A DNA stretch of 64,000 bases from Leuctra nigra. Taxonomy: Eukaryota > Arthropoda > Insecta > Plecoptera > Leuctridae. The DNA is taken from the NCBI GenBank assembly GCA_934045905.1, contig OW203762.1, forward strand, positions 186,001-250,000. Direction: 5' to 3'. Made by a program: the position numbers and the translations under genes. Within the stretch, counting starts at the first letter, position 1. Every line of letters starts with the position of its first letter. Below the pieces are notes generated by a model. The model was not told where the DNA came from. It did no database searches and saw nothing but the letters and a program-made list of their open reading frames with translations. This document shows positions 1 through 64,000 of this stretch, one piece after another.

Positions 1-3000
1 GAATGTGTATTGAACTAAACTCACGGCTATGTAGATGTCAATGAATGTGTATAAAACTAAACCCACGGCTATGTTGATGTCAATGAATGTGTATTGAACA
101 GAACTCACGGCTATGTAGATGTCAATGAATGTGTATTGAACTGAACTCACGGCTATGTGTAGATGTCAATGAATGTGTATTGAACTAAACTCACGGCTAT
201 GTAGATGTAAATGAATGTGTATTAAACTGAACTCACGGCTATATAGATGTCAATGAATGTGTATTGAACTAAACTCACGGCTATGTGTAGATGTCAATAA
301 ATGTGTATTGAACTGAACTCACGGCTATATAGTTATCAATAAATGTGTATTGAACGGAACTCACGGCTATGTGTAGATGTCAATGAATGTGTATTAAACT
401 GAACTCACGGCTATGTAGATGTCAATGAATGTGTATTGAACTAAACTCACGGCTAAGTAGATGTCAATGAACGTGTTTTGAACTGAACTCACGCTATGTA
501 GATGTCAATGAATGTGTAATGAACTGAACACACGGCTATATAGTTATCAATGAATGTGTATTGAACTGAACTCACGCTATGTAGATGTCAATGAATGTGT
601 ATTGAACGGAACTCACGGCTATGTGTAGATGTCAATGAATGTGTATTAAACTGAACTCACGGCTATGTAGATGTCAATGAATGTGTATTGAACTAAACTC
701 ACGGCTAAGTAGATGTCAATGAACGTGTATTGAACTGAACTCACGGCTTTGTAGATATCAGTGAATGTGTATTGAACTGAACTCACGGCTATGTGTAGAT
801 GTCAATGAATTTGTAATGAAATAAACTCACGGCTATGTAGATGTCAATGAATGTGTATTGAACTAAACTCACGGCTAAGTAGATGTCAATGAACGTGTAT
901 TGAACTGAACTCACGGCTATGTGTAGATGCCAATGAATGTGTGTTGAACTGAACTCACGGCTATGTAGATGTCAATGAATGTGTATTTAACTGAACTCAC
1001 GGCTATGCGTAGATTTCAATGAATGTGTATTGAACTGAACTCACGGCTTTGTAGATGTCAATGAATGTGTATTGAACTGAACTCACGGCTATGTAGATGT
1101 CAATGAATTTGTATTGAACTGAACTCACGGCTATGTAGATGTCAATAAATGTGTAATGAACTGAACTCACGCTATGTAGATGTCAATGAATGTGTATTGA
1201 ACGGAACTCACGGCTATGTGTAGATGTCAATGAATGTGTATTAAACTGAACTCACGGCTATGTAGATGTCAATGAATGTGTATTGAACTAAACTCACGGC
1301 TAAGTAGATGTCAATGAACGTGTATTGAACTGAACTCACGCTATGTAGATGTCAATGAATGTGTAATGAACTGAACACACGGCTATATAGTTATCAATGA
1401 ATGTGTATTGAACTGAACTCACGCTATGTAGATGTCAATGAATGTGTATTGAACGGAACTCACGGCTATGTGTAGATGTCAATGAATGTGTATTAAACTG
1501 AACTCACGGCTATGTAGATGTCAATGAATGTGTATTGAACTAAACTCACGGCTAAGTAGATGTCAATGAACGTGTATTGAACTGAACTCACGGCTTTGTA
1601 GATATCAGTGAATGTGTATTGAACTGAACTCACGGCTATGTGTAGATGTCAATGAATTTGTAATGAACTAAACTCACGGCTATGTAGATGTCAATGAATG
1701 TGTATTGAACTAAACTCACGGCTAAGTAGATGTCAATGAACGTGTATTGAACTGAACTCACGGCTATGTGTAGATGCCAATGAATGTGTGTTGAACTGAA
1801 CTCACGGCTATGTAGATGTCAATGAATGTGTATTTAACTGAACTCACGGCTATGCGTAGATTTCAATGAATGTGTATTGAACTGAACTCACGGCTTTGTA
1901 GATGTCAATGAATGTGTATTGAACTGAACTCACGGCTATGTAGATGTCAATGAATGTGTATTGAACTGAACTCACGGCTATGTAGATGTCAATAAATGTG
2001 TAATGAACTGAACTCACGGCTATATAGATGTCAATGAATGTGTATTGAACTGAACTCACGGCTATGTGTAGATGTCAATGAATGTGTATTGAACTGAACT
2101 CACGCTATGTAGATGTCAATGAATGTGTATTGAACGGAACTCACGGCTATGTGTAGATGTCAATGAATGTGTATTGAACTGAACTTACGCCCTGTAGATG
2201 TCAATGAATGTGATTGAACTGAACTTAAGGCTATATAGATGTTAATGAATGTGTATTGAACTGAACTCAAGGCTATGTGTAGATGTCAATGAATGTGTAT
2301 TGAACTGAACTCACGGCTATGTGTAGATGTCAATGAATGTGTATTGAACTGAACTCAAGGCTATATAGATGTTAATGAATGTGTATTGAACTAAACTCAC
2401 GGCTATGTAGATGTCAATGAATGTGTATTGAACTGAACTCACGCCCTGTAGATGTCAATGAATGTGATTGAACTGAACTTAAGGCTATATAGATGTTAAT
2501 GAATGTGTATTGAACTGAACTCAAGGCTATGTGTAGATGTCAATGAATGTGTATTGAACTGAACTCACGGCTATGTGTAGATGTCAATGAATGTGTATTG
2601 AACTGAACTCACGGCTATGTGAAGATGTCAATGAATGTGTATTGAACTGAACTCACGGCTATGTAGATGTCAATAAATGTGTAATGAACTGAACTCACGG
2701 CTATATAGATGTCAATGAATGTGTATTGAACTGAACTCACGGCTATGTAGATGTCAATGAATGTGTATTGAACTGAACTCACGGCTATGTGTAGATGTCA
2801 ATGAATGTGTGTTGAACTGAACTCACGGCTATGTAGATGTCAATGAATGTGTAATGAACTGAACACACGGCTATATAGTTATCAATGAATGTGTATTGAA
2901 CTGAACTCACGGCTAGTAGATGTCAATGAATGTGTATTGAACTGAACTCACGCTATGTAGATGTCAATGAATGTGTATTAAACTGAACTCACGGCTATAT

Positions 3001-4084
3001 AGATGTCAATGAATGTGTATTGAACTTAACTCACGGCTATGTAGATGTAAATGAATGTGTATTGAACTGAACTCACGCCCTGTAGATGTCAATGAATGAA
3101 ATTGAACTGAACTCAAGGCTATATAGATGTTAATAAATGTGTATTGTACTGAACTCAAGGCTATGTGTAGATGTCAATGAATGTGTATTGTACCAAACTC
3201 ACGGCTATGTAGATGTCAATGAATGCATATTGAACTGAACTCAAGGCTATGTGTAGATGTCAATGAATGTGATTGAACTAAACTCTAGGCTATGTGTAGA
3301 TGTCAATAAATGTGTATTGAACTGAACTCAAGGCTATGTGTAGATGTCAATGAATGTGATTGAACTAAACTCTAGGCTATGTGTAGATGTCAATAAATGT
3401 TTATTGAACTAAACTCACGGCTATGAAGATGTCAATGAATGTGTATTGAACTGAACTCACGGCTATGTAGTTGTCAATGAATGTGTTTTTAACTGAACTC
3501 ACGCCCTGTAGATGTCAATGAATGTGTATTAAACTGAACTCACGGCTATAAAGATGTCAATGAATGTGTATTGAACTGAACTCACGGCTATGAAGATGTC
3601 AAAGAATGTGTTTTGAACTGAACTCACGGCTATATAGATGGCAATGAATGTGTATTAAACTGAATTCACGGCTATGTAGATGTCAATGTATGTGTATTGA
3701 ACTGAACTGACGGCTATGTAGATGTCAATGAATGTGAATTGAACTTAACCCACGGCTTTGTAGATGTCAATGAATGTGTATTGAACTGAACTCACGGCTA
3801 TGTAGATGTCAAAGAATGTGTATTGAACTGAACTCACGGCTATGTAGATGTCAAAGAATGTGTATTGAACTGAACTCACGGCTATGTAGTTGTCAATGAA
3901 TGTGTATTGAACTGAACGCACGGCTATGTAGATGTCAATGAATGTGTATTGAACTGAACTCATGGCTATGTGTAGATGTCAATGAACTGAACTCACGGCT
4001 ATGTAGATGTCAATGAATGTGTATTGAACAGACCTCACGGCTTCGTAGATGTCAATGAACTGAACTCACGGCTATGTAGATGTC
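1..4084 (-). repeat. 42-bp minisatellite spanning the exon 3 donor site
   Basis: About 96 tandem copies of a 42-bp unit (some 44 bp with an extra TG) run from the left window edge into the end of exon 3. Read on the minus strand, a unit is the last 15 exon bases (GACATCTACATAGCC), then a donor GTGAGTTCA, then about 18 further intron bases. The plus-strand form of the donor (TGAACTCAC) is nearly invariant, while the spacer varies more. The terminal copy at 4061-4084 is the real exon end. The unit is 14 codons long, so short frames repeat a 14-residue peptide, but the copy next to exon 3 has an early TGA. I read this as intron 3 of the minus-strand gene, not as coding sequence. Confidence 0.93.
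353..2020. repeat. 847-bp higher-order duplication inside the minisatellite
   Basis: The order of variant units between about 353 and 1172 recurs 847 bp further on. Shared diagnostic variants are the ACGCTATG unit (491 and 1338), the TATATAGTTATC unit that follows it, the GGCTAAGTAG units and the GGCTATGCGT unit (1001 and 1848). This shows a recent block duplication of about 20 units on top of the older 42-bp amplification. Confidence 0.85.
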
Positions 4085-4294
4085 CAGAGCGCCAGAAGCC
4101 TGCGGTCTTAAGTGAGCGTTCAGAACGAGGACTCTGAACAAGATCTTGTGTCCTGGCTTGTAGACCATCTTGTCCGTCTGGATGAACACCGAGTAGCTCT
4201 TGTGCACGTATTGCAGGCTCGTGGAGTTGACAAACTCAATCCCGTCAGTCCCTCGTGCAGTCAGGCTGTACACCCCTGGCCCTAGGTCGCCGAT
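4070..4294 (-). CDS. Exon 3 of a TEP/alpha-2-macroglobulin-like gene (MG1 end, MG2 start)
   Basis: This 225-bp exon (75 codons, phase 0 at both ends) is flanked by TTTAG at its start and GTGAGT at its end. It encodes residues 86-160 of the predicted protein. It starts IGDLGPGVYSL, has an N-glycosylation sequon NST near residue 108, and carries SVFIQTDKMVYKPGHK, the hallmark start of macroglobulin domain 2 in TEP, CD109 and alpha-2-macroglobulin proteins. The family comprises secreted proteins that trap proteases or tag microbes through a thioester; the thioester itself would be far downstream, outside the window. It joins exon 2 in phase 0, giving the expected MG1-to-MG2 reading. Both ends sit inside tandem arrays of their own splice sites. 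The family call is firm; TEP versus CD109 versus alpha-2-macroglobulin is not resolved. Confidence 0.93.
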
Positions 4295-4551
4295 CTAAAC
4301 ACAACACAAGCTGTACACCCCTGGCCTTAGGTCGCCGATCTAAACACAGCACAAACTGTATACCCCTGGCCTCAGTTAGCCGATCTAAAAAACACAAGCT
4401 GTACACCCCTGGCCACAAGTCACCGATCTAAACGCACAAACCCAACCTGTACAACCCTGGCTCCAGGTCGTTGATCTAAACGCACAAACCCAACCTGTAC
4501 ACCCCTGGCCCCAGGTCGCCGATCTTAACACACACAAGCAGTACACCCCTG
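4266..4551 (-). repeat. Tandem array of the exon 3 acceptor site (about 45-bp unit, six copies)
   Basis: Six full copies and one partial copy of a 43-48-bp unit occur. On the minus strand each holds the first 29 exon bases (ATCGGCGACCTAGGGCCAGG and on), then about 16 intron bases ending in TTTAG or TTAAG. Acceptor-like junctions fall just above 4294, 4339, 4384, 4427, 4475 and 4523. The lowest one is the exon 3 acceptor. Use of the next acceptor would add 45 bases, but the frame then meets the TAG of the downstream acceptor. Confidence 0.9.
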
Positions 4552-7319
4552 GACCCTCATTCACGAAAATGGGGTAAGCTAGGGTAGCTAGGGTTATGGC
4601 GGGTTAAAGTGGGTAGGCAGTGGTATTGGTATTCACGAAGATTTTATTACGACTTACCCCAGAGGTTAGTCTACGCCAGTCTACCCCTACCTCAAGGCAG
4701 GGGTAAGAGGTAACTTTGTATTAACCGCTATTTTTTCAACTTGACATGTGTCAAAAGAACTGTTTGAAGTGATTCCTTCGCGTCGTCATCTGATCAGCTG
4801 TGTTGTGTGTTTATTGTGTCTACGTTGTCTTTTACTTACATTTTCTATGCTAGTTCATGTTTATTTAATCATTCCACAAAATATCGGATAGTATTATTGG
4901 TTCTAGTAAGTCAATCCATGGACCATAAACTCCAAAAGATTTTCTTCAACACTAGATATAAGTAATAAACTACATATTTTTATGTTGCAGAGTTAAGAGT
5001 CGGTTGCATAGCTGCCATTTTGAAATTTTTTTCATTAATTTTCTTCCCAAAACAGGGTATACTCTTTCGCTTCTAGTTTCTACAAGTCTCCATGAATATT
5101 AGTGAAAATTTTTGTAGTAATAGACTAGATATACACGCAAAAATGCCATAAAAGATATTTTAATCCGGCGTTTATTTTCTCTCAAAATAATTTGTAAAAA
5201 TGCCACTCTAAACGAGGGGTGGGGATCAGTTTTTGCAGTATTTTGAAAGCTCTAGGAGAAAATACTACTACTACAATGAAGTGTTTTATGCATTTAACCC
5301 ATTGGAAATGTCATTGGCTATCTACGAAATTAATTCCTATATTGTGGCAGTTAAAATATGATTGTGAGCATGGAAGTGCTAATGCACGATTACGGGTTTT
5401 TTCTCTTGTCAAACATGAGTGAGCACTACTGTTGTATTTACTACAAATCGTAATGGATTGTAATGAAATATTTTATGGCGCTAGTTAAGTCATGTCTAAG
5501 TGGGTTAAATGGATGTCCCCTTAGAAAGAAATACTACATTCCGCTTAAATAAATGTTAAAAATGACTCACGGGCAGCTGCAGTCACACTTCTTTATCACA
5601 AGTTTGTATAACCACCTTTAGAATGAATGGCTTTATCAAGAAAATCACGGTTAGTATCAACGGAAAGCGTGATTATTTGACAAGGAACACACGAAATTTG
5701 GAAGACCTAGCATTAAAATGGGCTTGGTTATCGCGGAAATAGTAAGGTAATCCACTGAGAAACTATCACTCAAAAATGCACACGAAATCTATATAATCTG
5801 ACAATGTTTTTACACCAGTAGTTCACCACTTTCCTGACAGAATATGCTAGTGAAAATCGTTGAAACTGCTTTATCGCAAGTAATTTTTCTAGGATTGATT
5901 CACGGCCAACTCGATACTTTCCACTGGGCAGTGATATATAAGTACCTTGCTTTTCTGAGAAGTTTCCTTACGTTCCAATGGTTACCTATTTATTCATGAA
6001 TATATTTATCAATTTCAATATTTTTAGTAGAATTTTGATATTCAACAGATACCTGTGGCACTTGTCAGGTTACAAAACTATTATTATGGACGTTTTGGAA
6101 TTAGAATTATGTTATAACTCATTGTTATATCATTTATACTAAATGATATTTATTTTGCCATTTTATAGAAATTGAGTTACTTATTTACTTATTACTAATG
6201 ATTGATTACAATTATTTGTCGGCCTGGTTTTCCACCATGAAAATAAAGAAGTAGCAAATGAAGTAAAAGCGGATTTATAATAATGTGCTTTTTAGGACCA
6301 ATACCTACAGTCCTAAAAAGCTGTGGCATACGAAAACTACATGTATACTTGCCCAAAACCCATGTCCAAATTTTCTGCTGCAACAAGAAGTTGAACGGAA
6401 CATTATATGACGCCGTAGACCTGTTTTTCTCATCGCAACTAAGCAAATATTATTCTCTGATCCACAAATAATCCATACTGCAGATTTTATATGAATGTAA
6501 TCAACGAATCTTTCTGAATAGGGAAAGTGAATGAAGTATTGATTTTTTGAACTATGATGCGCTTGAATGTTGAACATTACTTGAGTTTCTGATTGACAGT
6601 GCACGATACTCCTTTCTCCTTATAGGCGTTTAATTCAAATATTCAGGTTGGCTCGTTATGAGGAACTTGTGCGTTGCCCAGTTTGTCATTGGTTAGCTAT
6701 AACATGAGATTTCGCCACCCTCCCCTGCTGTCTATTTGTCGGGATCATACTATTTAAATTGTCTATATCGTACAATTGGAAAACGCTCAGTGTAACTCGT
6801 TTATGAGCGAGCACTGATACGCGCAATACCTATACCTGCTTTCCACACCCTCTTGCTTGAATACCCACAGAGAAATATTCCAGATGCAGTGACTTAAAAC
6901 ACTTTTCAAAGCATGCCAAGACAGGAACGATGAAATTTCAAGGAAAATACTATAACCTATCATTATCAAAGAAAGAAGCACACAATATTTCCATTTAGAT
7001 TTCATTTAAATTGCCGCCAACAAGCGCGAACTGCGAAACGAAAGTCACAAGAAAGTTCCGGTGATAATCCCGAGGTGTGTCACAATCCAAGCGCATTGCT
7101 CTGGACTCGACAAAACTCTTTGACTGGAACTTGCATTGTTTTATCTGTGGTAATGTTAAAGATGAACGAAAGAAAGGCGACAAAATTTCCCTTGCAAATA
7201 TGAACCCTACTTCACTACATTCAACAGTCCTATGCCCAAAAACGATCCGAATAGGTAATAATCCAGCGGCTTACGTTTGAAAGAGATTTGTTTGCTGTGA
7301 ACGCACGTTACCATAGGCA
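4552..7319. other. Gene-free stretch with a G/A-rich and C/T-rich inverted patch
   Basis: No credible coding region. Near 4560-4720 there is a patch with GGGGTAAG, GGGTTAAAGTGGG and, opposite, CTTACCCC, TCTACCCC and AGGGGTAAG, with TATTCACGAA and CATTCACGAA inside. It looks like a degraded foldback element. The rest is AT-rich with nothing I can name. Confidence 0.4.
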
Positions 7320-7560
7320 ATGTCACCAGACGTATTGCTCAGAGAAGAACATCAACGCAGCAGAGAGGAGAGAGAAAATTCTAAATTTGATAGAGCAGCT
7401 GATTTGGTGTGTGATCATTTTAAAAATAAATTAGCCGACGGAAAAATTGTCTTAGTTCCGCAAGTGTGCGAAAAACTCAGAGCATTTTTAGTGCAAGAAG
7501 GTGCCGAAGCAATCGATGCAGAACAGTGCCTCACTGCATTTATCAACAGCAAGATTTTGA

Positions 7561-7659
7561 GTAAGTTTTGCAGTTTTGTTTCCTTTCACGTTCAGTCTGG
7601 AAATTTGCTTAGCATAATGTGTGCAAATACAATTGTGTGTGGGTCAACTGTATAATTAG
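7561..7659 (+). other. Probable intron in the repetitive-family pseudogene
   Basis: GTAAGT at 7561 and TATAATTAG ending at 7659 bracket 99 bp. Removing it restores one frame (ILKDDLVTED) between two open stretches. An intact spliceosomal intron suggests the copy arose by DNA-level movement, not through processed RNA. Confidence 0.65.
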
Positions 7660-8149
7660 AAGACGATCTTGTCACTGAAGACCTGACAATAGCATCCGAA
7701 TCACCCGACATGATACTGAGACAAGCCGCTGCAGTCATCCAAACAGAAATTAATAATATTCCAACAGCCGATTATTATCATTTTCCATCCGGAGTGTCTC
7801 TTCAAGCTTCTGAAAAATTTGTACCACAGCGTTTGGCTACATTATTGAAGTTGATAATGGATCCGCGAGCACACAGAGAAGATGACACAGAACTCGAATC
7901 AGACGAAACAATAAAACGACGATATTTGACAATCGCAGAATGCTTAATTTACAGTTCACGCCGTTTTAACAAAAAAAAAGTAGTTCCTCCGTTTCATTTG
8001 GGTCTGATGGCTCAATTACACCATGAGTATGGAAATCGTAATCTCATATAGACTCTTCATTCGTATGGACCAAGGAGTTTACGACTTTCTGCAGGCATAT
8101 TTCGCCTCACGCACCAAAAACACCAGGCAAGCAACGGGTCACGTAGCAC

Positions 8150-8520
8150 GCGGTCAAACCCGCACAGTTCCAATAGTTGGTTCCAGGAATATTTTAATTG
8201 CGCGCCAATGATTACACTTAGGAGATGCGGTTTGTAACATTGCTTAACTGAGACTCTAAGGAATCACCTCCAATTTTTAGATTCCGCGACCTTACAGCAA
8301 GTTGAATAGATCACTTTTTGTGCATTCTGAATTATTTTCCAAACGTTCCCAGACATATTTTAATTACGTGCCACCCAAAGTGTAAAAGTGAATCGAAAAA
8401 TGGGAGGTGATTCCTTGGAGTCTCGGTTAAATGTTACAAACCGCATCTCTCTAAGTGTATTCATTGGCGCGCAATTAAAACATTACTGTAACTCTTGGAT
8501 TGGCGCTCGTAAGCGCGCGT
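8150..8520. mobile_element. Foldback MITE inserted in the pseudogene
   Basis: Two arms of roughly 90 bp or more are inverted copies: one around 8195-8290, the other around 8383-8485. Shared blocks include AGATGCGGTTTGTAACAT, GGTGATTCCTT and ATTGGCGCGCAATTAAAA as its complement. The loop is about 95 bp. Outer limits are uncertain because similarity fades outward. Confidence 0.65.
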
Positions 8521-8946
8521 GCGAATGCAATCGTTTTCTGCATGGAATTTTTCCCCGGGAGGAGTGGCGGCTAGCCGGGAGTGGTTTTAAGCCCGTAGCG
8601 TAGGCCGGTACTTTCCTTGGGTTGGCCCCTCCAGAAGAATATAACTACAACCTCCTTGGTATGGACTCTGAGCGAGTTATTATGAATTACGCTCTTTCCT
8701 AACAACAATTGCTGAGGATCAGTTGTCAAACAGTGATGAGATGTACACTCCCCCAAATAATAAACGGTACTCGAAAGAAAATGAATTGACTGATTAAGGT
8801 TTGATGGCATCATCCCATGAAGTCAGTGCTAACACATTATCTAACTCTTTTAGGTGAGCTCTGATTTCATTGGTAATAACAAGGATTGATTGTCAAGAAA
8901 CCGGCCCAGCAGCCAATTCGTTTTGTACCAAGTACCGTTTATTATT

Positions 8947-8973
8947 TATAATAATAATAATAATAATAATAAA
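8947..8973. repeat. (AAT)n microsatellite
   Basis: About eight AAT/ATA triplets followed by AAATATCTTTATTTG, a layout often seen at the tail of retroposed elements; no clear element body is attached. Confidence 0.8.
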
Positions 8974-11175
8974 TATCTTTATTTGTAGAGCGAAGTTAAG
9001 CCAGTGGCTTCTCTTCCACTTAACTCTTTTGTTAACATTAGTGGTACAGTGTCAAGTAAATATGTGAATAAAAGGAAAATTTTACAATGTATAATTCGAC
9101 TATGGATAAGTTATTGATTGACATTAAGGAACAAAAAACATATGGATAATTAGAGTAATAATAACAAAGACAATAGTAACAGATACTTGAAGGAACTGAA
9201 AACTTCATGATTAATTAAATTACAAGGTATTTGTAATTGGGGGAGTGTACGTACTCACAGGCTTTAAAACAGAAACGAGGGTGGCAACTTTCAAGATCAA
9301 ACTGTAACGAATGAAGTAGTGTCAACTAGAATGAAATGGACTTATGAAACCACATTAAAAGTGCCAAAATAGAGAATGAACAAACTAATTCACTTCCAGA
9401 AACCAACTATCCGACCAGAACCACAGAGAATGCATGGCATCTATGACAAGTTGCATACATTTCTGGATTATTCATGTGTTCACAACAACAGCAAATATAT
9501 CGCCTTGATATTATTGCGACAAGTTCACCGACCAATTTTCAAGGAATTTAAGTTGATTCAGATTACCAGACAATACCATTTTGGACTGGCTTCAATACCT
9601 CTACCGGAACAACAACTGTCAATACAACATTGGAACAAGGAGAGATGTTTGCAAAGAAATGTGGTCAACAGTTTCACGTGCACACGTTCGACCAACAACT
9701 GTACGCCCGTCGCGCAGCAGATCAAGATGAGCAATCCGGAGGAGTACCTACTCCAACTTGATTGTTCGTTTTGGTGGCTTCCATAATCTCTGCACGTTCA
9801 TTGCTTGTATTGGCAAGATTTGGGGCGATGCTGGTTTGGCAGACATCTTGAGTGACTCTGGCAGTTACGCGACACACACAGTAAACGCCATGCTGTCAGG
9901 AAAGCAATTCTTCAGAGCTGTCCGAGGGTTAACACAAGTGTACGAAACCCTCATGAACATTCTGATCGTAAATTGCTTGAAGTGGATGGAGAGCACTGGA
10001 AAAGATGTCACTGAACTGGATGCACTTGTGGCCTGCCTTATAAATGCTCACACAACACATGAAGAGGAACAAGGATTCAAGGCACTTCAGGCGCTAGTTG
10101 AAGAGATTGACCAGCACTTCGTTCCTGTCTTGAAAGAGTATCGACAATACGGCCGAGCCAATAGCCCAACATTTCTTTTCTGGGACAATCTCATCGTAAC
10201 CTTGGAGATCATGCTTCTGAACATTCGCGCAGAAAGGGATAAACTCCATGTTCAGACGCAAGTTAACACTCTGCCACACTTCTTTGCATGTAACCGACAG
10301 AACTATGCTCGCTGGGCCACGTACTACGCCGAAGACATGCTAACATCCCTTCCTCCGGCGATAGAAACCGAGTTCGACAATGGCCACTTTTCTGTCAACT
10401 TCACTCCCGGTTGCTTCCGAGGTGTGTGGAGTAACATGGCCGTGGAAATGTCAGTCATCAGAGACACCAAGGGAGGAAACACTGTAAGTGGCATTGTCGG
10501 CTTCACGTTGAAGGAGAGCGCCGTTCTGAGGTGGACGCTAACATGTCACGTGCTGGGCTCGTACGACAAAGAAATGAAACGACGAAAAGGACTACCATCT
10601 TCAGCGTTCGTCCACGATCAGGATAAACCCTCCAGGAAAGCTCGAGATTAGAGAGAAGTGACGAAGATCATAAAATCACACATCCAAGACAACATGGTCG
10701 ATCCATTTGACACCGAAAACGTTGTCAATACATCCTTGTCATACTGTGTCGAGACAGGCAGAGCTATGCTCAAAGAGTTTGTTCAATCACTACTTGAGCC
10801 GCACCAGGAGGAGAGTAACAGCAAAAAGCTTTTCAACGATCCCATCAAAAAATCAAGTCTCTTATCTTTCAAAGACATGCAGAAGGGAACTAAGATAATG
10901 GTGAGCAGTAAATCAAAGATGGCGTTGCTCGTGCGGTGTAGTGTCCAAAAACGCGTCGTTAACTGAGTTCTATGCTGCACGCTATTGAGATATGCAATGC
11001 AAATTATTTGACAGAAGTAGTGTTGCATCCCAGTCATGCGTCGAGATGACGGTATGATGATGCAATGAACCAGATTCGAGTGTAGAACTGCAGCGTCGAC
11101 TAATTGTTCTCCTAGTTGCGCCCGAAGGCTGCGCCCGCAGGCAAATGTGACATCTGTATTTTATTGCCTTTTTAT

Positions 11176-12049
11176 TGAGCGAGCGAAGCGAGCGTCTCCT
11201 TTTGGCTCTTTTGGCACGGACCTCTGTTTTTTTTTTTTTTTTTTTTTTTTTTTCTGTTACTGACGATATACAGGTCAGAGTTTTTCTTCGATCGAGCTGA
11301 AATTTTGCACACAAGTACGTAACATTTCTGATAGTTGCAGACCCTAATTTTTTTGAAATCCCCTGATTGGTTCAAATTTTAAAAAAATTATCTTTCGATT
11401 GGTTGGTTTGATCAATTTGAAATTTAGCAAAGACATTGCAACCAACATTGTACCCAATCATAATAAATTTCAGCCAAATCCACCCATTGGTTCAAATTTG
11501 AAACCATTTTTCATGTGATTTTTGAAATTTAAACTAGAACCGATTGACCGATCAACTAAAAACTTTGCATGGTCATTGGTACCAACATTTAAGGTATTTT
11601 TGCCAATTTTCAGTCAATTCTGTAGTTATTTTCAAAAGGTTTTGTAATTTTAGTGACATTTTGCGTGTTGGCTGTCAAATTCACGGCGACTTCGAATCTT
11701 CAGTTCAAGGCAAGGTAGTTAGAGCAGAAAGTTTCAAACGAAATGAAACTAATAATGACCGTTCAACAGATTGATCTGATATTGTGTACACACTAATATC
11801 ATATGATTTGAGTGGTCCCAGGTATAGTTTTTTAAAGAGATCCTGTGATTTTTTAATATTAACGAGGAACAGTTCAATCATAAGGGTTGATACTAACATT
11901 TTAGGAATATTTAGAGATTTTTATTCAAGTCTGACGAAATTCAAGATTTATTGGCTTTTAATGATATTTTCGATAGACATAATTTCGGTTCGAGGTGTTC
12001 CGCGTATCCGTGCTCGCTCATCAACGCGTTACTCAGAGCGTTTTCCTAG
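11176..12049 (+). mobile_element. Non-autonomous Helentron-type element, copy A (near full length)
   Basis: It begins TGAGCGAGCGAAGCGAGCG, has a poly-T tract near the 5' end (11227-11253) and ends ACGCGTTACTCAGAGCGTTTTCCTAG before a T. The 5' nine bases TGAGCGAGC recur as their complement GCTCGCTCA about 35 bp inside the 3' end: an asymmetric terminal inverted repeat. In the usual form of the family, AACGC and GCGTT form a 3' hairpin just before TTCCTAG. These are the features of Helentron-associated elements such as insect DINE-1. The body has no coding capacity. The flanks share TTTAT, which may be chance. Confidence 0.78.
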
Positions 12050-12305
12050 TTTATAGCTAATTGTTTAGACTCGCGTCAGCAAATTCTTGGAATTCAATGA
12101 ACGCGCTTGAGGGTTAAAAAATTGGAGTGTTTAAGGGTTGGTTTAGGGTAAAGGGGGGTGGTCAGATATATGGGGTAAATACCCTACGATGTGCGTGCGC
12201 CGGTTCTCGTAGAATGTCTCAACCATCAAAGGGTGTAGGAGTATGAAGAGCAGACAGATATTATGTGTATGTGTGTGCAGACATACATACAGACATTCTA
12301 CTTTA
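12050..12305. other. Spacer between elements
   Basis: Short unique sequence with a GT-rich patch (TGTGTATGTGTGTGCAGACAT, about 12264-12284 region). No gene seen. Confidence 0.4.
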
Positions 12306-13127
12306 TACCGGGTGGCCCAAAAAAAACGTCCAACGGGCGAGACATCATTGTGACGAAACTACTGCACATATCGTGCTGATAATCACACCAATTATACAAA
12401 ACGTAGTAAGGTATAATATGTGAAAGTATTAACATCATACATATTATAAGAAAAAAGTTACAGCTGTTCGAATTTCGTTGTCGAAAAATCGATTATACGG
12501 TGCTCAAAATTCATGCGTCCAGAAAATGTCAAATGCCCGGGACGCTGTTAACTCAAAACTGCTCACGATATCAGGCTGAAAATTTCATATGTTATTTAAT
12601 ATATATAACTATCAATTGCGTAAAAATTCAATTCATTTGAATCAATGTAACGAAAGTTATGTTATCTAGAGTATGCGCTTAAAAAGTTGAATACACGCAG
12701 AGATAATTTCTCAAGTTTTATTTCACATGTTAATTTTAGAAGTGAAATTATCTCCAATATTTTCTGTTTTTAAGCTCAACTTCAAGATACCATAACATTC
12801 GTTCCACTTATTCAAATGTATTGAAATTTGTATACAATAGATAGTCATATGTTGTGAATAATATTTGAAATTTTCAGTCAGATATCATTGTTGAAAATAA
12901 AGGTGTCACCGCCAGTGTACTTTTTCTGAATGCGCGCTCGTGGAGCTCCGTATAATCGATTTTTCGACAATGTAACTTTTTTCTTACAAAAGAAATGTTT
13001 TTGAAACTTTCACACATCAAACATTGGTATGTTTGTTACAACATATGACATTTTTGGACTTATATTTGCAGTATTTTATTCACAGCGGTGTCTCGCCCAT
13101 TGGACGTCTTTTTTGGGTCACCCAGTA
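12306..13127. mobile_element. Palindromic TA-flanked MITE (Tc1/mariner-like ends)
   Basis: Left end TA-CCGGGTGGCCCAAAA and right end (complement) TA-CTGGGTGACCCAAAA, followed on both sides by ACGTCCAA and GGGCGAGACA. The two halves of the about 820-bp body are long inverted copies (ACAGCTGTTCGAATT..., AATCGATTATACGG near 12490 against CCGTATAATCGATTTTTCG near 12949). A TA duplication and such ends point to the Tc1/mariner or a related group; no transposase is present. Confidence 0.78.
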
Positions 13128-14986
13128 TTAAGGATGTGAGGTGCCCAGTTTAGATTTTCATTATTAAGATTCCTAGGAATTTTGTCTCGGACACCTTTTC
13201 AATACTTACCTCTGGATTCAGTCTGATTAAAGAGCTACTCGTTATAGTTCGTTGTGCTGTGGGTGGTTGGGTGCAAGACGATTACTTAAATTTTGCAAAT
13301 TTCTTAGCCTGTGATTCATTTTAGCAAATATTTTTATATTTAGTGTAATGTTGGAGTGTACACTTATCTTGGCTTAGTAAAAGGCCGGTGAGCTGTCGTT
13401 TGTATTGGAAAAAGCAAGTAACATGGATGGATGGCGTCCTGTTTAAGAGATCACTAATACCTATCACAACTGTAAAAGATATGATTTTGAAATATACACA
13501 TATTTTAGAAAATATAGCAGAATTTAACATGTGTAAGTTTCAAACATATTTATTAAATAGAAAAAAGCTATAAATCATTAAAGTTACAGTTGGGTACCGC
13601 CATCCGGTATAACTAATTATATATTTATGTGAGTGGAGTGGATATCTTGTTGTAGTAGTATTATGGTTTGTATTGCGCTCAACAGCTTGGTTATAGCGCC
13701 GATATCTTGATCGCCTCTCGCCTAAATATAATGTATACGACCTAATTTGTATTTATTATCAGTTCTTTTCAATTGTATTAACTTTTCCTCCATACATTAT
13801 CAATAATACTGACTTATTTATTATTCACATCTATTTTTAATAGCTAGGTGTGGAGAGTTATGGGGGTAGGTAAACTAGGTTAAGAACTCGACAATCTATG
13901 CTTGATTTAGACAGAATATTGACAAATTTGTAAAATTATGAATTAAAACATTTGTTTTGTGGGAATGAAACAATTAATAATTTTACATAAATGTTCTCAA
14001 AAGTTTCATTGATGACAATCAGTAAACCTGTCGTAGCTTTATCTTCATATCTGTACCAATAATATATGCATTCTTGGCCATCAATTTCCCGTAAAGATAA
14101 TGATTCTACCTTTATTAGATGCGTCAATATGGCTAATTGATTTAATCATATAATTTTTATTAATTGTTAATTAAGTCCAAAAATATTATAGATTTTCATT
14201 TAATAATTTTTCATATGTTGAACAATGATTTAATACATTGTATTTGTTGAAAAACAAGCGTGAAATCGCATTGGTGTCTCTTAAATAAAAATATTACAGT
14301 TTTAATAAATTCAAATCAAAATGATTTTTAAGCAATTTCCTATTAGATTACGTTTTTAGATTTTATCAGAGCGTAATCAGCGAATTTTTCTGAATGAGGA
14401 ACGTTAAAAACAAACCTCGTACGATTTGTTCCAAATTTGACTGTTTTTCTCGTCACTTCATCAAAACTGAAAATCTAGTTTGAAAGTAAAATGTGATTTC
14501 TCCCCCACCTCCTCTACTTCTAGCGCCATGGTAACCTTCGCCTTGACAACCCATGACGTCAATACAGAGTCAAAGCCCTTAGATGTAATATTTAATAAAT
14601 ACATAGACTCTTCTTGATCGTTTAGGAAGGGACTGACTGATTGTAAAATATTTCATTGTTAGGTCTGAATCATGAAGAATATTGCAAATTATTTGATATG
14701 AGGGCATTCAATTTATAAGTGCATTGTATATAAATCTTCTTGCAACTCAGGAGAATAGAACAATCAGTGTGGATACCAGTAATGTGTTGGAAATATCAAT
14801 AACAAAGGTAATGCAATCTCCATATGATATTTGACTCTTCGATTCTCGGCTTCGGCAAGGAAATCAACCCACCTTCTTTACCGACTTATTGTTGTTCAAG
14901 TAGTTGCAAAATATGCCACCAAATTTGAATACGCTGGCGTCTGCATCTTACTCTTAAGTTAGCACTAAATTCACCATACAAAACTG
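13128..14986. other. AT-rich gene-free stretch
   Basis: No coding region or recognisable repeat. Short open frames are of chance length and composition. Confidence 0.5.
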
Positions 14987-15655
14987 AGGGTCGTTCCACG
15001 GCCCATCGACCAGTTTTGAAAAAAAGTGGCCGCGGCCTGATTATTGATTCTTTTCAAATTTTGCACAGTTGTTACCTATCATATGCTTAGCTTAGCCACA
15101 CCTCGCTTTTATTTTTGTGATGCGCCAATATCAAGTTACATGGCGCCAAAGTGTGAAAGTGGCGAAAAATCGACGAAAAGACGCTCTCATATTTATGATG
15201 TTCATTCCAACACTATTATAGATATCAACTTGAAACCAGCGGCAATCTTTTCCTTAGATATGACACTATCATGGTATATTCACTTGTATTCATTAAATTT
15301 CCATATAAGTGGTCAAAAATTAGGTTCAAAAACCACAAAAATTTTGCATTTTGCAGTTAATTTATGACGATATTTTTCCATGAAGGGCCGAATTTAAAAA
15401 ATCCAAAATATTTGTGAGATTACTTCACATCTGTATCAACAAATTTTACTCCATAAATGTTTGTGTTTTTTCCCCCTTCAAACAGAAATGTTGTCTCAAT
15501 ACTCTTAAAATGTCAAAATTTGGTATATTTGACCCCATTTTGACAGAGAAGGGTCAACATTACCGCCGTGCAAAAAATATATTTATTTAAAGTTATCCTT
15601 TGTCTACAAACTCCAGTTAGTTTCATATTGTGTTTCGGGTTAGTTACGGAAATAT
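14987..15655 (+). repeat. Left terminal inverted repeat of the 6.9-kb transposon
   Basis: Pairs with 21205-21869 in inverted orientation with few differences. Short frames in the two arms encode near-identical peptides (for example LATPRFYFCDAPISSYMAPK), but both are most simply arm sequence and not genes. Confidence 0.88.
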
Positions 15656-16091
15656 GAAAATTTTAGTGACTAAATATTTTCATGAACAATGAAAAATGTA
15701 AATTAAATAATTTTGTATTTTTTTGTGTTATGGTCTATTATTGGTATAAATGTAATATCTCGACTTTTTAATAACAACATTATTAACTCTAATTAACTGT
15801 AAACGTATTGTTAACATAAATTTATTGAATCGCATTCGAGGTCTAATCTATGGGGGTGACAGGCTCTAAGTGGTGAATTGATTACGCGGAGGATTTATGG
15901 AGTTTAGGAATCGGTCCAGAAGTTGTCGTATACAATACTTCTTAGACTAATCTTTTGAAGATAATGACTGATTTAATGCAGTGATCTGGCACAGCACGTG
16001 TTCAAAGTTAGGGGGTTGTGTTTGTTTCATGCTTTAAGAATCAGTTCAGTTCAAAGTTTTCATCCGAGTGGATCGTAAGCATTCAATAAAA

Positions 16092-19000
16092 ATGGAGTGT
16101 GCTGTTGGAATATATTTAAATGAAATCTGCAAAAATAGTTCATATAAGTGCTACAGTTCTCTTTACTCTGGTGCAGAAGATTGTGTAAAGGATATTAATG
16201 ATTTTTCAAGTGTTGATAAAAAATTGCTAAAATGTAGAGTTAACGAAAACATTGATTCGGTATGTATTTATCATGAAGTAAAGTTCCTCATCAAATTCAA
16301 TCATTTGTATGGTAAAAGGTGCTGTTATCCATTTAGTGTACATAAAAAGAGTGTAAAGATATCGCTTCGAGTGATAACGTTGAATTTCGCCGAAACTCAC
16401 TCGGGTCTTGGTTTGATACCTGGGAAATCCTTGTGTTCAAATTGCCTAGCCAAAATACGTTCAGGTGCTACATTATTAGATGTTTCGATTGCTTCTGTGT
16501 TTGTACCAGACAACGATGCACTCAGCGGCGGTATTGATGCAGCTAATGAAGTGTGTTCTGCCCTCAAAATGTCTCCTTTTAAAGTGCAAAAAATGAACAT
16601 AAAAAAGCGCACTATTGCTGTCAAAAAGAAGGTTGACATAATTTCGAAAGAACTTCTGTCGAAAGTGGGGGCTTCATATCAACTTGCTGCGGAGAGTGAG
16701 AGTGAGAGTGAGAGTGATAGCGACAGCGACCAAGACGAAGCCAAGGACAAATATTCCGACTTAATAGCTAAACTAAAAACGAGGATTAAGAGTGCAACGA
16801 CAAGTGACGAAAAAGTTAAAACCATTAGCTTGCTGCCTGAATCATGGAGTGCAAACAAAGTGTCAAAGGAGTTCGAAGTTTCTCTGTACATTGCGAAGAA
16901 AACTCGACATCTTGCAAAAAAATATGGAATCATGCCTACAATACCTCAAAGCGCTCGTCATCATGGAACTGACCAAAACATTGTGGATGTAGTTGTGTCA
17001 TTCTATGAGAGCGAAGAAGCCAGCCGATTATGTCCGGGTAAAAAAGATTGCGTTTCAGTTAGGAACAAAGAAGGAAAAAAGGAGAGCAAACAGAAACATT
17101 TAGTGCTGGGCAATCTCAAAGAACTTTATGAACTTTTCAGACTGAGACATCCCGATTTAAAAATAGGATTTTCAAAATTTGCAGCATTAAGACCCAGATG
17201 GTGTGTACTCCCTGGGTCAAGTGGGACCCATTCAGTGTGCGTGTGTTCTTACCATCAGAACGTGAAATTTATGCTAATCGGTGCACACATCAAGCATACG
17301 TATAAGGACCTCCTTCGCATGATGGTGTGTGACATTGAGTGCGAGAACTGTATGCTTCATGACTGCCCTGAGTGTCCTGGACCCGATGAAGTGAGGAACA
17401 CACTGCTTGGTCTTCTGAATGAAGAGGAGTGGGATGAGGAACTCCAGTACAAGCAGTGGGTTTCAACAGATCGCTGCAGACTCATCAACGTCAACGAAAC
17501 ATACACAGATTTCATTCAAACATTAATTGACAAACTTACCAGTCTTAAACAGCATCATTTTATATCCTGTATACAGTCAGCTGCTTTTAGAGACAGAAGG
17601 GAAACTCTACAGCGAAGAGAGTGCATCATGCATGATTTTTCAGAAAACTTTACATTCGTGGTCCAGGATGAAATACACAGTTACCACTGGGTAAACGAGC
17701 AAGTTACTCTTCACCCATTTGTTTTTTACTTGAGAGACGATGATGGCGAGGTAATCTCCAGGAGCGTATGTGTAATTACTAGGAAAACGCTCAGTGTAAC
17801 GCGTTGATGAGCGAGCACGGGTACGTGCAAATTCTCGAACCGGAAATGCGTACACAACGCACAGAAAACATATACATCCATATTGAATTGATTATGATAT
17901 CAACTTAAAAGTGTATGCTTTCATCAAAACTTTAAAATAGCATCTAAGCACCTGGTTCATAAAGCAAATCAGAATCAATTTTCAATTGGCACTGGAAAAC
18001 ATTCATTTCGATACTTCATTACTGACAGATATTAAAAATGTAAATAACTTCATACGTTCTTAACTGATTGGGATGAAATTTTGTAAAATAAGAGACAATA
18101 TTGGTCTTAATGATCATGCAAAATATGAGTTTGATCAGAATGATCGAAGACCGTTTTCATTTTTCAGCCTATCAGGAGATATTTATTTAAATTTTAACCA
18201 ATGAATGGATTTCAAAAAAAAATATGGTATGCAAACAGAGAAGGTTGGTTTTTAGCCCAGGAGTTTTAGACGAAATTTAGACCAAACCTACAAATAAATA
18301 AAGTAAATCTGAAAATTGGCAAATATGTCCTATTTGATGTCCCGAATAACATACTTAAAATCCCCAACTTTCCTCGAACCGAAATTATGTCTATCGAAAA
18401 TATCATTAAAAGCCAATAAATCTTGAATTTCGTCAGACTTGAATAACTAGGAAAACGCTCAGTGTAACGCGTTGATGAGCGAGCACGGGTACGTGCAAAT
18501 TCTCGAACCGGAAATGCGTACACAACGCACAGAAAACATATACATCCATATGGAATTGATTATGATATCAACTTAAAAGTGTATGCTTTTCATCGAAACT
18601 TTAAAATAGCATCTAAGCACCTGGTTCATAAAGCAAATCAGAATCAATTTTCAATTGGCACTGGAAAACATTCATTTCGATACTTCATTACTGACAGATA
18701 TTAAAAATGTAAATAACTTCATACGTTCTTAACTGATTGGGATGAAATTTTTTAAAATAAGAGACAATATTGGTCTTAATGATCATGCAAAATATGAGTT
18801 TGATCAGAATTATCGAAGACCGTTTTCATTTTTCAGCCTATCAGGAGATATTTATTTAAATTTTAACCAATGAATCTGAGTAACGCGTTGATGAGCGAGC
18901 ACGGATACGCGCAACACCTCGAACCGAAATTCTGTCTATCGAAAATGTCATTAAAAGCCAATAATTCTAAAATTTCGCCACAGATTTGTATAGAAATCTC

Positions 19001-21011
19001 AAAACATTCCAAAAATATTGGTCCAAATAACCATGCAAAGCTTTAAGTTGATCAATTGAACCTTTATGATTGAACTGTTCCGTGTTAATTTTCAAAAATC
19101 ACAGGATCTCCTTCAAAAAATATACCTGAGACCACTCATATGATATAAGTGTGTCTACACAATATCAGATCGACTGTTGAACGGTCATTATCAGTTTCAT
19201 TTGCGTTTGAAAGTTTCTGCTCTAACTACCTTGCCTTGAACTGAAGAGTCGAAGTCGCCGTGAATTTGACAGCCAACACGCTAATAGTCCGTAAAATGTC
19301 AATAACGTTTGGATTTAAACACAGATTAGTATGAAAATTGTCAAAAATGCAGATAATGTTGGACCCAACCATCATGCGAAGTTATAAGTTGATCGTTCAA
19401 TCGGTTATAGTTTAAATTTCTAAAAACACAGGAAAGATGGTTTTAAATTTTAACCAATGGGAGGATTTGGCTGAAACTTTGTTTGATTGGGTACAATGTT
19501 GGGGGTAATGACTTGTCAAAATTTCAATTTGATCAAAACAACCAATCGAAAGTTAATTTTTTTTAAATTTGAACCAATCAATGGATTTCAAAAAAATTAG
19601 GGTCTGCAACAATCAGAAATGTTACGTACATGTGTGCAAAATTTCAGCTCGATCGAAGAAAAACTCTGACCTGTATATCGTCAGTAACAGAAAAAAAAAA
19701 AAACAAACAAAAAAAAAAACAGAGGTCCGTGCCAAAAGAGCCAAATGGAGACGCTCGCTTCGCTCGCTCAAAAATCTCTAAATATTCCTAAAATGTTAGT
19801 ATCAACCCTTATGATTGAACTGTTCCTTGTTAATATTCAAAAATCACAGGATCTCTTTAAAAAAATATACCTGGGACCACTCAAATCATATGATATTAGT
19901 GTGTACACAATATCAGATCAATCTGTTGAACGGTCATTATTAGTTTCATTTCGTTTGAAACTTTCTGCTCTAACTACCTTGCCTTGAACTGAAGATTCGA
20001 AGTCGCCGTGAATTTGACAGCCAACACGCAAAATGTCACTAAAATTACAAAACCTTTTGAAAATAACTACAGATTTGACTGAAAATTGGCAAAAATACCT
20101 TAAATGTTGGTACCAATGACCATGCAAAGTTTTTAGTTGATCGGTCAATCGGTTCTAGTTTAAATTTCAAAAATCACAGGAAAAATGGTTTCAAATTTGA
20201 ACCAATGGGTGGATTTGGCTGAAATTTATTATGATTGGGTACAATGTTGGTTGCAATGTCTTTGCTAAATTTCAAATTGATCAAACCAACCAATCGAAAG
20301 ATAATTTTTTTTAAATTTGCACCAATCAGGGGATTTCAAAAAAATTAGGGTCTGCAACAATCAGAAATGTTACGTACTTGTGTGCAAAATTTCAGCTCGA
20401 TCGAAGAAAAACTCTGACCTGTATATCGTCAGTAACAGAAAAAAAAAAAAAAAAAAACAAAAAAAACAGAGGTCCGTGCCAAAAGAGCCAAAAGGAGACG
20501 CTCGCTTCGCTCGCTCAAACTAATTAGTGACCACCTTCAACACACAACAACAGCCGTCTATACTTTTCAAAAAGTTGTCTTGGAATATATAAAATCATTT
20601 GCTCCCCACATAACCTCCATTGTATACTTTTCGGATGGGGCAGCTGGACAGTACAAAAACAGAAAAAATTTCGTCAATGTTTGTTACCATTTAAGTGATT
20701 TTAGACTCGGAGCAGAATGGCACTTTTTCGCAACGTCCCACGGCAAAGGGCCGTGTGACGGGATCGGCGGGACTGTCAAGCGACTCGTCTCTAAAGCGAG
20801 TCTGCAGAGACCAAGTAATAATCAAATACTGACCGCAGAGGACATGTACGAGTTTTGCAGCTCCAATATTAAAGGCATACAGTTTTTCTACGTCACCTCA
20901 CAATCCATTCAACAAGAAGAGATCAATCTTACGCCACGATATCAAGCCGCACGAACAATACCGAAACCAGAGATCACCACTACTTCACACCAACAGACAC
21001 ACACTCGCTGA
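16092..21011 (+). pseudogene. Transposase of the long-TIR transposon, split by Helentron insertions
   Basis: The first part, 16092-17777, gives about 562 residues. It has an acidic Ser-Glu/Asp run coded by AGTGAG repeats (16692-16730), a helix-turn-helix-like stretch SWSANKVSKEFEVSLYIAKK, a Cys-rich segment CDIECENCMLHDCPECPG, and HDFSENFTFVVQDEIHSYHW. At 17778 the frame enters an inserted Helentron. It resumes at 20526 in the same codon phase (VCVI then SDHLQHTTT), and runs 161 residues to 21008 with IVYFSDGAAGQYKNRKNF and FFATSHGKGPCDGIGGTVKR. Joined, about 723 residues. The spaced Asp residues suggest a DDE/D nuclease; proteins like this recur in aphid and cnidarian genomes. An in-frame GTG exists at 16068, but ATG at 16092 is the plain start. 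Inactive because of the insertion; otherwise the frame is clean. Confidence 0.82.
17779..20517 (-). mobile_element. Nested cluster of Helentron-type elements inside the transposase
   Basis: On the minus strand the cluster has 5' termini (TGAGCGAGCGAAGCG) at 20517 and 19770, each followed by an A/T homopolymer tract, and 3' termini (CCTAG, preceded by the GCGTT hairpin arm) at 17779 and 18447, with a partial 3' end near 18882-18900. Segments 17779-18232 and 18447-18872 are near-identical direct copies. The order implies insertion of Helentrons into Helentrons. The segment 19780-20517 matches copy A in inverted orientation. Confidence 0.75.
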
Positions 21012-21204
21012 GGATCTACAGGACATCCCAGTCAGAAAACTTCAAAACAGTTACTATCCAACAGTAATGACATCATCTAGAACCTATCATCTTACTTCAG
21101 TCAACTCATCCGGCGTTTATGGTACGTAATACAATACAATTAAATTATTTCACGCTACGGCGTTGATCGAAATTTTACTCGCTAGTAGTACGTTTGAAAA
21201 TTCG

Positions 21205-21869
21205 TATTTCCGTAACTAACCCGAAACACAATATGAAACTAAGCGGAGTTTGTAGACAAAGGATGACTTTAAATAAATATATTTTTTGCACGGCTGTAAT
21301 GTTGACCCTTCTCTGTCAAAATGGGGTCAAATATGCCAAATTTTGACATTTTAAGAGTTTTGAGACAAAATTTCTGTTTGAAGGGGGAAAAACACACACA
21401 CTTTAGGAGTAAAATTTGTTGATACAGATGTGTAGTAATCTCACAAATATTTTGGGTTTTTTAAATTTAGCCCTTCATGGAAAAATATCGTCATAAATTA
21501 ACTGCAAAATGCAAAATTTTTGTGGTATTTAAACCCAATTTTTGACCACAGTTATGGAAATTTAATGAATACAAGTGAATATACCATGGTAGTGTCATAT
21601 CTAAGGAAAAGATTGCCGCTGGTTTCAAGTTGATATCAATAATAGTGTTGGAATGAACATCATAAATATGAGAGCGTCTTTTCGTCGATTTTTCGCCACT
21701 TTCAAACTTTGGCGCCATGTAACTTGATATTGGCGCATCACAAAAATAAAAGCGAGGTGTGGCTAAGCTAAGCATATGATAGGTAACAACTGTGCAAAAT
21801 TTGAAAAGAATAAAAAATCAGGCCGCGGCCACTTTTTTTAAACTGGTCGATGGGCCGTGGAACGACCCT
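21205..21869 (-). repeat. Right terminal inverted repeat of the 6.9-kb transposon
   Basis: Inverted partner of 14987-15655, ending in CGTGGAACGACCCT. Confidence 0.88.
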
Positions 21870-22644
21870 TGATGCACCAGATTTTATTGAACCAACACAT
21901 TTTGTTTATAGTCCAGAGTCTAAGCTGCAAAAAGGGGCCTAACCTACTACAAATTGCAACAGAAGGTTTTTTGATGTTAATCGATTTATAAAAATGCCCT
22001 CTATACAGTGTTGTGATTAGATAATTTTATTTTTATCTAGATAAAGATAAAGATAACCTTCCAAAAATTTATCTAGATAACATAATAGATAAATTTCCAA
22101 GAAATCATCTAGATAATAGATAAAGATGAAAAATAATTATCTATATAATTGTAATAGATAATAGATAAATTTTTTAGCAAATACTACTTTTCCCCAAATA
22201 TTTTTCCGAATCCTAAATTTGGAACTCGAGTTTTTTTTAAAAATGGGGCCGTCAAAAAAAGCCAACTAATGTGACTAAATGAAGATGATTTTTCTTTTTC
22301 ATATCATCTGACATTTGAGGTTTGTGCATGTTCATAAATACAAAATTACGTGAATTTTTTATTTTTTATCTAGATAATTGCCAATAGATACAATATTTTT
22401 ATCTAGATAAAGATAAAGATAACCAAATATATACAAAGCATTGAAAGACCGGTCCGTAGAAAAATATATGATTCATAGAAATAAGAAGATTTTCTTTTCA
22501 AATATTGATTCTTAGATTTCGCAAATTCAAGAAAAAAATTGTCTTAAATCCGTCATTTTAAACATTTTAGAGGGTATACCTAATAAATGTGGTCATGGTC
22601 ATAGGGAGATCATGGTTTAGATGATAAATAATCATTTAAATGAT
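21870..22644. other. AT-rich intron 2 segment with ATCTAGATAA motifs
   Basis: No gene. Between 22015 and 22440 the motif ATCTAGATAA(AGATAA) recurs many times in both orientations; it may be a degraded foldback element. Confidence 0.45.
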
Positions 22645-25600
22645 GGCGCCTGCATGTTAACGGCAACTGCACCTGAATGTTGACGACTACTGCACCTGCA
22701 TGTTGACGACGCCTGTACCTGAATGTTGACGACGCTTGTACCTGAATGTTGACGCCGCCTGCACCTGCATGTTAACGACGCGTGTTCCTGAATGTTGATG
22801 ACGCCTGTACCTGAATGTTGACGACGCCTGTTCCTGAATGTTGATGACGCCTGTACCTGATTGTTGACGACGCTTGTACCTGAATGATGACGCCGCGTGT
22901 TCCTGAATTTGACGCCGCGTGTACCTGTATGTTGACGACGCCTGCACCTGAATGTTGACGACGCCTGTACCTGAAGGTTGACGACGCCTGCACCTGAATG
23001 ATGACGACGCCTGTACCTGAATTTTGACGACGCCTGTACCTGAATGTTGACGACGCCTGTTCCTTTATGTTGACGCCGCGTGTACCTGTATGTTAAAGAC
23101 GCTTGTACCTGAATGTAGACGCCGCGCGTACCTGAATGTGGACACCTCGTGTACCTAAATGTTCACGACGCCTGCACCTGAATGTTCACGACGCCTGCAC
23201 CTGAATGTTGTCGACGCTTGTACCTGAATGTTGACGACGCCTGTACTTAAATGTTAATAACGCTTGTACCTGAATGTTGACGCCACGTGTTCCTGAATGT
23301 TGACGCCGCGTGTACCTGTATGTTGACGACGCCTGCACCTGAATTTTGACGACGCCTGCACCTGAATGTTACCGCCGCGTGTTCCTGAATGTTGATGATG
23401 CCTTTACCTGAATGTTGACGACGCTTGTACCTAAATGATGACGCCACGTGTTCCTGAATGTTGATGACGCCTGTAATTGAATGTTGTCGACGCTTGTACC
23501 TGAATGTTGACGACGCTTGAACCTGAATGTTGACGACGCTTGTACCTGATTGTTGACGACGCTTGTACCTAATTGTTGACGACGCCTGCACCTATATGTT
23601 GACGACGCCTGTACCTGAATGTTGATGACGCCTGTACCTAAATGTTGACGACGCTTGAACCTGAATGTTGACGACGCTTGTACCTAATTGTTGACGACGC
23701 TTGTACCTAATTGTTGACGACGCCTGTACCTATATGTGGACGCCGCGTGTACCTGAATGTTGACGAAGCCTGCACCTGCATGTAATCGACGCCTGCACCT
23801 GAATGTTAACGCCGCGTGTTCCTGAATGTTGATGACGCCTGAACCTGAATGTTGACGACGCGTGTACCTGAATGTTGACGCCGCTTGTACCTGAATGTTG
23901 ACAACTTCTGTACCTGAATGTTGACGACGCTTTTACCTGAATGTTGACGACACCTGAACCTGAATGTTGACGACGCCTGTACCTGAATGTTGACGACGCC
24001 TGCACCTGAATGTTGACGGCGCCTGTACCTGAATGTTGACGACGCTTGTACCTGAATGTTGACGCCGCCTGTACCTGAATGTTGACGACGCTTGTACCTG
24101 AATGTTGACAACTTCAGTACCTGAATGTTGACGACGCTTTTACCTGAATGTTGACGACACCTGAACCTGAATGTTGACGACGCCTGTACCTGAATGTTGA
24201 CGACGCCTGCACCTGATGTTGACGCCGCCTGTACCTGAATGTTGACGACGCCTGTACCTGAATATTGATTACGCTTTTACCTGAATGTTGACGCCGCCTG
24301 TACCTGAATGTTGACGACGCCTGTGCCTGAATGACGAATGTTGACGACGCTTGTACCTGAATGTTGACGACGCATGCACCTGAATGTTGACGCCGCCTGT
24401 ACCTGAATGTTGACGACGCTTGTACCTGAATGTTGACGACGCCTGCACCTGTATGTTGACGCCGCCTGTACCTGAATGTTGACGACGCTTGTACCTGAAT
24501 GTTGACGACGCCTGCACATGCATGTTGACGATGCCTGTACCTGAATGTTGACGACGCTTTTACCTGAATCTTGACGACGCCTGCACCTAAATGTTGACGA
24601 CGCCTGTACCTGAATGTTGACGACGCCTGCACCTGAATGTTGACGACGCCTGCACCTGAATGTTGACGCCGCCTTTACCTGAATGTTGACGACGCTTGTA
24701 CCTGAATGTTGACAACTCCTGTACCTGAATGTTGACGACGCTTTTACCTGAATGTTGACGACACCTGAACCTGAATGTTGACGCCGCCTGTACCTGAATG
24801 TTGACGACGCCTGTACCTGAATATTGATTACGCTTTTACCTGAATGTTGACGCCGCCTGTACCTGAATGTTGACGACGCCTGTACCTGAATGTTGACGAC
24901 GCCTGCACCTGAATATTGATTACGCTTTTACCTGAATGTTGACGCCGCCTGTACCTGAATGTTGACGACGCCTGTACCTGAATGTTGACGACGCCTGCAC
25001 CTGAATATTGACGCCGCCTGTACCTGAATGTTGATTAAGCTTTTACCTGAATGTTGACGCCGCCTGTACCTGAATGTTGACGACGCCTGTGCCTGAATGT
25101 TGAATGTTGACGACGCTTGTACCTGAATGTTGTCGACGCCTGCAACTGAATGTTGACGCCGCCTGTACCTGAATGTTGACGACGCTTGTACCTGAATGTT
25201 GACAACTCCTGTACCTGAATGTTGACGACGCCTGAACCTGAATGTTGACGACGCCTGTACCTGAATGTTGACGCCGCCTGTACCTGAATGTTGACGCCGC
25301 CTGTACCTAAATGTTGACGACGCCTGTACCTGAATGCTGACGACGCTTTTACCTGAATGTTGACGCCGCCTGTACCTGAATGTTGACGCCGCCTGCACCT
25401 GAATGTTGACGACGCCTGCACATGCATGTTGACGATGCCTGTACCTGAATGTTGACGACGCTTTTACCTGAATCTTGACGACGCCTGCACCTGAATGTTG
25501 ACGACGCCTGTACCTGAATATTGATGACGCTTTTACCTGAATGTTGACGACGCCTGTGCCTTAATGTTGACGCCGCGTGTACCTGAATGTTGACGACGCC

Positions 25601-26715
25601 TGTGCCTGAATGTTGACGCCGCGTGTACCTGAATTTTGAATGTTGACGACGCTAGAACCTGAATGTTGACGACGCTTGTACCTGAATGTTGACGACGCTT
25701 GTACCTTTATGTTGACGACGCCTGCACCTGAATGTTGACGCCGCCTGTGCCTTAATGTTGACGCCGCGTATACCTAAATGTTGACGACGCCTGTGCCTGA
25801 ATTTTGACGCCGCGTGTACCTGAATGTTGAATGTTGACGACGCTTGTACCTGAATGTTGACGACGCCTGCACATGCATGTTGACGACGCCTGTGCCTGAA
25901 TGTTGAATGTTGACGACGCTTGTACCTGAATGTTGACGACGCCTGCACCTGAATGTTGACGCCGCCTGTACCTGAATGTTGACGGCGCCTGTACCTGAAT
26001 GTTGACGACGCTTTTACCTGAATGTTGACGCCGCCTGTACCTGAATGTTGACGCCGCCTGCACCTGAATGTTGACGACGCTTGTACCTGAATGTTGACAA
26101 CTCCTGTACCTGAATGTTGACGACGCCTGCACCTGAATGTTGACGACGCCTGTACCTGAATGTTGACGACGCCTGTACCTGAATGTTGACGACGCTTGTA
26201 CCTGAATGTTGACGACGCCTGTGCCTGAATGTTGTCGCTGCCTGTGCCTTAATGTTGACGCCGCGTGTACCTGAATGTTGACGACGCCTGTGCCTGAATG
26301 TTGACGCCGCGTGTACCTGAATGTTGAATGTTGACGACGCTTGTACCTGAATGTTGACGACGCTTGTACCTGAATGTTGACGACGCCTGCACCTGAATGT
26401 TTACGCCGCCTGTACCTGAATGTTGACGACGCCTGTGCCTGAATGTTGTCGCTGCCTGTACCTTAATGTTGACGCCGCGTGTACCTGAATGTTGACGACG
26501 CCTGTGCCTGAATGTTGACGCCGCGTGTACCTGAATGTTGAATGTTGACGACGCTTGTACCTGAATTTTGCGACGCCTGCACCTGAATGTTGACGACGCT
26601 TGTACCTGAATGTTGACGACGCCTGCACCTGAATGTTGACGACGTCTGTGCATGAATGTTGTCGCTGCCTTTGCCTTAATGTTGACGCCGCGTGTACCTG
26701 AATGTTGACGACGCG
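22645..26715 (-). repeat. 23-bp minisatellite spanning the exon 2 donor site
   Basis: About 175 copies of a 23-bp unit. On the minus strand each is GTCGTCAACATTCAG (the last 15 bases of exon 2) followed by GTACAGGC (the first intron bases), so the junction CAG|GT recurs every 23 bp, with GTACAG, GTGCAG and GCACAG variants. The copy at 26690-26715 is the real exon end. Partial-unit duplications (TTGAATGTTGA) break the phase in places. Three units equal 23 codons, which creates long spurious frames rich in Arg, Gln and Ser (up to 228 codons). I treat these as by-products and not as genes. Confidence 0.93.
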
Positions 26716-26890
26716 GGTGGCGCCTGGAGGCACCACGACGCTCTGACGTAGCTGCACGGTGTTGCCGGCGTCCTGACGCCCACCCACCTCCACATCGACG
26801 CTGGTCGACGTCGCCACCTGTTGCGTGGTGACGGACACGTGGTAGTCGCTGTTGGGGCGCACCACTCTCGGCGCAATCACAGTGTAGAAC
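26698..26890 (-). CDS. Exon 2 of a TEP/alpha-2-macroglobulin-like gene (MG1 domain)
   Basis: This 193-bp exon has acceptor ATATTCAG ending at 26891 and donor CAG|GTACAC at 26697. With two bases from exon 1 it encodes residues 21-85. It reads GFYTVIAPRVVRPNSDYHVS, the typical opening of macroglobulin domain 1 in thioester proteins, continues with VDVEVGGR and VQLRQSVVVPPGAT, and ends RVVNIQ in phase 0. It is much more GC-rich than its surroundings, as a conserved exon would be. The last 15 bases are the exonic part of the 23-bp repeat unit. A read-through frame runs about 297 bases past the donor into the array. Confidence 0.93.
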
Positions 26891-26987
26891 CTGAATATCA
26901 CCAGTACTTTCACTCGTTGCCCAGTTTGCGCGCACTCGGAATGTTACAATTTAAAATTGATTCAATTGCACTTTAATCGCGCTATAA

Positions 26988-27516
26988 TCGCGCAATGTAT
27001 TGAATACGAGCTAACTTTGGCGCGTTTGGCGCACTATGATCGCGCAATGTATTGAATAAGAGCTAACTTTGGCGCGTTTGGCGCACTATGATCGCGCAAT
27101 GTATTGAATAAGAGCTAACTTTGGCGCGTTTGGCGCACTATGATCGCGCAATGTATTGAATAAGAGCTAACTTTGGCGCGTTTGGCGCACTTTGATCGCG
27201 CAATGTATTGAATACGAGCTAACTTTGGCGCGTTTGGCGCACTATGATCGCGCAATGTATTGAATAAGAGCTAACTTTGGCGCGTTTGACGCACTATGAT
27301 CGCGCAATGTATTGAATAAGAGCTAACTTTGGCGCGTTTTGCGCACTATGATCGCGCAATGTATTGAATAAGAGCTAACTTTGGCGCGTTTGACGCACTA
27401 TGATCGCGCAATGTATTGAATAAGAGCTAACTTTGGCGCGTTTGGCGCACTATGATCGCGCAATGTATTGAATAAGAGCTAACTTTGGCGCGTTTGGCGC
27501 ACTATGATCGCGCAAA
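26988..27516. repeat. 52-bp tandem repeat in intron 1
   Basis: About ten near-identical 52-bp copies containing GCGCAATGTATTGAATAAGA and GGCGCGTTTGGCGCACTATG. They lie wholly within intron 1 and end about 98 bp before exon 2. Unlike the other arrays of this gene, the unit has no splice junction. Copies differ at single sites only, implying recent spread or homogenisation. Confidence 0.92.
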
Positions 27517-27736
27517 CTCGATTTCGACAATTTTTTTTTTTTTTCCACCTAATGTCGCGAATCTGAAGCGTACTGGAACACATACTTCACAGTGTAGTGC
27601 GCATGCTCTATTGCACTTTACTGCTAGTTTATCCGTCATTAGACTTGACTATTTTATGATGAAAAACATCACTAAATGTTCCTATCTCTGTCCTTGGCGC
27701 CGCGGCTGCTCTCTGGCGAGTGAATGTGGTACTTAC

Positions 27737-27798
27737 CCTTTAGCCTGGACTTGCAGCGAGCCGCCGAGGCAGGCCAGCACGGCCACATAGATGATCAT
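27737..27798 (-). CDS. Exon 1 (signal peptide) of a TEP/alpha-2-macroglobulin-like gene
   Basis: ATG at 27798 begins a 62-bp coding part, MIIYVAVLACLGGSLQVQAK plus two bases (GG), then donor GTAAGT. The peptide has a hydrophobic core at residues 2-13 and a small-residue site near residue 19, as in a secreted protein. Joining to exon 2 in phase 2 makes a Gly codon and yields QAKGFYTVIAPRVV, as expected at the mature start of this family. The sequence just upstream (CTGTTTCAG ending about 27817) could be an acceptor, so a separate 5' UTR exon may lie further right. Confidence 0.88.
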
Positions 27799-28087
27799 AT
27801 CGTCTCGTCTGCAACCTGAAACAGTTTAATACAGCTCTTATGACATCAACGTTCAGTTTTTCAATACCAGATTTAAGTTTAAACAGTCATTTACGCAATA
27901 CTATTGGTTGTTGACATGGTTCTAACCAATTGTTTAACATTGAAAATCTAAGTCTTAGTGGATATTACGCTCGTCATATGCAATTCAAGATGGTCAAATC
28001 CAGTGATGATTCCAGGCAAAGCCCCCCCTTGGAGTCATAAGTTCCCCCTTGGAAGGATATAGGATTAGGATAAAAATAAATAAATAA

Positions 28088-29099
28088 CTAGGAAAACGCT
28101 CAGTGTAACGCGTTGATGAGCGAGCACAGAACATGCAACATCCCCATAGTAACGATGCACGTCACAGCACAAGACGATTTACTCTGCAATTTTTCAATCT
28201 CCATAATACTCTGGATGAATAACAGATCCATTGTGTCGTGAAGTCTTACCTACATACCTTCTCCAGAAATCTCTTGTGACATCCCATACTAAACTCGTAA
28301 AATTACAATTAATACTTGACTGATTGGGCTTACAATATGTAAAATTTAATATTAAGTTTGTCTTGATCACCATGCAAAATTTGAACTTAATGTGAACATT
28401 TTTATTGTCTACCAATCAGAAGATATTATTTAAACTTAAACCAAGTAGAGGATTTGGCCTTCGTACTGCATCCGATTTTATGCGCTAGCTCAAAAATGCT
28501 TTCATTTTACTGTACATTGTGGATAGCTTGGCTGCTCTACAGGCCTTGCCTTGGAACAGAAGCTTAAAGAAGGCAGGGATGACAATTTAGTATACATTTT
28601 TCAAGATTATGGAATAAAATGACCTTAAAATTACAAAACTTTTGAAAATGACGACAGATTATACTGAAAATTGGCAAAAATACCTAAAATGTTGGTACCA
28701 ATGACCACGCGAAGTTTTAAGTTGATCGTTCAATCGGTTCTAGTTTAAATGTCAAAAATCACATGAAAAATGGTTTTAAATTTGAGCCAATAGGAGAATT
28801 TGGCTGAAACTTTTTATGATTGGGTACAATGTTGGTTGCAATGTTTTTGCCAAATTTCAAATTGATTGATGCAACCAATCGAAAGATATTTTTTTTTAAA
28901 TTTGAACCAATCACGGGAGCCCGTTCAAAAACGATCCCAGGGACCGCATAGAGTACGTTAGTATGTGTACAAAATTTCAGATCGATTGCTTGAGCGGTTT
29001 GACCTGGGCTGTGACCACAAAAAAAAACAAAAAAACAATAAAAAACACACAGAGAAAGTGCCATAAGAGTACCGTGGTGACGCTCGCTACGCTCGCTCA
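28088..29099 (-). mobile_element. Helentron-type element, copy D
   Basis: Full-length on the minus strand: TGAGCGAGCGTAGCGAGCG at 29099, a CA/T-rich homopolymer patch (about 29017-29052), and the 3' end GCGTTTTCCTAG at 28088 followed by T. It belongs to the subtype with GTAGCGAGCG and shares its 3' half with the copy at 62268-62760. Confidence 0.8.
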
Positions 29100-29102
29100 A
29101 TA

Positions 29103-29138
29103 AAATTAAAATTAAAATTAAATAAATAAAATTAAAAC
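29103..29138. repeat. AAAATT-type simple repeat
   Basis: A short run of TAAAATTAAAATTAAAATTA next to the Helentron 5' end. Confidence 0.7.
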
Positions 29139-29524
29139 TTCTGTAAATTGTGAAAATATGATCAGGAAATAATTACTCCAGATACCTACTCTATAGATGT
29201 TTCTGTCATTAAGTTATCAAATCTATCATCAAATTATATTCATATAAACTAAGGATAGATTGTGATGAGCGAATGTTGGACTACCTACTCATGTCGCTGG
29301 AAGGCAAGGCACTCCCGAGTCCGAACTAAATGAAAAGTCAGAAGTCAGCAAATCTGTTCTCCAAGGCCAAGATCATGCGGACTGCTGAATGCTCATGCAG
29401 TGTCAGTGTAGCTTTACTGCTGTGATGTGAATGTTATGACATTACATAAATGTGTATAAATGTGTAAATGTGTATATAACATAAATGTGTTAGTCTAGTA
29501 GATAATTGTATATGGCATTTTGAC

Positions 29525-31279
29525 TAGAGAGCCTAGATGGGAAAGAGAGTGGCCAATGGGGTGATAATGTTTTCAGCCGCGGCGGCCATTAGTTTTCAAC
29601 AGCTGATCCAGTTATGCATGGCAGGCATAGGGAATTGCTTGTGTTTTCACTGTTCATGTATCATTCTTGTGTCCCTGTGCATTGTTTTCGGTATATTAAT
29701 GCATGTTTATACTATTAACATCAAATTGTGTATTAATTATATCTTGTTTGGTCTTATTTGGATTTAAAAACAAAAAAAAAAATGTGATTACGTCAAACAT
29801 AACCTTACAGTTTAGACCCAAGTGCATACGATATACGCCAAATATGATTTGTGCATAACTTTGCGAAGGTGATTAGCTAATGATATGATGATTTGGGTGA
29901 TGCGGTGGTGATTAGCTGATGAATGGATGATTTGGGTGATGCGAGGGTGATTAATTGATGATGTGAGGTGTTTTGCATGATGATGATATGATTGGGGTGA
30001 TGCAGGGGTGATTAGCTAATGATATTATGATTTGGGTGATACGAAGGTGATTATGATATGATGATTTGGGTGATGCGAGGGTGATTAGCTGATGACATGA
30101 TGATTTGGGTGATGCGAGGGTGATTAGCTTATGATATGATGATTTGGGTGATGCGAGGGTGATTAGCTGATGAATGATGATTTGGGTGATGCGGGGGTGA
30201 TTAGCTAATGATATGTTGATTTGGGTGATGCGAGGGTGATTAGCTGATAATATGTTGATTTGGGTGATGCGGGGGTGATTAGCTGATGATATGATGATTT
30301 GGGTGATGTGATGGTGATTAGCTGATGATATGATGATTAGGGTGATGCGAGGGTGATTAGCTGATGATATGATGGTTTGGGTGATGCGGGGGTGATTAGC
30401 TAATGATATGTTGATTTGGGTGATGCGAGGGTGATTAGCTGATGATATGATGATTTGGGTGATGCGAGGGTGATAAGCTGATAATATGATGATTTGGGTG
30501 ATGCGAGGGTGATTAGCTGATAATATGATGATTTTGGTGATGCGGGGGTGATTAGCTAATGATATGTTGATTTGGGTGATGCGAGGGTGATTAGCTGATA
30601 ATATGTTGATTTGGGTGATGCGGGGGTGATTAGCTGATGATATGATGATTTTGGTGATGCGGGGGTGATTAGCTGATGATATGATGATTTGGGTCATGCG
30701 GGGGTGATTAGCTAATGACATGATGATTTGGGTGATGCGAGGGTGATTAGCTGATGATATGATGATTTGGGTGATGCAGGGGTGATTAGCTGATGATATG
30801 ATGATTTGGGTGATGCAGGGGTGATTAGCTGATGATATGATGATTTGGGTGATGCGAGGGTGATTAGCTGTTGATATGTTGATTTGGGTGATGCGAGGGT
30901 GATTAGCTGATGATACGATGATTTGGGTGATGCGGGGGTGATTCGCTGATGGTTGAAAATCAATAATAATTTTGTAATTCAATTGTATTTCTATTTAATG
31001 TCATAAATGCATTAAATTCCTTTCTTCTTAATACGCATATTAATTAGCTATTTGAGCTAATTAGCAATCATAGACTCAATTAATTATTGTTCTAATGTTG
31101 TCAACAACATCACATCAATGTGTAATTTCAATTTGTACAAAATGAACATTATTAATTCACGAAAGAATGAGATATTTATGGCAGTAACATACAGGGTTTG
31201 CATTCAACCATCACTGTCTTGGAAAAAAAATGGCGGCGAAAATTCCATTGGCCACTCTCTTACCCATCTAGGCTCTCTA
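29525..31279. mobile_element. Small non-autonomous hAT-like element holding a minisatellite
   Basis: Terminal inverted repeats TAGAGAGCCTAGATGGG (29525) and its complement (to 31279) extend with small differences through AAGAGAGTGGCCAATGG. The 8-bp direct repeat ATTTTGAC flanks it (29517-29524 and 31280-31287). The terminus TAGAG fits the hAT consensus YARNG. It has inserted about 90 bp ahead of the transposase start. No transposase inside. Confidence 0.88.
29872..30955 (-). repeat. 39-bp minisatellite inside the small hAT element
   Basis: About 27 copies of a 39-bp unit with GATTTGGGTGATGCGAGGGT. Because 39 is a multiple of three, one minus-strand frame stays open for 343 codons, repeating ANHPRITQIIISS. 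It probably is not a gene: no codon bias is evident and the unit is simple. Confidence 0.92.
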
Positions 31280-31369
31280 ATTTTGACTTGACGTTCAGTG
31301 TAGTTGCTGCAGTTGCTGTTTATATAGTGTAATTAGTGAACTACGTATGTACATTGAGCTCGTACAATC

Positions 31370-33571
31370 ATGTCACAAAGAAAGATTTCAAGTTTTTTTA
31401 CAATTTCAAATTTTGCGAAAACACTTGACAGTGAATCATCAATTGACAATGTTAGCACCATCACATCACCACCACAATGCCCTACACCTTCAAAAGTAGC
31501 AAGAACAACATTTGCTCCAGTTTTGGAAGAAGGGCAGGCCGCTGCAGTAAGTTCACTTGAATGTGAGACTAGCAATAGATTTTATAAAAAAGCGTGGGAA
31601 AAAAACTTTTCTCGGCTATGTTTTGAAAAGAGCCAATATGGAGAGGGTGCTTTTTACACGTATTGCAAAAATTTTGATAAAGACGACAAGGCTGTATTAC
31701 GCAGTACAGGAGACGTATTCATAAATGTTCCGTTTACAAACTATAAAAAAACATTAGGAAAAGATGGAGCATTAGTGAAACATGGAACCTCATTGTCTCA
31801 TCTCAAGAGTTTCTAGTGTGAAAAAATGAGACTAGAAGGTGAGAGAAATCCAATCCACACGCAGATATTGAATCAGAGTGATGCTGAAAAACAAGCCAAC
31901 CGAGAATCCCTGCGTTTGCTTTTGACAGCATTATATTTTTTAGCTAAAGAGGAAATAGCTCACACCACCAAGTACCCAGCAATTGTCGACAGGTTGTTGC
32001 GAAAAGCGAATAAAGAGTTGGATGCCTGGATTAATGCCCAAAGTGAGAGAGCAACTTATATTTCTAGGAAGACCTCTAGTGAACTATTAGTTTGTTTAAG
32101 TGATGTGTTAAATGACAATATCACCAATGATTTACGAAATCATAAGTTCTCTATATTGGCAGACGAAAGTACAAGCGTCAAAAATCAATCCGAGTTGTCA
32201 ATATGCATACGTCACTTAGTTAATGGATTACCAGTTGAGGTATTTTTGTGCATTTGTAAATTGCAAGATACAAAAGCTGCTACAATTACAGACACAATTG
32301 TCCGAGAATTGTCCATTCGCAATATTTCATTACAAAATATTGTCGCATGTGGGTTTGATGGGGCGGCGAACATGTCGGGGAACAAGGGAGGTGTGAGGCG
32401 ACTTTTGAGCATGAAAGCTGGACTGGATATTCCATACGTTCACTGCCGAGCACACATACTATCGCTTGCATTAACAAGTATGCGAAATCAACATGTCAAA
32501 GTAAAGCGCGTTCTTCATGTCCTGAAAGATATCTATACACTTTTTCATATGTCCCCCAAAAGGGAGGCAGTGCTACATGAAATCCAGACTATGTTAAAAG
32601 AAAAGGTACTGCAAATCCCAGAAGCTATCGAGATTAGGTGGTTGGGCCATTATAAGATCGTGCATGCCGTTTTGTCGTCTTATGTACCCATCATGACGAC
32701 TTGTGAACACCTTCATAAAGACGGTGCCGACCTTGCTTCCCTGGCTGGAGGGATTTTGCTAGATCTACAAAATCAAAGTTTCTTGGTTACTTTGTGTGGG
32801 CTTGACGTAGCACTTCATGCTGTTTCCAACCTCAGCTTGACCCTGCAGGCTTCCAACCTCCAAGTGTCGTTGTTGCCGTCTATGATAAATGCAACATTAG
32901 CCCATTTGAGGCAGATTTCAGACGACTGCTCTAGTGAAAATAAAACCTCTCTTATCAAAACTGTTTGTGAGGTGAAAGAAAAAGCGAGGTCCCTTCGACC
33001 TATTATTGAAGATGAGCCAGTAAGATCCTCGTTAAAAGTAGTGAAATCGTTTGTTGATGCCATGATCAAAGAAATGAATAAACGTTTCAACGATAAAGCA
33101 ATCACACTGATCAACGGATGCGCTCTTTTTGAAAACTATGATTCAATAATAAATGCTTCAGTAGAAGATGTACGTAAGCCGTGTCAATGTTTTGACATGG
33201 GACTTGACATTGATATTAACGGTGTAGAAGCAGACCTACAATCTTTTACATATTATGCCAAAGAACAAGTCAAGAATGGTACGCCTGGTTCACCCATTCA
33301 AGACCTATTAACTAGCAACATTGGTTACTCTCATCTCCGACAATTAGCCGAGTTAATACAATGCATTCCCGTGGCCACAGCCGGTGTAGAGAGATCTTTC
33401 AGCTCCATGAATCGCATTCTGACAAAAATCCGAAACAGAATGGGCGAAGATACACTTGATCACTGTATGAGGATTGCCATTGAAGGCCCGGAAGACCCGC
33501 CAGATACTCTGTTGAATTTGGCGATTGACAAATACGCAAGAGCAAAGCAAAGAAGAATTCGCCTGTTGTAG
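31370..33571 (+). pseudogene. hAT transposase (ZMYM6/ZBED-like) with one internal stop
   Basis: ATG at 31370 opens a frame of 148 codons to a TAG at 31814; the same frame continues (CEKMRLEGERNPIHTQ) to 33571, in all about 733 codons. The first part is the zinc-finger region (KNFSRLCFEKSQYGEGAFYTYC), in which one expected Cys appears as Tyr. In the second part, numbered from the ATG at 31826, SILADESTSVKN (about residue 111) and GFDGAANMSGNKGG (about 175) carry likely catalytic Asp residues, IRWLGHY follows near 270, and CIPVATAGVERSFSSMNRIL (about 512) is the hAT dimerisation domain. The stop and finger change suggest a recently dead copy, though either a readthrough or two-protein product is possible. 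Confidence 0.88.
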
Positions 33572-33745
33572 ATAGATGTAACATTGTCGCAAGTCCCACA
33601 TACATAACAACACATACCAAACGCTGAAGGTAGGTGGATTGTTTTGCATTCCCATTACTTTAGGCTCACATTCATATTGATTTGCCGGGACCAGATTGAA
33701 CCATTTTTCCTTGTTACATTCTGTTTTATATGTATATTTGTTGTG

Positions 33746-33765
33746 CCCCCCCCCCCCCCCCCCCC
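33746..33765. repeat. Poly-C tract near the hAT right end
   Basis: Twenty consecutive C followed by CTACAATTTGGATTG and a second C run. The left end has a shorter C run at a similar distance, so this is subterminal hAT sequence. Confidence 0.85.
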
Positions 33766-33836
33766 TACAATTTGGATTGCCCCCCCTTCTGAAAATGTCT
33801 GAAATCATCACTGGTCAAATCACATCTTCAAGATTA

Positions 33837-34385
33837 CTAGGAAAACGCTCTGTGTAACGCGTTGATAAGCGAGCCTTCGTATTGCATGCGAATTGATATG
33901 CGTTTGCAAGTCTCTGCTCTACATACCTTGGAACTGAAGAATCAAGATAGCAGTGATAAAATAAATTATATGGGGTACCAGTGTTGAATAAGGTCATCGT
34001 TTTTGTTTTTGTGCAATATCTTTTTTTTCATTTGTTCCAAATTTTGTCAGATGTTTGCCCTAACTATGCTCTTAAATATTACATAAATGCATAAATATTG
34101 TCAAAAAAAATAATGTTGGTCCCAATGACCATGCAAAGTTTTAGATTGATCGGTCAAACGGTTCTAGATTAAATTTCAAAAGTCACTGGAAATATGGTTT
34201 TAAATTTTAACCAATGAGAGGATTTGACTGAAACTTTCTGAAAATGGGAACAATGTTGGTCTTAATGACTTATCAAAATTTCAAATTGACCGAAACAGCC
34301 AATCGAAAGATAATTTTTTTTAAATTTGGACCAATCACAATCACTTTCAAAAACGATCCCAGGGACCGTATAGATTAGGTTAGAA
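33837..34385 (-). mobile_element. Helentron-type element, copy E, 5' truncated
   Basis: 3' end CTAG at 33837 with hairpin arms and GCTTATCAACGCG (variant of the internal repeat), then body sequence typical of the family up to AACGATCCCAGGGACCG. The 5' GAGCGAGC terminus is missing. Confidence 0.72.
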
Positions 34386-34389
34386 TGTC

Positions 34390-34612
34390 GATGCCCCAGT
34401 GCAGAACTGAGACATCTCCAAAATCATAGATTTGAGATAAATCGAATATAATATTTCAATATGATGTCTCAGTACAGAACTGGGACATTTACACAAGGTT
34501 ATTTTAATGAACAATATGATGTCTCAGTACAGAACTGGAGAATGTTGTAGAGATACATCAGGGATCTCGTGGAGGCAAATGAACTAAAAGATATCTCAGT
34601 ACAGGACTGGAT
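34390..34612. repeat. Four spaced copies of CTCAGTACAGAACTGG
   Basis: The motif ATGTCTCAGTACAGAACTGG or close variants occurs near 34392, 34463, 34521 and 34594 at intervals of 58-73 bp. It looks like a degraded tandem repeat. Confidence 0.6.
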
Positions 34613-34639
34613 GAGCTTGAAATTCTGAATCCAATGATA

Positions 34640-35200
34640 TACCGGGTGGCGTAAAAAAAATCCCCCTGACTGAGAGGTCACTATATCGAAACAATTATAG
34701 ATAGGATTCGGAAATTTGTACAGATATTAGGAAACATACCAAAATGTAATATGTACAAGTTTCAAAAACTTTACTATTGTAGTAAAAAAGTTACAGCTGT
34801 TCAAATTTGGTTGTCAAAAAATTGATTATACGGAGCTCAAATAGCGCGCGTCGAGAAATCTTCCAATGGCCGGGACGCTGTTTCTTCAAAACTACTTACA
34901 ATATCAAGCTGAAAATTTCAAATATTGAAAATATATAAAGATCGATTGTGTAAAAATTTCAGTCAATTTGAATGAATGGAACGAAAATTATGGAATCTTG
35001 AAGTTGAGTGTAAAATCAGAAAATGAAGATTATTTCTAAACTTTTATTACACACGTTATAAAAGTGATTCTTTTCCCACTATTCTGTTTTCAAGCTCAAA
35101 TTCAAGATTTCATAATTTTCGTTCCATTCATTCAAATTAATTGTAATTTTTAAACAATCGATCTTAATCTATTTTGAATATAATTTTAAATTATTAAATT
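34640..35200 (+). mobile_element. Truncated copy of the palindromic TA-flanked MITE
   Basis: Begins TACCGGGTGGCGTAAAA and follows the MITE at 12306-13127 (ACAGCTGTTCAAATT, ATTGATTATACGG), but the right inverted end is not found. Confidence 0.65.
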
Positions 35201-35204
35201 TTTT

Positions 35205-35740
35205 TGGTGGCCATCTTGGAAAATATGGCGGAAAACGAGCGAAAAACGTAAATTTAACAAATTATTTAATTGTTGGTAGAGGAAAGATTGAAAAATTATG
35301 AAATAATTCACTTAAACTAACTGAAATATAGTGACTTGAAAACTATAGACGTGACTTGACTATAGTGAAAAAAAAATACGCTGTAAACAAATTTTTTTAA
35401 AAATTAACAAAAATGTAAGTTTTTTTTCTAAAAAAACATAATTTTTTTAAAACGCATATTGTTCAAAATGAAATTGTCTACAAATTTTAATTCTACATAT
35501 TTTAGTCTAAGTCCACGCGTTTCATAAAAATTGAGAGCAAAAAAACACAGAAACGTTATTGGTCAATTCCAACAATGAAAAAAATAAAATTCGTTCACGG
35601 CGTTTTTTTTTCAAGTCCCCATATTTGAGTTAGTTTCAGTGAATTATTTCATAATTTTTCAACCTTTCCTCTACCAACAATTAAATAATTTGTAAAATGA
35701 ACGTTTACCGCCATATTTTTTAAGACGGCCACCCAAAAAA
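35205..35740. repeat. Foldback element
   Basis: About 130-bp arms in inverted orientation (about 35211-35345 and 35612-35735): AATTATTTAATTGTTGGTAG with ACCTTTCCTCTACCAACAAT, and TATGGCGG with CCGCCATA at the outer ends. The loop is about 265 bp. Confidence 0.75.
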
Positions 35741-36349
35741 TTGAAGGCACGTCAGGTAATATTAAGAATGATGTAAACAATCGATAATTATGAAAAAATC
35801 AATTTCGGCACTCCAATCGAGCGGAAAGCATTTTTTCTACACTTGAACCTGCACTAAAATTTCAAGAAGATCGTGATTATATTGATTGTCCCTCCTTAAA
35901 GTGGATCATTTGAGGTAAAATATACCTATCATAATATGGAGTGAAAAAGAAAATCTCTACTTGGGTCGTTTACATTTGAAATATAGACATACCTAATGGT
36001 AGTGAATTCATCGGAAAACGTTGCATCTGTTTTTGAGTCGAAAATCCGACAACGCATAATTCATTAATTTTTTATTGGTTATAATTTCTCAGCATTTGTA
36101 ATTAAATTTTCCAATGTTCACCTTCTATACTGACCCAACGCACTGATAATATTCATTAAAATTTATTTATTATTTATTAAATGTATTATTTACTTATAAA
36201 TAATATTATTTATTAATATTTGCAAAATATAGCAGTTTGATAGATATCAACTGTTTACTAAAAATTGGCATTATTACACGCTTGGAATAATTTCCACACG
36301 ATTTCTTAGAATTAATTTTCAAATTTTTAAATATTATAGTACAAAATTA

Positions 36350-36445
36350 TCATAAAATGGCAATAACGTTTGAAGATAACGACAGATAAGTCTGAAAATT
36401 TGCAAAAATTCCTAAAATGTTGGTCCCAATGACCGCATACGAGTA
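36350..36445. repeat. Helentron body fragment
   Basis: GATAAGTCTGAAAATTTGCA and AAATGTTGGTCCCAATGACC match the body of the Helentron copies; no termini. Confidence 0.55.
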
Positions 36446-36887
36446 TTTGGTTGGGTCATATTTTTTCCCGCCAATGACATGTTTTGAACTTTTATCTACA
36501 TTTTCATCGCTTACAGTCATAACTTTTCTCCTCTTACATATATGAACCACATAATATGTACCTAGTTATATTTGAAGCGTACATGGAAAGAACGCTATGA
36601 ATCACATTCGGATGAAACTGAGATAAACGACGTTTTATGTTAAAACTTGTATCTATCTTTCATACAAATCGATATTTAAAATGCGTTTTACAAGACTTTG
36701 TAACAATCTGAAGATGTTAGCCATCTTGCCAAAAGTGGCTCCATCACGTATCGGTATCGCTTATTTGCGGGAATTATACTTTGGCGACCCAAAAGCAACC
36801 CAGAAAGCAGGGGAATTTCCAATTCAATACAATATTTCTGACAGTTTCAAACATTTAAAAGCGTCAATAAGGGCATCATGATTGAAG

Positions 36888-37375
36888 TCGGCATGACCCC
36901 CCTGGTCTTCAACCCCCCCGGTCTTCATGACCCCCTGGTCCTCACGACACCCTTCATGACACCCCTGATCTTCATGACCCCCCCTGGTATTCATGACCCC
37001 CTGGTCTTCATGACCCCCCTGGTCATCATGACCCCCCCGGTCTTCACGACCCCCCTGGACTTCATGAATCCCTGGGCTTCATGTACCCCTGGTCCTCATA
37101 ACCCCCATGATCTTCATGACTCCCTTCATGACCCCCCTTTTCTTTATGGTCCCCCTTTATGACCTCCTGGTTTTCATGACCCCCCTGATCTTCATAACTC
37201 CCTTCATGATCCCCCTGGTCTGCATGACCCCCTAGTCTTCATGACCCCCCTGGTCTTCATGATCCCCTAGTCTTCATGAGCCCCCTGGTCCTCAAGACCC
37301 TCTGGTCTTCATGCCCCCCTGGTCTTCATGACCCCCTTGATCTTCATGACCACCCTGGTCTTCATGCCCCCCCCT
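36888..37375. repeat. C-rich minisatellite (CCCCTGGTCTTCATGA)
   Basis: Some 30 degenerate units of 15-19 bp built on TTCATGACCCCCCTGGTC. The strand asymmetry is strong (C-rich on plus). Frames of 94 and 66 codons through it are by-products. Confidence 0.88.
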
Positions 37376-37525
37376 CCCCCCTCCACACACACATACACAT
37401 ACACATAAGGATATGGTTGAGCTTGCGTTTAGGCACTCAGCTAAAACCCGAACAATCATTGACCAAGCAGATGTAAGAACATTTTTGCATCGAATAGCAC
37501 TGGACTACTTCCAGGTATTAGTATA

Positions 37526-39073
37526 CCCATAAAAAACACTCCGTGTAAAAAAACAGCCAAGTCTCTTCAACTAAAAAAAATTATGAATACTAAAAAATTC
37601 TGCACTGAAAAGTAGTGATATCAAAAAATGGGCCAAGTCAAAACTTTATTTGAAAATTAAAAAATACTTGGCGCATCGTTTATACATAGTTTAGAAGTAT
37701 AGACCAGATAGAAAATATACATCAAATATACATAATACATATAGTATACCTATAATGCCCTAAAAAAAACGATGCGCCAAGTATTTTTTGATTTTCAAAT
37801 AAAGTTTTTTTATAAAATAAAGTTTTGAGTATTCATAATTTTTTTTAGTGAAGAGACTTGGCTGTTTTTTACACGGAGTGTTTTTTATGGGGATATCACT
37901 CCTTTTTTAGTTTATCCATAGAACTTGTGACGTCATATCGATTGAACAATTACTAAATCCTTTAAAAAAAGTCGCCATTGACAATTTGGTTAACTAATGA
38001 AATTCTGCGTATGGTACTATATATTTGCTTTAAATGATCTTTCATGAAGAATAGCAAAGGTTTCATTCCTATCAGTCAACCGAGTTCCGAGATATTATGG
38101 CAACACTTCGGTTTTCAAAATGGCTGCTGAACTAACTGCACTGCCACATAGAATGTATATCTATAAATTATGTGTATCATTTTAAGCTTTCTGAATATGT
38201 ATTTATTATATAGGAGGGGATTATAATAATTTTTTAAATTTGAATGACGTCATTTCCGGTCTCATAAATAGGAAAATTCTAGTTTGACTGTTCCTATTCC
38301 ATAGAGATGACCTTCCGAATCGTTTGGCGGTAGTTTCATACCGATCAGTCAACCAATTTTCAAGATATGACGTTACTTTCGGTTTCAAAATGGCTGCTGA
38401 AATCACTGACCCCTTGAATTATAATTTAAACATGATTACATTTTATTATAAGCTGTCTCAAATAGTATATTTATTGTATCAAAATGTAAATTTGTGAGAT
38501 TTTTAAAATGTGTGACGTCATTTCCGGTTTCGGTATGGGAAACTGCAAATATTATTAATGATAATACATAAAGTTGACCGTCTCAATTGTTTAGCGCTGG
38601 TTTCGTTCATATCTATTTAGCCGTTATTGAGAAATGATGTCACTTCCGGTTTTAAAATGGCGGCTTCCGGTTGGTTTTATAATAAGTCAAATGAGATATC
38701 AAAAGTACATACGTTACAAAAATATCAAAATAATCGGATCAATCTTTGTTGCCGAAATGCCAATCGATGTATTTCAAATTTCATGACGTCATTTCCGGTT
38801 TCATTAACATAATGTATAGTCTTTTGCTACTGATAATCCATATAGTTGACCGTCTGAATCGTTTGGCGCAAATTTCGTTCCGATCGGTCTAGCCGTTGAC
38901 GAGATATGACGTCACTTCCGGTTTCAAAATGGCGGCACAAAAAATTCATGGGGTAGAGGTTAAATCAGACGCCAAAAGTGCACACGTGGTAAAAATGTGA
39001 GATCAATCGGTTCAGCCGTTTAGGCTGTGGCCTGTTTGCCGGATTTGAATTCCAGGAGACTACTACTACTGAG

Positions 39074-39111
<38 letters not shown>

Positions 39112-39377
39112 GAAACCCGCCCTAAAACACGGTTTTCTCAGCCCTCTAGCTCGAAAAGGGCGTAACCTATTGTTCCCAAATTTGGTATATGTTGTAGGGT
39201 GGGCCATAGCTCGAAATTGAGATATTTTCCAACAATGTGAGATTCCCCAATTTTAAGATCCAGTAGGCCGAAAATGCCACTTTGATGCCTACAGTAAAAG
39301 TGGGTTTGCTCCAGCCTTTATATGAGAGTGTGCGCGCGCCGTACGACTTGGCTGGCGTGGAGCGACCGCTCCACTAG
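37526..39377 (+). mobile_element. TTCCGG-module element, copy I
   Basis: Three parts in order. First a 5' palindrome of about 370 bp (CCATAAAAAACACTCCGTG and its complement at about 37875; inner arms ACTTGGCGCATCG and CGATGCGCCAAGT). Then related modules of 130-270 bp that each end near TGACGTCATTTCCGGTTTC or CACTTCCGGTTTTAAAATGG. Then a (TTA)n tract (39074-39111) and a 3' domain ending GTGGAGCGACCGCTCCACTAG (in two runs: stem GTGGAGC, loop GACC, stem GCTCCAC, then TAG) before AT. No coding capacity seen. Confidence 0.78.
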
Positions 39378-39967
39378 ATTCATATACACCTACGGACACA
39401 TAACTGGGCGTTTCTTCCTCCCATCCAACAGAATGGCGCAACGCAGAGTAATGTTTATTTAGCCTCCAACCCAACTCTTAATAAGAAACACGGCCTTGAA
39501 AACTGTCAAGTGAAATCGCATAGGTGACCCTGATCAAGCGGAATGTGTAGGTTTAGAATCGATGCTGTTTGGGTGACACATAGCTAGAAGGCCGGAAGTC
39601 CATTTCAATGAATCTTGAGGTGAGCTCAAATACCAATTTGTCATTGTGTAGGAGAATACTTCATTATAACTATTTGTTGATATCATTGTTGTATTTGTTG
39701 GCAATTGATAAAACTTGATTACATCATTCCGAAAGTGTGGAACGCAAAATGAAGATAATAAGACTTCAGGCCTTCTACCTGTGTTTTCATCAATAAAATA
39801 GTAGGAATATTTTGAAACTTTTAATAATATGAAATTATACTGAAAATAAAAATCAGTATATAATAATTGTTGCCAAAATTGCTATCTATAGTTAACGAAT
39901 AACACCATGATCATAGACTAATCTTAACATCTATCCAGCGGGGTTATTCTAAATTTAGGTACTTGTC

Positions 39968-40375
39968 GTCTCGTATCAATAGGACGATGCAAAGATAGGA
40001 CGTCAGGTCGGTCACTTTTAAATCTAAGTATTTCTTGCTACACAGACCATATTTTCAATAGAATTGAGAATATGAATAAAAAATTGATGTTGATATTTAG
40101 TTATTTACCCAAATAATGGATAATTATTAGATACTATAGTGAAATAATGATATTTTGATCGTGTAAGACAGCTGTCAGTATTTTGTTTTTGTTTCCAAGG
40201 CTCTCTTGAAGACTCACGGCAAATGGAAACAATTGTTTATTGTTTATTGTTTATTGTTTGAAACAACTGAGGGGGTGTCGTCAGTTATGTCATGGATTTT
40301 GATGTAGAAATTGCAATATCTTCTTATTTTCAAACATGTTATAATATTAGAGTAAAAAATGGATATATCTAAACA
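39968..40375 (+). repeat. Inverted duplication, left copy part 1
   Basis: Starts AGGACGATGCAAAGATAGGA and matches the complement of about 45925-46323 over its whole length with scattered changes. It stops at GGATATATCTAAAC, where a 2.5-kb insertion follows. Confidence 0.8.
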
Positions 40376-42891
40376 GTACGTACAGTCGCCTCCCAGACTT
40401 CCTTCTGGCGCCTCAGGGCACATCCCCTTGCTTGCGCCTGCAGGTTCGACAACTTTACACACAGCGCAGTGTTTATGTTGCCTATTAACTAGATACTGTC
40501 AGAGCTTGTTTCCAGCAACAACAGATCGATAATGATGTAAACAAATCAATCCGAAACGCACTGTCAATGGCAGGACGTAAATAATACTTTCCAAACATTA
40601 TTATGATGCGGTCGGAGAAAAGGGACCTTACGGTAAAATGGGTAATTCCTAGTTATCTCTAACCAAAGACTTGCGTAAAAAACTTTTTTATTTTAAAAAT
40701 AATACGATTACTTTGAATGGTTTACAAAACTAATATTATTAAAAATCTTCAGTTTTCCACCACTATTCAGTGATCTTTGTTAGGAATAGATCGAAATAAA
40801 TAATGAAAACACATCGAAATTCACAAATTCAAATAAGACAAATTTGTAATTTGCGTCGGGCCTGCAAAAATGCCAAAGAATATTTCACAAAGATGAAAAA
40901 AAATATACCCATACAAATTATACAGAAACTCGTAGATCCATCGGTGTGAAATTAAACTTCTTTTCATGATCTCCTCTTTACTCTCTCCCATCACCTTCGT
41001 ATCTGATCTGGAATTGCTTCCATCCATATTATCCCTTCTTCTATGATAGAACGGAGGAAGTGGAATGGGAATATCCCAGTCCTCCAGGAGCGTAAGTCCA
41101 GTGCTTGACCCCAGAGCCAACTTGCTCCTAATTAAATTGTATTAAATCAATAAGTCGCTTTTCAATTGCTTGAAATTGGAAATGTAAAAAAACTACATAT
41201 CTAATAATGCAAGGACTTGTTTTTCAGTTTACTGCTAGATAAAACTATGATAAACTGTCCAGGGATTCCATTTCCTGCAAAATTTCGTTAATTAGGAGCG
41301 GCTTTTAGCCATTAGGAGTACTGGGACTTACGCCCTTTCTTGCTAAATGTGTGTCTACATGCTAAGAGACGATTTTTTTAAAATAAAGTCAATTTCACTA
41401 TTTTTGGACAAACTCCCTTTCTTGAATGAGTGATTCTGTGATGCAACTTAAACATTAACTTGTTGTTGCCATGACATCGAGTGCTAATCAGCTCATTTAA
41501 AATTACCAGATCATGAAAAAACCGTTTCTCAGGTTGAGTTTTGTAATACTTTGCTAAAACCAATAATTAAGGTAACACAGTCATTCTACGAACTCAGAGA
41601 AACTAAAATATATTTTTAATTTTTGCTATTTATTTGAGGAAATGTAACAATATACTTTCAATTGTGTCCCTTTTATGTAATTTATCTCGAAGTAATGAGT
41701 AGACGCTTAATTAGTTTAATAGTTCATATATTTCGATATTTCAAGTGCACAATTAATCTTTTCACACATCAGAAAAAACAATATAATTTTGCCATTAATT
41801 TTACGAATTAGATTTTATCAACCCTTTATTTTCGCGTGAAACTAAAATATTTATTATATTTTGAAACACATATAATTAGGAAAACATAAATTATATTTTT
41901 GCAATACAAAAATCAATAAATATTCATTGGAATTCAATTCAAGACACATCTATGAGGGCTTTCTAGTCTTGTCATGTCGAGATACAAAGAAGTCGTTTTG
42001 CAATGTAAAACACTTCTTAGCATACCATTAGATATTATAATATGATAGCATTATTTAGTGCTATCTGAAGAGTAATTGGAAATGAACAGTTTACCATCAA
42101 TTATAATGTAAAATAACATTTGAAATATGTAACATTTGTAAAAAAACATAATTTTAAAAGTATGGAATCCAACTCAGCGCTCTCTGTTAAAAGAATCCCT
42201 TAAAAATCGATCCATTTTTAAAAAGCTATCACTCGACAAAAAGTCATCGGCCCAAAATTTATTTGGCAAAATGGAGTCGCCAAAAATAGTTTCGCTAAAT
42301 CGATGTTACTCTATACTCTACTTTATCATCATTTTATAATTACTCTAATTACTCCCAGACACGAAATAAGATTCACGCATTCGATTCGTAAAGAATACAT
42401 AATAAAATAATACAATTGCATTATTAACCAAGAAATAAATCAATTAACCTGCTATACCTGTTATAATTTTCTATGATTTTGAAATTAAATTTGATTTAGG
42501 TTTTTTAAATTCACAAGGCATTGTTTGAAAAATCAATTTTAATTTTCCTCTTTAAAACATTGAGTGATTCCTCAAACGGAGACAACATGCAGAGCGATCG
42601 CGTTTTATTCTAGAAATGATTTATGATTGTTCCGTGAATGTGATAACAACCTGCTATTTGTAATAGTAAACAGACTCTCGAGTAAATATTGGTATGATCA
42701 CTGATCGGAAGAAATATTATATGTGGGATGGGAAGTAGTTATTGATTAGTTCATTGCCGCAATACCGGTTATCAACAAAGTCTCCCCACCCCATCCCAAA
42801 TAACTACCCTTTGTTGTTCGTGACTTTAATACCTTTGCTGTATTGCTGAAAGCCTATAGTGCAAGGGTGGTAGCTTCTCCCAGAGCAGATT
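40376..42891. other. 2.5-kb segment inserted in the left copy of the inverted duplication
   Basis: The right copy reads straight from CTAAAC to TACATCTTCTTATGC, whereas here 2.5 kb intervenes. The segment is mostly AT-rich, but has GC-rich patches at 40377-40460 and 40990-41127. I see no clear terminal repeats or target duplication. Confidence 0.6.
40909..41127 (-). CDS. Possible internal coding exon of an unrecognised gene
   Basis: Minus-strand stretch of 219 bp with TTTAATTAG ahead and a donor-like GTATAT after, open throughout: it encodes SKLALGSSTGLTLLEDWD, IPIPLPPFYHRRRDN and SLISHRWIYEFLYNLYG. The Pro/Arg-rich centre and composition differ from the AT-rich surroundings, which suggests real coding sequence. 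It faintly recalls insect DM4/12 proteins, but I would not name it so. It lies in the 2.5-kb inserted segment, so it could also be transposon-borne or a captured fragment. Confidence 0.3.
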
Positions 42892-42932
42892 GTACATCTT
42901 CTTATGCCTGTCAAAAATGTTTCGCGCGTTGT
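42892..42932 (+). repeat. Inverted duplication, left copy part 2
   Basis: TACATCTTCTTATGC to TTTCGCGCGTTGT matches the complement of 45891-45923 and is the 5' flank of Helentron copy B1. Confidence 0.75.
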
Positions 42933-43865
42933 TGAGCGAGCGTAGCGAGCGTCACCACGGTACTCTTATGGCACTTTCTCTGTGTGTTTTTTTTTGTTTT
43001 TTTTGTTTTTTTTGTTGTTTTTTTTTGTCCGCACTGCCCAAGTTAAACCGCACATTCAATCGATCTGAAACTTTGCACATATGCTAACGTAATCTATGCG
43101 GTCCCTGGGATCGTTTTTGAACGGGCTCCTGTGATTGGTTCAAGTTTAAAAAAAATTATCTTTCGATTGGTTGCTCCGATCAATTTGAAATTTAGCGAAG
43201 TCATTGCAACCAACATTGTACCCAATCATAAAAAAATTTCAGCCAAATCCTCCCATTGGTTAAAATTTAAAAAAATCTTTCATATGATTTTTGAAATTTA
43301 AACTAGAACCGATTGAGCGATCAACTTAAAACTTCACGTGGTCATTGGTACCAACATTATCTGTATATTTTAAAATTTTCAGACTTATCTGTGTTTAAAT
43401 CCAAACATTATTGACATTTTACGGACATTTTGCGTGTTGGCTGTCAAATTACTCAAAAATGTTGATCACGGCTACTTCGACTCTTTATAGTTCCAAGGTA
43501 GTTAGAGCAACTTTCAAACATCTGAAACTGATATGACCGTTCAACAGATCGATCTAATATTGTGTAAGTACACACACTTTTATCATATGAGTGGTCCCAG
43601 GTATATTTTTTTATATAGATCCTATGATTTTTGAATATTAACAAGGAACATTTTAATCATAAAAGTTCAATCGATCAACTTAAATCTTTGCATGGTTATT
43701 GGGACTAATACTTCAGGAATATTTGGAGATTTTTATAGCTACAAGTCTGACGAATTTCAAGAATTATTGGCTTTTAATGATATTTTCGATAGACATAATT
43801 TCGGTTCGAGGTGTTGCGCGTGTCCGTGCTCGCTCATCAACGCGTTATACAGAGCGTTTTCCTAG
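42933..43865 (+). mobile_element. Helentron-type element, copy B1, with a related empty site in the window
   Basis: Starts TGAGCGAGCGTAGCGAGCG after GCGCGTTGT and ends GCGTTTTCCTAG before TAGTTTCAATGG. The inverted duplicate at 45870-45900 (complement) reads GCGCGTTGTAGTTTCGATGG without the element. This fixes both termini to within one T and shows no target duplication beyond a single T. The poly-T tract lies near the 5' end (about 42987-43026). Confidence 0.87.
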
Positions 43866-43955
43866 TAGTTTCAATGGTCCTAGGTTTTGACCTGTCTCGA
43901 TGCTAGCGCCATGCAAGCGGGGGAAAGTTTGGCCAGTGCCCTTTTCATAGATTGC
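43866..43955 (+). repeat. Inverted duplication, left copy part 3
   Basis: TAGTTTCAATGGTCCTAGG to AAGTTTGGCCAGTGCCC matches the complement of 45815-45880. It is the 3' flank of copy B1. Confidence 0.75.
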
Positions 43956-43973
43956 ACGAACTTCTTTTGTTTT

Positions 43974-44676
43974 TGAGCGAGCGAAGCGAGCGTCTCCTTT
44001 TGGCTCTTTTGGCACGGACCTCTGTTTTTTTTGTTTTTTTTCTGTTAATAGCCGATACACAGGTCACAATGTTTCTTCGATCGAGCTAAAATTTTGCACA
44101 CATGTAGAGACAACCTTTTCTGTTTGCAGACCCTAATTTTTTTTAAATCCATTTATTGGTTAAAATTTAAATAAGCATCTCCTGATAGGTTGAAAAATAA
44201 AAATGGTCTTCGATAAATCTGATCAAACTCAAATTTTGTCTCCTACAGGTCAGAGTTTTTCTTTGATCGAGCTGAAATTTTGCACACATGTAAAAACAAC
44301 CTTCTCTGTTTGCACACCGTAATTTTTTTGAAATCCATTCATTGGTTAAAATTTAAATAAATATCTCCTGATAGGCTGAAAAATGAAAACGGTCTTCGAT
44401 AATTCTGATCAAACTCATATTTTGCATGATCATTAAGACCAATATTGTCTCTTATTTTACAAAAATTCATCCCAATTAGTTAAGAACGTATGAACGTATT
44501 GACATTTTTAATATCTGTCAGTAATGAAGTATCGAACATATATTTTTAAGTTGATATCATATTTTAATTAAATATGGATGTATATGTTTTCTGTGCATTG
44601 TGTACGCATTTCGGGTTCGAGAATTGGCACGTTCCCGTGCTCGCTCATCAACGCGTTACACTGAGCGTTTTCCTAG
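43974..44676 (+). mobile_element. Helentron-type element, copy B2
   Basis: TGAGCGAGCGAAGCGAGCG at the start, short poly-T, and 3' end ACACTGAGCGTTTTCCTAG before T. It is of the GAAGCGAGCG subtype (like copy A), whereas the neighbour B1 is of the GTAGCGAGCG subtype, so the two are separate insertions and not a tandem duplicate. Confidence 0.8.
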
Positions 44677-45330
44677 TATATTATCAATGCTAAATTATTG
44701 AATTTTCCACCTGAGGACAGACATTCGTTGGCACGTTGACGGTCAGATTATAATATTATTGTGGTAAATCGTTTTTTTTTTTTAGTAATGTGAGTGATTC
44801 CTCTGCGTATACTAAAGATATCTCCGGAGCCTTTACAATTTCAAATGTACCCATTAACTATAAAATATCGTCCAACAAGCAGAGAATCACAGCTATTCTG
44901 CAGTGTGCCATTAAGATGGCGGCATGGCAACAATGGATGACATATCACATGCACCTATGAATTGGTACGGCGTCAAAACCGTGTTAAAAAGATAGCACTC
45001 CAGTGTGCAGTGAGCCCGTATCACGTGAAACGAGACGACAAGGGTATTTAGAATAACCCCCCAGGTAGGACATGACATCTCAATTAGAACTATTTACTTG
45101 CGATTGAAAACGTCTACAATAATTCGGTCCACGAAACAATCTTCAAGAGATGTCCCACTTCACAGATCAGGTTGCATTGAAGTCAATTGCCGACCAAACA
45201 CAAAGCAAATTGATACATTTCATTGCTTGGCGTCATTCTGTTCAGAATCTGTCTATCACATACCTATCAAAAGTCCACAAAAGTGCGCGCATGCGTATTT
45301 ATGCTCATTAAGTTTAAATAAGCAATTAAT
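44677..45330. other. Spacer with a short inverted match
   Basis: No gene. 45025-45055 (GAGACGACAAGGG, GAATAACCCC) matches in inverse 39945-39975 (GGGGTTATTCTAAAT, TTGTCGTCTCGT), extending the inverted relationship of the two flanks. Confidence 0.5.
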
Positions 45331-45808
45331 CTAGTGGAGCGGTCGCTCAACGCCAGCCAAGTCGTACGGCGTGCACTCTCTCATATAAAAAGGCTTGAGC
45401 AACCCACTTTTACTGTAAGCATCAAAGTGGCATTTTCGGCCTACTGGATCTTAAAAATGGGAAATCTCACATTGTTGCGAAATATTTTAATTTAGAGCTA
45501 TGGCCCACCCCACCATATATTCCAAGTTTGGAAATAATAAGTTATGCCGTTTGCGAGCTGGAGGACCGTGAAAATCGTGAAATTGAACGGCTTTCAGATA
45601 ATGATTAATTGATTATGATGATGATTATTCATCTTCCAATAAATTCCGCTGTCTCCGCCACAGACTAAACGGCAAGGCCGATTGAACTAAAATTTTCACC
45701 ACGTATCCAACTGGTCTGCCTGATGATACCTTGCCCTTACGAATTTTTTGTGTCGCCATTTTGAAACCGGAAGAGACGTCATATCTCGAAAACGGTTAGA
45801 CCGATAGG
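45331..45808 (-). mobile_element. TTCCGG-module element, copy II, truncated
   Basis: Minus strand. The 3' end hairpin is here imperfect (CTAGTGGAGCGGTCGCTCAA); then the same 3' domain, an ATG/ATT tract (about 45600-45632) and one module with CCGGAAGAGACGTCATATCT. The 5' palindrome is missing. Confidence 0.75.
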
Positions 45809-45814
45809 GACTTG

Positions 45815-46323
45815 GCCAAACTTTTCCCCGCTTGCATGGCGCTAGCATCGAGACAGGTCAAAACCAAGGACCATCGAAACTACAACGCGCGAAACATTTT
45901 TGACATGCATAAGAAGATGTATGTTTAGATATATCCATTTTTTACTCTAGTATTAAACTTGTTTTAAAATAAGAAGATATTGCAAATTCTACATCAAAAT
46001 CCATGACATAACTAGACGACACCCCTCAGTTGTTTCATTGTTTCCATTTGCCGTGAGTCTTCAAGAGAGCCTTGGAAACAAAAACAAAATACTGACAGCT
46101 GTCATTACACGATCAAAACATCATTAATTATCCATAATATCTAATAATTATCCACTATTTCGGTAAATAACCAAATATTAACATCAATTTTTTATTCTTA
46201 TTCTGAATTCTTATGAAAATATGGTCTGTGTAGCAAGAAATCCTTTGATTTAAAAGTGACCTCCCTCGACGCTATAGCGCCAAAAGTGACCGACCTGACG
46301 TCCTATCTTTGCATCGTCCTATC
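45815..46323 (-). repeat. Inverted duplication, right copy (uninterrupted)
   Basis: The complement runs AGGACGATGCAAAGATAGGA to AAGTTTGGCCAAGTCCC as one block of about 0.5 kb. The left copy has the same sequence interrupted by the 2.5-kb insertion and by Helentron B1, so this is the ancestral arrangement. Confidence 0.8.
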
Positions 46324-46499
46324 GGAACGAAATTTGCGTCAATCGATTCAGACGGTCATCTATATAAAATATCAATTATAAAACTAAAGTTTTCTAATTA
46401 CTGGAAACCGGAAATGATGTCATAGTTTAGCGAAATCTGCCCAAATTCACTTCCCCTTTATATAAAAACCTACTACATATTCAGAAGGCTTATCTTACT

Positions 46500-47000
46500 T
46501 ATAGTTACAGATCTGTGTGTCTGTCGGTCGCTCTGTCATAAACGCCTGCGTGCGCATCCTCTCAATTTCGCGCGCACACTCTCTATGTTGTATATTTAAA
46601 ATTAAAATGGTCGACGCTACATTGCCCAAATCATGTCCAAAATAAATCTTATGCTCTTTGTGCATAAATAAATAACTGAAACTTACCTAAATGGCAATCC
46701 TTATCCCTTTGTGTTTATAAGAATTAATGTATTTTAACACAGAGTAACTGTCCAAATCTTTACATTACATTGAAAACGGCACTATTTTGTATTTAAAATG
46801 GTGGCATTTCATTGCCAATCGTGTCTAAAAATACGTATTTTGCCTTCACAAAGTAAAGAAATAACCATAACTTACCGAAAACGTTATCCTTATCCCTTTA
46901 AGTGTGTAAAAAATCTACTATAACACATAATAACCGTTCAAAAGAGACATTACATAGAAAACTTCTTCACGCCAAGAAACGTCAAAGTGTAATTTTTATA
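46500..47000 (+). repeat. Dispersed repeat of about 200-bp modules, copy 1
   Basis: GTCTGTCGGTCGC, CATAAACGCCTG, GCGCACACTCTC, then two modules (about 46590-46770 and 46790-46960) each with AAAATGGTSG, ACATTGCC, TTATCCCTTT and AATAACTG/AATAACCG. A related copy is at 48255-48500. Class unknown; no coding capacity. Confidence 0.55.
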
Positions 47001-48106
47001 AATTTTTCATTTTCTCGTATTTTAGAGGGCCATGAAAACCAAACAAAGCCGATAGATTTTTAACATTGGTCTCAAGATGCAATTTGCTAACGATCAAACG
47101 TATTATTTTCTTCCTACATTTAATCAACACGGCTCTGTAACGCTCAAACCAAATAACCGACGAAGTTTTTAAATAATGTTGTTAGATTAATCATTTTCAG
47201 TCGTTTCTTATTTCGTAGAGTGGTCTGTATTGAGTCATGTATTGACAACGAATTCATGTTGCTGTTGATAAAGTTTGTAGCACCAATGTTTAAGTTTTAC
47301 ATTGTTAACTGAATATCTATACCTTAATTAGAGGTAGATGGGCTGAAGTCCATTTCAATATTCTTGAAGTGAGCTCAGAGAACAGTATTTTTGACATCAA
47401 CCAATCATTTGTAATGGTGACATGAGTTATTGTAAGAGAATACTTCAATATAACGTTATTTGTTAACATCAGTGATACGGTACTTGATAGAGCTTGATTA
47501 CAATCCAAAATTGTGCACCGCAAAATCAAATTATGATTATGAGTTTGATGATTTGATGTATATGTGTTATGTGTATTGTGTAGTACTCCTGCTGATAAGC
47601 TTCATTTATTTTATAGCAGCAGGGCAAAGTACATAATATTTGTATATGTTTAATCTCAATAAAAAAATAAAAAATTACTTCCGCCCTACATCTGAGAAAC
47701 GTATATAATGAAAACGTAGATACCATGTAAGCATCACAAATGAAGAAAAGGTCGTGGGCATCAGGTCACGGTATCAACGTAATGTATGAATATTTTTTTT
47801 TTTTACGGCGCATACATTGTTTTTCTTCTTATTTTTACTTATTTTTCTTCTTTTTTTAGTACGAATACTCTGGTGTAAATTTGGAAACTTATATGAAATT
47901 GTTTTACCATAATAGGTATGATCAAATTGCTTTTCTTCGTTCCTCATTTGTTAACGTATTCTGTTAAGATTGGGTCATCAACGACGTCAAGTGTATTAAC
48001 GACGCACACTCTGCTGACAAATATTGCTGTCGTTTTATATTTACGCATACCTCACTGGTGCACATTGGTCATATTTTACATGACGAGACCCTTTAGTCTT
48101 ACTTAT
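47001..48106. other. AT-rich gene-free stretch
   Basis: Nothing recognised beyond poly-T tracts near 47790-47860. Confidence 0.45.
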
Positions 48107-48254
48107 GGGGGCTTAGTCTTGAAAAAGTAATCACATCATAACTTATGAATCATAAAAAAGTCATAATATTAACATGGTGCGAGATAGGACAAACCTCCTT
48201 ATGAATCATAACTTGGGAGTTATGACGTGATAACTTTTTCGAGAATAAGCCCCC
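48107..48254. mobile_element. Short foldback MITE
   Basis: GGGGGCTTAGTCTTGAAAAAG at the left (48107-48127) mirrors CTTTTTCGAGAATAAGCCCCC at the right, and the arms continue through CATCATAACT and AGTTATGACG. About 148 bp in all. It stands directly before the second copy of the dispersed module repeat. Confidence 0.72.
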
Positions 48255-48540
48255 TGGTCTGTCTGTCTGTCATAAACGCTTTTCGCGCGCACACTCTCAC
48301 ACTTGCGCACACTCTCACACTCACGCACAATTGATTTAAAATGGAGGCGTTACATTGCTAATCACGTCTAAAATTACGTATTCTGCTTTTTGTGAATAAA
48401 TAAATAGCCGAAACTCACCTCAGACGCACGCTTTATCCCTTTGTGTTTGTAACAAATCTACTCTAAAACAGAATAACTGTCAAGTTTAGACCATTTCACG
48501 AAAATCATCTCCAGCCAATCTAGCCAAATGTCAAACTTTA
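48255..48540 (+). repeat. Dispersed repeat of about 200-bp modules, copy 2
   Basis: TCTGTCTGTCTGTCATAAAC, GCGCACACTCTCACAC, AAAATGGAGGCG, TTATCCCTTTGTGTTTGT and AGAATAACTGTC repeat the order seen at 46505-46770. Confidence 0.55.
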
Positions 48541-48974
48541 TTTTTCATGTTTCTTCTCTATCTATGTATACACAAGGCCGTGAGAACCATCAAACCAAAG
48601 CTGATGGAGTGGTTATTTTATTTTGGAAAATAATTTTCATTCATTTCTTGTTAACGTATATAAAGTGTTGTGCACGACGGCAAGTGTCCATACTGTTTAA
48701 GCATAAATGTTTTCAACAATGTGGTACACACCTTCCGAATATGCCACACTATCAAATGAAAACAGATATCAGCGAGAGAGAAATTCATTTATTATAAAAC
48801 AAATGACAGCTGTCCAATACAAGGATGACCACTAGGATCCAGCATGCTTACAATAGTATAATTCTAATGGATACAAAATGTGACAAATATTAATTAAGTG
48901 AAGACTAAATATACAAACTAAGATGAATTATTATATAAATGATTATGCAATATACTAGACGAATCTTTTAGATT

Positions 48975-51900
48975 ATATTAGATTATTGTGGTTTAACGGC
49001 GCGTCAACGACGAGGTTATATTGCGCACATTAATTTTTGCATTTTTGCATTTAACTTTGTTGATATAAGTGGTGGACATGGGGAGGGGTCGACCTAACGG
49101 GCCCGATCCGGGGGATTCCAACACTGGTGAGGAGGCCAGGCCTGAATGGGGACGGACCGGGGGGTGTGAGGATTCGGGCCGGCGGAACCCGATTTCAGGG
49201 GGATCACCATCTCGAGGGGGAAGGCAGGCCCGAGGGGAGGGGAGGGGACCGCAAATTTAAAGGAGGACATGGTTAGGTCGACCCTGGCTGCTCTTTGTCT
49301 GGACCTCACCACTGACCTGTCCGGCATGGGTAACCCTTACACATGAGCATATGCTCGCCGGCGTAGCTGCAATGGATCATTGGCCAACGCAAACCCCACC
49401 ACCGCGCTAAGGTGGCAGCCATCGGTGGGGCGAATCTTTTAAAATTGATAAAACTATTTGATCTACGAGAACCAAAGAAAAAATGAAATGTGATTTAAGA
49501 AATTTTGTAAAAAAATCCGGAATTGAAGCTCTAGCTCCTAAAAGGAGACCGGTAACGCTCCAGTATTGTTCTTTAATTTTGTATCGTTGAGCAAGATCGG
49601 GGATGCAATCGACGTAATGATCTTGTTTTTCCTTGTTCACGTCTTCCGCTTGTGATCCCCCTTGCTCGAATCTAATGGTTGGGTCGAGAATAAGGACTTT
49701 TTCCGGTCTCTTCGAATGGCTATTATGTCTACTCTCTTCAAAGAGCCAGTAGTCGAAACACAAGAAATTTCTTCATGTACCTCCCACTTATTTGCTCGGA
49801 ACGAATCTGCTAACAGGCTCCTCACTGTGTTGTGTCTGTTAATTCTCAACAGTTCTCCCTTCAGACAACCTCCGAGAACATGAGGTAGGGTTTCATACTC
49901 ATTGCAGCCTGGTTGACGGCAACGGGTGTTCTCGAAAGATCTTCCTGGTACGGCACGAACGGCGGCGAGATTAACAGACATCTTGATGTTATTTGTCCAC
50001 TGAGAAGAAGACAGTCCCTCCTTAGATTGTAACCACTTATTGGCTCTTGTCGTTTCTCTGAATACTTCCACTCCACGTCCTTTATGTGGCAAATCAACCC
50101 ATTCTTGAAATGATTTTTCTCTCATAGCATTTCGTAGTTTTCGGCCAGTAGTTCGATTATCAACTTTAATGCAATTTGTGAGTTCAAGCGTTTCAATACA
50201 TTGAGTCATTTCTTGTTCAATATTTCTTACATTATGAAAGCGAGGATCATCGGCATTTAATAACTTTTTACAGATATTAAAATTCTGCAGATGCGCCTCC
50301 CATGTTGCTCTCATAATTACAAGGCACCTCAATTTACGCGGAGAGTAAATAAAGGAATTAGGAGTATCACCTGGAAGACCAATCATTTCTTTAACTCCAC
50401 TTCTGACAATCTTATCAATATCCTCCAAGAAGGATTTTGGTAATTGATTGGTCGGAGCACTCTGTAGAGGATAGATCAGTGTGGGCCATATAAATTGGTT
50501 CAGAATATTCAATTTCTGATCAGGTTTCAAGAGAGAAGACGATACTAGTAGATGGATGTCTTTTTCCAGGTTTTTAATTATCTTCCCTTATCTACTACTA
50601 TCTCATCATGGAAGTCAATTCCCAGGTACTTAATTCGTTCATCAGGAGCAGTTGCTGGGATAACAGTGCCTGTATTTGAAACAACAGGAAGGTGTGAAAG
50701 TTTACCATTCATTATTACAATTGCCTTACTTTTCAAGGAATTAATATCTAGACCAATAAGAGAAAACCCTCTTTCCGCCATGGACACTAATTCAGACACC
50801 GCAGACATATTCTTCCCAATTACAGCTAAGTCATCAGCAAATGCAACGGCCGAGATGTTGTCCATTTCCTTGACCAACGAGTATCCTAGGGAAGTTGATA
50901 CTGTTTGCTCAGTCAGCTCCTTTATTATATGGTTGCAAGGTTAAATAACGTGGGAGACAAGGGAGCTCCTTGTGGAACACCTTTCTTCACAGAAATAAAA
51001 TTCGATTTTGTTCTGTTTGCTTCGATCTTGATTACGTTATCCGTCACAAGTGAAATAATAATTTCCCGTAGCTTGTTTGGAATCGGTAGACTTTGCAGGC
51101 ACCGTTTAATGTGATCATGGCCAACACTGTCGAAAGCTTTGCTAACGTCAAGGAAAGTAACACAACAATCCTTATTGTGTAATTTGGCATCTTTCAGACA
51201 CCCATTAATAATTGAGGAATTGATGTACGTTCCTGGTGAAGAAACAAAGCCTCTCTGATGTGCAGAAAATTGAACTAATGCTCGAAGTCTCTTGTCGATT
51301 ACCTTTTCAATAACACGACGAATCACAGAGAAAATTGTAATGGGCCTCCAATTTGATAAGTTATTTTCATCGCCGCCTTTATGAATCAATATCGTTCTCC
51401 CTTCCCTTAACTTCATTGGTACATAGTTCAATTCAAACATAGCGGATGCAAGTAAACTGATTGTTTTCCCACAATTCAGCTCTCGAAGTACACGAAGAAG
51501 AATGCCATCAGGGCCTGGTGAAGTATGGATGTTGATCTTCATCATTGCTTCGTTTATCTCTTTAACAGTTAATGTCAAATTATAGTTTCTATCCTCGACT
51601 TCCGAGCTCTGATTTAAATCACACAAATAAGACGACTTCATGTTTTCATGGCCGAGGATGTCAGTGAAATGATCTTCAATCAGTGGCATGGGTATATTTG
51701 CAGTTCTATTTGTGTTCATTATTGTGCGGACAACTTTACGTCGTTGGTTATAATATTGAAATTGTTTTCTCTTTTGTTTATCACGTTTTGACTTACGTTG
51801 TGGATTGTTTGATGATTTGTACGTAATATTATTAAGGCCAATAGCTTTTGCTTTTCTTGCCTTATAAAACTTAATCGCAGGATGAACCGGCCCTGGAAGT

Positions 51901-52649
51901 GTATGCACTACTTCTGACAGAAAAACAATAAGTTCATCAACGAGAACATCAAGCTGTTCACTAGATTTGTCAGATGTTCGCAAGAATGTTTGAAATCTCA
52001 CCTCCCATTCAGTCATATCAATTTTCGGACCTTTCTTGGATATTCGAACTCCGAAAGTATCTCCTTCTTCCTTTGACGAGTTAATTAAGTCATCTACTTG
52101 CTCAGTCTCCATACGAGAGTCTTGACTGTGTGTTTGATATGTATCAGCGATCATACTTCTCGCAACATCAGGGTGAGCACAGCGAATATGATTACGAAGT
52201 CCTCGAGGTTTATAGAAGGCCTTACACTCTGGACATTGTGCAGTTCTATTAGTATTATCGATAGATTCTACCGGAATGGCTTGTATATCAAGAATTTCAC
52301 TGTTTAAATTTCTTTCATCTTCCGTGACTTCAAAATGCTCAGGATGACACCGATTTAAATGAGTTTTCAGCCTAACGTAATATTTTGAACAATAAGGGCA
52401 TTGATCTTTCGCTTTTCTTGATAATTCAGCATTACATTTATCAAAATGATCAAGGAATAAAACGTTACGAATATTAGGGAAAGACTCATGACAATTCGGG
52501 CATATAACAGTGTGCTCTGTTTGAGTGTTTTGACATCCTGGTTCTAGTATATTTTCGACTGAACTTGAATTCAAGCCATTGTGTGACTCTGCCTGAGACT
52601 CGCTTCCTGGATCTTGAGTTGAATGCGACCGTGTGCGGTGACTTGACAT
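48975..52649 (-). mobile_element. R2-type non-LTR retrotransposon (LINE)
   Basis: The coding part (52649-49407) is followed on the minus strand by a GC-rich 3' UTR with CGCCGGCGAGCATATGCTC and then TGACGCGCCGTTAAACCAC, a tail type usual for insect LINEs, ending near 48975. It is not in rDNA, so it is a dispersed member. I see no target duplication; the 5' end beyond 52649 is not defined. Confidence 0.82.
49407..52649 (-). pseudogene. R2-type LINE polyprotein (zinc fingers, reverse transcriptase, restriction-like endonuclease), three frameshifts
   Basis: N-terminal zinc-finger motifs CPNCHESF, CPYCSKYYVRLKTHLNRCH and CPECKAFYKPRG (DNA binding). Reverse transcriptase blocks: GGDENNLSNWRPITIFS, CCVTFLDVSKAFDSVGH (first catalytic Asp) and KKGVPQGAPLSPTLFNL; then, after a frameshift near 50930, AVAFADDLAVIG (the catalytic FADD box). 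A second shift lies near 50570. The C-terminal knuckle CRQPGCNEYETLPHVLGGC (CX4CX7HX4C) and RVDIIAI precede a third shift near 49730, after which VLILDPTIRFE carries on the PD-D/E-K endonuclease. The order zinc fingers, RT, CCHC and C-terminal endonuclease defines the R2 group. Function would be target-primed reverse transcription; this copy is dead but young, as all domains are readable. Confidence 0.9.
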
Positions 52650-53699
52650 GGTGCATATTCACTGACCTTGCATGAGCTTCAGCTTTTTGTATGAGTTTTG
52701 TCGGCATTTCGAGAGTCCGTGCCCTTACTGACATCATGTTTAATCCGCCTTTCCCTTTCGAAAGAATAAATTCACTGAAAAACTCTAGCTCCTTACGTCA
52801 AAGGAAAAATGAAGAAATGCGACTAAAGTCCCTGCAATTACCAGTCCAAAACGTTATCTAAATCCTTATGAGTCATATAGGAATAAAATTTGTAAGGAGT
52901 TGTATAGTTATGATTCCATTAATTTCACGTTCTAAAAATAGGTATTGTAATGATTTGGTTGCTGTTTCTCTTGGAAATTATTGTTCCTCGGCTTGCAGTT
53001 ACAACGGCTTACATTTGCTTTGATTTTAATTAATTGTTGTTGTAAGTGGTTGGTATTTAATTTTGTGTTACTTCGTCTATTCTGTGATTCTCCGTTTGAT
53101 TATTTGTGCATCCTTGATATTTTGCGTTATTTCGTCGGACTAAATTTGTATTTCTTTGGTTGTGTGATAGCTTCAAGTATACGATTTCGAAATGAGGAAG
53201 CAGGACTATTAGCCCTTCTTTTACCCGAGTAATTAACATTGAGACCCCCTTCAATATTCAAATCAACTACTCGAAACATATTAATAGTTAATATTTCAAC
53301 TTTCATTGTTTGTAACACAAGAGTAGGAAGGGGGTCGGGTGGGACCCTTTAGCAGCAACGTCCACGTCGTGCGTCCTGGTTATTGGAAACTCTAAATTTG
53401 TTTCTTCACGATACATATTATTTAGTTTCTTGCGAATAGCTGCATTATTATATTGTTATTTGGCATGTCTTTATCATCGTGTAGTGTGGTAGGCACATGC
53501 TCAATGCTGAATCTTCAACCATCTTGCTCTCCTGTGCCCTCTGAACATGTGACGGGGATCGGGTGTAGTTACTATGAAGTTCAGATACCCAATGAAGTAT
53601 CTGGCTTCAATTTCTTGCCGAACGCCTTCCAACCTTGCTAAAAATTGTATATTCTCAAAAATTGAATTTAGACGGTATACGATTAAGATTAACATTCAT
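52650..53699. other. AT-rich stretch without a recognised gene
   Basis: May include part of the LINE 5' UTR near 52650-52760. Other frames (for example 53453-53641) show no family resemblance. Confidence 0.4.
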
Positions 53700-53782
53700 C
53701 AGCCGATTGACATAATTACGGTTCGAGGTGTTGCGCGTATCCGTGCTCGCTCATCAACGCGTTACACAGAGCGTTTTCCTAG
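53700..53782 (+). mobile_element. Helentron 3' terminal fragment
   Basis: CATAATTACGGTTCGAGGTG, GTGCTCGCTCATCAACGCG, hairpin and GCGTTTTCCTAG before T. Only the last about 80 bp of the element is present. Confidence 0.75.
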
Positions 53783-54779
53783 TTACCTTCTTGACAGTTT
53801 AAATTACTCACTAGCAACAGATGCCCCTTTCGAGCCTTTACGTGAATTAATAAAGAATTGTGTCCTTGTCCAGGGATGGCATGTGCGGTGTGGCTCATCT
53901 TGTTCAAAGTGCATTCGTTTGTTATATCGACAGTGTAATTGTTTCTATAGCATTTTTCTATACGCACACGCAGTCATGAAACGTATGTTTGAAAACTGTC
54001 AACCTCGGTCAACCTGGAATGGGTACGATTGCTTATAATTTTCGATTTTAATAATATAATATAAAAAATATATAGAATGCAATAATTGCATTCTATTCCA
54101 TGCATTTAGATAATATTAGTGTAGCTATGGCTAGTTATTTAGTCTAAGCTATGGCCTGTCGATTGAAAATTTGCCCCGATATAAATACACATTTATTTGC
54201 GAATGTCACCTCCAGAATGTTTTGTACTGTGATCATACAATCATGAAAATGCCTTATTATAATTTTGAAGATAATGCAATGTGTCCAAATCTAAACTCAT
54301 TGCTCGAGATACCTCCAAACGTTTTAATTACAACCTGCATTGAAGTATCTGTGGCGAAGATGAGTGACTTTTGTAAACTGTTGCCAGCCGGCTTCATATT
54401 CCTACCAACATGGGGATCAGGAATGCAACTGATGTAAGTCACTGAACACAAAAGAGGCGACTCATTTTCACATGCCAAGATCGAATCTGCATTAATACAT
54501 CATACAACAGCCCCATTTGCTAGTAGAGATCAGACGCAATAGTCATACAGAAGCTTACATTTAAATAGATTTATCAACAGAAAACATGCGACATCATAGG
54601 CAATATTACCAGGCGTTTTACACGGCGAAAAATCAATGCATCTAATAAAGACAGAGAAAATTAAAAATTTTAGAAAGAAGACTGTTTAATTTTTATAATT
54701 AGATACACTAATAGATACACTTCTATTTGCATCTTCCTTTATATTACGATTGTACAACGTAATCGAAAAGCTAAAATCG
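53783..54779. other. Gene-free stretch
   Basis: Open frames of up to 90 codons near 53790-54038 and 54171-54437 have no motif I recognise and no clear splice context. Confidence 0.4.
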
Positions 54780-56124
54780 CCATAAAAAACACTCCTTGTA
54801 AAAATACCAGCCAAGTCTCTTCAACTAGAAAAAAATTGGAGAAATCAAAAAATCAGCACTGAAAAGTAGTGATATAAAAAAATGGGCCAAGCCAAAAATT
54901 AATTTTAAAAACCAAAATATACTTGGCGCATCGTGCATATAGATAGTTTAGAAGTAGAGGCCAGATGTGTTATATACATAAAATCTTCCTACCCTCTAAT
55001 GCCGTAAAAAACGATGCGCCAAGTATATGTTGGTTTTTAAAATTAATTTTTGACTTGGCCCATTTTTTTTATATCACTACTTTCAGTGCTGAATTTTTTG
55101 ATTTCTTCAATTTTGTATAGTTGAAGAGACTTGGCTGGTATTTTTACAAGGAGTGTTTTTTATGGGGATATCACTAATTTTTTTAGTTTATTAAGGTACA
55201 CAACCGGTAAGACATATCAAAGCAACAATGAGAATGAATAATTCCTTAAAAAAACGCCCTTTACGAATTGGTTACTAAGAAAACATTTTTTTAGTTCTAA
55301 ATATAAGCTTAAAGTGATATTCCATGAAGAATTGCGAAAGCATCGTTCCAATCGGTCAAGGCGTTTTCGAGATATGTCATCACTTCCTGTTTTCAAAATG
55401 GCTGCTGAACTTACGGCCACCTAGAATTTATTTCTATAAATGTTATGTATCATTATAAGCCTTCTGAATAGATATTTATAGGTTTTTATACAAAGAACTG
55501 AATTTATGCAGATTTCGCATAACTTTGAAGTCATTTTTGGTTTCAGTCATTAGAAACCTTTTATTTCACTAATGATATTTCATATATATGACCGTCTGAA
55601 TCGATTGGTGCTAGTTTCATTCCGATTGGTCTAGCCATTTTCGAGATATGACGTCACTTCCGGTTTTAAAATGGCGGCTTCCGGTTGATTTTATAAAAAG
55701 GCACCTCAGACGCCAAAAGTGCACATGTGGTAAAAATTTCAGATCGATCGGCTTAGCAGTTTAGGCTGTGGCGGTGATAGCGGTGTTTCCTGATATCATC
55801 AGATGAAGATAGGTTTTAAAAGGGGTGTAAATTCACTGTTTTCACGGCCCTCTAGCTCGCAAAAGGCATAACCTGTTGTTCCTAAATTTGGTATGTGGGG
55901 TAAGGGTGGGCCATAGCTCGAAATTAAGATATTTCGCAACAATGTGAGATTTTTCAATTTTGAGATCCAGTAGGCCGAAAATGCCACGTTGTTGCTTACA
56001 GTAAGAGTGTTTGGTCTGCTTCTCAGTTTATTAGGCATTTACGGTATGTTGAGTGACTGTGAGTGTACAGTACGACTTGGCTGGGTGGAGCCATAGAATA
56101 ATGGTGGAGCGACCGCTCCACTAG
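54780..56124 (+). mobile_element. TTCCGG-module element, copy III
   Basis: 5' palindrome 54780-55163 with CACTCCTTGTAAAAAT and its mirror, modules with TCACTTCCTG and CACTTCCGGTTTTAAAATGG, then the 3' domain and hairpin to CTAG at 56124. A small duplication (GGTGGAGCCATAGAATAATG) interrupts just before the terminal hairpin. Confidence 0.78.
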
Positions 56125-56240
56125 ATACATTCTGCCCATGGGTTATTTACAAGATTTACAAGATACAAGATAGATGGAAGGTATCTTAAATATGCCAGTG
56201 CAAGGTTTTAGAATAAATTGAATAGACCGAGACTATTGGA
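55990..56240. repeat. Segment duplicated at 63765-64000
   Basis: The 3' end of copy III and about 115 bp beyond it (ATACATTCTGCCCATGGGTT and on) recur with few changes at the right window edge. Confidence 0.85.
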
Positions 56241-56567
56241 ATCAGCTGGAAATAACTGTTTGAAAGCAAATTTAAAATAAAGTATTATCAAATTATATGC
56301 TTATCAAAATCACATTTTGAGCCCTATTCCCGAGATATGCGACAAGTGACAAGTGGGAAGTGATAAAATGTTCTCACATTTAGTTCTCATCTCAGTTTCC
56401 GACAGTTTGGTATTCCCGAGACCCGTGAGGCGAGCCACCTGTCTACCTGGGCACCCCTTGACGCAAGTAGCCAATCCAAGAGCTTGTTTCATTCAAACTA
56501 CACATTGGCGCTTACATTCAAATCATGCGTATCTCATTCAAATGACTGTGTTCAAGGTATATTCTAT

Positions 56568-58916
56568 CCCAGAAAAAACACTCCGTGTAAAAATACGCCA
56601 AGTCTCTTTAACTATAAAAAAATAGAAGAAATCTAAAAATTCAGCACTGAAAAGGAGTGATATCAAAAAAGGAGCCAAGTCAACGAATTTTCCAAATTTT
56701 AATCGTACCATTGAAATAAAAATATCAACCCCCGAGAAATACTTAAAAAAAGGACTTGGCGCATCGTTTTTTTAAAGACACTTTTCTATCCTAAAAGTAT
56801 AGGAAGAACTCTACAAGTATATTTTCCTGAGTATATCACATTCATTATCGACGAATCATACTACGTTTTAATATAACTAGTACTCTTACCTACTGGCAGT
56901 TTTGGTATTTTGTCAATATTCAGAGGAAATAAACGGATAAACGAATAACGAATAAACGGAAGCGGCCTAGTCTATTCGTTATTGCCACTATTTCTAGGGT
57001 CATATTAATCAATCATACTTCTCAATATCGTGACTGAGGGAAATAGCGAAAGCGCTCATTACAAGAAGGCCGTCAATGAGATTTGTATAAGTGACTAGTG
57101 CACTGAGCCATGCTGCTCAAATAATTACTGACTAGATTTTTATCTAAAGTAATACGTTATGTAATTTATGAATTTTTTTGGTATAAAATGTAAATTAATA
57201 GCAATTAATTACACGGCGAGAAGGTTCCAAGTATAATGCTGTAGTAGGTATGTTGATGTACCCACAAAACTATAGGTACCTACCAATCACAAACACAACT
57301 GTTCTGTATTTATTGCTTGTAAGACAATGCTATGTTTCTTTGCGTACTTATATTTAAATTTAAAATATTTTACAGAATGTTCAATATTTAATTTGAAAGT
57401 TTTGTCCCAATTTTTCTAGGCATTTCTGAACTACGTAGTATGTGAGTGGCATAAGCTTAAGAATAGAAAAATGTCTTTAAAAAAACGATGCGCCAAGTCC
57501 TTTTTTTAAGTATTTATCGGGGGTTGATATTTTTATTTCAATGGTACGATTAAAATTTGGAAAATTCGTTGACTTGGCTCCTTTTTTGATATCACTCCTT
57601 TTCAGTGCTGAATTTTTAGATTTCTTCTATTTTTTTTTTATAGTTAAAGAGACTTGGCTGGTATTTTTACACGGAGTGTTTTTTCTGGGATATCACTTCT
57701 TTTGTTAGTTTATTCATACAGCTTGTAGCACATGTCCGAGCAGGGACTAATTTCTTTAAAAAAATACGCCTCAACCGATTTGGTTACTATGAAAAGTTGC
57801 GTTTGGTATAAGATGAAAATGATTATCCAAGAAGAATAGCTTAAGTTTCGTTATAATCGATCCAGCCGTTTTCGATACATGACGTCACTTCCGGTTTTGA
57901 AATAGCGGCCGAATTCCGGTAAAGGTAATAAGAAAACAATCTAGTTTTATCTAGTTGATACCTTCATGAACGACCATCTGAATTCCTAATCCCTATATTT
58001 CCGTAAAATCGGTCATGCCGTTTGTAATATATGACGTCACTTCCGGTTTCATTTAGTGGTTCCTGCCGCCATTTCCGGTACCATTAATTTATTTATTCAT
58101 TTTTCACAATTGATTTTTCAAATATATAGCAGAATGAATACGCAGGAGCTAGTTCAGTTGCAATCGGTACAGGCGTTTTAGATATATGACGTCACTTCCG
58201 GTTTCAGGAATGGCGGCCGAGAACACTGCTACCTTGAATATATAAATTGTATTGTCTATGTTACAATGTAAGTTAATTATGTACGTATTTTAAGTATAAT
58301 TTGTTGAAATAAGTTAAATATTGCGTATTTATGACGTCACTTCCGGTTTAGAAAATAAGAAATTTTTATTTTTTTTATTGATACTTCATAAAGATGACCA
58401 TCTAAATCGAATGGCGCTAATTTCGTTCTAATCGGTCCAGACGTTTTTGAGTTATGACGTCACTTCCGGTTTAAAAATGGCGGCACAAAAAATCACAAGA
58501 GGCAAGGTATCATCAGACGCCAAAAGTGCATATGTGGTAAAAGTTTCAGGTCGATCGGTTTAGCCGTTTAGGCTGTGGCGCTGTCAACAGGGTTTCCTGA
58601 TATCATCATCATCATCATCTTCAGAATCAGAAAGTGGTGTAATTTCACTGTTTTCTCGGTCCTCTAGCGCGCAAATGGCATAACCTATTGTTCCCAAATT
58701 TGGTATATGTAGTGGGGTGGGCCATAGCTCGAAATTAAGACATTTCACAACAATGTGAGATTTTCCAATTTTAAGATCCAGTAGGCCGAAAATTCCATGT
58801 TGTTGCTTACAGTAAAAGTGTTTGGTCTGCTTCTCAGTTTATTAGGCATTTACGGTATGTTGAGTGACTGTGAGTGTATAGTACGACTTGGCTGGGTGGA
58901 GCGACCGCTCCACTAG
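56568..58916 (+). mobile_element. TTCCGG-module element, copy IV, with an enlarged 5' loop
   Basis: The outer palindrome arms (AAACACTCCGTGTAAAAATA at 56577; mirror ending about 57685) enclose inner arms ACTTGGCGCATCGTTTTTTT and AAAAAAACGATGCGCCAAGT, and a unique loop of about 0.7 kb (56780-57475). Modules with GACGTCACTTCCGGTTT occur near 57880, 58030, 58190, 58330 and 58455; then an (ATC)n tract (58598-58621) and the 3' hairpin to CTAG at 58916. Confidence 0.78.
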
Positions 58917-58918
58917 AT

Positions 58919-59195
58919 CCCCATAAAAAAACACTCCGTGTAAAAATACCAGCCAAGTCTCTTCAACTATAAAAAAAATAGAATAAATCTAAAAATTCAG
59001 CACTGAAAAGTAGTGATATCAAAAAATGAGCCAAGTCAAAACTTAATTTTAAAAACCAAAATATACTTGGCGCATCGTGTATATAAATAGTATAGAAGCA
59101 TATGCCAAAAATCAAATGTACCTACCTAATTATATATAATATACCTATAATGCCCTTAAAAACGATGCGCCAAGTATATTTGGTTTTTAATTTTC
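58919..59195 (+). mobile_element. TTCCGG-module element, copy V, 5' fragment
   Basis: Begins CCCCATAAAAAAACACTCC only two bases after the CTAG of copy IV and carries the left arm and part of the right arm of the palindrome (CGATGCGCCAAGTATATTTG), then stops. Confidence 0.72.
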
Positions 59196-59604
59196 ACAAG
59201 AGACCCATTACGTACCTACTATCTTGTTCTCTTATCCATTGATTTCTAGCTGATTGTATTCTTGGGTTTCAAGGGAAAATTGATTTACAGTTAGTTCATT
59301 AGTCTTTACTGATAGATAATCTGGTATAAATGTTTAGAGTTTAGATTTTGTTCTGATGTGACTAGACTACTACCTACTACATCTTCTATGAAGCAGTAAG
59401 GTATTTTTTCCATTGATATTGAAATCTCGCTTATCGAAATTTTCACAGAGCGTTTTCCGAGGATCAGAACTACTGCACATTATTATTAAATGTAATTTTA
59501 TCAGGATTTTATAACACTTTTGATTCTATGAAATATGGCTTTTCCTTATGACCTCGGATAGGTTGATATGAATAAATACCAACTGCAAGATTAAAAGATT
59601 TTCC

Positions 59605-59668
59605 CCTTCTGGGATTCGAACCCAGCTCCTCTGAATGTCCAGTTAATTGCTCTACCAACTGTTCTCAA
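59605..59668 (-). repeat. tRNA-like sequence, probably the head of a SINE
   Basis: On the minus strand: A-box-like AGTTGGTAGAGCAATTAACT and B-box GGTTCGAATCCC within a good T-arm (CTGGG, CCCAG). The 5' and 3' acceptor strands do not pair, so it is not a functional tRNA. A pol III-derived SINE head or tRNA relic fits best. Confidence 0.55.
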
Positions 59669-59764
59669 GTGTTTTTTTCTCTATTTTTTTCTCGAAACCC
59701 ATTTGGAGTCGAATCAAGAAATTTTAGATATTTTATCACTGCTATCGACGCAATTCGTGTCGGC

Positions 59765-59862
59765 TCTTTCCAAGGTCTGTAGAGCAGAAACGCTAACGCG
59801 TATCAATTCGTATGCAATACGAAGGCTCGCTCATCAACGCGTTACAGAGAGTGTTTTCCTAG
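59765..59862 (+). mobile_element. Helentron 3' terminal fragment
   Basis: GTAGAGCAGAAACG, ACGAAGGCTCGCTCATCAAC, GAGAGTGTTTTCCTAG before T. It matches the 3' region of the subtype at 33837 and 60295. Confidence 0.7.
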
Positions 59863-60294
59863 TACCTAGTTATGTAGGTACCAGATTAAAATTTCAATTC
59901 ATTTCATCAACCCATGTTGCCTCTAATCGTTCCCAAGTGTGTTGGTTGAACAAGCAGCAAGTTCGACTGCACTTGAAAGAATTATCTTTGAAAATCTAAG
60001 TTTGTTAATTTATCTTATACAGACCTCTTTAGTACAGTGGAGTAGTGGACTTTTTTTAACACTTTTTGCAAATTTGATTGTATTTTTGTTTATTTTTAGT
60101 CACATAACAGGCTGTTATTCTGATCCAAGTTGACTTCTTATGTATAAATAAATTTTGTTCCGATTCTGCATCAATTTCTCACTGCTAATTCCTCATTGGC
60201 TGAAAAAAATGTGGTCTGTGGCTGTAGTCACATCATGATGTTGATCAAATTGAAATCTTTAAATCTTTCATTTATTGAGATTATACCTTGTAGA

Positions 60295-60700
60295 CTATAG
60301 GAAAACGCTCTGTGTAACGCGTTGATAAGCGATAGCATCCGTATTACATGCGATTTGATATTCGTTTGCAAGTTTCTGCTCTACCTTGGAAGAACCGAAT
60401 TGAAATGATTCAAAGAAGCAGTGATAAAATATCTGAAATTTCCTCCAAGAAATTGTAGAACATTGTGTCCATAAAATGTCTATAACAAGTCAAGACCAGA
60501 TTAGTCTGAAAATTGGCAAAAATAATGTTGGTCCCGATTACCATGCAAAATTGGAAGCTAATCGGGCAAATTGTTCTAGTTTTATTTTTTTAATCACGTG
60601 ATCCTGTTCAAAAACTGTGTAAATGAGACCGCTCGTACGACATTAGACGTGCAACATTTAAGATCGATTGCTTGAAACGGTTTGATCTAGGCACTGCTGG
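60295..60700 (-). mobile_element. Helentron-type fragment with altered terminus
   Basis: Starts CTATAGGAAAACGCTCTGTG, so the usual CTAG end reads CTATAG in this copy. The body (GTTGGTCCCGATTACCATGC, GATCGATTGCTTGAAACGG region) is degraded; no 5' end. Confidence 0.65.
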
Positions 60701-60872
60701 CCTATGCACATACAGACCCATACAGGCATGGCAGAAAAAAGGAAGTGTTATAGAGTTAATGATTTTCAGAAAAAAAATATGTAAAAAAATGTATACTCAT
60801 GGTTGTTGAAATCCATTAGGTTGTGTAGCTTACTGCTAAATTCTAAGAAAGCTAATTTTTTCCTTTTTTCAG

Positions 60873-60943
60873 CCTATCCTGTGGGAAACGCAATGACTCT
60901 GGATTATCTCTCGGATCTTACTACCGGATCATTAGCGAATTGA
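60873..60943 (+). CDS. Possible short terminal exon, unrecognised
   Basis: A strong acceptor (TTTTTTCCTTTTTTCAG) precedes an open stretch reading YPVGNAMTLDYLSDLTTGSL-AN and stop TGA. Composition differs from the AT-rich context. Nothing else of a plus-strand gene is visible, so this is a weak call. Confidence 0.18.
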
Positions 60944-61619
60944 TCGCTTGACAAATCAGCTGCAGGATCGAGTGTTCAGTGACTGAGCGAGTGCGGTTTT
61001 TAGTGAGTGCAATTCACCGAAAAGGGGACATTATTGACTATTTACCACTATTTTATGTGTCAGTGAAAATACCATTTTTAAATCAAATACTACCTATTAT
61101 AGAATTTTTAAATAATGATATATTATTAGTGCAGGGACAACATTATATTCGAAAGATTTTCTTCACTTACACTTTACATTAGGATGAATCTGGCTGTATA
61201 ATTAAAACGGAAAAAATTAGTAAAATCTGTGTTATTTATTTGATCAATTCTCAATGTGAACTTTGCTGAAATTTTGCCAATTTTGCTGTTTATTTTGTTA
61301 TATGTTTGTAATATTACATTTATATTTGGAGCCTTGATAGTGCATTTATGTTTTACTTCAGTTTATTTAATTTCAATTAAATGCAGAAATGCAATTTGAA
61401 TAATCAGCGTTTTATGAACTCATCAGTTGTGTGCATCTTAAAACGTCATAGCAGAAGGCTTTAGAAATTATGAATGGAAATGCAGACTTCATAAAGTGCT
61501 CATTTAACTTTTGAGTTCACAAAACATATATATTGTAAATTTTTTCCCCCACATCCACTCTCCTGACGTCATCATTACCCATCTCAGTACCAAGCGTGGT
61601 CACTAAGTGGTCATTTTAT

Positions 61620-62115
61620 GTTATTTATTGGTCAAGAGATTGTCATAATTGGTTAGTAAGTGGTCAGGATAGGAACTAAATATTGGTCAACAAAGGTAAC
61701 CTAATGGTCGTACCTGGTCGAGAATGGTTACGTTATAGTCACAATTGGTTAGTTGGTGGTCAGGATAGGAACTAAATGTTGGTCAACAAAGGTAACCTAG
61801 TGGTCGTACCTGGTCGAGAAAGGTTACGTACTAGTCACCATTGGTCAGATGAATGTCATGTAAGGAGATTAGTATTGGTCAGCAGGTGTTACCTTGTGGT
61901 CATAGTTGGTCCAGAAAGGTTATGTACTAGTCACAATTGGTAAGATGATTGTCATGAAAGGAACTTACTTTTGGTCAACAGGTGTTACCTTGTGGTTATA
62001 GTTGGTCGAGAAAGGTTACATACTAGTCACCATTGGTAAGCTGAATGTCATGAAAGGAACTTACGTTTGGTCAACAAGTGTTACCTTGTGGTCATAGTTG
62101 GCAATCAAGCTGCAC
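61620..62115. repeat. 96-bp tandem repeat rich in TGGTC
   Basis: Five copies with an exact 96-bp spacing (TTGGTCAACAAAGG-type anchors at 61685, 61781, 61877, 61973 and 62069). Within each unit, GGTC or GGTTA recurs every 10-25 bp (for example TAACCTAATGGTCGTACCTGG). Confidence 0.92.
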
Positions 62116-62267
62116 TTAATCGACGTGACCATTTCTCCCAGCTCGTCGACCAACTAGTGACCCTATGTCACTAGTTCGTCAGAGCAAGTGGTCACTGTTT
62201 GTAAGCTATTGATAACCTAATAAATGTTACTATTTGGTCACTAAAATGTCAAGTCAAATTCTATATG

Positions 62268-62760
62268 GGCCCTGCCTTCTTTAAGCTTCTGCTCCAAGGC
62301 AAGGCCTGTAGAGCAGCCAAGCTATCTACAATGTAAAGTAAAATGAAAGCATTTTTGAGCTAGCGCATAAAATTGGATGCAGTACAAAGGACAAATCCTC
62401 TAATTGGTTTAAGTTTAAATAATATCTTCTGATTGGTCGACAATCAAAATGTTAACATTAAGTTCAAATTTTACATGGTGATCAAGACCAACTTAATATT
62501 AAATTTTACATATTGTAAGCCCAATCAGTCAAGTATTAATTGTAATTTTACGAGTTTAGTATGGGATGTCACAAGAGATTTCTGGAGAAAGTATGAAGGT
62601 AAGACTTCCCGACACAATGGATCTGTTATTCATCCAGAGTATTATGGAGATTGAAAAATTGCACAGAAAATCGTCTTGTGCCGTGTCGTGTATCATGACT
62701 ATGGGGATGTTGCATGTTCTGTGCTCGCTCATCAACGCGTTACACTGAGCGTTTTCCTAG
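62268..62760 (+). mobile_element. Helentron-type element, copy J, 5' truncated
   Basis: Inverted match to the 3' half of copy D (28088-28575), including CTCCAAGGCAAGGCCTGTAG and CACAATGGATCTGTTATTCA, ending GAGCGTTTTCCTAG before T. The TGAGCGAGC start is missing. Confidence 0.78.
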
Positions 62761-63767
62761 TTAAATGTAGTATGTATTTTAAAACATATTACATAGGTAT
62801 ATAGCAGAGCTACGGAATCAAATATAAATTGTGTAATAAATGGAATTGAACTTAGGAAAATACAATAGTTTTGCCGAACTGTTGACTCTTGAAAGATAAT
62901 TAATTATGTAATATTCAAGAAAAGAATCACTGTTTCATGTGAATTGAATATTTCGACATATTTAGTTCATTCTACTATCATTTCATTTCTTAAAATAATG
63001 ATACAATGTTGAGTCCGTGATGTTTCTCATACAGCGCTACGGCTTACCATGTGATGCGCGCTATTTCTCCGAGTGCGGCAGAAATTTTTGCCGTGCGGCC
63101 ACATTAAAATAAACGTTATGCACACTTAACAGCGCTCAATCTTCATGAAACCTTCCCAAAATCTTTATACATGTATCCTCTATACATTTAAATCATAATA
63201 ATAATAGGTCATTGCGAGAAATTTTTCACAAACAGCTGAAATGCAAACTTTGGCCGGCTTTGGCCATTTTAACTAATTTGCATGTTTAAATATTCGTATA
63301 AATTAAACTATCAAAATTGGTGGCACCTAATATGCATTGATGTCTTCCGTAATGTGTTTTTAAGTACCTGTAATTTTTTCAGAATTTAATTTTAATAATT
63401 TTCGGTGATAACGATTTTTATATTTATAATGACGGGTTCCGTTGCGAGGGTGTATGGCGAGAGTTTATTATTTTTAAATGTAACTTCCGATCAATAAATT
63501 TTGATGAAATTTGTATGAAACACGTGTAAGGTGTTTTAGGACATGTGTGCAAATTTTCAGACCAATCGGACAATGTTTAATTTTTGTCACTTTTGATTTT
63601 CGAGTTGTCACCACTGTTTTAGGTGGCGACAACTCGAGGTGACTACTCAGTCCCACTAGGTGACTACTCTGATCTCAGGAATAGCAATCGGTCATCTTAG
63701 TGACAAAACCAAGGTTGTCGTCGATTTTTTGTCACTTGTCTCTTGTCACTTTTTCAGGAATAAGGCT
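62761..63767. other. AT-rich stretch with one strong hairpin
   Basis: No gene. 63601-63636 forms a stem of CGAGTTGTCACCAC with GTGGCGACAACTCG around an 8-base loop. Confidence 0.5.
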
Positions 63768-64000
63768 CCCCACGTTGTTGCTTACAGTGAAAGTGTTTGG
63801 TCTGCTCCTCAGTTTATTAGGCAGTAACGGTATGTTGAGTGAGTGTGAGTGTACAGTACGACTTGGCTGGGTGGAGCGACCGCTCCACTAGATACATTCT
63901 GCCCATGGGTTATTTACAAGATTTACAAGATACAAGATAGATGGAAGGTATCTTAAATATGCCAGTTCAAGGTTTTAGAATAAATTGAATAGACCGAGAC
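63765..64000. repeat. Second copy of the segment at 55990-56240
   Basis: Continues past the element end through ATACATTCTGCCCATGGG and ACAAGATAGATGGAAGG to the window edge, in step with 56125-56240. Confidence 0.85.
63768..63891 (+). mobile_element. TTCCGG-module element, 3' fragment (copy VI)
   Basis: Only the 3' domain (GTTGCTTACAGTGAAAGTGT, GTACGACTTGGCTGGGTGG) and terminal hairpin to CTAG are present. Confidence 0.75.

Follow-up and report, generated by a model that had tools for sequence, protein, structure and literature searches.

Minisatellites across splice junctions of a TEP/CD109-like gene in the insect Leuctra nigra

How does a gene come to carry tandem arrays on its splice junctions, and what kind of arrays are these? 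The question is raised by a window of 64,000 nucleotides from Leuctra nigra (contig OW203762.1, positions 186,001 to 250,000), in which an earlier note had described three such arrays in a single immune gene. Positions without a prefix are those of the window, and C1, C2 and C3 mark positions given on other scales. The TEP/CD109-like gene lies on the minus strand and extends beyond the window. GCGEQ is the thioester motif of TEP/CD109 proteins, which belong to the alpha-2-macroglobulin superfamily, and this motif, together with the predicted exon series, points to membership of that group. The homologs have 48-62% identity (among the matches listed, 120 of 437), and the predicted product aligns with a Zootermopsis TEP protein, GCGEQNMLNF included. 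An amphioxus origin of the window was considered and, on these homologs, rejected in favour of an insect gene. A domain search returned TED_complement matches at C2:33026 and C2:31381 and, in the N-terminal part, an MG2 match that scores below the MG2 cut-off; Rfam gave no match at gathering scores. The putative exon ends were set by homology and splice consensus (Table 1), and the C-terminal exons are not reached before the contig begins.

Table 1. Predicted exons and tandem arrays of the gene (a slash marks an exon-intron junction)
Feature	Position	Strand	Description
Exon 1, coding part	27737..27798	-	signal-peptide-like MIIYVAVLACLGGSLQVQAKG, donor GG/GTAAGT; from sequence, aligned with Zootermopsis TEP
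Exon 2	26698..26890	-	...PPGATRVVNIQ/gtacac; from sequence, homology, Zootermopsis alignment
Exon 3	4070..4294	-	IGDLGPGVYSL...DIYIA, MG2 start; from sequence, homology, Zootermopsis alignment
E2-donor array	22649..26714	-	23-bp unit GCGTCGTCAACATTCAG/GTACAG, ~175 copies, 17 exonic + 6 intronic bases
E3-acceptor array	4265..4556	-	45-bp unit ...TTTAG/ATCGGCGACCTGGGGCCAGGGGTGTACAG, ~7 copies, ~30 exonic bases, one mismatch
E3-donor array	1..4084, on past window to C2:184661	-	42-bp unit GACATCTACATAGCC/GTGAGTTCAGTTCAATACACATTCATT, ~127 copies in total, 15 exonic bases
E5-acceptor array	outside window		93 bp x 195; 99.8% of intron 4
E6-acceptor array	outside window		23-bp unit
E14-acceptor array	outside window		89 bp x 16
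Intron 1 array, non-junction	26978..27515	.	52 bp x 10, ~90 bp from E2 acceptor, which is not spanned

The three arrays of the window were found where the earlier note had placed them, and in each the unit holds the exon-intron junction and extends towards the intron, the body of the exon remaining single-copy, again as described. The extent of the phenomenon had been undercounted, as three more arrays lie outside the window and the 42-bp array runs on past its edge. In all, two donors and four acceptors are involved, or 6 of the gene's 36 exon ends. The supposed rule of 15 exonic bases in both donor units does not hold, since the E2 unit has 17, and over the six arrays the exonic share ranges from 9 to ~80 bases. 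The six unit lengths follow no frame rule, and the E3, E5 and E3-acceptor units run into stops on read-through; an expressed coding repeat is thereby ruled out. It is unlikely that the six derive from a mobile element or a satellite, each unit having matched its own exon edge only; as the edges in this test included 40 bp of flank, the match is partly the array itself, and the exonic share was counted separately. The 52-bp unit of intron 1 matched no exon edge. Copies closest to E14 are the most similar in that array (0.996 vs 0.972), the one array of the gene in which identity was clearly seen to rise towards the exon. Two further arrays, one at E10b and one, by our reading, at C2:25.194 Mb, end 3 bp short of an acceptor and contain no exon letters.

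Arrays of this kind have a precedent. According to the available parts of two papers, minisatellite-like tandem duplications of exon-intron boundaries occur in the amphioxus genes Adh3, BflGb6, BflGb9, TnC and PGBD5, where they are called 'mirages', with 6 and 3 units in BflGb6 (PMC3087553, PMC3902484). The TEP-gene arrays share the defining feature, a unit that combines letters from the exon and from the intron at a single junction; in both animals 5' and 3' boundaries are involved, and many of the amphioxus units described carry extra AG or GT sites. The earlier view that junction-seeded minisatellites of this size lacked a precedent was thus wrong in kind, although the amphioxus copy numbers available, those of one globin gene, are small. 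The Leuctra nigra arrays belong to another phylum and number six in one gene; the largest has 195 copies over 18 kb, where BflGb6 is reported to have 6 and 3 units. Copy-number instability, between alleles and in the soma, and undisturbed splicing are reported in those accounts of amphioxus, whereas the Leuctra nigra arrays are known from one assembly.

More distant relatives can also be named. Human genes in segmental duplications have internal tandem repeats at exon-intron boundaries, with 27 intron modifications; these are variable and can make novel introns between paralogs, and the available portion of that report mentions no large intron-side array (PMC2812944). Tandem duplication that copies splice signals is also described as a route of intron gain (PMC4974935, PMC2891723); as outlined there, such duplications create a new intron, whereas the present arrays lengthen existing ones. 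AG/GT stands at the E2 donor and the E5 acceptor, the remaining junctions reading CC/GT, AG/AT, AG/AT and AG/AA, and with AG/GT at only two of six junctions neither duplication of AGGT proto-splice sites nor the AGGT homology once proposed as a driver is supported. The minisatellite introns of an earthworm metallothionein gene were set aside as a parallel, no junction-spanning unit having been found in the part of the report available (PMC12783039).

Junction arrays are found in several unrelated genes of Leuctra nigra. A scan of C1:0-29.9 Mb for the tandem donor motif AGGTRAGT gave arrays that, among the matches listed, begin in seven of seven cases at an exon-like frame end, the frame (picked by us from three) being open for 44 to 199 codons. 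Pfam supports two of these frames (Ras, 4.9e-8; neutral ceramidase, 4.6e-25) and NCBIfam gives a hint for a third (monocarboxylate transporter, E 0.039), five of the seven having no firm family match; PDB look-ups of three short exons returned nothing significant (best E 0.81, 0.55 and none). In the six of the seven arrays for which this was counted, 36, 35, 2, 12, 8 and 11 exonic letters recur exactly in the next copy, the value of 2 belonging to L072, a frame with no firm family match. In units, rather than arrays, the donor motif was matched 940 times and its reverse 401 times, as against 430 and 418 for a scrambled motif and its reverse, and none of four scrambled-motif arrays could be read as spanning a coding exon end. 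There was no enrichment for the stricter tandem donor motif CAGGTAAGT (0 matches vs 8 for its reverse) or the tandem acceptor motif TTTTCAGG (2 vs 40). On C3, one donor of P450 paralogs has 1-2, 2, 3.6 and 5.5 copies, a series that resembles steps of growth. Across 36 P450 loci the arrays are confined to one junction family, most sampled junctions being array-free, and at eight TEP-paralog loci no junction array was seen, a single repeat having been compared with its exon. Given this scarcity, the window gene appears exceptional.

Taken together, the arrays are probably minisatellites of the mirage type, invisible in the mRNA, grown towards the intron and present in more than one gene. A short tandem duplication would by chance take in a splice junction and, as long as splicing uses the copy joined to the exon body, would stay hidden from the mRNA and hence survive. 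Slippage or unequal exchange, the presumed engine, may then multiply the copies on the intron side, and amplification would proceed in that direction because selection would remove any copies spreading into the exon. A short intron may in this way become a long one. Intron 4 may have such a history, since only 59 bp separate the E4 donor from the first array acceptor and 18,066 of its 18,099 bp are array.

Why exon edges should be seeded more often than intron interiors, as they appear to be, may be explained if exons are favoured, for example, as GC-rich and transcribed DNA. One alternative takes this further: seeds favour exon DNA in general, those inside exons are purged and those at the edge survive, so that the junction itself is no target. 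This is a real possibility, though short of probable. The widely variable exonic share is what an exon bias clipped at the edge predicts, and the GC contents of the six units (0.52, 0.38, 0.54, 0.52, 0.39 and 0.58) may be set against the 39.5% of a 264-kb C2 stretch. However, the GC contents of the E3-donor (0.38) and E6 (0.39) units do not exceed this background, and the two arrays that stop just before an acceptor hint that the splice region itself matters.

Duplications might instead be equally frequent everywhere, the junction-spanning ones surviving unseen by selection and with no preference for junctions. Such random seeding accounts for arrays staying out of the exon body, and the array-free P450 junctions agree with it, but intron interiors, nearly all of 182 kb, should be equally hidden. 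Between E14 and E1 the tandem-repeat search that the earlier note had proposed found 16 TRF arrays (period of at least 10, at least 4 copies), 6 of them overlapping an exon end, where random placement of each of the seed units over 36 exon ends gives 0.106 expected (P ~4e-10). Outside the window, and so unselected by the original finding, 3 of 11 arrays do so against 0.07 expected (P ~3e-5). Two cruder nulls show no excess and would suit random seeding: with whole array lengths, 4.0 are expected and 6 seen (P 0.12), and of 3000 positions drawn at random from the gene region 600 have a copy (0-3 mismatches in 24) within 400 bp, as against 6 of 36 exon ends. The latter result arises because the junction arrays occupy much of the region. 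The seed test is judged the right one, because exon letters in an array require exon letters in its seed, and it supports seeds on the splice junctions of this gene being far commoner than random seeding permits, as had been suspected. The donor-motif arrays at frame ends (seven of seven listed, against none of four scrambled) also weigh against random seeding, which is improbable. Of the proposal that duplication starts at splice sites, the seed excess, the intron-side growth and the recurrence stand, while the exact 15-base rule and the AGGT driver do not; breaks or R-loops are candidate triggers.

The copies retain splice dinucleotides, and their GT or AG is preserved about as well as the other unit positions (E2 0.926 vs 0.932; E3 donor 0.941 vs 0.944; E5 0.990 vs 0.976; E14 1.0 vs 0.984). 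The wider splice motif is less conserved than the remaining unit (E2 0.889 vs 0.932; E6 0.864 vs 0.929; E14 0.969 vs 0.984). There is no sign in the dinucleotides of selection against these decoys; the lack of GT in the first two E2 decoys, with the third in frame, was dropped as such a sign, the nearest decoys at other junctions being intact. Splicing would seem to ignore the decoys. That the copies serve a function, such as the control of exon inclusion or the production of protein variants by way of their splice sites, could be argued from the retained dinucleotides and from the frame, open for ~100 codons beyond E2 with the third decoy in frame at +69, but the frame-independent unit lengths and the stops make this very improbable. 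An assembly artefact can hardly be the explanation: long arrays are difficult to assemble and the contig starts short of the gene's end, but the 264 kb of C2 contain no N, the units are rich in variants and bounded by unique flanks, and other, separate loci show arrays built in the same way.

A bolder extension of the mirage-type reading seems rather doubtful. It holds that an active, genome-wide process, perhaps linked to transcription or co-transcriptional splicing, starts duplications at junctions and is a main route of intron lengthening, and that, with hundreds of intact decoys, the spliceosome must be guided by the position of a site beside the exon body rather than by its strength. If RNA agrees with the exon ends, Leuctra nigra would represent a second animal phylum with junction arrays, the name 'mirages' having been found for amphioxus only in the literature searched. 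Intron 4 would then offer a traceable route of intron growth, and the gene as a whole a natural test of splice-site choice where up to ~200 near-identical neighbours are present.

Six junction-spanning arrays, minisatellites whose repeat unit holds exon and intron letters of one splice junction, are found in the minus-strand TEP/CD109-like gene. The three claimed by the earlier note, at the E2 donor, E3 acceptor and E3 donor (E1, E2 and so on being exons of the gene), are present in the window, each with exon letters in its unit, and three additional ones lie outside it, at the acceptors of E5, E6 and E14. The donor units had been said to hold exactly 15 exonic bases each, a figure that applies to E3, as against 17 counted for E2. 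The gene's 18 exons or exon candidates run from C2:213.8 kb to C2:31.4 kb and, when joined, show 48-62% identity to insect TEP/CD109 proteins; there is no near-identical protein among the best 120 of 437 matches, and the closest among the matches listed come from termites, Clastoptera, a cockroach and further hemimetabolous insects. The C-terminal exons were not found, the 57-Mb contig C2 starting before it reaches them, and no telomere repeat is obvious in its first 300 bases. Two candidate exons in the variable region are perhaps alternatives to one another.

Features of the TEP/CD109-like gene, the window and related loci (the slash marks the exon/intron border)
Feature	Position	Strand	Unit and remarks
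Window	C2:186001-250000		assembly of 536 Mb, 144 contigs
E2-donor array	window 22649-26714	minus	GCGTCGTCAACATTCAG/GTACAG, 23 bp, ~175 copies, 17 exonic letters
E3-acceptor array	window 4265-4556	minus	45 bp, ~7 copies, ~30 exonic letters, one mismatch
E3-donor array	window 1-4084, on to C2:184661	minus	GACATCTACATAGCC/GTGAGTTCAG..., 42 bp, ~127 copies, 15 exonic letters
E5-acceptor array	C2:164046-182187		93 bp x 195; 69 exonic bases (two differences) and 24 intronic
E6-acceptor array	C2:89545-89781, second block 94366-96878		23 bp
E14-acceptor array	C2:31441-32904		89 bp x 16, ~80 exonic bases
Array near acceptor of exon candidate E10b	C2:37071-39884		13 bp, 218 copies; stops 3 bp short of acceptor, without exon letters
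Array abutting putative acceptor with open frame behind	C2:25194000-25194125		ends 3 bp before it, without exon letters
Candidate exon, variable region	C2:42840-43090		low similarity to other TEPs; counted among the 18
Second candidate exon, same region	C2:73209-73334
P450 junction unit	loci L054 (5.5 copies) and L039 (3.6 copies)		TTCCCTGAACCAGACAA/GTGAGTAG, 37 bp
Reverse transcriptase frames, presumably R2-like	window 49637-52658	minus	RVT_1, E 3e-24, in 50925-52658; weak C2H2-like finger
hAT-type transposase frame	window 31358-33571	plus	DUF4371 and Dimer_Tnp_hAT in 31817-33571
Array ~2 kb upstream of exon 1	window 29959-30951		39 bp x 26; one minus-strand frame open; could be the site of a putative upstream non-coding exon

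The junction arrays are not due to chance, as judged by a test of where arrays are seeded. Within C2:31380-213802, 16 arrays have a period of at least 10 and at least 4 copies, and 6 of these overlap an exon end, a count that, like those of second copies and intron shares below, draws on exon coordinates of which some are off by a few bases. With seeds placed at random in a gene with 36 exon ends, 0.106 overlaps are expected against the 6 observed (P ~4e-10), which bears out the earlier note's view that chance is an unlikely source. The result changes little without the second E6 block (P 2e-10), and outside the window only it stands at 3 of 11 (P ~3e-5). At 6 of the 36 exon ends the sequence recurs, with 0-3 mismatches in 24 bases, no more than 400 bp away, the remaining 30 having at least 7 mismatches; such a near copy also accompanies 600 of 3000 random positions, and a null based on whole array length gives 4.0 expected against 6 (P 0.12). 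Neither of these two comparisons reveals an excess, because both are dominated by the sheer length of the junction arrays.

The share of sequence taken up by arrays is 99.8% in intron 4, 91% in intron 13, 71% in intron 3, 19% in intron 2 and 4% in intron 5, and in intron 4 the E4 donor is 59 bp from the first array acceptor. The two E6 blocks are separated by ~4.6 kb (C2:89781-94366), and element ends that resemble each other are present on either side of this interval. Such ends, CTAGGAAAACGCTC...GCGTTGATGAGCGAGCACGG, flank the insertions both in the E6 array and in the P450 junction array L055 (C3:19.52 Mb), and another similar end lies near window 28100.

The motif AGGT, named by the earlier note as an example of short homology that might drive repair, is not a factor common to the arrays, being present at only two of the six junctions. 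The splice dinucleotides of the decoys, the splice-site copies inside the units, are conserved about equally to other unit positions in all arrays, and in the E2, E6 and E14 arrays the wider splice motif is less conserved than the rest. If the frame is followed beyond the E3 donor, a stop comes after 10 codons, and the E5 and E3-acceptor units contain an in-frame stop; past the E2 donor the frame is open for ~100 codons. The simplest view is that a duplication across a junction would be hidden by splicing, provided that the exon-body copy is the one used, after which the array would expand into the intron. Duplication hidden in this way does not account for the excess over intron interiors, the source of which may be either a bias of seeds towards exons or seeding directed at junctions.

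Among 36 P450 loci picked from 98 listed, five (L039, L052, L054, L057 and L067) harbor arrays identified by TRF (period at least 10, at least 3 copies). Three of these were read: in the paralogs L039 and L054 the array lies across one and the same junction, and the L052 array begins ~36 bp into an intron. Judged by eye, L055 has two units of the junction repeat followed by an insertion, and L036 and L056 have one to two decayed units. Eight TEP-paralog loci (C2:24.8 Mb and C13) contain no array with a period of at least 10 and at least 4 copies, and the single repeat pair read against its exon there is within the intron.

The assembly was also scanned for a donor motif, AGGTRAGT, three times at 15-45 bp spacing, which gave 940 matches (units, not arrays) against 401 for the reversed motif. 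The matches listed include seven separate arrays in C1:0-29.9 Mb, all of which begin where an open frame of 44-199 codons, chosen by us out of three, ends, with the donor within the unit. In six of these (L075 being left out), the number of exonic letters that match the next copy exactly is 36, 35, 2, 12, 8 and 11. We take the frames to be gamma-glutamyltransferase, one without assignment, a monocarboxylate transporter, a C2-type protein, Rab, an Ig-type protein and neutral ceramidase. Pfam recovers Rab (4.9e-8) and ceramidase (4.6e-25), C2 weakly (0.19), and only weak, unrelated matches for the putative gamma-glutamyltransferase; NCBIfam gives a hint for the putative transporter (0.039), and a PDB search with three short exons gave no significant match. 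The scrambled motif TGAGRTGA yielded 430 matches against 418 for its reverse, with three arrays on C1 and one place at C2:25.19 Mb, perhaps a pair of arrays, among the matches listed; from their flanks, none of these four places is readable as spanning a coding exon end, and the one on C2 is that listed above as ending 3 bp before a putative acceptor. Seven donor-motif arrays in 29.9 Mb thus compare with 4 or 5 scrambled ones in 93 Mb, a difference with a binomial P of 0.006 or 0.012. Tandem CAGGTAAGT (0 against 8 for its reverse) and TTTTCAGG (2 against 40) show no enrichment, and the genome-wide case is therefore made by arrays of a single donor motif within part of C1 and by the P450 cluster, short of a full count.

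The earlier note gave no precedent for junction-seeded minisatellites of this size, but those of amphioxus, termed mirages, are of the same kind. They are described in Adh3 and the globins, with unclear origin, unstable copy number and results suggesting regular splicing (PMC3087553), and in PGBD5 and TnC (PMC3902484); repeats at exon-intron boundaries of human genes are likewise described in PMC2812944. No insect example is among the matches listed in the literature searched, which mostly excludes subscription papers. The TEP gene of Leuctra nigra differs from the amphioxus cases in having far more copies and six arrays in one gene, and junction arrays recur in other genes of this stonefly.
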